From Ectocarpus siliculosus (lineage: Eukaryota > Sar > Phaeophyceae > Ectocarpales > Ectocarpaceae): a stretch of 64,000 nucleotides of DNA. Position 1 is the first letter of the stretch; the number at the start of each line of letters is the position of its first letter. The notes below the pieces were generated by a model, which saw only the letters and a list, made by a program, of their open reading frames with translations, had not been told where the DNA came from and ran no database searches. A program made the translations under genes and the position numbers. This document shows, piece after piece, positions 1-64,000 of this stretch. Where the stretch lies: positions 681,788 to 745,787 of the forward strand of contig FN649738.1 in the NCBI GenBank assembly GCA_000310025.1. The letters run 5' to 3'.

Positions 1-2
1 CT

Positions 3-815
3 GCTGGATCGTCGGCGAGTCAAGGCCGGCGAGGAAGCGGGGTCGGCGGTGGCGGTAGCGCCGGTCGCGGCTCGTTCACAAGCGTGGCCAGCTCGGCGCG
101 AAGCGGCGGCGAAATGAGCTGTTCTAACGGCCGAGTCCGCCAAGGGGGCAGGGCGATGAAGTCGTCGGGTGGCGATAGCCCTTCCCTGGCGACTCGCACG
201 CTGAACAGAGAAGAGCGGATCAGAACCGTGTTCGGCCAGAAGGCCGTGGAAGCGGCGGCGGCGACTGTGGCGCCCACGTCCGGAAGCGACAGCTCGTCGC
301 AGCTCCTGCTCGCGGCGGCCAACCGGATCTACGCGCTTCCGGCCCAGGAGCGGTCCCTTCTGGCGGAGCTCGACCGCGCCTCGGACGTTGACGAAGGGGA
401 GGGCGACGGCGGCGGCGGCGGCGGTTTCGTCGACGATACCGGCGTTGTCGTCGCCGCCAACGTAGACAACACGAATGAAGGCGTCATTTCGTCGCCGCAA
501 GGCGGACACGAGGGTGGCGCACCCCCTTCCCCCTCCCTTCAGGGTGACGGAAATCCCGCGAGAGCGTCTGCAGAGCCGCCGCTCCTCCGGGTGGGCAGCG
601 GGGGAGGGGACGGCGGCGGAACGACCCCGTTCCGGTACCGCCGGCTGATGGGCTTGTCCCGGCGAGGGTGGCCTTCCTGCGTCAACCCGGCGCGAAGGGA
701 GGAGTGGCTCTGTCCCGTCGAGTTCGAGGCGGTGTTCGCGATGAGCTTCTCGGAGTTCAGGGCGCTCCCCTCCTGGAAGCGGGTCGCCCTCAAGCGGGAG
801 TTGCTCCTGTTCTAA
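3..815 (+). CDS. C-terminal part of a villin-headpiece protein (5' truncated)
   Basis: The frame is open from the left edge to a TAA at 813-815, so the gene starts outside the window; about 270 residues are visible. The last 40 residues form a villin headpiece. They carry the spaced phenylalanines (FEAVFAMSFSEF), then LPSWK and a basic tail ending ELLLF, matching the family pattern of a core F..VF.M....F, a P-W turn and a terminal K/R-rich helix ending in LF. Headpieces bind F-actin and usually close villin, dematin, supervillin or related proteins. The residues before it are low complexity (Gly, Ser and Ala runs, acidic DEGEGD), typical of a flexible linker. No gelsolin repeat is visible, so the subfamily cannot be assigned. 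The headpiece is seen directly; actin binding is known for the family. Confidence 0.8.
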   Translation, partial: AGSSASQGRRGSGVGGGGSAGRGSFTSVASSARSGGEMSCSNGRVRQGGRAMKSSGGDSPSLATRTLNREERIRTVFGQKAVEAAAATVAPTSGSDSSSQLLLAAANRIYALPAQERSLLAELDRASDVDEGEGDGGGGGGFVDDTGVVVAANVDNTNEGVISSPQGGHEGGAPPSPSLQGDGNPARASAEPPLLRVGSGGGDGGGTTPFRYRRLMGLSRRGWPSCVNPARREEWLCPVEFEAVFAMSFSEFRALPSWKRVALKRELLLF

Positions 816-3605
816 CAGGGTGGCCGGCGTGGCTTCTTCGTTCCTCAGCTGTTTTGTGCCTGGCCTGGCCTGGGAAAGGTTGCCGGTTTCGTTTTGGTCC
901 TCAGCTGTTGTCTGGCCTGGGAAGGGTTGTCGTTTTTTTCTTCTTTTTTTTGGAGGTGTCGCCCGTCCGGCTCAGCTGCTGCGGTAGTACGTTATAGATG
1001 GTAATCGCCGGTCCGTGCGTTTGATTGTTGCCGCAAAAGTTGGGTGAAACATGACGACGCGGGATGGGACAGTCGTGTGCCGCGGTTCAATTGGCGCTGT
1101 TTTTTTAGCGTCCAACGAGAAAGGATTGTCTGGGTGAAGTCTTGCTTTTGGTCTTCCCCGCCGGCGCCCTGCAGTCGGTTTCCGATTCCTGCGACGTGTC
1201 TCTTGTGCATGCCGAGTGATACTTTTCTAAATCATGGAGGTCGGTATAAACTACCTCAAACACTTACGTGATGATTGCAGCACACGACGTTTTGGCCTCT
1301 TGTCTTACAGCACACCAACATTCGTGGGGTGCTCTCTTGCTTGTGGTGCAGGCTTCGTTCGTTTTTTTGACGCGTTGTAGTGATGGTCGTGTCATCGTGC
1401 GCGGACGGAGGCACGAAGAATGAGCTGAAGCCTTGTCGTGCATTTGCCGGCCTTTCGCCGTGGATCTGGGAGATCGGTTTGTCCGGAAGCTAACAGCAAC
1501 AAGGCCCACGTCGTTATGTACCCACTCGTCACTCAATTGTATGTTTTTTGGTGGTGCTGAGTCCAATGGAGAAACCGTGTAAACGAAAGCTGTTTCTTGA
1601 TTTACAAGATACACGTGTTATTGGTGATCATCATGCTGCTGTGTAGATGGATGGTGGCTTGCTCGGTTTTTGTCCGGTCGAACCCCGATGGAGGGCATTG
1701 TGGGGGGTACGTGGAGCTGCGGGTACTAGGGGGGTGGGGGGGTATCATGTCCGTATATTAGACCAATGGTCCCTGACTGCTGTATTTAGAGTTAATTTTT
1801 ATTGGTGGAGTGAGCGAACGAAGCGAGTCTGCTGCAGTTTCGAAAGTTGTGGGTTTTCTCCTCGTTCTTGTCAAGGGTATGTTATGCATAAGGTGTAGAG
1901 TGTGCTCTTTGTTGAATCGCATGGGCGTGCGAGGCATCCGTTGTCAAGTCCTCCTGCGATTCAGGAGCCAAGCCGTTTGTGTGCTGTTTTCTGTGGTGTT
2001 CGTGCATGGTTATACTATTCGAAAATAAGAGGGAAAGCTAATTTATGCTGTACATCCCTATCCCTCCCTTGTCCTTAAAGACAGTATCCTAAGTTTTTTT
2101 TTTGGCCTCTCAGTCTGGCGGTGTTCGTCCTGGATTACTTGCTGAAGAAGGGGGGCCGGGTAAATACTTGTGAGATAATTAAGTTGCTTCGTGACCATCA
2201 TATCAGCGGAATTTTGTTTTTGCGCGATTGTCGTACGGTACGGACCATCGTGGAACCTAGGGTCGTCTGATGTTATGGATATTGTATCGTGCGGGTGGAA
2301 AGTGTTCGGCAGCCCTTACGTGCCTAAGATTGGTTGCTGTTCTATTGAAAGAGAGGGAGGGCCAAGGGTATTGCGTATGGGGCACGCCGCGTTTTCAACA
2401 CAAGACGAGGGAATTTTTTGTAGCTAGAGTGTATGTCTTCATTTCTTTTTTGCCTCGTCCCATCGCATGCATGGGCGGCAGCATTTTTGTAAAATGTATA
2501 GGCACGGCGGGTTTTTAGGGTGGTCGTGCTTGTCGAACCTGGTAGTGTTTGCGATCCGCCTGTAACACGTAGGCGAGTGTTTGCCACTATGGTAAAAGCA
2601 CACCGCCGCTGTGAAAACAGAGTAGTTCCGTTTCAAATCGAGCACCGGACGGTTACTCGCCATGCCAGGCGAGTTCTGTTCGCTTTTTTTTTTCGTTTTA
2701 CAGAGACCAGAACTAGAGGTCGGACTGTTGAGCGAAGAATGAAAAAGAAGAGACCGAAGGAGTTGCGGCGCCAGGTTTGGAATTTCGAAGGAAATAATGC
2801 GTGCGACGCAAGCATTGATGCGGATGTTGGACAGAACACTCACTAACAGTTTCCAGCAAAGTATTGGGAAAAGACCTTGTGTTACGGGGTTGTTTTCTCC
2901 CGAGACTTTGATTGTCGGGACGGGTTTTTTGTCTTCCAGGAATTTCAGGTCAGAATTCTCGAATTTTCGTGCCCTTTCTATCTTTTTATCGCGTTGCTCT
3001 ATGCTTCCTGAAGGCGCCGAAAAAACGTTCGGGATTTGGCACACGGTAAGCCGTGCGCGTCGTATGTCTGTCGTGCGCTCTGTGCCGCGCGGTGCCGTGC
3101 ACCTTGCCCTCAAACCGAATACCACCGAACGAATTTCGCGTACACGTATGTACCGCCGTGTTTACCAAGTACTCGAAGACTGTGTCATCATCGAAGATGA
3201 TAAAGAAGAAGGGTAACGGTTTTCAGAAGCGTAGCCTCGTGCAAACACGGAACATCGAAGAAATGGAGCCTAAAAAAAACTCAAAAATTTAACAACTTGA
3301 GCACCACCATCATGTGCGAGCTCGGATAAGAACCCCCACCACTGAAACCGATATACCAACCATTCCTAGCATGGCCCTAGGAAGTAAGAACCGCAGCCTC
3401 CGCCGACTCCCTAGAGGTTCTTGAGTACGGGCGCGTTCAGTGTGTGCATGGGGATCTATTCCACACACAGACAGGCATGCGCCCCTCCCCCCGTTTTCCG
3501 GCCCTCGAACAAACGCCCTGCCAAGAAAACCGTACCGTATACCGGGAGAAAGAGTAGCGATTGCCGCGGGGGGGGATCGAGCCGCCTTCCTGCAGGAGGT
3601 GGGCC

Positions 3606-3836
3606 CATCTCATCAACCATCCCGGAGGCTGCTACTGAGTGCAATTGGTTGGCGAAGTCGTGTGCACACAATACGGGTATCCTGCTGAATCGTCGCAAAA
3701 ACCGGTAGTGCTAGGGCGCATCTCACCAACCCTCCTTACTCAACAAGAGGCTGCTGAATGCAACTGACTGGCTGAGTCGTACGCATAGGGCACGGGAAAG
3801 GCGACCTGCAGAATCGCCGCAAAACCAGTGGTAGTT
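3606..3836. repeat. Diverged tandem duplication, unit about 115 bp
   Basis: Two adjacent blocks share the order CATCTCA-CAACC, GAGGCTGCT, GCAA, GGCT/GGCG-GAGTCGT, and CTGCTGAATCGTCGCAAAA versus CTGCAGAATCGCCGCAAAA. They end in GGTAGT. The first runs about 3606-3710 and the second about 3719-3836. Confidence 0.6.
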
Positions 3837-5340
3837 GGTGTTCTGCTCCTTTCCTCGTGTTGAGGTGGACGACACCACGCAAGTTTTGCTGTTACATGTC
3901 CGAGGGTATCTACAGTTTGAAGAAAAAACTGGAATCGACTACCGGCAACTCAAGAAGTCAACAACTACCAAATTTCCTCCCCTCATGTGCCTATCCCTAT
4001 GTCAGCCGGCTCCGCTGTGTTCTGCCGTGCATGTCCTAAAAAAAATATGATGGCATCGGCAGAGAAACGGGGACCCGTCTACTCCGATACACTGCCCACA
4101 AAATATCCGCAGGTACATGCACCAGCTTGACACGTAGTCTACACTTGATGATGCACGATCCTAGTCCCGGAACGCGACGAACAGTCAACCAATCAAAATC
4201 GCTGATGCCGGTTTCGTTGCTTGAAAATGGGGTAATGCACAACGGCGACAACAGAGGCAGCAAGTCGTACTGCAAAGGTTGTATCGGGAGAACGGGTTCC
4301 TCCGGGCGTGGCCCGCCACCTCACCGGGCCCAAACTCTTGTGCCGTGTTCGAAGATGTTGGAGCAGGCGATTCAAAACGTGCGCGCCGAGGTGGGTATGT
4401 TTGTATCGGGTGCTTGCAATTCCGCGGTGCCTCGGTCGTCATGTTCTTTTTTGTCCTTCCCCGCTTCTTTTGCCGTTTCTCGAAAAAGAAGCAGATAACA
4501 TGAGGAAAACAAATGATGTTGCCGTCGTCGACATCGTAGAGCCGATAGTCCCTAGCTTTTCTCACAAAGAAGCGATGAACAAGAACTGCTCGATCTGTGG
4601 CAAGTATCTGTTGAATTGGCAAAAAAAAAAAAAAACAAGGAACGAAGCCCGCAGGGATGGGGTGGCACGAGTTGAGGTGACACGTAGGATATCACGGTGT
4701 GCTCTTAGCAATGCTGCTTACTCTCAACCATGTAGGTGTAAACGGCAGCACTTGAAGACACATTTCGACGTGTGAGTAAACGGCGTGTGTGTGTCACCGG
4801 TAGTCAGCACTTGGGAGAATACATGTGTTGCGTAACGGTACAGCATCGTAGGTTTCCCGATATTGTGGCATGTTTGGGCAAGAGGAGACGATGCCATTAT
4901 TCAGGACACGGTGCCGCTATTCGAAATATGGGGTTCATGTACGTACATGTTGAGATTGTGACAAGAGATTTTGATGCCAACATGTCGGCAGTTCCACTAT
5001 TCAAGTTGCCGCAATATCGGGTCGGGCCACCTACTGTACAGTGTGGTAGACGACTAAACAACGAAGAAATTGCTATATTTAGTGCACATCGTGGGACCTA
5101 GCCGGGCAACCTATTGTAAGTTCATGTCTTTCCCTTTCTCCGTCAAATATGAAATGCTTGCCAGCACGCTGTCAAAATCTCGTTGCGAATATGCTTTTCA
5201 GACTAGATTACTCCTGGGCAGAGCACTCTCAAGTGGCCACGGTAGGGAGGATAGGAGTCCGGTTCCTTATCAACTGGCCGGCAACAAGGGACACAATTGC
5301 ACAGGCGGCAGAATGTACGACGATACCAGCAAAGCGACAA

Positions 5341-5460
5341 AACCAACAAAAACGATAACGAAAAAACACTGCCACCACCACTTCCAACATCAACAACACC
5401 GACGACAACACCAACACCAACAACAAGCGACGACAACACCAACAACAACAACAACAAGCA
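5341..5460. repeat. CAA/CAC-rich simple repeat
   Basis: An imperfect array of ACAACA, CACCAA and CAACAC units lies just beyond the last recognised exon of the PLAA-like gene. It explains the poly-Thr/Gln/His or Val/Leu frames seen here. Confidence 0.85.
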
Positions 5461-5464
5461 CTAC

Positions 5465-5893
5465 TCACTCTGGTCCCAAGGAGTGCTTCTTGCAAAAGGC
5501 GTCGGCAACCGCCTTGGGGTCGTCCCCGTGGTTAACGCCAAGCTGTAACGCCAAGAAACCCCGAGATGCCGATTCAACCTCGACAGGAATAACCTTCGCA
5601 GGCGTTTTTGGTTTCGTTGGGTAAGAAGGGGCAGGGGGACACAGGACAAGCGGACGTTGAGGACGTGGGGAGCATGGACGAACGAAAGCAACCCCGACAA
5701 CAATCTTTCGATCCCCTTCAGGAGGGGTCTCACGTGTCGGCAACGGAAACTGAGTCGAAAAAAAAGGGATAAGTTTCAAGCGAAACAACGTGAACAATGC
5801 CTGCTTCGATGAACGGGGCATAAGGTGAATAGACAGAACCGAAACCACAGCAGCAGCAACAGGAACACCATCACCACCATCATCACCACCACC

Positions 5894-5969
<76 letters not shown>

Positions 5970-8900
5970 GCGACGGCGATGACTACAAACAAGCACATCA
6001 ACGACAAGGACAAGGACAAGGACAACAAGAACAACGAAGACGACGACCGATCCAAAGCACGCGACGTGGAGGGATCCTAAATCCTACATCCAGTGACGAC
6101 ACCACCCTCACCTTATCGTAGAGCCCGCCCTCGAAGGCAACTTTCCGCACCGGGGGCCGTAGCGCCCCCAGCTGTTCCCACTTGGCACCCCCTCCCCCGA
6201 CCGCCTCTGTCCAGCGGAACACCTTTCCAAGAGTAACGAAGTCAAGGGAAGAAAGTGTGGTTCAGCCGGCTGAGGGGCTACGGCACACACGTACCTATGC
6301 TACAACAAGATACCTTGAACCATTACCATTGCAACGACTGACGTGCTGTACAATGTTCATAAATAGCGTGCTGAGGAGATAACTATTTCGAGGACTCTTG
6401 TGCCGGGAGAAGGGAGAAAGACAACGCGGTACGTACACGTCGTCTTCTGCCTTTCCTTCCTTTTTTCGCTTTTTCCTCGCGTTGCGTGTGGTTTTTCAAC
6501 CACGTGTGTGACGTACCATAAAACACATTCATCTTGACCCCAGAAAGAACCAACATCACAAACGGACTCCTCCCACGTGTCACACACCGCTACGCATTTC
6601 ACTCGCGACCTCAACTACCGGAGACAGTCAACACCACGACTGAAATTCTTCAGAACATTAAGGAAATTCACACACCTCGCATTCACTACCAACACTACCA
6701 CCCAACTCTACAATCCTGCATATTCACAACACACCACACAAACAAACAAAACTTAAAACACCTTTGCCTCGCCGGTTTCGTGACAAGCGAAGGCGCTCAG
6801 CTGCCCGTCCTCCGCCCCGACCATGACAGACATCTCCGACGTAGACGGCAGGTTTTCTCCCCCGCCGCCCGATCTCCCTCCTCTGGGGGGGGCGCTGCCA
6901 GGAACAGCCGAAGCGCCGCCGCCGCACGCGTCGCTGCTACTACCCCCCCCTACCGCCTCCAGCGCCTCCTTCAATCGATCTCCCCGCAGGAAGCGCTCGG
7001 AGTCGGGTGTGAAAACCCGGACGGCGTAGTCCGCAGAACCGGTGGCAACGTCGGCTACGCTGCCTTCCGCGCTCATACCGCCACCGCCGCCTCCTCCTCC
7101 TCCTCCTTCGGCAGCAGCAGCGGCAGCGGCCGCGCCGGGGCCAGCAACGCTGCCGCTGCTGCTGCTGCCACTGCTGCTACTAGTAGTCCTCAGCGCCGCG
7201 ACGGACCAAACCGTCTTGGGGTGTTTGAAGAGGACGGTGGCGGTTTGTTGAGCGGGCGGGGGCGGCGAGCCGGCGGCCGGCGGTGGCGGTGGTGGTTGCA
7301 CACGCGTGGCGCAAAGGTTACCCGCGTCGTCCGCCGAGGCCACCAGCCCCGCTCCTAGGTGAGACACGCTGAACACGAAGCTTTCGTCTGAGGCGCCGGC
7401 GGCGGCGGCAGCAGCAGCAGCACCAGTACCAGCAGTACCACCAGCACCGCCAGAATCAACAGCAGCGGCACAAGCAGCGGCAGTAGCACCAGCAGGTGCG
7501 GCAGAAGTACCAGAAGTACCAGAAGTACCAGCACCACAAGCCGCAGCACAACGCAGCGACAGCACCACAAGGGTTAGTAGCAGCGACAGACCGACGGCAA
7601 CCAGCAAGTGATACCAACGAACAGACGGCAGCAGCAGCAGCACGAGAGAGGAGGCGTAGCTGGCGAGGGGGGGGACGGTGTCAGGCCGTGGCCGCCTGTC
7701 GGCGTTGCTATTGGTGAAGCTTTATTCTGTTACGGTTTATGTTTTTTTTTTTCTCTTTTCACAACCAACTACGTATGCACCGGGAACATCGTCGCGTTCG
7801 CATGAGACTAGCGCTGGCGTGCATGGTGTTAGGCATGGAGCTGTGTGCGGCTTTGACGGAAGCAGAAAAACGAGTTGCAACAAGCAAGGAATCGCGACGA
7901 GATTGGCACCGCCCCCGCCCCCCCTTCTACAATGGCGTACTGCACCAGATTCTTCACGACAAACGCGAAACAATTGTCTAGATGGTATATCATACAGCTC
8001 GCACCGATGCCGTCGAATGAAGTACCAGGCTCTGAATGCCATCTCATAAACCTGTTCAGCCCTCAAGCCCTACACCCCCCCCGGCAAAGACAGCATGGAA
8101 ACCCACCGGGAATCGTGACTACCGCTCGACAGTCCCCGTCCTCGCTCCACACGCGCACCGTGGCGTCGTTTGAGGCGCTGCAGAAGCAGTGTCCTGGCGA
8201 TGATGACAGCGATGATGCCGGTGCATCGACCAGGCAAAGATCACGGATCCCTGAAGTGTGATCCGTCAGGCTGCGCCATTCCTGAGGCGGCGGGCGGGCG
8301 GGCGGGCGGGGAGGGGGGGGGGTGGGAGAACCAAGAAGAGATGGGAGAAAAAACACGACACGGTGTTCATCTTTGGTATTGAGACGACGCGGACGAACGG
8401 CTTTCTTCGTCGTTCAGAGGGAAATATTTCTTCTCAAGCCACATCGTCGATGCCAACAATTGGTCACCACAACCCCCGCCGTAATCACCCGACAAACCAT
8501 GCAGCACCCCAGCGCGGCGCGCGGATGACACCCCCTCCCCTTCCCTTTTGGCGAACATGTCCGTTTCTCGCAAAACACGAAACTAGCCAGCTTACGAGAC
8601 CTCTCAAACCACGCCGCCGTGACAAAAGCCACCGCGATCATCGCACGTACAGACAATACATGATACCTTCGGTGGCGAGCCCTCCCACATCCTGATCTGC
8701 TGCCCCACCAGATGCCCCTCGACACTTAGCCCGGTTGAGCCGGTGGCGACGGAGCCTGATCCTAGTCCGAGCACGCACACGTTGTTCTGCGGGAGGAGGC
8801 AACAATAGGAGAGGAGAAACGCACAATTACGAGCTTTGGACACCCGCGGCGGGGAGGAATGCGGCTGCTGAGAGCGCAACATTGCCCAAAAAAAGTACTA

Positions 8901-10265
8901 TAAAAAAAACGGTGCTAGGACAATAACAAACTAAATAGACTCCTGTGATGGCTGTTCGATTCTCAAACGGAAAGGATTTCGAAACCGCCGAGTAAAGAGA
9001 ATATTATGAACGGGGTTTGCAACAGGCCGGGAAGGCTGGCTTGTCCTAACCTCGTGTCCGCCCAGGGTCCACTTGCACGTGGCCGTTTCGAGGTCCCAGG
9101 CCTTGGCGGTTTCATCCCACGACCCCGACAGCAACAGCCCTTCGGAGGTCCATGACAGGGAAGAAATCGGGGCGTTGTGGCCGAGCAAAGTCCTGGAATC
9201 GTGATGAACATGCAAATGCGGCGGGGGGGGGTATATGCCGCACTAAATTAGTGCAATGGCAGATGTATGCAAATGCCGGGGAATAACATGGTGCCTCAAA
9301 GGGGTTGGTGTAAAATGAGGTACATGTAGGCGCATGCGGAGGAAACTATATATTATGCCGCAAATAGGTAAAGATGTCTGAGGCAATATGTGAGTTGTGG
9401 GCCACTACAGACGCCGCTGCTCGGATACAAAGGTAGCCAGTGCCCACAAAAAGGCAAACAGTCAGTGGTCCCTGTACGACTCAACCTCCTCCGCCTCACT
9501 TTCGAACCACGAGCTTCGCTCCGTTCCCACCGGCTGCTGCCGCTGCCGCCACCGCTGCGGGTCCCCCTTCCTCCCACTCCACCGCATAGATGCCCCCGTC
9601 CTTGCAGCCGCCAACGATGACCTCCTCGCCCCCCGCGGGTGACTTCACGGCAAGCGCGTTAACCCAGTCCGGGAGGGTGACTTGCGCTGCCGGTGCCACG
9701 TGAGTGCCGTCGATGTGGCCATCCTGGGGATCGTCGGCGTTGAGGGTGCGCAAGCAAGCATTGACGGAAATAACAACCTCTCTCTCAGCACGAAAAACGC
9801 GAAAGAGGAACGTTACGAGTGACCTAGAACTCTTGACGGGACGTGCATCGACGCAATTTTCTCAATGTTGCCGAAATGCGCAAACGCAAAGAAGCGGTAC
9901 ACTTGGGGGGGAGGGGGCGGTCAAGTAGGCGGGAGAATATCACAAAGAAGCGGAGGCTCATCGGGTGCTCCTGCATACTGCCGAAACCATGGAGCACAGC
10001 CCCAACTTTACTCGGGACGCTGTCTCCAAGGTGCGGGCCAACACACCGCACACCAGCATCACGCCCAAACGAGAGGAGGGTTTATCACCTCGTCCAGTGG
10101 CCAGGCCATGACCACGCTGTCCCGAGCGCCGCTGTAGAGGTGTCTCTTGCCGACGGCGAGGCTCCTGACGTCCCCCGTGTGCCCCACCAAGGCTGCACAA
10201 AGAGAGAATTCCGGGATGTCGCATTCGTCGGCGGTACCCCCGCCGCTGACCGCCTGCACGGCCAT
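5465..10265 (-). CDS. PLAA: PLAA/Doa1/Ufd3-like WD40-PFU ubiquitin-binding protein
   Basis: Eight exons on the minus strand, read from high to low: 10265-10089, 9723-9500, 9192-9051, 8786-8667, 8281-8107, 7387-6762, 6222-6112, 5593-5465. All junction phases agree and give about 567 aa. The start ATG at 10265 lies 28 residues before the first repeat motif (LVGHTGDVRSLAV), as in animal PLAA. Exons 1-6 carry the WD40 propeller: LLGHNAPISSLSW with LLSGSWDETAKAWD; a degenerate blade NNVCVLGLG; DHTSGIRDLCL with SASNDATVRVW; and a last blade ATGSADYAVRVF. Ala/Gly/Pro-rich insertions lie between blades. Exons 6-8 encode a PFU domain (EDGQLSAF, VFRWTEA, KWEQLG, IPVEV, NHGDDPKAVADAF). PFU domains bind ubiquitin, and PLAA works with Cdc48/p97. 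The C-terminal PUL domain of the family is not found. Exon 8 either stops at the TGA at 5467-5465 or is spliced at a GTGAGT at 5468 into an exon I could not find. Confidence 0.85.
5850..5972. repeat. CAC/CAT then CAA trinucleotide microsatellite
   Basis: About 45 bp of CAC/CAT triplets run straight into about 65 bp of pure CAA triplets, within the last intron of the PLAA-like gene. Long Thr, Asn, Val and Leu homopolymer frames here are artefacts of this tract. Confidence 0.95.
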
Positions 10266-11966
10266 CAAATCGATATACAGCAGTAGTGGGCCCTCAACAA
10301 AAGCCAGTTGAATAACGCCAGTGGCCCTGAATAGTGACGGTGGAATTGCTGCGCACAGACAAACTCACCAAGTCGTTCTGTTCTTTGAATAGCGCCGGTC
10401 GATTCGCCGCACATACCGGCGTTGTTGAGAGCCCACTGCTGTAACAAGTTGGAGGTGGAACTTTCCACGAGAGTCGGCTGCTGGAAAAAGCCGTCACGCG
10501 CGGAGTAGATAGCTTCTAGAAGGGTTTCGGAGAAATATTTCAAGGAAGACACGCATTGCCGTAGCGGAGTTAAGGCTGGCTGCCTGTTCAACCCCTAAAG
10601 CCGCGGGTGGTGAGCTTACCGAATGACCCCTTGGGTTGTGAGAAAGCAACTAAGGCGTGTGTCGTCGCAAGTTTTCGGCAGCAATTGTGCTTGGTACTTC
10701 ACAATACTTGCCAGCGAGTTAGCACCACATTTTATGTGCGCAGAGGCTTTTGTTGCTGCCAAATGACGATATTGCTGACCTGAACAACGAGGATGAGGCA
10801 CCAACTTTACCTTACATACGCGTGCATATCGTTCAAGCTGTGTGAAGGCTGTGTCGTACCACGTGCAGCGTCGCGATTTCGGTGTACTTGCGTCCTGGAA
10901 CTTGGAACATGCGCTCACTTTGGAATCATCACTACATACAAGTACCCAACCTAAATTTACAGGTTGTAGGAACAAGGCAAAGCGTTGAATGCAGAGATCT
11001 CTGCAGAACAGCCGGCAGCAGCTTTTAGTCGAAAGTAAGGATAACCTCACAGAACGACTACCCGTCCGAGATATAACCTCAGTCGAAAGGGATGTGGTGG
11101 ATCTCTGCAGAACTGCCGGCAGCAGCTTGTTGCCTGCAAAATATCGCCCCTAGTTAGGTTCTGCACCTAGAGATGTACCAATACCACACCCATATATCGT
11201 GTACCAAGAGTCGCTTTTGTGTATGTCGCAGACATCAGCGAGCTATTGTTGTGGTTGCAACACAAGGGTAGTTGCTGCCGTCAACCAAGAAAAGGCGTCG
11301 CGATGAGCAGAGCAGTTCAACGGCACAAACACAGACCTATTGTAGTTGAACACAATGACGTTTTCATTCCGCGCTTTGTGTTGCTTGTCGGAACCACAGG
11401 CCATGCATATCGATCATTTTTTTTGTCCGTACACGTGTTCTTCAATGTGCACTGACTATTCCCGCAGGGCAGAGCCAGAGCTTTGACGCAGCAATCGCTC
11501 GAGAGATTCGGGTGCGGCGGAATACCGAGTGCACTTTCCGCTCTGTTAGTACGTGGACAGATTCGTGTCTCTGAACAAAAATTAGACTCACCATAGCGCT
11601 GTCATCTACGGGGTTGTAAGGATCCCGTTCACCTCCCTTGCTCTCTTCCATGGTATTTCCTCTCTGGGCCCTGAAAGGTGCAGCACAGCAGAGTACGCAG
11701 GAATGAGATGATGCAACGACACTCTGGCTGTCGATCTACAGGGACATCTACGGAGATCCAGAGGCTCCGCAGTCTTCTCTATCCGTAGGTTGCGCACAAA
11801 TGACCCGCAATACGCGGAGCCCCTCAGCAAATCGCCTGCGCGCTTGCCAGCTCGCCGGGGCACAGGACCGTGCGTGAGGGAGAACACGAGGCAGAGGAGG
11901 GAACGAGAAGTAGCAAAACGTGGTAGCTGGTAGCCCTGTCGCAGCGAGCAAAGGCGTGCCGCAACC
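10266..11966. promoter_or_regulatory. Divergent intergenic region between the PLAA-like and BRR2 genes
   Basis: The PLAA-like ATG (minus, 10265) and the BRR2 ATG (plus, 11967) point away from each other, so both promoters and 5' UTRs must lie in these 1.7 kb. I see no confident TATA box or initiator. The only clear structure is a 29-bp near-perfect direct repeat (10995-11023 and 11100-11128). The open frame upstream of the PLAA-like ATG has no Met, so a further 5' exon cannot be excluded. Confidence 0.5.
10995..11128. repeat. 29-bp direct repeat in the divergent intergenic region
   Basis: GATCTCTGCAGAAC, then A or T, then GCCGGCAGCAGCTT occurs at 10995-11023 and again at 11100-11128, with one mismatch. 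Shorter AGTCGAAAG and ATAACCTCA copies lie between them, so the unit is about 105 bp and partly diverged. Confidence 0.75.
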
Positions 11967-14900
11967 ATGGCTGAAGATGCGGTTCGCAACAAGATCTTCG
12001 AGTACAAGGCGGTGAGTTCAAAGATGCCCTGTCCTTCCTTCTGCGGTGGTATGGCGCCGTTGCCCGTCGAGGAGCACGATGATGGAGGACTTTTAACTCG
12101 TGGAACTGGATACCGAGCACATCGAGGAGCAACGACCCTAGCAGAAACCTCTGTTGGCTTGGCGTGCTCAGTTGTTGTGTGCAATAATGGTACTGTTTTG
12201 TAAGAAAACTTATAGGGCAATATTTTGCAGGGAGCGATGCCGCTGGCTGCTGCGAGGATGCTCGCCGACAGCAGTGTCATCATCGTGTGTCCCGACCTTC
12301 CCCTTCAAAAATCAATTAGCATACCCCGGTTTCCACACCTTTGCTGTGCTGCATTCTCCACGCTCACGCGCCGTCTGAAGCACTGCTGCATAGCTGTTGG
12401 CAACTTTTGACGCCATCGTCGCCCCAGGGGCAGGCAGCCCAACGTCTGCTCCTTATCCCCAACATGTGGAGGGTTGTGATCCCGCAGCAGTGCTGCTGGC
12501 ACCAACACCCAGCAGTTGATCCTCAAACGCTGGTGCAGTGCACGCGCACCCACGCCCACGGAAGCTTCGGTGGACCCTTTGTTCGTGGAACTCAAATATC
12601 TGTGTTGGAGATTTTGAGATTTTGGCGTTCAGGATGTGTCTATGCTGTAGCATACCGTCGTCTGCTACGGAAGGTACCACCCCCCGTACCAATATTCAAA
12701 ACTCGATTTTGCTATTTCATCGTCGACGAGGAGGAGGCCACGATCAAGCTTTATTCGTTTTCGGAAGCGTCTTGACGACACGACTACGATGCATTCATTG
12801 TCGGTAAACCTCGCCGTTTTTGCTCCAGAGCAATTAGCTGTGACAACCGGGCCAAATGTATCTACTGCTGTACAACGGTGCGTACTGTACAACTGTACAA
12901 CGACTAAATACGTTGAAAATGCTGAGCACGAACCACCAAGTACGCGACCTAGGCTCCCCTCTCTCGGTACCCTGACCACCCGCCCCCTATTCTCTGTTAA
13001 AGGAGAGGGTTTGCTATTTACCTCTCTTGCGGCGTAACAGCTGAGTAGAGCCCGTCGTGACGTACAGCCTGTGTAGCAGAGATGTATCTATTTAGCCCGC
13101 CACACGCGTTCATCCAAACCCAAAATACACAACCCCCTCCGCGGCCAACCTCCCCCACCCCGGCGTTTTCGCCGACCCCCCGTTGTTCCCTCTCGGCTCG
13201 TTACGTAGAATTTCTCCTTCATGACAGGCGACAGATTTTTCTGTATATTTGTATACCCTTCCAAAAGGATCCCCAACCGAGAGCCCCCTTGCCCAATTGT
13301 CTCGGGTTCGTGGTCATTGGAAGAAACATGTACTCGTGCCCTTACCCCCCAGTCCCCGTCTCCGACCCCGCCCCGTTTAACGCCTGTCTCTTTCGTAGAA
13401 CTCCAACCTTGTGCTCACGGCGGGCCGAGATTAGAACCAACGGTGGATGCCTCGAAAAAGGGTTCTTGCGCAATGGACGAATCATATGATCGTGCCCTTA
13501 CCCCGCCGTCTCCGCCCCCGCCCCGTTTCAATGCCTGTTCTCTTTTTGTAGAACTCCAACCTTGTGCTCACGGCGGACCGAGATTCTCGTCGTCGGGGAG
13601 AGGAGGGGACCGGGGAGGTAGAGTCTCTCCATGGCCGCATGAAGGGGCAGAAGATGGGGGACAGGCTCGACAAGGGGAACAAGCCCGAGGTGGGTCGTCG
13701 TCGGTGGTAACGGCAGCAGTCGGCGCCGGCACTTCAGAGCCTGTGGTTTGACCGACGCCTCTCTAAGTTGCTGCGAATGGCCGCCATGTAGTGTTTTTTG
13801 TAGGGTTTCTCACCCAGGCTCACAGAGATATCATGGTGCGAAATGTGTTAAGGTTTTGAGTTATTTGCGGCTCAATTTCGTATGTAACTGCCAAGTTCGT
13901 AAGTGCGGGCATTAGATGTACAATATGCTAGCAACAATTCAGTGCAAGGCTTAAACAATCTCAAAATAATGCCAGTTTCCAACCCGCCCACTGAAAATAC
14001 TTCGGCACATCCCTTTCTGCTGTGGTTATATCTCGAACTTTCTGTGAGATTATTTGTTCTCTCTAAGAACGAGATGTAAATGGCCGCAGTCGCTTCCGTG
14101 GATGGATGCCCCCAAAACAGGAGCCGTCGGGGCTTGCAGTAGTAGCAAATAGAGCCTGCATTTTTTTGCGAGGGTACCACACGGGACAGCGTTAGAGGAG
14201 AGGCGTGCGACAGGAGATTGATTTTACACCTACGAACAAGAAGGAGGCGGGTCATTTATTTAGTTTTGTTAGGCGATACTCCGTTGTGGTGAGGAAGGTC
14301 TTGTTCATGGCGCCGGGGGCGTGTTTCGTGTCTTTGGCTTACGAGTATGACACGCAGCTGAATTTTGGTGAGTGATATTTATTAAATAGTTTCCAGGCGG
14401 GAAAAAGAAGACGTGCCGAGTTCTTGCAGGGGACGGAGATCAAGTGGGGCACGGAGACAAGAAGGGCCAACTCTCTGTTTTTTTCTACAAATGTACCACC
14501 TGATTTTGTTTTGTCTTCGTTTTCGTCTGGCAACGAACACAAGGCGTTTTTAGTACCCGCCAACCCGCCCCTTAACGCTGTCGTCGTCCATGTCCGACCT
14601 CCAACAATTCAACAACAAAATTAACTATTTAAATAGTTGGAGGAGAGAAAGAAGAAGTCCCAGGCGAAGAGGGAGCGGAAGGCGACTGGCGAGGAGCAGG
14701 AGAGGAATAAGCGGAGTCGCATGCAGAAGGTGTTCGTTGCTGGGAAAGGCTCGACCGTCCTCACCGAGACGGAGGAGCTCGACAGCATCAACTACCGCCC
14801 AAAAACAAAGCAAAGCAGGTGACTTGTTTTTTTTATGTGTGATGTTGTCTTGTTGGTATATTGACTTGCTATTGCTTGGTGTTGCTTGCGATCCGTTGTC

Positions 14901-17900
14901 ATTTGCCTCCCTCAGTTCGTGCTGTTTTCTTGCTATCCGCCTGCTATTGCCTATTTGCACGCGTTGCTGTTCACCTTTTCAAAGTGTTTGCTTGCTGTTT
15001 GCTTGCGATCGACTCGCAATGCACTTGCTTTTTGGTTACAGTAGCAACGCGGCGACCTGCTGGCACCCTATGCCTAATTCCCGATGGGATAGCAATGCCC
15101 CCCCGCATTGCAATCACTCGCGCGTGTGTTTTTTTTTCTGTTTTCCGAGGAGCCTTCCGGCAAGGGTTCGAGGTCAGGCCTTCTCCATCGATGTTATTGA
15201 TGTTGATGTTGTCTGCATTTCATGTTTGATCGCATTCGGATCTTGGACGTCGACACTTGTTTTACCGCAAGTTGGGTTTTTGTGTGACCAGCTGCTGTGT
15301 TTGAGAATGACGTGGTCTTTTCCGTGGATGATGCGCGGCCGTTTCGTTCCGTTTCGTTCCGATGCGTTCTGTTTGGCTCCGTTTCGTTGGAAAGGATCGC
15401 CTACGAGGAGGTGTTGTCAACCATGGTCGCTTCGCTGGGAGACCAGCCGCAGGATGTCCTGAGGGGAGCCGCGGATGAGGTCCTGGCGTGGCTCAAGGTG
15501 AGCATGAGAACGGACTCCCAACGCGTAGCGCACACCCTGTCAGAAAAGGTGGCCTATACAAGTGGAAGCTAAATAGCTGGACGGCCCCTCGTTGACTACG
15601 TTGTACAGTTAGATACGACCGATTTGGTCTTGTGATAAGTGCTCCATTGAATGCCACGTACAATACACCTCACTTGATACTTTCCCCCCTCTCCACACAA
15701 GCGAACCCGTTTGTTGTTTCCACCCCGTAAGCACGCCATGCTTGCGGCCCTTTTTTTTGTTTTTAGGATGAGTCCCTGACGGACCACAAGCGTCAGGAGG
15801 GCGTGGAGGAGATTCTCGGCAAGATGCGGCCTGAGCGATTCCACAAGGTATGACACACGACACGGGAAGACCGATCAGTCGAAGGTCGTTGTGCGATTCC
15901 CTCTGCCCTTGGCGTGCACGCGCCTCACCCGTCTCTCGGTGCTTGATCCCAGGCCTGTCCGTGGTCGTGAATCTGCGGTGCCCCGCGCGCGCGAGAGTAA
16001 AATTGAAACAATAACCGTCCTCTGTTTTCTTTCTTGTCTCTCCGCCTTTGAAAAGGGAGCAAACCCACGTGCTCGTCTATCTCTTGGAAATTGAAACCAA
16101 ACATATATGTACCAACCCACGCGCTCGTCTATTGAGCAAAACCTGCAGATCCAGTTCTATCACTCGCCGCGAGCCTGCCCCTTACCCAAAGGCGGCACAC
16201 GGAACCTGGAATACAAGCGTGACCTGTATTTCATTATGTCTACATCACGGCGTGCGTGTTATACGGCACGCGGCATGGTATGTATGGCGCGGTACACATG
16301 ACACGACAGCTGCACTTGTATTACATTTGCGTGTTTTTGTTGATTCCTTGATAAGAGTGACCGACAACACCACTTTTTCTTGCGTTTTCCCCCTTACTCT
16401 TGTCTATCCCCGTCTGTTTTTGTTCCCAGCTGGTGAGCCTCGGGAAAAGCATCACGGACTTCTCGGCTGAGGGGGAAGATGATAAGGATAAGGACAAGGA
16501 GGAGATGGACCAGGACGACGACCATGAGAAGCTCGATGAAGAGATGGGTGAGGTCACGCGGCGCATCGTTTTGGTGTTGGCCTTTAAATAGCACTTGCTG
16601 TCGTGAGACGACACGCTAGTATAGACGAAGAGATGGGTGTGGTCACACGGCGCATTATTTTTTTCGTAAAGAGCACTGCCATCATGAGCTAGACGGAGAG
16701 ATGGGTGAGGTCACCAGGCGCTAGGTTTGGTAGTGGTCGTAAAAGAGCACTGCTGTCAAAAGATGCTATGTAGACGAGGAAAAGGGTGAGGTCACTTCTA
16801 GTAAGCAATTGTCATGAAACTTAAGATGCTTCTATTTTGAACCGGTTTTGTTGTCCACCCACAGGCGTGACGGTCTTATTCCACGACGATAAATGGTAAG
16901 AACCGTACCCGACCCTTTCTTGAAGCGTAACCGCCTCCCTCTTTTGAAACGTTTCTTGCTGTCCGCTTGCAGGTGTCGCTGTCGTATTCGACGACGACGA
17001 CGACGACGACCCGACCCGTTTCCTTTCTTGAAACGTAACCGTCTATTTTTGCGAAACGTAACCGCCCGCCTCTTTTGAAACCGTTTTCCTGCTGTCCGCT
17101 GGCAGGTGTCGCTGTCGTGTTCGACGACGACGACGACAAGGACGAAGACTCGGAGCTTGACGAGGTGCAGTCGGGAGAGGAGGACGAGGACGAGGGGGAG
17201 GAGATGGGCGTCGATGCCAGGAAAGGGCGGTCCCTCAGGGGGGAGGAGGGGGAGGAGGAGGGGGAGGAGGAGGACGTCGACGAGCTTTCGGTGCAGGACG
17301 TCGACGCGCATTGGCTGCAAAGGTGGGCTGGGGCCTTGGTGGGTAAGGTTGGAGGCCGAGGGCGGGATTGGTTGGTTCGGAGGTGTGTTGGGGATATGGT
17401 TTGGTCCGGGATGAGTCGGCGCTACGATTGTGTTGGTCTGTGGGATCAGTTGGTGCTGCGATTGGTTTGGTCTGTGGGATGGGTTTAATTTGGTTGCTTG
17501 GCTTGATGAGGTCGGGTCTGGATGGGTGGGTTGTGAAAGGTTGTGTTGCGATGCCCCCAGCAGCCAACCCCTTTGTTGAGACTCTTTGTTTATTTGCTTT
17601 GGATAAATCAGTTTGTCATTTCCCCCGTGTTGTGCGCGTTTTCATTGTTGCTCTCTTGTTTCTCCTACTCCTTTTCGCTATGGCACCATGCCCTTTTTTC
17701 TTGCCTCTGCCGAAAGCTCGAACAGGTTTTCCTCCTCTTCGTTTCTTTCGCGTATGACACCATGTTGTTGTTTTTTCTCTTACTGTACCTCTGCAGAGGA
17801 CTCAACAAGTTCTACGGAGATGCCGACATCTCTGCCAAGCTCGCCGAAGACGTTCTCAACGTGCTCATGGTAAGACTGCCGATAGCGAGAGTGACCGACA

Positions 17901-20900
17901 GACTAGCTCCGACTGACGTGGCTTGGTCTTAGGAACCTGGGTTCCGCGTGCTGTCTCCTGCAACCTAGGGACCCTTTGTGTTGTTATCCTGAAACCTGGG
18001 GTCCCCCATGTTGTTCTTCTAAAACCTGGAGTCTCCCATCTTGTTTTTCTGAAACCTGGGGTCCCCCATGTTGTCCTGCTTAAAACCTGGGGTCCCCAAT
18101 GTTGTTCTCGCGAAAGCTTTGGGGTCCCGCGTGTTGTTTTCCTGAAACGTGGGGTCCCCCGTGTTGTTCTCCTTCTCCCGTCTTTCTGTTGGATTTTTGT
18201 GTTGTGGTGACCTTCTCGGCTTGCTCAGAGGGCACGAGAGGCGTCAAAGCTACCCGTGTGCCTAGAGGTGTTTGTGTTTTGCTGCTGCTGCCGTGGTGGT
18301 GGTGGTGGTGGTGGCGGAGGTGGACGTGGTGGTGGACGTGGTGGTGGAGGTGATGGTGGAATTGTCGCTTCTCTCGATTTGGCTGCTTCGTTGCCTCTCC
18401 ATTTGTATATGCCGTTGTTTGGTTGATACTGTCGGTTTCGATGAGACCCTCGGTTCACCTGCTGTTTTTTATTTTTGTTTCTTTGCTGTATGCGTCCCTT
18501 TCATCCTGTCTTGGTGCTTTCGCTGCAGTTGCGACTGCTGCTTCTACCGGACCTTCTCATGGACTACTGTTTTTCATCCTGACGTGCGTATCGACGCCAT
18601 CGCTTTTGTTTCTCGCGCTCTCATTCTCTCTCATTCTCTCTCATTCTCTCTCATTCTCTCTCACCCTCTCGCTCTCATTCTCTCTCATTCTTTCTCTATC
18701 TCTCTCTGTCTCTCTCTATCTCTTTCTCACCCTCTCGCTCTCGTTCTCTCTCATCTTCTCTCCTCCTCCAATGTGGATAGCTGACGGATGAGCGGGACGT
18801 GGAGAACAAACTGGTGGTCCTTCTGGAGTACGACAAGTTCCCCTTCATCAAGGTTTGTATGCTACCGGCGGTGCGCCCGACGCATATTTTCGTGTTGCTG
18901 GTTCTCGCACTTGCTGCGCATGAGCTAACTAGCTAGGTGCTTGGACGAACACGCTCGTCTCAACGTACGCGCCAAGGCGCTGTGCAGCTTTGCATGTTAC
19001 TCCTTATTTTCGGTGTATTTTTATTTTGGGGTTTCTCTTTCGATGTGTAGTTTGTGTGTGGTGTCGAATGTCATGCTTCGGCGGTTTTTTTTTGCTCTCG
19101 GTCTAACAGGTTCTTCTCTAGACCTGGCCAAGGCGCTGTACAATATTTCATACATTTAGTTCGTCTCTCTTGGTGTGTTTTTAGTTTTGGTTTCTTTCTC
19201 GATGCCATTTTTTTTGTGTAGTTTCTCATGCTGTCTTTATCGCTTTTTTCTGTATCAAACAGGTTCTTCTAAAGAACCGCGCCAAGGTTCTGTACTGCAC
19301 CCGCCTGAAGGGAGCTCAGAGCGCGGAAGACAAGCAGGCCATCCAGGCAAGTCAAGGCCCGGCAACAACGGTTGTAAAACGAATTCGCGAAATACATTCG
19401 AGTTTTGCACAGTTTTTTTTTTTGTTCTGCGTTCATTTATGTATGATCAGGGCAAGCAGCCCAGGAAAGTTGCGTCTGCTTTTTCAGCGGCGCATCGTAC
19501 GTCACGCTCGAGCGAATGCTGTGCCATCTGTAAGAGGAATCCTCTACGACAGCAGTGACAAAACAACCAATGTCGTTCCTCATGCCATCCACTACATTAC
19601 ACTATTGGGTGGCGTCAACCTTCTTTTTTTGTTTTCGTCGGCGGAACACTTTTGAATGGCCGTCCGTCTGTCCAAACAACAAACACACGACATTTACAAA
19701 TCTACTGTTGCTTCCCCCCCCCCCCCCCNNNNNNNNNNNNNNNNNNNNNNNNNNNNNNNNNNNNNNNNNNNNNNNNNNNNNNNNNNNNNNNNNNNNNNNN
19801 NNNNNNNNNNNNNNNNNNNNNNNNNNNNCCCCCCCCCCCCCCCCCCCCCCAGGAAAAAACAAAAAACTACAGGAAGAGATGATGGCCGACGACGCCGGCG
19901 GGGGTCCGCAGATCCTGGAGGCCCTGCTCAAGACGGACTCCGCCTCGAGCTGGAACCAGGACAAGCTGGCGGACTTCGGCAAGAAGACCCGCAAGGAGGC
20001 CAGGGCGCTGGTGAAGGGGGGCGGCGGCGGAGGCGGTGCGGCGGGGGGAGGGGGAGACGGGGACGAGATGGACGCCGACGAGGCGTTCGCCCCCGCGACG
20101 TCCGCGGACGTGAAGGCCCAGACGATCGTGGACCTCGAGGCGATGGAGTTCACGGAGGGGGGCCACCTCATGACCAACAAGCGCTGCGACCTGCACTCCA
20201 AGTCCTGGAGGTGAGAGGAGTCCCCGGCGGGACGATGAGGCGCGAGGGTGGGGGAATACGGGATGAAAATATGGCGTATTTTCTGGTAGTGTTTTTTGGA
20301 TAGGAGGTACACTTGCTGCTGTTGCCGGTCCTCAATCAAGCTACGTCTATTTTACTCTTTGATGTCGTTTGATGCACGTTTGCTGTTGGCATATATATGC
20401 AAATGTCGCTGTTTTTATTTACTTTTCCCTTTGTTTCGCGCTTCACGTCTTGACCTTTTTTTTTTTTTTCTTGTTCAGGGCGCAGAAGAAGGGGTACGAG
20501 GAGGTGCACGTGCCAGCCGTGAAACACATTCCGGTGGAAGGCGAGAAGCTCATCCCCATCGAAGACCTGCCCAAGTGGGCCCAGCCCGCCTTCAAGGTAC
20601 CAATACCATATTCTCTCTGTGTGAACGTACGTTCACACGATTGTAGATGCTGCCGTATTTCGCCGTGCTCAGTTTTGCGTTACCGGCTATATCGACGTCT
20701 TTTCACATGTCGGGCAACGGTCGCACGTGATTGGATGCGTGAATATCCACACTTGCTTTGTTTTCGTTTGATCCCACACTCCGGAGTACGTGTGTGTGTG
20801 TGACTGTTGCTTGTGATTTCGGCCAAGCAACACAACAGGGGACGGAGAAGTCGAACCACATTCAGAGCAACATGAAACTCCGTACTTGTACATGGTTTGT

Positions 20901-23900
20901 GAAATCGTTCGTTGCCTGCGATTTCCGAAAAAGACAACTAGGGACGGAGAAATTGAACCGCATTCAGAGCAAGATCAACGCCCGTATGATACATGGTTTG
21001 TAAAATCGTTCGTTTGCTTGCGATCGGCCAACAGCACAACAGGGAATGGAGAAAATTTAACCGCATGTAGCGAGATGAAACCTCAATCGTGAAATCGTTC
21101 GTTGCGTTGCGATTGACAACAGGGTATGGAGAAATTGAACCGCATTCAGAGCAAGATGCAGGAGGCGGCCCTGCTATCTCCGGAGAACCTCCTGCTGTGT
21201 GCCCCGACGGGTGCGGGTAAGACGAACGTGGCCCTCATGACGATGCTGCACGAGATCGGTCAGCACCGCAAGGAGGACGGCACGATCGACGTGGACTCGT
21301 TCAAGATCGTCTACGTGGCCCCCATGAAGGCCCTCGTGCAGGAGGTGGGTGTTGTTGTTTCAGCGGTTGTTGTTGTTGTTGCCATTGTTTGGAAGTGATC
21401 GATGTGTGGAATGGAGATTACGCCAAGTGAACGGCGAGGTCGTGGAATCGTACAGCCCTCTTGAAGGAGGCCGCCAGCTTCTTCTGTCCTGATGCGCGCT
21501 TCTGAAATGACGTGGCCAGGGTTCTGTTAATATTTTGAACGTTGTCTCCAGTTGTTGCTTTGGTTCTATCTTTCACTCTGAAAAGTATATGGAGTGCGTC
21601 CAGGGCTGAACAGGTCCACACTGAGAAGGGAGGGACGGTTTCATGGTTGTGTGCAAGGGAGGCGTGTTGACGGTAGTTGTCTGTCGCTCCGTGACCACGA
21701 ACGGTGTTGAACCATGGTTGCGATGTGGTTCGATGCAATTCCGATGAAGACGGACCTGCGAATCGACCCCCAGCCCCGCAGGGGTGCCTTGACGCACGCC
21801 CTTGGATAGGCACACGTTATTTGCCAGTGCACCGGCTAGCCATGGGCTTGAAGAGGGTTGTGGGCCACCTTCGTTTTTCTGCAGCTTTGAACCCATTTGC
21901 GCGAACAGGCTTAACGGCACTTCACAACGAGAACGATGTCCGGTGTCTATGTGCTGCTGTTGATGCCGTTTAACGTGGTTACCTCCTCGTTGCTCTCATA
22001 CTTCTGTATCCCCTGATTGTCGACTCGGCTACGGCAGGTGGTGGGAAACTTCGGCAAGAGGCTGCAGAGCTACGGCGTCACCGTGAAGGAGCTGTCCGGT
22101 GACCAAAGCCTCAGCCGACAGCAGATCCAGGAGACGCAGGTACATGCCCCCCATTTGCCATGGACGACACGATAGTAGATTTTGTAGATTTCGTAGGTGT
22201 GGGAGACGTCTGTTGTTGGTGTCATTAGTCATTGTTTTTGCTTTCTTTGTATGGGACGTCAGTCTGACACAAGCCAGTCTCTTCGTGTGCTGTCTGCACC
22301 AACCCTTTTCTGACCCTTGTGGGCGGTTTGTTACTTGAGTTTCGTCGTGGCGATGGCTACGAAACGGCGGTACAAAAATTGCCATGAAATGGCAATGATG
22401 TGGTATGTTTCTGTCGTGATGCAATGCATGCAAGCATCCCTTTGGTGTGGTCCGTGGCGGTTCGTGTTGTTTTTCTGTCGCGACGAGCAACGCTGGTCTC
22501 TCATTCGTTCTCTGCGCGGTCTCGTACTCCGAGTGAAATCACCTATATTAAGTTTATTTACATGACATCGACAAAAAATTGATTCGCGTCTTCAACCATA
22601 CACTCAGTTCTCCCTCGTCAACATTTTCCTTGCCATTTGACGTGACACATATCGGCAGAACTTGTTTTTCTCCTAGAACGGCATATATATATTTTCTTCC
22701 TGTCAGCCCTTGTCAATATTTTCCTTCGTCCAAATCTTTGACATGCCCTCGACAAGCCAGAAGATTGTCGTCGTGATACGCAGAACATTTTGCGGCGTAA
22801 GTTTAGCTTGCGCTGTGGGTATTCTGTGTCATTCACAGGGTGTTAGTTGACATCAAAGAAATACGAAGGTTTCTCGTTCAAGATAAGACCCCACAGGATG
22901 TGTTGAACTCAGCAGTGAGATTCGCGTGAGCCGTTTGTTATTTTTGTTTTTTCAACTTCATCAGGTCCCCGTTCGAGAAAATTCCCCTTGCGAAGGGGTG
23001 TATTGAATTCAGCAGCGAGGGTTGTTCAGCCGTTACCTCTTTTTTGTATTTGCTTCTCAGGTGATCGATAGTACCCCTTCGAAGGCATGTGTTGAATTAT
23101 TTCAACAGTGAGATTCATTTAGCGGTTTCATTTTTTTTGTTGTTTCACTTCATCAGGTGATCGTTACCACCCCCGAGAAGTGGGACATCATCACCAGAAA
23201 GGCGGGGGACAGGACGTATACCCAGCTCGTCCGGCTGGTGATCATCGACGAGATCCATCTTCTCCACGACAACCGCGGCCCTGTGCTAGAGAGTCTCGTG
23301 GCGAGAACCATCAGGCAGATCGAGGCAACTCAGGTCAGTCTTTTTTTTTTTTTTTTTTGGGGGGGGGGGCGTCCTGTTTCTTGTCACGAAATAGAGGATG
23401 GAGCGCAGTTGTTAGCGTTGTCTATAATATATTCTAGAACGTCCTTGTGTCATTCGTTGAGTGACGTACACACGTTGTCGCGTGCATCTGTCTAGTGGGA
23501 GCCCGTAGTGAAGAAAAAATGCTGTAGAACGTCGGCTCAAACGCTCACGAAAAAATGAAAATACGGCCAAGACACAGCTAGCTCAGCGTTTTATCCTTTG
23601 TTTGTACTCTATTGTAGTATTCACTAGTACTCGACGACGGCGACGAGTAACAATGTCGAGCCTCGACTCGTTTTTGACGCTTTCTTACACATCTACGGGC
23701 GTGCACAGCCGTATGCCATGACTAACCCCCCAACACCTATTGCGTGTCATGTGTTCCTGCCATCCATGGCGGTAATAAGTAGTTGCTTTCATGGTCCGTT
23801 CCAGATTTGTTCAGGGATGAGAGCCCCACCAATCTCTGCATACTTTGTGGGCCTGTATGTGCAGACTACAATATGCACCTTTTGCGGCCACGCACGTCCA

Positions 23901-24595
23901 GACTACGAGACATCCGCTGCGTTGATAGCAATTCCCTTGTCATGTCTCGCGTCCCCCGAAACAGGAAATGGTCCGGATCGTCGGGCTTTCGGCCACCCTG
24001 CCCAACTACGAGGATGTGGCTACGTTCCTGAACGTTAACCCGGAGAAGGGTCTGTTCTACTTCGATAACTCTTACCGGCCGGTGCCCCTGCAGCAGCAGT
24101 ACATCGGGGTCACGGAGAAGAAGGCCATCAAGAGGTTCCAGCTCATGAACGAGATCTGCTACGAGAAGGTGGGTGTGTTTGTTGTTAGTTGTTTGTTGTT
24201 GTTCGTTGTTGTGGCCTTGATATTCCATTTCAATTCATTCCGATCTCTGTTCTGGAACTGGTCGCCACTGACGCAGACATCTTCAGTGGTCGCACGTCAA
24301 CTACCCCGAAGGATGCATATCATGAAAACTCAAAGAGACGAGTCGTTTGTGTACAATGTCTTACCTTGATGTATCGGCACCGTTTTGTCGGGTGATTGCC
24401 CAGGGTGCATACTATACCATGAGAAAGTCAAGACGAAAATGTGCACCAGTACAACACAATATCTTGCCGTGATGTGCGGGCCCTATGTGTTTGTCAGGTG
24501 ATGGCCCAGGCAGGGCGAAACCAGGTCCTAATCTTCGTGCACTCTAGGGCCGAAACCGCGAAGACCGCCAAAGCGCTCAGGTGAGAGGAAGGGAA

Positions 24596-24646
<51 letters not shown>

Positions 24647-26736
24647 CAGACAGACAGACATAGCGGGGGGGAGAGACATGTCGCTGTAATACACAATATT
24701 ACCATCTGTTTGTCTGTATATGGACCATACCATGCAGATTTCACGACGGCCCTCCTTCTGTGGATGCTACCACTGTTGGACGACGAGTTTCATGATGAAA
24801 CGTATGCTGTGATCGTTCTCAACGGAACTTTTTGTGATTACGAATGCTACCGCTGTGCCAGGGACATGTTGTTCTGTGTTTTTTATCAACGAACCTTGGG
24901 TGATTACGAATGCTATTTACCGTTGTGCCAGGGACATGACCGTGGACCGAGACACGGTTACGAGTTTCATGAAGGAAGACTCGGCCTCGGCGGAGATCCT
25001 CAAGGAGATGGCGGCCGAAGCGAAGAACGAAGACCTCAAGGTGATTCCTACCGCGTACCCCCCCCCCCCCAAACGGGTATTGCTGCCTTCCTCGTGATAC
25101 CACGTGCCCCCCCCCAACCACCGAAATAGCGCAAAGTGTACTGCTGTCTTCCTTTTGATATCACGTACCCCTCCCAAACAGCACCAAGCGTATCGATACC
25201 TTCCTCGTTGATATTTTTTTTATTGTTTTTTTTATCCTTGACAGGACGTGCTAGGCTACTCGTTCGCGATCCATCACGCCGGTCTCCCCAAGGGCGACCG
25301 CCAGCTGGTGGAGGACCTCTTCCAAGACAAGCATATCCAGGTGGGTGTGGTCTGTCTTCTTCTTCTTCTTTGCCTCGCGTCCCAACATGTATTGATTATT
25401 TTATTTCATTTAGTTACGTTTCCTCCTCCTCCTCCTCCTCCTCCTCTTCCTCCTCCTCCTCCTCCTCCCTCAACAACAACACATCAACCTACCAACAACA
25501 ACGACGAGAACAACCTTCCAACAATTACAGCCAACACCTGATGAACGACCACAGGTATTGGTGTCTACGGCCACGCTGGCGTGGGGTGTGAACCTTCCCG
25601 CACACACGGTGATCCTCAAGGGAACCCAGATGTACTCTCCGGAGAAGGGGAAGTGGGTGGAGCTGTCACCCCTCGACATCTTGCAGGTGCAGTGTTTTTT
25701 TATGTGTGTGGTTCCCTGCGACACGTCGAGCGATTTTGCTTCATCCTCCAACACCGGTTCGTGTTGTATCTTTTTGTTTTTCGGCCCTGCCTGTAGAGTG
25801 ACGGCCTTCGATACCACTGGGGTTCGTTTACCAATCGTTATTTTTTGTCGGATTGCGAACGTTGTTGTCTGTTCGCTGGGTTGTATCTCCTGCGTGAGCG
25901 CTTGATTGATATGTATGTTCCAGTTACAGTCATACCTCGGATAAGGACGCTATTGTTAAGGACGCTCCCCCTGTTACGGACAACTTTTTTTTCATAGGCA
26001 TGGTGGCTCGCAGAATGTACAACATCAGGAGGAGTATCAACCTTAAGGACACTTTCCCCGGCCGGCTTAAGGACACCCGTTTAAACGAAAAGCCGTGTGT
26101 GTCCTCAACCTGTAGTCTCTTCCCGAGAGCATGAATGTAAAGAAGACACGCTTCCATGTTCGATTGATCGCTCCATGTTCGACTGTTTTTAACCCCTGCC
26201 CCGTGTCTTTGTTGAACCGTGGATTGATTGATGGATGGGTTTCTAGATGATGGGGCGTGCTGGACGTCCTCAGTACGACTCCGAGGGAGAAGCGATCGTC
26301 ATCACGCAGCACAGCGAGCTCCAGTACTACCTGAGCCTCAACAACCAGCAGCTGCCCATCGAGAGCCAGGTGAACCTCTTGACGCTATTGGTTGCTGTGG
26401 TTGTGATTTTTGTTGTTGTTGCAGTTGTGGTGGTGGTTTTGTGTATTTCTTTCGAGTTATTCATGGATACAACGCTGTTGGGTAGTTAGTCTTTGGCCAC
26501 GGAGGTGTCCGCGTTAGTTGGAGCAGTACGCGGGTGCTAGATAGGGTACTGGGCAGAGGTCAAAAAAAAATTTCCGATGTCAAGGCGAAAACGACGACGA
26601 CACCAGTCCCACGAGCCTCCTAAGTTTGCTCCCTTCTGTCAATTTCTCTGCCGATCGGAGGTGCCTTTCTCTCTCTCGGGAAGTACGGACATCACAATCA
26701 TGATGTCTGATGCTTGCCTGCACCCATCCCTCTCTA

Positions 26737-26777
<41 letters not shown>

Positions 26778-29700
26778 GTCGCTTCGGATAACATTGCACA
26801 AACACAATCCCGTTGTGAGTGACGTGTTAAACCCCGGGGGAGATCGTTACAGCTACAGGTGCTCTTCAGACCTTCCGAACGCTTCTCGTCAAAACTCCCA
26901 CAGTTCGGCATGGGAAACATGAGTACCCCCCCCCCCCCCCCACCTCGTGCCGCCGTCTACACTCGCCCCTTTTTGCAAACACTGAAAAACAGTACGTGTC
27001 GAAGCTCGCGGACAACCTCAACGCGGAGATCGTCCAAGGCACCGTCCAGAGTGTCGCAGAGGCCGCGCAGTGGCTGGGGTACACGTACCTGTACGTGAGG
27101 ATGATGCAGAACCCCGGCGTCTACAGGGTGCCGCCGGACCAGCTGGACAATGACCCCGTGCTGCTGCAGTTCAGGGTGGACTTGGTGAGTAGCGCCCTTC
27201 TTTGTTGTTGTTGTTGTTGCCGTTGCCGTTGCCGCTGTGGAAGAGAGGTACCTGTGCTTGTTGTATTTTTATTGATTCCCTAGCAAATGCCGGTGTCTTT
27301 TTGTCTTGCTGTGGTGTGTTTTTTTGTTTTTTTGCGTATTTGTCTGTATTGTTTCGCTCTCCTCCCGTCGGCCTGTACAATTGCGCGGGCGCACCCCAGC
27401 CACACAGATCCTCTTTGGTGTTGTTGTTGTTGTTGTTGTTGTTGTTGGTGGTGGTGGTATCGTCGGCGTCGTCGTTCCCGCCGTCTTTTTGTGCTTGCGA
27501 GCTCTTGGACACGCCCGTATTGGCTCATTTCCCCCTTCTCTGTTACCGCTCGTTCTCGTGTGGTCAACCACAGGTCCACACGGCGGCAACCATCCTCGAC
27601 AAGACCAACCTTATCAAATACGACAGGAGCGGCAAGACCTTCCAGCCGACCCCTCTCGGCAGGGTGGCGTCGTACTTCTACGTGACCCACCAGACCATGG
27701 CCCGGTACAACGAGTACCTCAAGCCCACCATGAGCGACATCGAGATCTTCAGGTACGTTGTGGTTGGAGCCCGGCGTTCGTGTTTCTCTCTCTTGTTGCT
27801 ATCGACGCAGGCTGACAAGGCAATCACGAATACTCTCGTTTCACGGTTCCAACCATTTTTCTTATCGAAGGGTTATCGCCCTATAATAGACATGAGCGGG
27901 GAGAGTGTTGTGCGTGGGCCACGCCGTTGTTTAGGAGTTGTAAATTTATGGTTTATGTATGCTCCTCCCGTAGAACGGCTTCCGTGGCTCGACTGCTCCG
28001 CCACCACTGCCGAGAAGGGGTTGATTCCTTAGGCCTATCAGCGGTTTGGACGCGCCCTCCTGGCCCCGGAGCAGTCGATCGAGCTATGGAAGGCGGTCTA
28101 CGGGGGAGGGGGAGGTCACTCGCGCCACTAGGGCATATTCTCCAAGCAGTGGTTGGTGTTTTCGTCGGATGAGTGCAATCATCAATCATCATTCACGAGG
28201 TGCCTCGCGGGACAGGAACAGGGGCGTACGTGCGGATGACGATATAGCAAACGTTGCTACCCAGGCACCCCCCTTCCAGCAGTATGAACACGTAGCCTAG
28301 AGGGAGTATTGTAACCTTTCCCAATTGATGGCGGTGTTTTTTGTGCGGAAGGAGAGGTGGCGCGTCGTTATCTTTCCGAAGGGAACCCCCGGGGCATCTC
28401 CATCAATTGGACTCCGGTGAGGAGGTGTGCACTGGGCTCCATAGCGCCACCCTTGCCCTGAGCTCCCCCACAGCCGCATCTGAACACCTTGCCATGCTGA
28501 TTGTCGCACAGGAGAAGTTTTTCCGAATCTTTGTAAATCAACGTGGAAGACGATCCCTCCATTTCGCCCCCCACCCCCCCACCCCTCAAATGCCGTTTTT
28601 CTCGGACCCCTCCCCGCCGTGATTGCCAGGCTCTTCTCTCTGTCGGGAGAGTTCTCGCACATCGTGGTGAAGGACGAGGAGAAGCTTGAGCTTGGCAGGC
28701 TGGCAAGCAGGGTGCCCATTCCGATCAAGGAGAGCGTGGACGAGCCCACGGCAAAGGTGCTATGGGGTTGAACCGTTGAAACCGCGGCAACTGTAAAACG
28801 ACACGCCACCTTTTTTCGGGTGAACTCCTCCTTGCTGGCGTAGACCACAAGTTAGAGCTGCCGCGTTGGCACGATTGCCTCAACCAGCTTTCTGTGTTAA
28901 TTTACCAAGTTTCTCCCGCTAATCTTTGTATCCCCGCGCATTACCGCCGCATGTGTAAACACGCCGCCTTTTTGTCAGGTGAATGCCCTCCTGCAGGCGT
29001 TCATCAGCCAGCTCAAGCTCGAGGGTTATGCTCTGGTGTCGGACATGACGTACGTGCAGCAGTCGGCGGCGCGGCTTTGCCGGGCTCTGTTCGAGGTTGC
29101 CCTGAAGAGGGGGTGGGCTGCCCTGGCTGAGAAGACGCTGGACCTGTGCAAGATGGTGGAGAGGAGGTGATTGTGATCGATGCAAGGCTCGTGGTGGTTT
29201 GGTTGCTGTAGTTGTCGTGCTGTTGTTGTTGTTGTTGTTGTTAGAAGACCCTATGAATGTGCGACAGGGAATACGAAAGGCTTGTTACGGAGTTCACGCT
29301 AGCGTAAAATCGTTGCGGTGGCTGTGCTGTACGATACTTTTTCTGCTCGCCGATGCAGCTCCTCTCCTCTCGTCAATCCTGCATCCTCACCACGTTTTCA
29401 GCGTTCGTCTTGCTCTCTTGATGCTAACATTCCCACCGCCGCCTTTCTCGCTGTCGTCGTTCCTACACTTGCCTCTTCGCGATAGCTGCGGTGGGATGTT
29501 TCGCCACATTCGTCCACACTTGTGGTACACATGTGCATTCATCAATGACCCTTTTTTATCTACCCTTTGTTGTTTTTCCCCCAGGTGCTGGTTGAGCCAG
29601 AGCCCTCTCCGCCAGTTCCGCCTCCTGCCGGAGGTGATCGTGCGCAAGCTAGAGAGGAAGGAGATCGCGTGGGACAGGTAAAATCCCAAGATTCATTCCA

Positions 29701-32700
29701 CCACGTTGAATGGATATTTCCGTGATTGCTATCGAAGTGCACCGAAATGTTCCGCCTTCCCACTGAACATCCGGTGCGACTTGTGAGGGTAGACTCGTGT
29801 CGAAAAGCGCACTGTGTCACTCTTTGCGGCAATTTTCGACATGAACATGAACACAGGTACTACGACCTGAAGCCGGCCGACCTGGGTGAGCTGGTGAAGC
29901 TGCCTAGGATGGGCAAGACGCTTCACCGTCTGGTGCACCAGTTCCCACGCGTCGAGCTAGCCGCCAGCGTGCAGCCGATCACGCGGGCGCTGCTGAGGGT
30001 GGAGCTCACCATCACGCCGGACTTCCTCTTCGACCAGAAGGTATGCTTTTTGCTTTTTTTTTTTTGTTACCGTTATTCCCGACTTTCTCTTCGACCAGAA
30101 GGTACAAGTACTGGTATGCTTTTTGCATTTTTTTTAACCGCTGTTACCGACTTCCTGTTCGACCAGAAGATATGATATTTGCGTTGTTGTTTTTTGAATC
30201 TTAATACCCGATTTGCTCTTCGACCTGAAGGTATGTTTTTTCGTGTTTTTGCTTTTTTAACCTTAATGCCCGACTTCCTCTTCGTCCAGAAGGTACAAGA
30301 AGTCATGCCTGCTGTTTTTGTTTCGGAGAGGGGTTCGTCCTCCCAACGTTTCGGTGTTCGTTCATCTCCTGGTTTTGTGAACAAGATATTTGTACCTGTT
30401 TGTTGCGGCATCTTGTGGCGTACTCTTTGTTTTCGGTTGGTTACTTGAGATTGGAAGTACAATCGGATTGTACACATGGGTCGTGGCGAGCAGCATCGCT
30501 GTTGTTGTTAGGAAAGACTGAGTGGGCCGTATCGTGCAAGGAAGCAAGGGACCATGGTGACAACATCAAACATAATCCCACTTCCGTTGTCTTGTGTTTT
30601 TGTCGTCGAACCTTTTCGTTTCTATGTACTATTTTCTACTCCACGCGGATGTGGTTTAACTCTATTCTTCCCGCAAGGTTCACGAACTACGCTGTTTTAG
30701 GTCTGGATCCCGCAAAAATACTCATTCTATTCTAATCTTCCCTTCGAACATTTGTGTTCTGTTCTGTTCTTCCCGCAGGTTCACGACTACGCGGTTCTGT
30801 TCTGGATCCTGGTGGAGGATGTGGACGGCGAGAAGATTCTCCACCACGAGCCCTTCCTGCTCAAGCAGCAGTACGCCGATAAGGAGCACATGGTGTCTTT
30901 CACCGTCCCCATCAAGGACCCCCTTCCGCCCAACTACTTCATCAAGGTTATCTCCGACAGGTGGGGCGACCGGTGATATTCTCGAAGAAAAGCGAGAAGA
31001 CTTGCGTCGCTGCGAACGTTTTTTTTTTTTTTTTGCGTGTTGTGGGTGGATCTCTGGGAGGGTGGACGTTGTTGTGTGTGCTGTCAGAATGCTGCCTTTT
31101 TCGGGAACACGTCCGTTTGTGCTTGAAGGCACGTATGCATAGCAGATAATGGCTCACACGATAACGAGCAGAAAAGCGTGCACAACGGCACGATGAGAAA
31201 AGAGTACGCCACGGTACGATCGGAAAGGCGTGCACAACGGTTCGTAGAAGTCGTTGCAGTCTTACGTGTCCGCGTCACTTCCTGCGGGCAGGCCTGATGC
31301 CTGCTTCCCTCTCGGTCTTCCTCCCCTCGTCTCCCATGTGCATGGCGAGCTTCCCTCTTAACTCCTGCCTGTCATGTGTTCAACAGACCATCCCTTAACA
31401 GAGGAGCAGTACCATGATTATTACCTTGCATCGTTCCCTTCCCGCCTCGCGCTGTAACCGCGCGAGTTGTAGGGTAATGGGCAGCCAGAGACTGCTGCCC
31501 CCCCCCTCTACCTCTTGTTGTCCACGAATACCGTCGTCCTAGTACGTTTTTTTTTGCTCCTCGATATGCATGTTCTTTTGTTTTTCCCCGTGGGTGTAAG
31601 ATGTACCCAACCCAACGCCGTTCCTAGTTTACTCTTCCCTGATCCCCATCACCCTGAGCCACTTATATGACAATCTACTTTATCCCGTATCCGCATGATT
31701 TTAGTTTGGGTGCCTGCATGCTTGACACAAAAGTACTCCCGAAGGAATTGCCCCCCTACCGCTTCCTTGTCCTGACTATCGTGCGTTGTAAAGGTGGATG
31801 CGCCATAACCCGAGGTCTCTACCGCCTCCTTATCCTTATCATCGTCCCTTTGGCGCCCGGTGGATGCACATAAACCCGAAGCCGGTCATCCCCCCTTACG
31901 CTTCCTGTTCCTGATCATCTTCCCTTGCAAAAGGTGGATGCACATTTTGCCCGAAGCCGTTTTGCCCCATCAACCGTTTCCTTATCCTCATCACCTTATC
32001 ACCGCCCCTTCGACGACAGGTGGATGCACAGCGAGGCCGTGCTTCCGGTGAGCTTCCGGAACCTCATCCTCCCCGCCAAGTACCCGCCTCACAGCGAACT
32101 CCTGGACCTGCAGCCTCTGCCGGTGTCGGCCCTGAAGAACCCGGCGTTCGAGAAGGTCTACTCGGAGAAGGGGATTCAGTTCTTCAACGCCATTCAGACC
32201 CAGGTATCGAATACATACTATCGACCAGGCTGATCATTTCATCTATTGTACCGTCGATGACGTTCTTTCTCGTGCCCAACGAAGCCGACGGTGAATACAA
32301 TGAAAAAAAGAGGGTCCTTAGTACTGCTGTTTTCCGAATAGCTGCACCGCGGCGAACGGAAACTACCTCAGATTGATGATGCTATACGCGAAGTTGTTCT
32401 TGTGTTTTCCGTGTGTGTAGGTGTTCCAAGAGCTGTAGGACGGCAAGTATGGTAGTGTCCCTTTGCTTGCTTTTGTGCGACACATGCACATGTAGGTGTT
32501 CCAAGAGCTGCACGACGGCAAACTTAAATATGCCGTTACACTATAGTACTCTCCCTTATCTTGTTCATGTGCGTTCCGTGTAGGTGTTCCAAGCGCTATA
32601 CGACGGCAAACATGAATAACATCCCTTAAATCGTTATTGTGCCTTACACGCATACGTAGGTGTTCCAAGAGCTGCACGACGGAGACGCGAACGTGCTCGT

Positions 32701-35700
32701 GTGCGCCCCCACGGGCAGCGGCAAGACGGCCTGCGCCGAGCTGGCCCTCATGCGCCTCTTCACGACCAACCCCACGGCAAGGGCGGTGTACATCGCCCCC
32801 AAGGCCGAGGTATGTATGTGTGCAAATGATGGCACGATGGCATTGCCAGGGATGAATATCAGATGGGGGTGTCCATGTATGTGCTTGTTTCTATGTTTTT
32901 TTTTGTTTAGGGTAGGGTAGCCACAAAGGACCCGTCACTGTAGGTAAGACGTGAGAGCACTGAAGAAAAGTATGTTTGTACCAAAACACAAGCATTACCA
33001 ATGCTCACACAGGACACGTAAGAAAGACGGCGAGCAGCGCTGGAAAATGGTTTGTTTTGGTATTCTTGTCTCCAAATTTTTGTCTCCAAATTATTCACTC
33101 ATCTCGTTGTGTTTGTCTCTCTTTTTTTCTTCAAGTTTATATTTCGGGGAAGGCATGACGGCATGCCCCGTGATTCAGCAGCTGGGCCTGATCGACCCCC
33201 GCGACCGTCCCGTTTTGTCCCGTATTGTCCGAAACGAACGGAAAACGAACCCATGGAACGCAGTGTGCGTGTGTATCTTTGTTTACGTTTTCATTTCGGG
33301 GCAGACATGAGGGCATATGTCCTGTGATTCACCGTCCTTGACCTCCCCACTCCCGCCTTGTCTCGAACTAAACCATGGAACGCAGATCGCCTCGCTGCGG
33401 TTCCGAGGATGGTCGAAGAGCATCGGCGAGGGCCTCGGCAAGACCGTGGTCGAGCTAACGGGGGAAGCGGCGGCCGACCTGAAGCTGCTGGAGAGGGGCA
33501 GGGTGATCGTGGCGACGGCGCAGCACTGGGACGCGCTCAGCCGGAGGTGGAAGCAGCGGAAGAACGTTCAGGTACTTGGGAGGGTCGGTCTGACTGACAA
33601 ACTTAGAGAAGCACCCTTGTTTTCTCGATTTTTGTTTACTACTTCTGCAAGACAACGATAAATGATGGGGGTGTTCAATAGTCTCGCTTTGTTGAATTTG
33701 GTTTGGTTGTTGAGTTGGGGAGGCCATTCCGTTTCGTTTGGTTGTTTCTTTTCTTTTGTTGTGGCACACAACGGTTGCTGTATGTACATGCTTATGTTGC
33801 TTGCTGTGTAACTGCGGATAATACGACAGGACGTGGCCCTGCTTATCGCCGACGAGCTTCACCTCCTCGGAGGGCCAGAAGGGCCCACCCTCGAGGTCGT
33901 CGTCAGCCGCATGAGATACATCAGCAGCCAGCTCGAGAAGAAGGTACGGTATCTTCTCTCGCGTTCACCCGAAACCTTTTTTGATCTTTTTCGAGCCTCT
34001 CGCTTCCGTTCCTGGTAGCGGAAAGGGCGGCTGTAGTTCTTTTGACGGAAGCGAGCTCTTCACTCTTGTCGCGTTATCGATGGAAGGCAATCGCCGCAGG
34101 AGGGGTGGATAGGGAGGCACTCTTCTATGTGACAATGGAGCTACCTACAGCAGTAGCTCCTCGGCAAACAAATTGTTAGCTGTGTTTTGCAAGCGACTTT
34201 TTACTACATTGTGACACTCTCTGCACGTGCACGTTTGCTGCAAAACCAGAGTATTATGCGTGGGTTGATTGGGCACCCCGGCTATCCAACCGCTTCACGT
34301 TCGGCAGGAACGACTACTTGTATGCTTCACCTACCGCAAGGGACATCGATCTTTTCCCGCTCGTACAGCAGCAGGCGTGCCACACGCTCAGCGAAATGAC
34401 TTTTATTTCGCGAACACCACCCGCTGTTTTGTGCGCTGTGTTTTTTGTGCTGTTTTGCAGTGCCGCATTGTCGGGCTTTCCGCCTCGCTGGCTAACGCGA
34501 AGGACGTCGGTGACTGGATCGGGGCGACGGCGCACTCTCTCGTCAGCTTCCGTCCGGACGTTAGGCCCGTCCCGCTGGAGATCAAGCTGCACGGCTTCGA
34601 CGTTAACCACTTCGGGTCTCGCATGCTCGCCATGGCCAAGCCGGCCTACAACTACGTGGCAGTGGGATGCGCTGGTGGGTGGCATTGCTGCTGTTGCTGT
34701 GGTCCTGGCCTGTTGTTGTTTCCGCCGGGTGGAAGACTCAGGATAGCGGGGGGACCGTTCTGGTAAATGTAGATGTACGAGCATCCCTTCGCAGCTCCCG
34801 ATTTTCCAAATTTGAAGCGTTTTTGAGCCTACCCGCTCCAACTTCCGAGCCTGGTCCGGTGAGAACCCGCCGTGCCCCGTCCCGACTTTGTAGGGATGCG
34901 AGGTCAATGGTCTAACGACTACGGCATGCACGACAATGAGTACGCCCCCCCCCCCCCCCCCCCTCCAACTTCCCGTCCTCCCCAATTTGACCAGCCCCGG
35001 ACAACAAGCCGGCCATCGTGTTCGTCCCCTCCGAGGAAGCAGAGCCAGCTTACGGCCATCGACATGGTCACCTACGCCGCGGCAGACGGCGAGCCGAACA
35101 GGTTCTTGACGGTCGCGGAGGAAGAGATCGCCCCGGTGGTGGAGACGGTGCGGGAGGCGGCCCTGCAGCAGACACTGGGGCACGGGGTGGGCTTCGTGCA
35201 CCAGGGCATGCTGGAGGCGGACCGGAAGCGGGTGGAGGGGCTGTACAGGGACGGCATCATCAAGGTGCGCGGGTGTGTTTGGCCCTTGAGGGAGAATAGA
35301 ACTGATCCTGCTCGGCGTTGCGCTTGGAAGAGGAATCAATAGTTGGCACGCATGTGCTGGTTAGTCGTGACTCACTTCTATGCACTTGACGTACACACCG
35401 ACCGCGGAGCAATGTACCGGCACTCCTATTTCCCGTTTTTTCTCGCCACTACTACGGTGCTGACCGTTTGATTTTGTTTTCAACTTGACAATGCAGGTGC
35501 TGGTGGCACCCTTTGGCATGTGCTGGCCGCAACTTACTAGTATGCGGCCGTGAAACCTCGTACCAGCACCTACATGCAGTTCCGCTTTTCCTTAGCGCTA
35601 CGTTTCTGACCCGTTTGATTTTTTTTTGACAAAAACTTGGTAAGCAGGTGCTATTATAGTGGTACCCTTCCGCTTTTGCTGTCCGCAATTCTTTTCTACG

Positions 35701-38700
35701 CACTTGACGTAAGCATCGATCGTGAAGCCTCCCACCGCTCTTCCTTAGCGCTACTTCTCACTGACCCTTTCGATTTTTTTGTGATACATACTTGGCAATG
35801 CAGGTGCTAGTGGTGCCCTTCGGCATGTGCTGGAGCTTAGACCTCTCCGCGAGCCTGGTGGTGGTGATGGGCACGGAGTCGTACGACGGGAGGGAACACA
35901 AGTACGTCGATTACCCGGTGACGGACCTCCTGCACATGACCGGCCTTGCCTCCAGGTGACCAAACCGCCGTGGAAGAATCCGCGAAGCGTTCCGTGGAAT
36001 GATGCGGTTTTCAACCACGCGCTGCTACGGAGAATGTGTTGAGCCGGCTGCTGCTTATTTTCGTTGAGCTGATTCGATGGTCGGGACGTCTTGCATAGAC
36101 ACCTCTTAAGGGCGGGAAGGCGGTGACCACGGGAGACGTATGTGCGCTCCAGTTATTGGACCGGTGCGGATGTCAGACGTGGTGAGCAGAGACCGGAAGA
36201 CTTTTATGTGACAACAGCATTAACAGCGTCAGCAGCAATAACAACAACAACAACTACAAGGGCAAAAACAACGATATGAGCGCAAACATCGATACTACGA
36301 ATGCTATTTGCTAACAGACGAGGTAAATGTCCCGCCGGTACCACGTGCAAAACCAACCTGCAGGCCCCTGCTCGACAGCAGCGGGCGCGGGGTTCTCCTG
36401 TGCCACACCCCGAAGCGGGAGTACATCCGCAAGCTCCTGTACGACCCCTTGCCGATCGAGAGCCACCTCGACCATGTCATGGCGGAGCACATGAACGCCG
36501 AGGTGCGTTAGAGTCCCTTTTTTTGCTGCTCGTGTTTTTCTTACATGTGAGCACTACATATCCATCTCTACCCGAAAAAGAAAATAAACCAGGATGACTA
36601 AGCAAATTGCGCATTCATATATGTGTTTTCACTTGTCCTTGAGCTTGTCGCTACGGGTGCGGTATGTAGTACCGGAGCATTCCCGTGGCCGAGAGCATGT
36701 TGTAGTCTTGTTTCCGAGGTGAGTTGCCTCTTGCCAGCCCGTACCCGTACTTTGCAATGCGCAGCAGCATTGGCGATGCATACTGACGTAAAAATGGCGC
36801 CCTGATACGCCGGGAAGGAAGCGCGTTGGGCATTATCCTGTGTGATGATTCATGTTGTTGTTGTGTGCCCGATCTCTCGCTTTTCACACGGTCCTATCCA
36901 TGTCTGTTGACGGTTTCATGATTCATCGTGTGACGTTCCCTCCCGGCGTCGTGTTGATCGTACCATACCAGGTGGTGACGAAGACGATCGAGAACAAACA
37001 GGATGCCGTGGACTACCTCACGTGGACGTTCTACTACCGCAGGCTCACACAGAACCCAAACTACTACGACATGGGGGGCAGCTCCCACAGGCATCTCAGC
37101 GACCACTTGAGCGAGCTGGTGAGAAAAGCTCGTTGTGTTTATTGGTTTTGTTGTCTACCGTTTTCCGTGTTTTGAAGACCCAAGCCGGTGCCTGTAAGGG
37201 GTCAGGGCAAACCCATCCCCGCCCCCAATGTTGGAGCTTGACTATAGCAGACCCATCTCTTTTGTTCAAAGCCTTGACCCAATGCTGCTTTGCGTGTTAA
37301 CTCTATCCGAAGGTGGAGCGTGTGGTGGGGGACCTCGAGGAGGCGAGGGCCGTGTCCGTCGAGGACGACATGAACCTCAGCGCGCTAAACCTGGGCATGA
37401 TCGCCGCGTACTACTACCTGCAGTACACCACCATCGAGCTCTTCGCCAACTCTGTCACGGCCAAGACGAAGCTCAGGCGAGATACCGCAAATGACACAAG
37501 ATAACACACACCCTGGCCAAATTTTTCAAATCTCGATTTCTCAACGACAGAAAAAGTCACAGCGCCGAAACGGTGGCGTTAAAGCTGTCTCGTCGAGAGT
37601 TTTCCGAAAATGTATTGTTTCATTTATGCATCCTCTTCGTCATGGCGTAATCGAGCTTTGAAAATTGATCAAGGGATGCGGTATCTTGGGTCATTTATGG
37701 GTATTCTGTGATCCTCTCATGATGCTTGCGTTGTTTGTTCTTGTCTTGGTGGCTGTCGTTGCTGGTCGTGGATGATGCCACTGTTCGATCGCAGCTGTAG
37801 CACACGATCGTCGAGCTCTCCGCTAATCTCGTTTTATCAGGAACCTTGCTATTGTCTCCTCTGTGTGATCCAGGTAAATACTGGCGTCCTTCCAACCTAT
37901 GGCTGTTGTTTGGGCTCAATCCAGGTTCATTTGTAAAGAACCGTTCACTTCGCTCCAAGATCTGTGGCCTTTGATTTGAAAAGCTTGCCTGGTAAGATTT
38001 CACCCCCAAGACCTCCAAGAAAGCCCCGGCATTACGTTACAGCTTGATTGGACCTCCAGCCTGATTGCTTGCATTGTTTCTGCTGCTGGGTGCCCTGGCT
38101 GCTCTTTATGTCGAACGGCGTGACCTCTTGCGGCGACAGGGGCTTGCTGGACATCGTGGCATCGGCCTCCGAGTTCAACGAGCTCCCTGTCAGGCAGCAG
38201 GAGGAGAAGGCCCTCAAGATGCTGGCGCACCACCTCCCTCAGAAGGTAAGAAAGCGTGGTGATTTGGACGGCAAGAATACCATTTTAGAGCAACATCGAA
38301 AGCAATTGCGTGTTGGTGGCTTTGTACGGAGGCTGGTCTGCCGTTCCTTGTTGAGAGCGGGAATGTTTGGCTTGTTTGGTTTGTTGCCGCAAACGCCGAT
38401 TATCTTGCTGCATGCCACACGAGTGATATCCAGATGTTGGGCTTTCCCCCGATATGTTGTCCCCAAACCAAAAACTGTGAAGTTTTTACATAACATTATC
38501 GTTTACCTAACACATTTTCTTGTGCCGAAACAAACCTACTTGTTTGTTCGGCACTCGACTCAGCAGTTGTACTGAATCTCCTCACGTCATGTTCATTTTC
38601 CACTCTTGTTGCCGCTCTTATGATAATGCGCAGCTTCCGAACGAGTGGCAGTTTTCGGACACCAACGCAAAGGCCCACGTGTTGCTGCAGAGCCACTTCA

Positions 38701-41700
38701 GCAGGACGGCGCTGTCCACGGACCTCCGAGCAGACCAGAAGGTAAGGCCAAGAACCAGGCCCAGAGGTGGGGGGGAGAGGAGGAAAGGGAGACGTAGAGG
38801 GGGGAGAGAGGCAACCGTCGCTAGCTTTGCGGCATGAGATAGTTTAGTTGGCCAACATGTGGAATATTTCATTCGGATGGAAGGTATCCGATGTTTGAAC
38901 CGTACATCTGCCATCAAGAACATAAATAGCTCTCACTTGTGTTTCAACCCCTGGGACAACGAAAAAGGTATATTTGTGATTTTTGAAAGATCGTACCGAG
39001 ATTGCTGGGCAATACTCCATAAGCGAATAGACCAGACGGTTTACGTGATTGGTTTTGAATTTTGATGTTGTATCAATGAATGTAACAAGTGGTTTTTTGT
39101 TGTTTTTTCAGGTGGTTCTGCTGGACTCTGTTCGGCTGCTGCAAGCGGTGGTGGACGTGATCTCGTCGAACGGCTGGCTCAAGCCTGCCCTCGAAGCGAT
39201 GGAGCTGTCGCAGATGATGGTGCAAGGGGTGTGGGCGAAGGACAGCTACCTGCGACAGATCCCGCACTTCTCGCCCGAAGTGATCCAGGTAAGATAGGTT
39301 TTCTTGGCGAGAAGGGTTCTTTTTCTGGCATGGCGCATCTTTGTCTCGGTGGCACCGTGGGATTTTTTTTGTTTTTTGTCGAAGTCCCCGCCCAAACTTT
39401 TGCACAGTTTGTCGTGCGCAAGGGCGTAGAGTTGCGTGACTCATGTCTCTTGCGGGACTCGATGCGGTCCTCATCTTCATTTTTGGGCGATGCCGAATTT
39501 CGCAGATTAACCTCTTGAGAGACACTTATTTCAGCGTGGAAGTTGAAGACGCGCTTCTATTTCTTGGTCAACAAGAAAGTTGCGCCTCCGCTGGGGGTCG
39601 GACTCCCAACTGCCAGTCCACGTGTCGCCATCCTCGATGTGTTCTGACGTGTTATGGGAGAGGTTGTATGAAATCGGCGTCGTAGCTTCATACTTTTAGT
39701 ACCAGCCTGGGGGCATGATATTTTCCATTTGGGAGAAGTGTTTCCGTTCTAACCTGGCGCAACCAAATAACCATTGCGTTTTCTTTTTTTTTTCGTCATA
39801 GCATTCTGGCTTTCTGCGAATTTCAGCGACATCGAAAAGGGGTCGCATTAGCTTTGCTTGTTGGATTCAACATCGGGACGGAATATATATTTGTTGCATG
39901 CACAACTCTCTGAACATCTCTTTTAGGGATGAAACCGAACAAATATTTGACGCAGTGCGAAGCATACCTTTATTGTATCCCCTCTCTGGACTCCGAAAGT
40001 GCGGGTTGCACGCATATCTCAAAACACGAAACCGAACATCAGTGGTCAAATTTGATGGTCGGTCTGCCTCTCGTTGCTAAGTCCTTCTTCTCGTATCCTT
40101 CCTTAACAATGCTATGCTATGAAACCGTTTAACAGAGATGCGAGGATGCAGGAGTCGAGACCCCGTTCGACATCATGGGTCTGGAGGACGACGAGAGGGA
40201 CAGGCTGCTGGACATGCCGCAGAGCAAGATGGGGGACGTGGCGAACTTCTGCAACGCCTTCCCGAACGTGGAGATGGACTTCGAGGTGCAGGAGAGCGAC
40301 GACATCACGGCCGGGGACCCCGTGACCCTGGTGGTATCCCTTGAGAGGGAGGGGGAAGAGGACGAGGACGAACCCGAGGGGGGCTGGGGCAAGGTCAGTG
40401 CTTTGCCCCTGTGTCGGCATTCTCGGTTCGCTTGGTCGTGTGTGCCTTCTGGTGGTACCGCTGTAGCTGTGCGCGGCGAGAGTGAAATCACTTCTAGGAC
40501 TCACGGTCGCGGGTGCGTCATCGTAAAATGATTGATATGTTAGCTTGTATTGGGACGAAGTGCAAATTTCGGCGCATGTGTGCAAGGAGACTCCATGCAA
40601 GTGTGTGCCCACCTCGCACCATTTTTTTGTCAAATTGACACACAGGTGAACACGGATTCACACGGTTGCTCGGTTTGTTTTCGATTATTGCACGTACATG
40701 GCGTAATACTGTAGTGTGTGTGCTGGGGCCTATTTTTTGTGTTGGCGCTCCAACCTCGGGTATATTTGTCTGAACAATGAAGCGTATCAACTCTTACAGA
40801 TGTACGTCACGTATGAACCATTGTTAAGACTTGTTTTTTGTCCCGCGCAGCAGAGTACAGTAGAGGTCCCTGGTTAGTGCCGGTACGTGCGCGGAAATTC
40901 ACGGGCATTATTCAAAGTATTGACAATGACTTCGAAATTTAGTGTATGCCCGCCGAAAACACCGGGACTAAACAGGGACCTCTACCGTGTACCTACATAC
41001 CCGATTATATTGTTTTACCCCCCACCGTTTTCGTGTCCAGGTGTGTGCCCCCTTGTACCCCAAGTCCAAGACGGAGGCGTGGTGGGTGGTTGTCGGGGAC
41101 AAGAAGAAGAACACTCTTCTGGCCATCAAGAGGGTCACCCTGCAGCGCAAGACGAGAGCAAAGCTCGAGTTCGCGGCTCCGGACGAGGTGAGGTTTGTTC
41201 TATTGTCGTGTTTGCTTATGTCTATTCCTCTGCAAGGCCGCACGCTGCCACCCGAAGTTTCTCCGGCCAAATTCTGGGCATCCGGCGTTATTTTCACAAG
41301 AGTCTTGGATGTTTCATGTGTCATGCATGGTTTCACAGGCCTTGTTCAGGGTGACCGGGCATTGTACACGCGGTCTGGTTTAGGAACCACTACTGCGTGC
41401 GGTGGTAGCGTTCTTTTTCTTGCACTTGCGTGGGTGGTGGTGCTATGGTAATACGAGCGAAAGGTCGTCTTGGGTGTGTTATTTTCATTCCAATTGCGTT
41501 TTATATTTGGAGGTCTTGCATCACCGTCCAACATGTCACTATCCGAGAAACGCCGTGCTTGTGTGTTCAAGGAAATATTGTTGGTAGCTTTTTTTTTTTT
41601 TTTGTCTGGTGCTGTTCCGGCCTGGTCTTTTGCTTCTCTTTCTCATGATAGTGTCTGCCACACATTTCTCGCGTGCGTTTCGGGGTGTTTTGGCTTTCTA

Positions 41701-42248
41701 CGCCAACTTTCTTGTGCAGAGGGGTTGAAACTGGCGAGAGTGAAGTTCCACGCCGACAAGCATCTCTTCAATGGCAGACAGCAATAAACCAGAATCACAC
41801 AAGCGATATCTGCTTTTGAGGCCTCTCGATGTGCAGCGGTCCCTTTTTTCCGGAGTCGTGAGCATCCTCTAGTGTAGTTTGCACGGCTGCTCTCGACCCC
41901 TCGGTAGATGTAGTTGCCGAGATGATGGATCGTTTTTGTGTTGACATTAGGCGATCCTTCTCTTCAACCAAGACGAACGCACCGATTCATGCCCTGTTGT
42001 CGACTTTTCCCCTCTCAGACCATTCCTCTTCTGCCTAGAGCCTTTCTATGCCTCCCGGCCCACGCCTTGACCCTTAATTCACTTGGCAACACCACCATCT
42101 CCCACTGTGCATGTGCGTCGCCAAGGTCGGAGAGCACACGTTGGAGCTATTCCTCATGTGCGACAGCTACGTCGGCTGCGACCAGGAGTACGCGGTGGAA
42201 CTCATGGTTGGAGCGGCCGGCAGCGACGACGAGAGCGAAGAAGATTGA
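11967..42248 (+). CDS. BRR2: U5 snRNP helicase Brr2 (SNRNP200), 44 exons
   Basis: Ski2-like helicase that unwinds U4/U6 snRNA to activate the spliceosome. Exons: 11967-12011, 13552-13689, 14637-14818, 15395-15497, 15767-15847, 16430-16547, 17106-17322, 17797-17869, 18781-18852, 19263-19346, 19873-20210, 20479-20596, 21123-21344, 22038-22139, 23157-23333, 23965-24168, 24498-24580, 24932-25040, 25245-25340, 25555-25686, 26247-26369, 26993-27184, 27574-27752, 28630-28756, 28979-29166, 29585-29677, 29857-30040, 30779-30960, 32020-32203, 32660-32809, 33386-33571, 33830-33943, 34461-34674, 34995-35264, 35804-35955, 36364-36502, 36972-37118, 37313-37476, 38140-38245, 38634-38741, 39112-39288, 40136-40393, 41041-41187, 42126-42248. 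Coding total 6,601 nt, about 2,199 aa against 2,136 in human. All phases agree except one extra base in exon 34. The start is set by exon 1 (FEYKA) joining [10 protein letters not shown]. Two full helicase cassettes and two Sec63 regions are present; the protein ends in an acidic tail and TGA. Introns 10 and 38 have GC donors. Confidence 0.95.
13332..13590 (+). repeat. Tandem copy of the exon 2 acceptor and exon start (BRR2 intron 1)
   Basis: A block from GTGCCCTTACCCC through the pyrimidine tract, TAG and AACTCCAACCTTGTGCTCAC occurs at 13332-13432. It recurs 153 bp later at the true exon 2 (13552). The upstream copy has G for A in the ADR codon and an early TAG, so it is a dead exon start. 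Confidence 0.9.
16535..16800 (+). repeat. Tandem copies of the exon 6 donor edge (BRR2 intron 6)
   Basis: The exon 6 end GAAGAGATGGGTGAGGTCAC (16539-16558) recurs with changes at about 16627-16646, 16695-16714 and 16775-16795. Shared text AGAGCACTG-TGTC lies between them; the unit is about 70-85 bp. Confidence 0.85.
16850..17130 (+). repeat. Tandem copies of the exon 7 acceptor edge (BRR2 intron 6)
   Basis: Two degenerate upstream copies of the CTGTCCGCTGGCAG acceptor plus GTGTCGCTGTCGTGTTCGAC start at about 16852 and 16957, before the true exon 7 at 17106. Their trailing text (GAAACGTAACCGCC) is also repeated. Confidence 0.85.
17933..18175 (+). repeat. Minisatellite, about 8 copies of a 32-36 bp unit (BRR2 intron 8)
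   Basis: Units of the form GAAACCTGGGGTCCCCCATG, TTGTT, a short CT-rich link run without interruption from 17933 to 18175. Copies differ by a few bases. Confidence 0.9.
18611..18770 (+). repeat. CT-rich microsatellite (BRR2 intron 8)
   Basis: Imperfect TCTCTCATTC and TCTCTC units lead directly into the exon 9 acceptor at 18780. They may serve as its pyrimidine tract. Confidence 0.9.
18962..19300 (+). repeat. Copies of the exon 10 acceptor edge (BRR2 intron 9)
   Basis: True exon 10 begins after CAG at 19260-19262 with GTTCTTCTAAAGAACCGCGC. A copy with AACAGGTTCTTCTCTAGACC and CCAAGGCGCTGTAC lies at 19107-19142. A shorter copy (GCGCCAAGGCGCTGTGC) lies at 18970-18986. Confidence 0.8.
19729..19828. 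other. Assembly gap of exactly 100 N
   Basis: The run of N lies inside a C homopolymer in BRR2 intron 10. The round length suggests a placeholder rather than a measured gap. The exons on both sides join in frame, so no coding exon needs to be missing. Confidence 0.99.
20837..21165 (+). repeat. Three upstream copies of the exon 13 acceptor edge (BRR2 intron 12)
   Basis: True exon 13 (21123) begins GGTATGGAGAAATTGAACCG, then CATTCAGAGCAAGATG. Copies begin at 20839, 20941 and 21043, each after an AG-like end or its remnant (ACAACAG, ACTAG, ACAACAG). Each is followed by ATCGTTCGTT-GCGAT text; the unit is about 80-100 bp. Confidence 0.92.
22950..23180 (+). repeat. Two upstream copies of the exon 15 acceptor edge (BRR2 intron 14)
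   Basis: CTTCATCAGGTCCCCGTTCG (22957) and TTCTCAGGTGATCGATAG (23055) precede the true CTTCATCAGGTGATCGTTAC (23150). The shared tails GTGTTGAATT-AGCAGTGAG are also repeated. Confidence 0.85.
24380..24510 (+). repeat. Upstream copy of the exon 17 acceptor edge (BRR2 intron 16)
   Basis: TTTGTCGGGTGATTGCCCAGGG at about 24384-24405 mirrors the true TTTGTCAGGTGATGGCCCAGGC at 24490-24511. The acceptor AG has become GG in the copy. Confidence 0.7.
24599..24646 (+). repeat. GA dinucleotide microsatellite (BRR2 intron 17)
   Basis: About 23 GA units begin 18 bp after the exon 17 donor. Confidence 0.97.
24832..24945 (+). repeat. Upstream copy of the exon 18 acceptor edge (BRR2 intron 17)
   Basis: GTGATTACGAATGCTA-CCG and CTGTGCCAGGGACATG (24834-24869) recur at 24899-24938, where GTGCCAG is the true acceptor and GGACATG opens exon 18. 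Confidence 0.8.
25421..25470 (+). repeat. CCT triplet microsatellite (BRR2 intron 19)
   Basis: An imperfect run of CCT triplets, followed by CAA-rich sequence leading into the exon 20 acceptor. Confidence 0.9.
25921..26075. mobile_element. Possible end of a pogo/Tigger-type DNA transposon remnant (BRR2 intron 20)
   Basis: The sequence CAGTCATACCTCGGATAAGG followed by repeated TTAAGGAC units resembles the CAGxCATACCTCG ends known for pogo-like elements. Only one end is visible; I could not find a convincing inverted partner or any transposase. Weak call. Confidence 0.3.
26741..26774 (+). repeat. TC dinucleotide microsatellite (BRR2 intron 21)
   Basis: About 17 TC units. Confidence 0.95.
28800..29000 (+). 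repeat. Upstream copy of the exon 25 acceptor edge (BRR2 intron 24)
   Basis: ACACGCCACC, TTTTTTCGGGTGAACTCC and TCCTTGCTGGCGT at about 28801-28838 parallel ACACGCCGCC, TTTTTGTCAGGTGAATGCC and CTCCTGCAGGCGT at 28960-28999. Confidence 0.75.
30020..30300 (+). repeat. Four downstream copies of the exon 27 donor edge (BRR2 intron 27)
   Basis: The exon 27 end GACTTCCTCTTCGACCAGAAG plus GTATGC recurs at about 30078, 30148, 30208 and 30271 with small changes. Three of the four copies keep AAG|GTA; the second intronic copy reads AAG|ATA. The unit is about 60-70 bp with a T-rich link. Confidence 0.93.
30664..30815 (+). repeat. Upstream copy of the exon 28 acceptor edge (BRR2 intron 27)
   Basis: CTTCCCGCAAGGTTCACGAACTACGC and CTGGATCC at about 30666-30711 repeat CTTCCCGCAGGTTCACGACTACGC and CTGGATCC at 30769-30812. 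The intronic copy has insertions that break the frame. Confidence 0.9.
31715..32040 (+). repeat. Three upstream copies of the exon 29 acceptor edge (BRR2 intron 28)
   Basis: GGTGGATGCRC-type text at about 31793, 31858 and 31933 precedes the true ACAG|GTGGATGCACAG at 32016. It sits in an approximately 75-bp unit that also repeats CCCGAAG, CCGCTTCCT/CCGCCTCCT and TATCCTCATCA/TATCCTTATCA. Confidence 0.88.
32415..32690 (+). repeat. Three upstream copies of the exon 30 acceptor edge (BRR2 intron 29)
   Basis: GTAGGTGTTCCAAGAGCTG followed by ACGGC occurs near 32417, 32493 and 32580. It occurs at the true exon 30 start (32660, after TAG). The unit is about 75-85 bp; all copies keep the TAG|GTG acceptor context. 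Confidence 0.93.
33130..33390 (+). repeat. Duplicated block with the exon 31 acceptor context (BRR2 intron 30)
   Basis: TTCGGGG-AGGCATGACGGCAT, CCTGTGATTCA/CCGTGATTCA and CCATGGAACGCAG occur in the same order at 33141-33265 and 33294-33385. The second copy ends at the true acceptor. Confidence 0.75.
35480..35840 (+). repeat. Two upstream copies of the exon 35 acceptor edge (BRR2 intron 34)
   Basis: AATGCAGGTGCTGGTGGCAC with CCTTTGGCATGTGCTGG (about 35490-35527) and AAGCAGGTGCTATTATAGTGG (35643) precede the true AATGCAGGTGCTAGTGGTGC with CCTTCGGCATGTGCTGG (35797-35833). The unit is about 155 bp. The first copy still reads [11 protein letters not shown]. Confidence 0.92.
36972..42248 (+). other. 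BRR2: Brr2 C-terminal Sec63 region and acidic tail (exons 37-44)
   Basis: Anchors include [98 protein letters not shown] and [19 protein letters not shown] precedes a Ser/Asp/Glu tail that ends at TGA 42246-42248. Confidence 0.92.
40856..40992. mobile_element. Short inverted-repeat element (MITE-like) in BRR2 intron 42
   Basis: Left end TACAGTAGAGGTCCCTGGTT, AGTGCCGG. Right end, reverse-complemented, is TACACGGTAGAGGTCCCTGT, then TTAGTCCCGG. The ends are flanked by TA. The element is about 137 bp with no coding potential, so it is non-autonomous. A TA target site would fit Tc1/mariner-type mobilisation, which is inference. Confidence 0.7.
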
Positions 42249-45200
42249 TACATGAAATTCATCTGGCCCGGTTCTTCAGATACCCAAATGACAAGAGAAA
42301 TGCCATCGATAGGCAGGATGTCAAGTATCTGTTTGTTAGTCGTCTCGAGCACGTGGGCGTAGATATGATAGGCACGGGTGGCTGGGGAAAAACACAGATG
42401 CGGGGAACCCTGCGGCTTTGCCAGTTCATGCGAATTAACAAATCTCACTTGGCCAACACATGTGCACGATACCGCGTCAATAGCATTTCAGAGAAAATCG
42501 TTACCCAATGGGGCGCACGGTTTCCCTTCGGCGGAGCCCTCCCTCCCTACACGGGCATCGGCCCTGGCCGAGATCTCCGCAGGAGCGTTGTACGTTGCCG
42601 GTGTCGTGTGATTGGTTTGTGCTAAATTGCTACATCGTCCTGTCCGTGGAAGAGAAGCCAAACGTGCTCTCGGCGGAGTCTTTCATGATTTGTGGACGTG
42701 CCTCTGCATGGATTCGGATACAACTGGAGTGGTTTCGCCGATGGCTTTGTCGTGCTGTTGGGTGTATTCCCCAAGCAAGATTGCTTGCATCCTTGGGGTT
42801 GGGCATCAATCGAACACCCTTTGGTAGTGAAGTGAAAATCGAGCGTTTTTGCGTCCGTTTTCTTGGCGGTCACAAGGCCGCTTCGAGTTTCAATCGATAC
42901 TGTGTACTGACGGTGGAGGCTTGCGTCGTCAGGGCAAACGACACTTAGGAAAATATCCAGCTCGCATGTTTTGCTGTGGGGCTGGGATTCTACCGCAGCT
43001 GAAGGTGTGCTCAGTGGTGCCGCTCGGGACGTGGACATTGCTTTGGACTGTGGGGGAGATGCAGTTGGATCGCAGGTTCTGCGGTCCTGGCGTACGTTGG
43101 GGGGGGGGTTCAGGAAGCATCTCGGATTGGCCTGCGAAGGAAGTACACCATTGGGGTTGAGGGGAAAACTAATTCTAATATGGATGATACCGCTGGTTGT
43201 TTGCTCATGGTGAGGGGTGGGCAGGCACCAATCGTGGTTCTACAAGACGAGTGGAATGTTTCACAGAATAATAACCCCAAAGCAACCCATAGACAATGGG
43301 AATCCAACCGAATAGCAGTTTTGCTGATGGTACAGGTGTTCATGTGAGTGTGGACGTTCAGTACTGCTGTGGACATCGCCAAAACGTTCATGATTAGCTC
43401 GGTTGCTTCATGCGAGAGCAAAAAACACGGTGGATCTTTTTAATGTCGAGAACGTGCTTGCTTGTTCTCTTCCTCCTTCAGGCAACCCGGTCCATCTCCA
43501 TCCCCCCCATGTTTTCATGTGTAGGCGATAATCCGATGTTCCAGGGCCGACAGCTATAGACTGATGGCCCCTTTTTTACATGTCGAGATCCTCGCGGACG
43601 GATACAGTAATTTCCTTGCTTGGAGAAGATAGCTATTCGCGCGCCGCCGTCCCTGTGTGTGAAGTCGAAATTTAGAGAACGGCAATTGTAGCAGCCTGAT
43701 TGTATCTGCGGTCTTGTTGGGGAGCATTGTACATGGAACGACGGGTGATCACCGTCCGCTGACCGTCAAAGTTTGAATTACTCCTGATGAGATGCGTTTA
43801 GGCTTGCTTCCGGTCATCTTTTCATTGCATCACGTCCGTCGTCGGAACGTCTATGTACACGTATGCTTAAACTGCTTTCGGCAAACCTACAACACGCGTG
43901 ATGGGTGTCATCCGTTCTAACCTGCTACATAACGCACACCAACGAACAGCCCAAACAGGGTATCCATACGACGTAGAGGTCCGCTTCAGGTTGACGTCTT
44001 TGACGTTGCTTGATGAGAGCCAACTGGGGCACCCGCCAAATGCCTGCGAGTCATCACCACACCCAACAGCCAAGTGAGCTAAGGGGGAGAGAGCGGAAGG
44101 CAACCCAGCTAGCTACATGTAGCTCAGTTAGGAACGTCGATATCTCTACGTCACTGTCTCATCAAAGAAGGTAGGTGTGTGCTCGAGGGAAGCTGCGGTA
44201 AGTCTAAGTCTAAGGCTTTGTAGTCAGCTTTGTGGTCAGCTGTTGTCAATCTTGAAGACCTACTGCTCATCTTGGCAGCTAAAATCAGGTGCTCTCTGTT
44301 TGGGGCAGCGAGTATATGCCTCGCTGGAGTGACTGCCCTTCATTTGTCTCCTATCTTGCGTAGAAATCTGAACACTGTAGAGAACCGGCTGCCCTTTTCA
44401 TGCCAAGAAGGGATGCCGGATGATGTGTGCCGGAAGATGTGCCATGATATATCTACCCGCTCTGCTTTGCGTACAAAATCCCTGGATCGGTTGCGTTCGC
44501 TTGCAACAGTTATGGTACCGCTGTTCTCCGCGGTGTCGGCCACTGTACTTCTGCGTGCCGTGCGTGCTACGTACGCTTCAGACAAGGATTCCAAACCCTT
44601 GTGTGTACGCCCTTCCAGCACTTATTACAGAAGTCCAACCTGGACACTTCATCTGGCCCTGACTGGTTGAAGCAACTGCTTCCCAAGGGTTACCATACGT
44701 TTTCGCAGTCCTTGCAAATGTTACAGGTTATTGCACCAGGGTGTACCACCAGCGATTCGCTCCCATTTTCTTGGGATGGAAAAAAACCTAAAGCGTTCCT
44801 TGTTGCTGCCCCCTAGTGGAAAAGCTCTCTAGTGAATCTAGACTATAGACGGACACCGGCCACCGACGATCCGACATTTTTTTTTTTTCTTAATATGACA
44901 CAACGAAACCATCGCTATCATAGAAAAGAGTCTGAGACAGATTAGCAATGGGTTCATAGCGTCAGAAAGTACCTGTATGTCTACGATTTCCCAGACAGCA
45001 TATAGGGACATCTCCCCTGCGGGTAACAGGCTCAACAAGACAGTTTGGTAGCTGTCTTGTGTGTCTCATATATGTTATATGTTGGGAAGGTGCAGATGAT
45101 ATGTGTTAGGTACTGGTCGGGCGTTTTGTGTGTGACACCCTTTTAATCGTAGGGCATGCAATCTCCCTCAGTTTACAAACGTATTTTCAATGTGGTACGC

Positions 45201-46273
45201 GTATGTACTGGGTGTTTGGGTAGTATATGTGTGGATACATTTCGGAGTATGTGCGGACACACGGGCGTGGTCTCACCATTTTCTTACCTTTTCGTGTAAT
45301 TTCGTGTAATTCCGTGCTGTTAAATCTGCAAATGTCACGGGAGAATATTTTTTCTTCATTGTCTCCTGACGTGGTCGCCGATAGAGGCATGTGGTTGAGG
45401 TTTCATCACCGACATGTGGGTGTGTGTTAAATGTAGTGGGTATGGCTACCTATCTCGCCCGTATGTAGGCTGAAGGTATGGCTACCTCTCCCACTAGTAG
45501 GCAGCGTGGACCACAAGTAAAGACAGGGTCGATCATTTCATGTATGTTACATCAGCATTTGTATTTGGCATGAGATGAAAAAGAGTTTCAAATAAATCTG
45601 GTCATGTCCGCGGACTCGGCATTCTGACCAAGAAATAAAAAGGGGGGTTCCCTAGACTATAGGGTAGGAACTTCCGGTAGGCGTCGGTTTGTCCGGTAGC
45701 GGTGAGTTTTTTCGGTTAAGGCGATTACGCCGCACTTGCTACCCGAAAAATCGAAAAATCGCACCGGAACTTTTTTTTTTTTTCAGTATGACACAACTTT
45801 TTTTCGTTGAAGGCCGGATTTTTTTTTTGAACAACAAGGAGAGAGAGGAGAGCAGGGTGGCGCAACGACACCGGTAGCAACAGCACACCACACTGGCTTC
45901 GAATCTGTACGTTGCGAAGGCCGAATACGTCTGAGTTCGCAGCTGAGAGTATCGGAGGAGGTTTGTTCGGGAGGGTGGTGGAACGTGGCACGCTAAGGCT
46001 TTTTTCGCGCCGCGCGCAGGAAGTAAGTAAGTGTTCTGACCTGATAAATACGTGGAATTCTGGGCCTCCACAAACGGAGCAAGGATTGGGGGTGGCTGAC
46101 AGCAAGGGTACACGAAGGTGGGGATACGCGCAGTCGCCGCGGGGCGCGAAGACGGTCTCCGCCTCCCCGCGGCTGCGCTAGGGCGTTGCGTGCTGGGCGT
46201 ACGCCGGCGTCGGCTCGAGGAGGGAGTGCGTTCTTCGAGGAGGGTTTTGCGGCCACCGTTGTTGTCGTGATTG
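42249..46273. other. Gene-poor stretch downstream of BRR2
   Basis: About 4 kb containing the BRR2 3' UTR and the promoter of the Myb/SANT-RRM gene. Open frames at 42508-42948 and 44230-44820 (+) and 43867-44103 (-) have no recognisable domain and AT-rich third positions. They may be decayed repeats, but I cannot support a gene. A long minus-strand frame (45739-46935) lies opposite exon 1 of the next gene and is rejected. Confidence 0.5.
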
Positions 46274-49200
46274 ATGGACTCTACTCCGACGCCTCCGAGA
46301 CGCCAGTCAGACAGGCGCAGCACGCCTAGGCACCACAACTCAGATGAGGGGCACGGCAGCCCCCCAGATGGGTCTAGGTTGGGAGGAGAATTCACACTCG
46401 CACATCGAGGTGGGGACGCCACCACCCCCTTCTCCGTAGCAGACTCCAGCCCGTATCCTGGCGACGACGCAGCCGGAGGCGGTGGTGGTACGCCCGAGCC
46501 GGAGGGTGGATCAGCAGCCAACAAGGGTGGGTAGCGTGCCGAGGGCAAGGCGAAGAAGAAGCCTAACGACGAAGGGTAGTATCGATTGAGTCTCGCACAA
46601 GTACGCTCAAGCCGCCAACACAGCAGTAGTAGTGCAGTTCCATGTGGCGCATATAGGTGCAGCACCCCGTGCGTCAGGTGCGGGGGGCGTGCGTCCAGAA
46701 ACAGTTTTTTTTCCCCCGCTTGTATACGTGGCCGCCGAGTGCAGGCACCGACAGCAGTTCTGTACAGATGTATCAGCGCGTATGTAGAGGTGAAGGAGCG
46801 TGGTGGGGGGGTGGCGGGTGTTGCTTCATCTGGTGTTTTAAAATGGGTCATATTGTGATCACGCAGCAGGTCGAACTGAAGTTCTGCTCCACTCTCCCTG
46901 TAAAAGTGCAGACAAGAGCCTGTCCTGACGCTCATTGATACTTACGCCCTCATCCTGTACCTTGCCAGGTTCCACTCGTCTCTGTTGGACGCCTGCGGAG
47001 AAGGTCGTACTCTGGAAGGCGATCCAGAAACACAATCCTTTCGCAGAGAGTGGGCAGAAGCTGGCGAGAGAACATTGGCGTAGGGTAGCCGCTTCGGTGA
47101 TCGAGGAACAGGATGTGGAGATCTACACGAACGAAGGAGGCAGGGAGACCGTCCACGTGGCCATGCAGGAAAATACCAAGGTGTGGCAGGATCGCGTGCG
47201 CGTTGTATGGATATGCTTCAGAATTTCGATAACGAAACCTCGTGTGTTGCACTCACGTTCTCCTTGTGGGTCTTACGGTAAGGGTTGACATCACATTGAA
47301 CCTACTAGTAGTGCGAGGCAGTGATCCCACGAGAAAATTTCCCACATGACATGATCGCGTTTGGCGTTGAAGGTGGTTCGTGTATTCCCGAACAAGGTGC
47401 CACACTTTCATTGTACGTTCGTGTCTGCGGTGCGTTTCTGGAGACGGGGTGGAGATATTCCAGGCTGCCGCCACGTTCTGAACTGCTAATTCTGGCCAAG
47501 ATGGAATACTGCTACACTATGCATGAGGGAGTTACGCCTATTACCATTGTATTACCATTGTATGCATAGCACTGACATGGCCGCTAGGTATAAGAGCCAT
47601 GGTGTTCCTCGACTACAGATACCCGCACGCTTCACTTTTTCAATAGTCACAAACACCCGAACAGGTTTACCGACTGCTATTCTTATGCAATGCACGAGCA
47701 CGTCAGTAGGTTCCCGTGTATGGCGTCGCCGTTAGTTGCACGCGACTCGAGTATAGTAGGTGTCCCGATATAGTGCCGGTTGAATAGTGCTTGGGCCCGT
47801 CATGGTGCCGGCGAAATCTATAGGCACGAGTGTCCACTCCTATACTAACTTAGTATCTATCCCTGTTCTGAGTAGTGCCTGTGTCCGGTTTAGTGGCGGT
47901 CAAACCTCTGGGCACATACCGGCACTCTACCGGGACACCTACTGTATTGGCTCTGACGATACTACTACTTTTGTAGTCTCGAGCAAAATCGCAACGGTTG
48001 CACGGCGTCGTTGCCCCGCCCCCCTCCCCCCGCTATACCACAGAATCTGCCCTTCGAGACACTCGTCAGTAGGTGCAAGCAACTGTTCGACGAGAACAGG
48101 AGGAGCAAAGAAAAAGCGGAGAAGGACTCCGAGGGCAAGACCGGGGAGGGCGAGAAGGACGCTGAAGTATTCGACGAGGAGAACGAGGAGGGGTCCGAGG
48201 CAAGTCGATCTTGTTCTGTGTTTTAGAGGCCTCACAAACCATGAAGTGGAACGGCGTTGCTATTCGGTGGTTGCCGATATGCAGTTGATCACGTGCCGCC
48301 ATAAAGCCTAAACTGACGCAAATTAGTTTTCGAAGACCTCAAGTCAGAGGCCGGTTGGCCCGAAGGGTTTCTTAGCATCATCGAGTGATCTTCTACTTCA
48401 TATTTTGAGTCCTTCTCACGCGGGCCCGCCGTTCATAAGACGCGGCGTAGACGCGGCGTCATCTTCCATAACTAAATCTAGACCGTGCACTCGAAAGAAC
48501 AGCACGTAGTCTTGCTAAGCTTATTTTGTCCCCAGCGGTACTGGCCACCCCCTCCCCCCCACCCACGACGGTTGCTAGGATTAGACTATAGTGTCGATAA
48601 CTTTGGGAACGCCAAATGATAAACACCCAGTTTTCCCCGTGGAGATGGTGCAAATTCCGCCGCCAATCTCTTTGTACTTCTAGCGCTCTATGTCGTTCTT
48701 CCCCTGGCAACCGCTCAAGCTGGGCGTGGGCGAAGCGCCTACCTTGTCGAACTTGTTAAGGTGTCAGGGTTAGCCAAACCATAAGTATATTCGGGGTAGG
48801 TAGCAGTGAAGAACCGCCGAGAGCTACGTAAGAGCTATGTAGGTCACAGATGTAGGGGTTGCAAAACAACGGAAAAATGCCCGTGAAACTCGTAGAGGAC
48901 CAGCACGGTTGCCATACCAATGTTGCCTGGCTGGGTTACGGTAGAACGCGTACGGCGTGTATACTGTGGATCACTGCACTCCCGTGTCCGCCGGGTTCTA
49001 CGCAGCCCATCTTGTCTTGTGCTTTTGGTCGAGCACAGCGGTTATGTGCTTACTAGAGCGAAGCGGACATTTTTTTGTGCCCTCCGCATTTGTCGTTGGG
49101 GCGTCCATTGACGCCCCCTCCCCCCCCCCCAATACCCCCGCCAAACAACCAAACATGCACCCTCGAGCCAACTGATGGTGTGCAAAGTCCACCACACGTG

Positions 49201-52200
49201 TCGCCTCCCCCACCTACCAACCCCACTCCTCCCCCACCCCCACCCACCCCCATTGGTTGTAGGCTTTTCCCGGAGCAGGGTCAGCTGATCTGGGCAGGAG
49301 CTTGCATTGACTTCAGAATCGAATAATCATGTGTTGTAGACGTGCGCTGCCTTCACTAAACAGTTCGATGATTCGTTTGTCACGACATGTAGCTATTAGT
49401 CCAGGGGGGCGACAACAAGCAGCAAGAATTGGGAGTGCATGGTCTCTGCCGCCCTGACGTGCCCGCCCCACATGTCCCTTCTTCGTCTGACCTGTGTTGT
49501 TCGTCGTTCAGGATTGCGAATTGCTCAAGGCTATGGCATGTCGTGAGGCCGGGATAGCGTCGAAGAAGAAGGGCGCAGGCCCGTCGAAGGAGCACATGTA
49601 CCCGCCGAATTTTCCATTTTCTCCATGTACTGTAATCACCTCTCTCTTCCACACGAAAATCTTGCAACAAGGTCAACAAACTGTGTAGCCATCGTGGAGT
49701 GAGCAGCACAAGGAGATAGGGTTGTTTCCACGGAGGAACGGTGAAACGAGGGCCCAACGTACATGCAGATATTCTTGAATGACTACAGCCAATGGGTTGT
49801 CCAGCATCGAATGTTGTATGTAGCGGAAATTGCAGAAACCTCCCGTCCGTGTTGAAGACACGTGAAGGCGCAAGCTTCCTCCCAGAAAGTCAGCGATGAC
49901 TAGCAGTGTCTCACACGTACAATAGAAGGGTGAAAACCTTGTGCTGCATGGCGTAGTCTGTAATGTCGTGTCCACACATCCTACAACATTTTCTAGTATA
50001 CTGTAGTTGCGCTTCGAGAAAACCCACTGAGAAATACATGAAAATAATTCTAACTGTTATCGGATATTAGCGAGTGAATAGCGGCCGACCACAGTCATTC
50101 ATTCATTCATTCATTCATTCATTTATTCATACATTTTGCCGTGCCTGTTGCCTGTTTGCTGTTAGTGGTGTCTAACTCGAGGTAGGGATGGTAGCGGGGC
50201 TACCTGCCGCGAACTTCCGGAAGTACGCGCTAACGCGCTGTGAAGACTAATCATGCTGATCAGTCCATTCATCCGCAGAATGTGATTTGTCGGTTTCGTG
50301 CGCATGTTCACTCAGTGCCTCCTTTCTTCCTGCACGGAAGAAAATCGGCATGTGGGCTCCAGCACCCATCCTCGAAGGCAACAACACAGACGTCGCTAAT
50401 GATGGTGCTGTCCAGGTGAAGCCTGTAGTATCAGCACAGAGAAGAGCGATACTTTCCCTTGAAGAGAATACGTACGCCTTGTGTGAATATTCGCATCGTG
50501 TGCTCTTGCCTCTCATAAATTTGTGCCTGATAATCCACCGCCTGACATCTTAAACTGCTGTGCCCTTCTTGTCGGTGTTCTGGCGACTGCATCAACTGGT
50601 CGCCTGTGATTTTTTTCGCACTTGGACTGGGCGAAGCATGACGCCACCGGTACCGGCGAGGGCCTCGCGCCAGGGCAGGACGGTGCAATGAACATAAATG
50701 GGCACCCCATCAGAAGGTAGGAACGCTTTTCTTGGCGAGGGCGTCGGGCGGGAGAGGAAGTATGTAAAGGGCCGTGGGCTGCGAGAGCAATAAAACACAT
50801 GGTCATGCCAACACCGTAGTACTAGAGTTGATCCCCTCCTTTCCTCCTCTCTCTGGCGTACGCTTTATAGCCGAGCAGAAAAAATATATTGAAATTCTCA
50901 GTATTGCAGCTGGGCTCGGGTTGAGTGGAGTCCATCTGCAGTACATCATCAGTGAGTGTATTGCGGCAGCAGCCGAAGATTCACCGAGAAGAACACATGC
51001 AATTCATACTTTGAACCGTTGACGCTCGTCGCTTGTGGCATACGGCATGGACTCCGCGGGTTTTCAGATCCCCTCGCCCGCTTTCTTTGTCCAATTGGGG
51101 GATACTACAAATAGCACCGATGTGATTATCTCACGCACCAGCCCCCCCGGAGTCGACGTTAACAAACTTTCACAACAGTGCCCGTATGACAGGTGCTTCA
51201 AGAAGCCGTATACTTGACCGCTGAAACCAACTCTCCCCCACACGTTTTCGTGCAGAAGGAAGGCGGGCACCGTCGATCCACCGCCACCAAAGCGAAGGTG
51301 CGAAGATTTCAGCGCCGGCCATCCGTGTTGACCAAATATTAATGTTATTCTCTTACGAAATAGAAGTATGTCCTTGGTTTTGCAGCGACCGAACTTTTCA
51401 AGCACCCATTGGACCTTGTGAAAACAATATTCGTGTTAGACACCGTCACTCGATCCGACCACAAGTAAGCTTGGTTTGGCATGCTGTGCCCAAGGTTTGC
51501 GGTAAGTCATTAGCGCACATGGTTCTTCTCGTCCTTTTTTTCGTAACACCCCGTGCGAAAAATCGGATACATACATACGTATATCCGTTTGGCGTGTGCG
51601 TCTGTTTGTTGTGCTACCCTCATGATGGCGTACGTAGTAACGTTCGGCACTTTCCGTAATCATCGAAGCGCACCAGCTCTCGATGGTTGCTATTTAGAGT
51701 ATACCATAATTTCGAACTCTCCGATCAGTTTGGATCAGTGCGATGTTGATAACACTATTTATTGTTTGCAGTTAGTGCCCAGAGTATTTCGCACATGCCT
51801 AACTAACTGTAATATTCCTCCATCGTACATGGGTTCCGCATGGGTTCCGCGCGTGCGTGTAGCTCTTACATTACTTTCAGCAACAACTAACTAGACTACC
51901 CACGGGATGATGAACAAACTTGCCCCGCCATGCAATCTGTCCAACCTCCTAAATGACATTCCAATACTCAATTTATTGCGCGGTGCACCACGTTCGATAA
52001 TGGTCGAATTCTGCTATAAGTGTCACCCTCTGCGTTGTACTTTGTTTGCGGTGTGTGTGTTTTCTTGCTTGTTTAAAGCATTGGCACGTTGTAGCGCGGT
52101 GGAGTCACAATGAATGGCGATGGATTGTCGTTGTACCAAACCACGGTTGCGTGGTAAGACAACTCCAGGTCAAGAAATTTCCCGGACATACATACATCGT

Positions 52201-53569
52201 GGCACACGGCATTATGCAACACGTCAGACCCGAAGCGAAGAATTTCCGGGGTTCCCTCAGGTTCTTGTGCGAAATGGAATTCAGTCAGACATGATGTTTT
52301 TTTTCTTGTTGCACCCCGCCGTGCGATAGGCTCTCATACTGGCATGGAAGTTCGATATTGGACAATCACGCCTCCCCCCCTTGTCATGCAACACTTTGTA
52401 GATCCACCGTCTACGTCGGGAATATACCTTGGGCGGCGACACCCGAGGACGTCCGGTCCCTCATGAGCGAAATGGGGCCGGTCCTGGACGTCGGGTTTGA
52501 GCGCACCGTGAAAGTCCGCGAAGATGAAGTGCTAGCTTGCGCCTACGCCGGACATGCGTGAGTGTCACAGATTTTGCATACGACTGTTTCTTTTCGTGAG
52601 ATACGGCTGAACTCACTCACTCATTGAGCGTTGTTCCACCAGCTGTTCAAATCTGCCGTCGACCTCGTAATGTATTTTTTGCGGTGCAATGAGCAATTAG
52701 AACGGGGCATACACTCAAAAAAGAAAGAACAGGGCATGTAAAACTCTGTGGCACTACAATACCGATTCCGACGAATGAGCTCAAGCTGTTTAGACGAAAA
52801 ATAGATGAAACTCTAAGTGTGTTCGTTGCGTGCCGCTCCCCGCTGTGGGGGACCGCTGCTCAAACCTACGTGTTGGCGGTCAAGCCGACTGTGATCATCA
52901 TTATCGCCGACGATAGCACGACCAAGGAAAACCTAGAAAATATCGGCCGAGCCCTGAACGACTTGATAGACTACAACGATCGGGATCAGGGCGCCTAGGA
53001 ATGAATGTCTCGTCACAGTTGTGCCGGACTCTTTTTGCATCCTCGCTTTGGAACTGCTTTCCGCCATGGTTGGGCAACATCTTGCGACGCACGTATGGCT
53101 GGCCCATGAGCCTGCAAGCAGAACGAACGTACACATCAGCTGTTCTCGATGATGTGTCAGCAATCATGTTCTGGTAGTCGTTCGTTCCAGCGGGCAACGA
53201 GCGCACAGACAGTGGTGACGAGGTACATAGTGTTTCTGGTGCAAGGGGTTGGAGGCTACATAGAGACAATAGATGAAACGCTTGGCCAATGTGTTCTTCT
53301 GCTGCGCTGAACGCGCTTGACATGTTTCGTTCATGCGCAAAGTGAGTGTAGACTAGACGAACAGAAACGTTTGTCTCGAGAAACTTACCTGTGACCCATA
53401 GCTGCGAAATATTCGCCCAACCAGGCTGGTGACGTTTGAAGACCCCCGGGATGCCCGTGAATATGTCCAAGGTGCCAACGACAATGTGTACCTGGGCGGG
53501 CGTGCGCTTGATATTGCGTGGGCCGACCACGAAGGTTCACCACAGTGGGCATATGGTGGGTATCGTTGA
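46274..53569 (+). CDS. Myb/SANT-like domain plus RRM protein, seven exons
   Basis: Proposed exons: 46274-46526, 46969-47180, 48044-48199, 49512-49597, 51256-51297, 52402-52557, 53425-53569; all phases agree (1,050 nt, 349 aa). Exon 1 is Pro/Ser/Gly-rich and disordered. Exons 2-4 resemble the Myb/SANT-like domain of stramenopile nuclear proteins: CWTPAEKVVLWKAIQKHNPF, then REHWRRVAASVIEE, then a charged helix (LVSRCKQLFDENRRSKEK) and DCELLKAMACREA. Exon 5 encodes a short basic linker (RKAGTVDPPPPKRR) that may be a nuclear localisation signal. Exons 6-7 form an RRM: RNP2-like VYVGNIPWAATPEDV and RNP1-like GHALVTFEDPRDA. DNA and RNA binding are inferred from the families. The exon 4 donor (AT|GTACCC) is weak, so this could instead be two neighbouring genes; exons 1-4 and 5-7 are each firmer than their join. 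Intron 3 has a GC donor. Confidence 0.65.
47752..47946. mobile_element. MITE-like inverted-repeat element in intron 2 of the Myb/SANT-RRM gene
   Basis: Left end TATAGTAGGTGTCCCGATAT then AGTGCCGGT. Right end, reverse-complemented, is TACAGTAGGTGTCCCGGTAG then AGTGCCGGT. Length is about 195 bp, TA at both borders, no open frame. The ends resemble those of the element at 40856-40992 (AGTAG, G-GTCCC, AGTGCCGG), so the two probably belong to one family. Confidence 0.8.
50097..50125. repeat. CATT tetranucleotide microsatellite
   Basis: About seven ATTC/CATT units, in intron 4 of the Myb/SANT-RRM gene. Confidence 0.95.
52693..52998 (+). CDS. Unidentified coding-like open frame within an intron (hypothetical)
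   Basis: Open from just after a TGA (52690-52692) to TAG 52996-52998, 101 codons without an ATG. The second half has strongly GC-biased third positions and a protein-like pattern, for example CRSPLWGTAAQTYVLAVKP, a run of isoleucines, ADDSTTKENLENIG and RALNDLIDYND. It lies in the intron between the two RRM exons. An acceptor at CTGTTTAG (before 52794) would have the phase needed to join exon 52402-52557, giving an isoform that breaks the RRM. I do not recognise the family. It could be an alternative exon or a captured fragment of another gene. Confidence 0.35.
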   Translation, partial: AIRTGHTLKKERTGHVKLCGTTIPIPTNELKLFRRKIDETLSVFVACRSPLWGTAAQTYVLAVKPTVIIIIADDSTTKENLENIGRALNDLIDYNDRDQGA

Positions 53570-55652
53570 TCGGTTTTGTGGGAGCATCAAGTTGCGAGAA
53601 AAGTTGAAGTTTGCAAGTTTTCTTGAACTTATCTCATGTACGCTCTATAAGGGAGCAAAACGTTGCGCCAAAAGTTCGGAAAATTTTGCTTTTGACAATA
53701 ATCGCGCGATCTGGAGCAATAATTTGCATATTTTTCTCGCGACACACGTGTCAAACAAAACGTTTCGCGGCGAAGGTTTCGCCAATGTACGTCAAGCACC
53801 TGTCCCTACCACACACACAGACCCTCTCCACCACATGCACACGCACGATCCACACGAGAGATGAACGGCCACGTCAGAACACTTGAATGGCGCCGAGTTA
53901 AAGTTGCCTGCGATGGCCGCAACTGTGTAGAATATTGATATGTAGAGTCTGCCAACGATTTGTGTTGGGTGTGAGCATGATTGAGGTCTTCCTGGCTTCG
54001 ATTGGAAGGCACAACGCCAGGTTTTTCGCCACCAACTTGTTTTCCAAGCTTTGTTGCACTCTCTGGCCGGTTTCGCGTTTGGTTTGACGGGGTGTGCCTG
54101 CTTCTCGCCGTTGCTCAAAATATATCCAAAAATGATGACGCCTGCGCATTCCGCCAATCCGTCAACGCCGAAAACTTCTTTCGCCCTTCGCCCTCGAGTG
54201 AGCGTGCAGTATATGTGTTTTTGGCGAAAGCTCCCGACCAATAGCTGCCAAACAAAATAAGCTTTTCTCACAACTTTACGCTCCCATGAAGCGGTGTCGT
54301 CAACAGTGTCCCGCAGCCCGCAGCCCGCAGCCCAGAGTGTCCCACGGTGTGTAACAAATGTTTAAGACGTCGGAGTTTTCTTGCGGCGTAGGTCTTCGAT
54401 TCAATGGCGAGAATGCTTCAGCATGGTCTTTCCGCTCGTCAACAAGAACGCCGAACTTTTTTACGCCGGGAACGGGTTGGAACCCGCTTGTATTTTTCTA
54501 GTAACCCACCGACGAGAGAGGGGGGGCGACCTTGACGGCTGATTTACCTTCCGCGAAGGATTTGAGGTAACCACGTCGCTCGATGTCAAGGCGAGGGTAC
54601 GGTGCTGTTGCCCCCGGTCCTCCGCATCACCGCTTGTTCTTGGCGTCATGTTGACTCTCTCGTGCTTTTTTTCCGCGCCCCGCGTTGCCGTTGTTTTTTT
54701 GACGACGCATGAACGCATTGCATGCGTTCCGCCGATTTTCCAGCCAAGGTGTCCAATTTGCCCCCCAAATGCCCCTACCACACCCTGCGAAAGGCGGTTG
54801 AAAAAACGCCGGACAAGATCACGTTGTGGAGCAAGAACAGAGACGCGATCCTTCGGTGAGAGGGGCCGCCGCGTTGCCGCCGAGAGGGTTTGTGGCACCT
54901 ATCTGCTGTCATCAGCTTGTCTAGGGGTTCATGGTTGTGGGCATGCATGTCTTTCAATCAAAGCACGTGGGCAGCCCTTTGGACTGTCGAACACTTTTTT
55001 GTTGGGTGCAATTCCCAAGCGCTTCATACTACCGGATGCAAAACGGTTTGGTTGCTTGAGGGAGAAACCCGACCAGCCATCTGTGTCGGTCGAGTTGGCC
55101 GTGTGTTTTCTGCCAAACCTTACGGTTTCTTTCGCCGTGCTCCCACTTTGTCGAGCGTTGTTTTCTTATGGCCTTTCGTGATGACAAACGCGAGTTGTAT
55201 CGAGTTTTGATTATGTCTTCAACCCCGTCAACGAATCATGAAGGCCTTCGGGGAGACACACGGTGAATCCCCTGCTGATCAGACTTGATGAGAATCGAAT
55301 TACCCGCACAAACGAAGCGTAGCTTGCCAACATGGTACGAGATGGTCATTGGGCAGTTGCATACGGTTGGCCTCCGTCCAAGCCGTGTTCGCAACCAAGC
55401 GGCATGAGGATGCGATCTGTGAGCGAGCGAATGCACGTGCGAGCAGGTGACCTGGTGGAAGTGTCCTTCGTCGTTCCACCATCAGGAGTTATTACGCGTG
55501 TGTGTCCCGCAGAAAAATCGGGCAACACTACACATACACCCGGTACATTAGGTGGCCACGTGTGTCCGCTATTTAGCTGTGCTGTTGTCGTCCTCGTTTA
55601 TCTGAGATGCCGTAACCTGTGTGGTCGCATGCTGTTTCCCCGTGGCTCACAG
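53570..55652. other. Gene-poor stretch between two alternative RRM 3' exons
   Basis: About 2 kb of moderately AT-rich sequence with no domain on either strand. It contains three CCCGCAG units at 54310-54333. I searched it for the first half of a second RRM, which exon 55653-55728 would need if it were not an alternative exon, and found none. Confidence 0.5.
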
Positions 55653-56225
55653 GTTTCTTAGCCTCGAGGAGAGAGACGACGCCGTTCGCCGCTTCCACGA
55701 CTCCTTCATCGACCAACATCAAATCAAGGTCAACCAGGCATTTTGTCAGCGGGGTGTTACGGTGGCTGGGTCTCGAAGAGAAGGCGTTCCTTCTCGATTT
55801 GAGCCTATCGGTGACCAAATGCTGCCCCGCTCTCGCTCGCTGACTTCTCCACGTGCTCTCGCGTCCTTTTCCAGGTTGTCGCTATCGACTCTGTTGGTAG
55901 TGGTTCTCACGGTGGCAGCGGCGCGGGCGGCAGTGGTGGTGGTGGAGCTGATGGGGGTGGCGATGGGGGTGGACGTGGTGGCGGCGGCGGTAGCGGCGGC
56001 AGTGGAGGTGGTGGGGGTGGTGGCGGCGGCGGTGGTGGCGGCAGTGGGGGTGGTGGGGGTGATGGGCGTGGAGGTGGTGGTGATGGTGGACATGGAGGTG
56101 ATGGGGGTGGTGATGGGGGTGGACGTGGTGGTGGCGGTGGTGGCGGCAGTGGTGGTGGTGGTGGTGGTGATGGTGAAGGTGATGGTTGTAAAACCTCTGT
56201 ACCTTTGGTGTCGGTGGTGGTGTAG
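55653..56225 (+). CDS. RRM second half plus glycine-rich tail (alternative 3' exons or separate gene)
   Basis: Two exons, 55653-55728 and 55875-56225, join in phase 0 (IDQHQIK|VVAIDSVG). The first reads like beta3-alpha2-beta4 of an RRM (FLSLEERDDAVRRFHDSFID). The second opens with beta4 and runs into about 90 residues of Gly with scattered Ser, Asp, Arg and His, then TAG at 56223-56225. Exon 55653 needs an upstream exon ending in phase 2. Exon 52402-52557 (first RRM half) ends in that phase, and the join would read GHA-FLSLEERDDA, parallel to GHA-LVTFEDPRDA in the exon 53425 version. That isoform would be 443 aa. Gly-rich tails after an RRM are common in hnRNP-like proteins. The alternative is a second RRM whose first half I failed to find. 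Confidence 0.5.
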
Positions 56226-57692
56226 GTCGTGTTGTCTGGTGGTGGACGCAATAGTAGCCCACGTGACGGTAGAATTCCCTCTGGTTGGGGGGACGGCATC
56301 GTTGTGCACTCGACTGACTGGCAAATACATGCGAACGCAGCAACAATTCAGCTGCGCCGGGAGGCAATGACAGACGGGCAGAGGTCTCATTCTAGCTTTC
56401 TGCACAGTACTTTCTTCGTTGACTAAACGCGTGTGTTGCCTTTGTTAAAGCGCGCGCCATCCTTTGTTTGAAGGCTAAGGGAAGGGACTTGAATACAAGA
56501 TTTACTGGAAAATACGGTTTTATCGTCTGCGAAAGGGTAGTTTCGGGTCCATTGCTGAATTTCTCCGGGACACTCACGTACCTTCTCGTTCTTCTGCGAG
56601 ATTCGCTCATCAGCCAGTGAGAACAGGACAGCGCCCGTTGCACTTGGTTTTGCAATAGATTGTCAAAATCGATTTCCAATACATTTTTGGGACAGAAGCA
56701 GCCGACAGATTTATCCAACACGGAGGAAACAGGCGGTGAAAGTGGTGCGCGTTGGCTGTCAAAGGATGTGATCATGGTGGAAGCGACTTTGTGAAACGTC
56801 GTGGACAGGGTGAGTGTCCACTTCGGTGTGGTGGTGGCCTCAAACAATACACCCCTACCCTCAACAAATTTCTCCCCGTGTTCAACCGGGGAAAGTCCAT
56901 GGGTAGTCCCCCCAAATCCATGCATGTTCAAATCGTCTTTTTTCGTCGTTGTTTTCACATCGACACCCGTTCCGGCATCTGTTCAGTGGTACTGTACCTT
57001 CCAACTTCCGGACCGGTCCAACTGATGCGGACATTGTCATTTGTCACAGGCCAATTATTATGCAAAACGGGTAATTCGAAAATAGCCAACATCGCGCAAA
57101 ATATCGAACCGGTCCCCACCCCGTTTTGGCCGAAAACACGCCTACCCTCGAAGTCCTTTGCCTACGCCACACGCAACAGGCCGCACGGGAAACATCGACA
57201 CGCACCATCGAATATACACCGCCCCCCTCGCACGCCATGAGAGACTTGGGGACCGCGCTCGGCAAAACCGTGGTTGACACCGCTCACCGGCCAAAAGCGG
57301 GGAAGGGGGGAACTTGCTGCCTCGTCCGCAGCGACGACAAAGCCTAAAAACCTTCTCCTACTCACAATAAAAGGAAGAGTACAAATAACGAATAACATAG
57401 CGTCAATTGCCCCAAGTACACCAAGCTCCTGACATCGCTACGTATGGATGACGCATAGACTAGGTCAACCAGAGGGGATACAATACCAATTCCACCCCAA
57501 AGCCCAAACGGCTTTCATCGTACCGACCGAAAGTTTACACGTCATCTCCCCACCACCAACGCCGGCCACACCTCCCGATATAAGTTAGAGGCGCAATACT
57601 TCCATCACTTGTCAACCACGAGCACCAATTGCAAGCACGAGTCAAGACTAGCTGCTGCTCGACACCACGGCCGACAAACGACCGCCACCATG
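56226..57692. other. Convergent intergenic region
   Basis: About 1.5 kb between the Gly-rich exon (+) and the FN3-FYVE gene (-), so it should hold both 3' UTRs. Frames at 56392-56958 (-) and 56752-57240 (+) overlap each other, show no domain and no splice-consistent neighbours, and are not called. Confidence 0.5.
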
Positions 57693-60600
57693 CTATCTCG
57701 TTATCCTCCTTCTAGTCCCGAACACCCCCCGGCCGACACGCCGAGGGTCTAAGGAGAACGATTCAGCGGAGCCCCTTCCTCCTCCGTCGCCAGCGGCGGC
57801 GGCAGGGCTGCTACCATCGGCAGAGGGGCTGGCCGTGAGCGCTCTAACGGAGGCTATTCGCAGAGGGGTTTCCGAACTCGACACCGGCACCGCCGATCTC
57901 TTGGCCGCTTTAGATCTCGCGCTGTTCGGAGGAGGGTCATAGTCGCGGTCAGTTGCACCACCGCCGCCGCCGAGGCCGTCGTCTTCTGCGCCGGTAACGG
58001 TTTCCGAAAACGGCCCCTCGTCGTCATCCTTCTTCTCGCTCGCTGATTGGTCGCTGGGGGCGGCTCTTCTCCTCCTCCGGAGCTGCCCGCCGAAGCTGGG
58101 ACGGCCGAGGGACAGCCAAAACGCCGTCGCGGGTGCATTTTTGTATGGGGTGAAGGGGAAGGGCGTGGACGTCAACAACATGCGACATCAGACACGCGGT
58201 GTTTTACGGTACGGCCACGTGTGTAGCGGACCAAGAGGGAGCGTACACAGCAAACCGATGGTATTCTGCTGTCAGAATTGCTGATCCTAGAGCATCGCTA
58301 TCGACTCAGGTTGATAAGACGCGAGCATGCCGTCTGAATCACTGTGCACCGGACAGAAACTGGAGCGTCCGGAGGAGTGGCCAAGAGAGAACTTGTCGAG
58401 TTGCAGTGAGATCTAGACGCACTTGGTCGATGTGCATTGCATCAGGCGCGTGTATTGGGACATTTCCCCCAAAAGCAACATCAGCACCCAAAAACCTGCA
58501 GTGACGACACGGAATCAAGTCCTCAGATCCCCTCGCCGACCCCACCCACCTTGTCGACCGCCCCCACCCGAATCGTCTCCCGTTCGCAGAGCCCCCGCCT
58601 TCGCTCCCGGTGCTCATAACAGAGGCGGCCCCGCCCTCGGAGTCAGCCTTGAACAGCCGCCGCTGCTGCGTCGTTCGCGCTTCGTGTGTGGCGCCGTCGC
58701 CCTCAACACCGACCACACTTTTTGTATTTTCGTTTCGGGAGTTACGAAAAAAAAAAACACGAGCATGGCGCGCATTGTCCATAATGCAGACGTGAGATAC
58801 AACGTTGCGGCGAAACGGGACACAGAGAAATAATCCAATTGCTTTTCGGAAACCTTCACACCCTATTCGGAAACCCTCACATAAAATAATCGGAGAGAAC
58901 GGTTTACCTTTCCGGAACTAAAAAAGGGGGAGAACGCTTCATTTGGAACATGCCAACCGTTTTGAAACGGCTGGACAGAACTCGCTGCTGCTGTACGGGC
59001 GTGGAGCAGTCCAAGTTGGCCATGCCCGCGACAACCTCCCAGAGACAATTTCTGTCTTGCAACCGACGTCTGGGCCTGGCCGCGAGGAAAAAGAGGAAAT
59101 CTGACCGCGATCGCACCTACGACACCCGGGCAGAAGTACCGTACGTACGTTGAAAAGATACGCCGCCCTTGCAGTGACTCAAAAAAGCTCGGAGCACTTC
59201 GACAGCGAAGAACATGCGAGAATCACACGATGCGACGCGCTCATGCCTAGGCGGTCCCAACACCGCCATTTTCGGTCCGAAACTGTCGGTGCTGCAAAAA
59301 CAACCGAGCGTTGAAAATCGGTCTAGAGGGGTATGGTATCTTGTGTCATGCCACCTACAGCGCGGCAACAGCCACTCAAGAAGGACTCAAGCGACCGGCA
59401 TCATCACACCTCTCGAGGCAAACATCGCAGATGCAGCCCCCCGGGATGGTGCACACGGTGCCCTTGAGGTGTGCCGTGTAGCCGTGCTTGGCGCAGAACA
59501 CACGATGGCACCTGCGTGCGCGCGCAATACGAAAAAAACGGAGAATGGAATGTCTTGTTGTTTTGTGGAATGGAAAATATCGGAAAGCTGCAAGGGTAAA
59601 GTCGTCCACAGCAGGTGTGCCGGAGACAGTTTATTGTGGACTCGGGCGAGTATTATGCGCCGAAAACATTAAGATTCCTCTGTCCGCTTGGCCCATCGCA
59701 AATCAGTGCTATGGTTTCTTTATTTTCGGTAATGTTGGCGTAAGAGATTGGCAGCACATAGAACGTTGTTCTCCCAGAGCGAGACTACCGTTCACTGCCT
59801 ATCGCTATCGCATGTATCGATGCCGTTTTGTGGTGGTCGAAGCCAGACTCGCCCACCGTAGAGTGCCGTCTTTTTCGTTTCGACTTTGCTCGTGATGAAC
59901 GCACCACAACCAACCAATGAGCCACACCCAGAAACGCGAAAACGTACAGTAACAGCGGTGTAGTGTTTGGTGACCCAAAAAATGACCACGAGACGACATG
60001 AAAAAAATAAGGGGCACTATGGCGTTGTCCAACGAAAAATGCACGATACACGAAACCGACGCCATTACAAAAATGCCGGTCGCATGAGCTTCGTTGCCCG
60101 TGAACCACGGCCAAAACAAACCTGTTGCAGTGGTGCCTCTGCCTGGTGATGGTCTTGAAAGGCTTGCGGCAAGAGAAACATGCCCCCGCGGCGTGGAACT
60201 CCTTCCGCCAGCCGTCCCGGCCAGATGGCTCCCCCTTTTTCAACCCCAGCGCAAGGCGGCCCACCGAGACACTCCTGTATGTAGCATACATGCAGCACCG
60301 GTTGGTTTTTGAGCAGGTGGAAGATTCGGCGCCAAAGGTGGTAGTGCTGGCACAAGGGAAGATATTGCCCGCTGCTGCAACCCTTGCGGTTTTGCCCCGA
60401 GGTGGACAGACGGGCTTTGGCATTTTCTAATAACCGAAACCACGTTAGAAACAATCGCAACACCGTACAGGCCGCCCCATAGGACAAGGCGTACAAAGAT
60501 AATGAGGGATAGTTTGTCAGCTGCTGCAGCAGATGCCGCGGAGAGATGCGGCCGATCATGACAACACAAGCATCGCAAACATGAGAGTATCCGCGGGCAG

Positions 60601-63600
60601 CAGCAACAACAACAACGACAACAACAACGCCAACGACAACAATGACGACGTCAACAGCAGCAGCAGCAGCAGCAGCAGGCCTGGCTAATAGCCCTCGATC
60701 CGACGCCCGGCACACGATCGACTTCGTCGTTGTCGATGCACAAGTAACTACCGCTACCGTAGGGTCACCTGAAGTGCGGCAACGCCCGCCGCAAGTCCAG
60801 AGACGACCCACTCCTCTCCAGGCTTGGCCTCATTTCGACCTCGCCCACGTCTTCGGCACTGTCTCCGTCCCACGGAAACCCGTCAGAGATACCGCCATCG
60901 GAAAGCTCTTGAGCATCATCGCCATAACCGTCAAAGCTTTCCACTTCGTCGCCGCTCCCGCGGAGGCGGTCACCCTCCTCCCCAGCAGGCATCCCCGCCC
61001 GGGGACCCGCATCTATCGCCCCCTCCCCTACGCTGCCGCCTTCCGCGGGAACGCCCTTGCCCCAACCGAACCACCTCTTCCGTTCCACCGGCGGCGGGTT
61101 TACCGGGGAAGCCGCGCCGGTTCCGGTTGCGGATCGTTCCGTGGAACGATCGCAATACCAAGGCTCGCTCTCCTCATCATCGACAACGGCGTGGGTACCG
61201 CTGTGGGCATGAGGAGAAAGGGGGGGTCGCCGCCGCAGCGAGGACAGGGAGGTCAACGAGGAGGCCGAGGACCCCAGAGAGCCGTTAGACGAGTGGGGGA
61301 CCCCTTCTTGCCTGCTGCTGCTGCTCATACTCCTGGTGTGCTGCTGCTGCTGCTGCTGCGGCTGCTGCTGCTGCGGCTGCGGCTGCAGACCTGCACCGTC
61401 TGCGTCCCGGACGTACGCTCCGCCACGAATGCCGTAGCGGTTCAGCTCCGGGGAAGGCTCAGCGCTGCGCACCCCCCGCCCCCCGCGGCTCTCCTCCTCA
61501 CCGTAGCACCGCGCCGGCGGCCCGCGAAGTCGGCGGTCAGACTGCCGACGACGAGCCTCTTCATCTTGATGCCGTTGTCGTGCCAGCACCGACGGCGACG
61601 ACGACGACAACCTCGATCTCCCTGACGTGGACGGCGGGCTCCTCCCGTCCCCTGCCGGCGGGTAGCCGCCCCTCCAGCGCCGGGAAGAGTTCGAGTCCCT
61701 CCGCCTTCCGTAGTCCCCGACTCCCAGGCCGGAGTAGTCCTGCTCGTCTATCCTCGACAGGCCGCCGCGGCCGCCGCCCCAATCGTCCCGCCCCGACCCG
61801 GCGGGGAGAGAGTCGAAACGGCCCCTGCGGCGTCCGGTCTCACTGCCGCCGCCGCCCCCGCCGCCGCCTACGGTACGGAAGCTTCTCGTCCGATTCTGGC
61901 GCCGCAGCCCTTGGCCGCCCGCGGAGGGCGGGGTTACGGGGGGCAGCCCGATCACTCGCTCCAGCTTCTCGTTGAGAGACCGAACAACTGCCGAGATGAC
62001 GGTGTTGCTGGGGGAAAGGAGTAGGAGAAGATGAAGGAAACATGGAGAAGAGAGAGAAAAGAGCAGACGTATAACCAGGGAGTTAATGGAGAAATGTGAA
62101 GGAGCAACAAGCATCACCTGAAAACCTGGAGCACAAGACGTCAATCACAAAAAAAAGGCGAGACCCACGCTCGCTTGCGAAAGGCGTGTGTGCGCAACGA
62201 ACATTTCGCATGTTTTCTACGATCGACGCCGCGCCGAAAAGCTGAGCTCATATTTTCCCACTCGCCGTGCGACGCAGTTGTTCTTGTTGTTGTGTGAGTT
62301 GTCCGTTGTGTTTACGGTTTAAAACCGTTCCGACCTCCAACCGATACCTCTTCACACTACTCTTCCAAACGAAACATCCGTGTCCAAACAGCAAGCGGTA
62401 CAAGCTCCCAAACAATTTGGCCGTGCGGGATGAAGGGGTTACCAGGTTGCCGAGAGAACGCACCTGGTAAAGAGGTGGTTGAGCTTCCACACCAAGGCCG
62501 CCGCCCAGTTTCTCCGCACCGCAGCCCCCGTCCCGCCATGGCCGTACGCTGCGCGCAGTCGCTGATTGGCGGACGCCGTGCAGAGCGAAGAAAAAAAGGA
62601 GCGTCGACGGCACGAGAGTGCGCGCGAGAGAGGTTACCATGACAGCAGCAGCAGCAGCAGCAGCGAGACTCGCACCGGGTATCGATAGTGGAGATCGCGA
62701 GATGTGAGGGGAAGTACTTCGCGCCTGTTCCCGTTTGGCGACCACCAATACTTCCCACAACAAGCCTCGCCAATTCTACTTCGATATAGCGTCTAAGCAG
62801 GGAACTCGCACCAGCTGCGGTGGCCAATTGGATTCCCTTATATGACGATTCCAACGCACAGACAGCGCGTCTGCTTTTTCGAGACAGCAGCAACACGTTG
62901 TCGCTGATTTCTGCAACGCTTCTAAAACTGACCGTCTACTTGTCGCAATGCCCCACCACCGTCAATAAAACGACAAGTCGGATTGCCACGAACAAGTGAC
63001 AAACTGATCCGCCATCGGGTAAAAACAGGGCTAGGGGACGAAACAAAGTTCGAGCTATTCAAGAAGCTGATCCGGGAAAATCATGGCAAAAAACACACAC
63101 CGGAACCCCCCCGCCCAAAGGGTGTTTGTCTCACCGTGAGGTTGGCCTGCAGCATTGCCAAAGCCAGCATCGCGTGCAGCACCTTCACCACCGCCATCAC
63201 CGCCCACCCGCCCCACGACAGCACCGACCACGTCGCCCCGAAAACGTCCCTCCACCCCCAGCCCGAAGGCTGTCCCCCCTCCTCCGCCGTGGTGCCCCCG
63301 AGACCTCCTCGATCTACAAAGCCCGCTTCGGCAGGCCCGGCCGTTCTCGCAACAGACGAAGATCCACCCATGCCTTCGGGCTCTTGGAGGCCGGAGGCTG
63401 CCGGAGATGCGGTGGAACTAGAAGAAGCGGCGGAACTATTCCCGGTTGGCCACCAGGGCGAGATGAGCCGCCACGGTTTCGTCCAGAGGGAGTGGACCGG
63501 TGGGGTGGTGACGTGCGCGGTGGGCGCCTCGCTGTGTCCGATTAGGTTCCAAGCGCGCACTCTGTTTGGGATGTTTCATGGACAAGGGTTGTTGGTGTTC

Positions 63601-64000
63601 AGTGTGGGTAGGGTCAAGGACCACAGGCCAAAACCCTGTCTGTCGAAACCATAACAAACAAAGAAAAGCGATTTGAGGTCGGGGAAGGTACCCATCGCGA
63701 TCCATACATCGCGTGTCTTCAGCCATAGGCTTTGGCATTCCTGGGTCCCAGAGCCGCGATCTAAACGAGGGATGTCCGGATTCGAAGAACACCAAGCGCC
63801 AACAAAGAACCGCAGCAAACGCCCACCCGCCCTTCCCACCCCCAACGAGCGACGACCAACAACGCATTCACCCCCCCACTCACCTGTACACGTAAGTCTT
63901 CCCGGGCGACAGGCCGGAGTCGACAAACACGAAACTCGAAGAGCCGCTGACGGACGCGACATCATCCGCCTCGTGGACGGTTACCCACCCGCCCCCGCCG
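57693..64000 (-). CDS. Fibronectin type III / transmembrane / FYVE zinc-finger protein (5' truncated)
   Basis: Eight exons on the minus strand, from the right edge: 64000-63884, 63561-63135, 62117-60769, 60274-60122, 59511-59410, 59075-58908, 58717-58550, 58053-57693 (stop). Phases agree; about 948 aa are visible and the gene continues beyond the window. The first two exons end a fibronectin type III domain (GLSPGKTYVYR then VRAWNLIGHSEAPTAHV). A Ser/Gly linker and a hydrophobic span follow (LSWGGWAVMAVVKVLHAML, near 63150-63225). The large exon is Ser/Arg/Gly-rich with a poly-Gln tract. Next come the FYVE-type zinc finger (ACFSCRKPF, RQRHHCNRCHRVFC, CICDVCLE) and a Ser/Gly-rich tail. FYVE fingers usually bind PI3P on endosomes, so the finger should face the cytosol and the FN3 the lumen or exterior. 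The exon at 62117 could instead begin at 62007, but only 62117 fits the upstream phase. The two exons at 59075 and 58717 rest on phase and splice signals alone. Confidence 0.75.
61318..61385. repeat. CTG/CAG triplet tract encoding poly-Gln and Ser on the minus strand
   Basis: An imperfect run of CTG on the plus strand, read on the coding minus strand as QPQPQQQQPQQQQQQ and flanking Ser codons inside the large exon of the FN3-FYVE gene. Confidence 0.9.

Follow-up and report, generated by a model that had tools for sequence, protein, structure and literature searches.

Tandem duplications across splice sites, chiefly acceptors, in the introns of BRR2 from Ectocarpus siliculosus

Why should the edges of exons, together with their splice sites, recur as tandem copies within the introns of one gene? 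The question is raised by a stretch of 64,000 nucleotides from E. siliculosus (referred to as the window; assembly GCA_000310025.1, contig FN649738.1, positions 681,788 to 745,787), in which a first-pass annotation had reported such echoes between positions 13332 and 35840 in BRR2, which encodes a helicase of the spliceosome core needed for spliceosome activation. The identity of the gene as BRR2 (SNRNP200) was established by alignment of 948 amino acids spliced from the window with solved human BRR2/SNRNP200 chains of the PDB (944 residues, 1719 bits). The model comprises 43 coding exons, including 19873-20210 and 40136-40393 in their final boundaries, and the coding sequence extends to 42239 rather than ending at 35840. 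Exon 1, which lies upstream of 13552, was not found in the window model. The intron count of 43 includes the 42 introns located between coding exons and intron 0, which ends at 13551; the median intron length is 521.5 bp. Intron 9 contains a 100-N assembly gap, and a one-base frame slip is present near position 35033.

Two tests were used to detect echoes of exon edges. In the exon-only test, 45-nt exon edges were searched in their own intron and compared with 300 dinucleotide shuffles (85 edges). A p value below 0.01 was obtained at 12 edges (about 0.9 expected), corresponding to the acceptors of introns 0, 5, 8, 10, 11, 15, 16, 26, 28, and 33 and to the donors of introns 26 and 37. Introns 13, 23, and 27 and the donor of intron 5 fell short of this threshold. 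When the test was repeated with 200 shuffles and without intron 0, p ≤ 0.01 was reached by 7 acceptors and 2 donors, out of 42 each. In the second test, the template consisted of the intron flank plus the exon and was searched in its own BRR2 intron. Acceptor copies were detected in 11 of 43 introns (0, 5, 8, 11, 13, 15, 23, 26, 27, 28, and 33) and donor copies in 2 of 42 (5 and 26); this test did not detect any copy for intron 10, intron 16, or the donor of intron 37. The copies are direct and adjacent and include the intron flank, the splice site, and the exon edge, as found in a tandem duplication spanning a splice site. These results confirm the presence of the echoes within BRR2 introns. 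Fifteen exon edges had been listed by the annotation. Assuming that its exon n is exon n-1 of the present model, thirteen of these (2, 6, 7, 10, 13, 15, 17, 25, 27, 28, 29, 30, and 35) were recovered by the flank-plus-exon test and edge 18 was borderline, whereas edge 31 was not retained since the duplication is located wholly inside intron 29 and ends 54 nt short of the exon. The description of the copies as centred on splice sites applies mainly to the 3' splice site (11 acceptors versus 2 donors), with a short exonic share. By the flank-plus-exon test, no echo was found in the 9 introns located beyond 35840 (11/34 versus 0/9, p = 0.08).

Table 1. Features of BRR2 in the window. Positions are those of the window; letters in parentheses are the first nucleotides of the real exon.
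Feature	Coordinates	Strand	Copies and real site	Support
BRR2/SNRNP200 coding exons	13552..42239	+	43 exons in the model	Spliced alignment, translation, PDB match (1719 bits)
Acceptor echo, intron 0	13334..13585	+	Copy exon start 13399; real 13552 (AACTCC, not GT)	Score 128; exon 33/34
Donor echo, intron 5	16522..16795	+	Real donor 16548; GT-containing copies near 16637, 16705, 16786	Exon-only p = 0.017
Acceptor echo, intron 5	16832..17143	+	Copy exon starts 16865, 16973; real 17106 (GTGTCG)	Scores 126, 32; both tests and uniform test
Acceptor echo, intron 8	19102..19295	+	Copy 19110; real 19263 (GTTCTT)	Exon-only p = 0.003; score 39, slightly below uniform threshold
Acceptor echo, intron 11	20806..21158	+	Copies 20839, 20942, 21043; real 21123 (GGTATG)	Both tests; array at one genomic place
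Acceptor echo, intron 13	22999..23173	+	Copy 23061; real 23157 (GTGATC)	Score 43; exon-only p = 0.09; fails uniform threshold
Acceptor echo, intron 15	24353..24510	+	Copy 24392 (AG lost); real 24498 (GTGATG)	Both tests and uniform test
Borderline duplication, acceptor of intron 16	24807..24938	+	7 nt into exon	Exon-only p = 0.010; in cluster count, touches neither exon
Acceptor echo, intron 23	28781..29000	+	Copy about 28819 (AG lost); real 28979 (GTGAAT)	Score 42, uniform test; exon-only p = 0.09
Donor echo, intron 26	30008..30299	+	Real donor 30041; copies 30102, 30170 (AT for GT), 30231, 30293	Both tests and uniform test
Acceptor echo, intron 26	30661..30809	+	Copy 30678; real 30779 (GTTCAC)	Both tests and uniform test
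Acceptor echo, intron 27	31751..32030	+	Copies 31860 (AG lost), 31934; real 32020 (GTGGAT)	Flank-plus-exon and uniform tests; exon-only p = 0.020
Acceptor echo, intron 28	32394..32682	+	Copies 32421, 32496, 32584; real 32660 (GTGTTC)	Both tests; array at one genomic place
Acceptor echo, intron 33	35460..35833	+	Copies 35497, 35648; real 35804 (GTGCTA)	Scores 70, 92; uniform test

The acceptor units are spaced by 74-160 bp (median 102) and contain the intron tail and 11-38 nt of the exon. The AG dinucleotide was retained in 15 of 18 acceptor copies and AGGT in 10. Splicing to an upstream acceptor copy would generate an open in-frame message in none of the 18 cases and would introduce an in-frame stop within the insert in 15 of them; for intron 33, a stop was found in both copies with the upstream frame slip allowed for. 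The annotation had described the copies as keeping AG|GT-like junctions and losing the frame. The real acceptor outscored its own copy in 16 of 18 comparisons. The copies decay neutrally, without constraint. Their exon part was identical to the exon at 361 of 407 positions, versus the 89.3% predicted for mutation of the copy alone (p = 0.69), and mismatches were even across codon positions (12/113, 11/114, and 14/109, with 12 of the 18 copies being readable); neither measure revealed conservation beyond the neutral level. Identity of the intron part ranged from 66 to 94% (13 rows with at least 20 intron letters), indicating that the duplication events are of different ages.

Exons starting with GT were found at 9 of the 11 echoed acceptors versus 10 of the 32 other acceptors of BRR2 (p = 0.005), an association that was spotted after the fact and that leaves 2 of the 11 echoed acceptors without GT. 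Adding an ASCC3-like gene led to proportions of 10/12 and 20/61 (p = 0.002). Ten of the 18 acceptor copies display juxtaposed AG|GT and are thereby candidate recursive splice sites. The donor-like scores of the copies starting with GT were 2.1-6.1, whereas real donors had a median score of 6.0, indicating that several of the copies would be weak donors. Judging from their sequence, these spare splice sites could act as decoys.

BRR2 was compared with other genes of the same genome by using one uniform threshold. Echoes were detected at 9 of 43 acceptors and 2 of 42 donors in BRR2, versus 1 of 178 acceptors and none of 178 donors in the sampled introns of other genes, most of which are ab initio models; a null set of mismatched introns gave no hit (0/1326). 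With the sampled rate, the Poisson probability of 9/43 equals 6e-12, and it rises to 8e-8 if that rate is tripled. The single acceptor echo outside BRR2 belonged to the ASCC3-like gene. For this gene, the 9-nt exon proposed by the aligner, which is the echo copy itself, was left out along with all sequence beyond 21045, and the ab initio model supplied two of the exon ends. Duplications also touched two weakly predicted exons elsewhere (L015 and L020). The uniform counts excluded predicted introns shorter than about 60 bp, longer than 3000 bp, or containing more than 20 N, as well as introns flanked by predicted exons shorter than about 30 bp or with a coding score below 3. In six of the 20 sampled genome stretches, N accounted for a loss of 3.5-9.4 kb per stretch, and another two contained 100 N. 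A gene finder trained without BRR2 predicted 32 of the 43 BRR2 exons exactly and recovered 7 of the 9 acceptor echoes and both donor echoes; in a split test inside BRR2, the gene finder predicted 20 (order 2) and 18 (order 3) of 23 exons. An earlier comparator test, limited to 73 introns of other genes with both exons scoring at least 8, gave no acceptor or donor hit, the ASCC3-like echo being missed because its exon scored low. In that same test, 4 of 59 interior downstream-exon segments were positive at p ≤ 0.01. The other genes of the window were free of echoes, as the annotation had stated (0 of 11 ab initio introns). PRP8 was also sought as a comparator; no match was obtained with two of its families, which does not imply its absence.

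Duplications confined to intron interiors occurred at 0.132 per kb in BRR2 versus 0.114 per kb elsewhere, ruling out a general rise of the duplication rate in BRR2. Since interior densities are alike, the excess in BRR2 is specific to exon edges. Nine of the 12 duplication clusters of BRR2 were located at exon edges (2.3 expected by random placement; 0 of 5000 permutations as high), whereas in the sample outside BRR2 no preference was seen (3 of 15 clusters, with about 1.9 predicted by random placement). Applied to this sample, the refutation test proposed by the annotation gave opposite answers inside and outside BRR2. What is directly observed comprises the duplications themselves, the bias toward acceptors, the higher frequency in BRR2 than in the sampled genes, and the neutral decay of the copies.

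The most probable explanation, in our view, is that BRR2 underwent serial, separate small tandem duplications across splice sites, mostly acceptors, which were buried in introns and left to decay. Duplications with end points flanking a splice site would have struck the gene repeatedly, each acceptor unit bringing the intron tail, with its pyrimidine tract and AG, and the first nucleotides of the exon. Some units would have been duplicated again, bringing the number of copies at one edge to a maximum of three for acceptors and four for donors. The copies would be tolerated because they are inside the intron and because the site next to the exon is preserved and is usually the strongest. If the edge reads AG|GT, the unit is itself a GT...AG segment, and splicing to an upstream copy could be mended by further splicing of the recursive type. 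Since 9 of the 11 echoed exons begin with GT, many units might themselves be spliced out; we infer that such re-splicing contributed to tolerance. The copies would afterwards have decayed without constraint. This tolerance argument fits other genes equally and explains neither the prominence of BRR2 nor the rarity of donor echoes. Of the interpretation offered by the annotation, tandem duplication across splice sites, intron enlargement, and the creation of spare splice sites are supported.

Intron lengthening and tolerance of a gene's own duplicated splice sites are usually argued from single events. BRR2 provides thirteen duplicated edges of varied ages, for which both interior duplications and the other genes sampled from this genome serve as controls. 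The association with AG|GT offers a rule that can be tested for the survival of duplicated splice sites, and an edge-specific excess without interior excess calls for a cause beyond the plain mutation rate.

This type of duplication has already been described from single genes, and a pile-up within one gene was not found in the literature searched. In the potato RdRp gene, a single tandem duplication of a segment containing both intron and exon sequence produced a new intron and exon piece (PMC4974935). As in BRR2, the duplicated piece spans the acceptor and the 3' signals (branch site, pyrimidine tract, and 3' splice site) are inherited, the new 5' end being supplied by exon sequence; in contrast, about 11 acceptors are affected in the single gene BRR2, and the copies lie hidden within introns that were already present. 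In the model of Rogers and of Hellsten, which explains intron gain by tandem genomic duplication, duplication of an exonic piece generates a new intron (PMC3443670, PMC2891723). AG|GT is likewise duplicated in tandem with a GT...AG unit between copies, but the BRR2 piece includes a splice site that was already in place, and the unit lies within a pre-existing intron. Ratchet points, or recursive splice sites, also juxtapose an acceptor and a donor, and their use regenerates a donor; those of flies are described as well conserved and located in long introns (PMC8605326), unlike the decaying copies in the shorter introns of BRR2, for which recursive use is putative. Finally, the [D] stwintrons of Lipomyces involve donor duplications of 4-7 nt (PMC7138796). 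There too a splice element is duplicated inside an existing intron, making stepwise removal conceivable, whereas BRR2 units are 74-160 bp long and mainly involve acceptors.

A cause for the edge-specific crop of acceptors, many of them AG|GT, may tentatively be sought in splicing-coupled copying of the intron tail and exon start or in expendable decoys through which the gene would sense the activity of the machinery that it encodes, although we consider this doubtful. In either case, splicing itself would be a source of intron growth. Edge-targeted mutation, the first of these, is a hypothetical process that would involve, for instance, repair or reverse transcription templated by a splicing intermediate, the lariat joined to the downstream exon, which would copy the intron tail plus the exon start. 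The 11 to 2 acceptor bias, the short exonic share, and the edge-specific excess all fit an acceptor-only template. The presence of donor copies and the direct tandem arrangement, which resembles ordinary duplication, make it unlikely. Selection for decoys is improbable in its turn. According to this proposal, BRR2 would regulate itself via upstream acceptors adding a stop codon, and edge duplications would be favoured. The excess is indeed edge-specific, with no general excess of duplications, and upstream-acceptor inserts contain stops in most cases and are never open in frame. However, any intron sequence as long as these inserts would be expected to contain such stops, and the copies decay at the neutral rate, the retention of AG being about what such decay leaves.

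There is little chance that the echoes reflect only ordinary genome-wide tandem duplication, with BRR2 simply as the noticed extreme. The gene was chosen because a reader spotted the pattern, interior duplications are found throughout the sample, and duplications reached the ASCC3-like acceptor and the weak exons of L015 and L020; these points are opposed by the Poisson probabilities, which are low even at triple rate, and by an interior density that is not raised in BRR2. Birth of the BRR2 introns by tandem duplication of AGGT exon segments, as also suggested by the annotation, is highly improbable. AGGT is kept at the edges of more than half of the copies (10/18), but this scenario predicts likeness of the intron start to the downstream exon start and of the intron end to the upstream exon end, which exceeded the 99% null in none of the 42 introns for the start and in one of them for the end. 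Neither the starts nor the ends of the introns resemble the predicted exon parts, and birth by duplication is not supported. An assembly artefact is scarcely credible: the gap in intron 9 and the frame slip reveal an imperfect assembly, but the copies differ by 6-34% in their intron part (rows with at least 20 letters), unlike misassembled duplicates. A mobile element or introner family, suggested by repeats in many introns of one gene, can be dismissed almost entirely, as each unit copies its own exon edge and the arrays of introns 11 and 28, the two that were searched, each occupy a single place in the genome rather than multiple loci.

BRR2 (SNRNP200), a spliceosome helicase gene, lies in a window located on contig 13 of a eukaryotic assembly of 189.5 Mb. 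Its exons were modelled by spliced alignment to human SNRNP200, and the model was afterwards corrected. The solved human BRR2/SNRNP200 matched 948 residues of the spliced protein with 1719 bits (ASCC3, 1342 bits). The 42 modelled introns have a median length of 521.5 bp, and PMC12477816 reports 524 bp for autosomes of Ectocarpus, a near agreement that does not prove the brown-alga origin stated in the first-pass annotation. The frame slip in the reading frame is either allelic or an indel introduced during sequencing or assembly.

Coordinates of BRR2, of features observed within it, and of two features of other loci.
Feature	Position	Description
BRR2 coding exons	13552-42239	43 exons; corrected spliced alignment
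Intron 7 array	17979-18174	6 copies of ~30-bp units; no exon touched
Start of intron 9	19347	GC (GCAAGT), not GT, in the gene model
Gap in intron 9	19729-19828	100 N; C runs on its flanks
Frame slip	about 35033	one base, in exon 34995-35264, beside a C-rich run
ASCC3-like acceptor echo (L030)	G000:C10, about 1066914-1067297	~60 nt of exon; echoed exon starts with GT
Intronic duplication, locus L013	2446-3016	long, direct; offset 229; 81% identical; strongest interior one observed outside BRR2

The first-pass annotation had proposed that exon edges of BRR2, with their splice sites and intron flanks, are echoed as tandem copies in the adjoining introns. This was borne out by two approaches. Comparison of 45 nt of exon with its own intron, evaluated against 300 dinucleotide shuffles, gave p<0.01 at 12 of the 85 edges, corresponding to ten acceptors (introns 0, 5, 8, 10, 11, 15, 16, 26, 28, and 33, intron 0 preceding the first modelled coding exon) and two donors (introns 26 and 37). 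In a controlled repeat limited to 42 introns, without intron 0, seven acceptors and one donor scored 26 or more, as did none of 74 interior exon segments and none of 84 reverse-complemented introns. Templates combining intron flank and exon detected acceptor-side copies in 11 introns and donor-side copies in two. The two sets differ, since introns 13, 23, and 27 and donor 5 missed p<0.01 in the exon-only test, and the exon-only matches of introns 10 and 16 and donor 37 had no counterpart with the templates. Thirteen of the 15 edges originally listed were confirmed, one was borderline, and one was rejected.

Each acceptor unit consists of the intron tail (pyrimidine tract and AG) followed by 11-38 nt from the exon start. 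Since copies are spaced by 74-160 bp (median 102), the exonic share is less than half of the unit; in an informal comparison, break points placed at random around the edge should yield an exonic share of roughly one half. The AG was retained in 15 of the 18 acceptor copies and AGGT in 10, and the real acceptor outscored its copy in 16. Computed use of the upstream copy as final acceptor led to an in-frame stop in 15/18 cases and to an open in-frame message in none. Donor copies were found in introns 5 (three) and 26 (four), one of them with AT replacing GT. With the templates, no echoes were detected in the last nine introns (35956-42125), versus eleven in the first 34 (p 0.08), and donor 37, located among these nine, had p 0.010 in the exon-only test. 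A gradient along the gene is possible.

Comparators from the same genome comprised an ASCC3-like paralogue, 20 sampled 10-kb stretches, the other genes of the window, and nine dynein loci. Gene models were obtained with a purpose-written ab initio finder (exact exons in a split test inside BRR2: 20/23 at order 2 and 18/23 at order 3), except for the ASCC3-like gene, which was aligned to human BRR2. A uniform threshold was applied (a minimum score of 40, with no fewer than 10 nt of exon at 70% or above), under which introns 8 and 13 of BRR2 fell. BRR2 displayed acceptor echoes in 9/43 introns and donor echoes in 2/42, versus one and none, respectively, in 178 introns outside BRR2 (Fisher p 1.6e-6 for acceptors). 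The single echo was in the ASCC3-like gene (1/30); random stretches (0/86), dynein loci (0/51), and other window genes (0/11) had none. Edges compared with non-adjacent introns gave 0/1326. A finder trained without BRR2 recovered 32 of its 43 exons exactly, with seven acceptor and two donor echoes in 40 ab initio introns. BRR2 was chosen after a reader's remark, not at random; the Poisson probability of 9/43 acceptors is 6e-12 under the sampled rate and rises to 8e-8 when this rate is tripled, which leaves room for such selection bias. Despite the presence of BRR2, a whole-genome search for the PRP8 families PF08083 and PF10596 returned no match; these families may be missing or split by introns.

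These results indicate that the BRR2 echoes are splice-site-spanning tandem duplications, concentrated in this gene and biased towards acceptors; the signal is real and statistically strong, and the origin of each individual copy is well supported. Selected decoys are a rival, less likely explanation. The copies look unconstrained in sequence, which counts against it: their exon parts were identical at 361/407 positions versus 89.3% expected if mutations hit the copy only (p 0.69), and mismatches were even across codon positions (12/113, 11/114, and 14/109 in the 12 of 18 readable copies). A general rise in duplication rate does not account for the BRR2 echoes, because wholly intronic direct duplications were as frequent in BRR2 (0.132 per kb) as elsewhere (0.114 per kb), whereas 9 of 12 BRR2 clusters touched an exon, versus 2.3 expected by random placement (9 reached in 0/5000 permutations). 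Outside BRR2, 3 of 15 clusters did so versus about 1.9 expected (Fisher p 0.007 for edge versus interior clusters in BRR2 and in the other genes): the ASCC3-like echo and cases at sampled loci L015 and L020, which rely on ab initio exons and fail the template test at the uniform threshold. A search for a second genomic place for two arrays found none, and origin of BRR2 introns by exon duplication showed no sign (0 and 1 of 42 introns). Intron parts of the duplicated units were 66-94% identical to the original (13 of 17 rows, those with 20 or more intron letters), a spread indicating that the duplications differ in age.

Splice-site-spanning tandem duplication is a known kind of event, of which the BRR2 set is a new variant. 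PMC3443670 and PMC2891723 describe AGGT-carrying tandem duplication as a real mechanism of intron gain. In PMC4974935, a potato RdRp gene has a duplicated intron-exon structure with inherited 3' splice signals, the nearest match to a single BRR2 unit within these sources. Small donor duplications inside an intron are thought to be involved in Lipomyces stwintrons (PMC7138796). Among the titles and opening lines of abstracts covered by the literature search, none reported splice-site echoes distributed over a single gene or occurring in brown algae, which is weak evidence of absence as subscription journals were mostly outside it.

An association noticed after the fact suggests why the copies are tolerated. 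Exons behind echoed BRR2 acceptors started with GT in 9/11 cases, versus 10/32 for the others (p 0.005); pooling with the ASCC3-like gene gave 10/12 versus 20/61 (p 0.002). At an AG|GT edge, every tandem unit would itself run from GT to AG. If an upstream copy were used as acceptor, a donor would be regenerated, enabling a second splice to the next copy. Re-splicing of this type may be proposed by analogy with recursive splice sites, at which acceptor use regenerates a donor (PMC8605326), and is a plausible explanation for tolerance. Donor scores at GT-starting copies ranged from 2.1 to 6.1, whereas real donors had a median score of 6.0, indicating that some copies would be weak donors.
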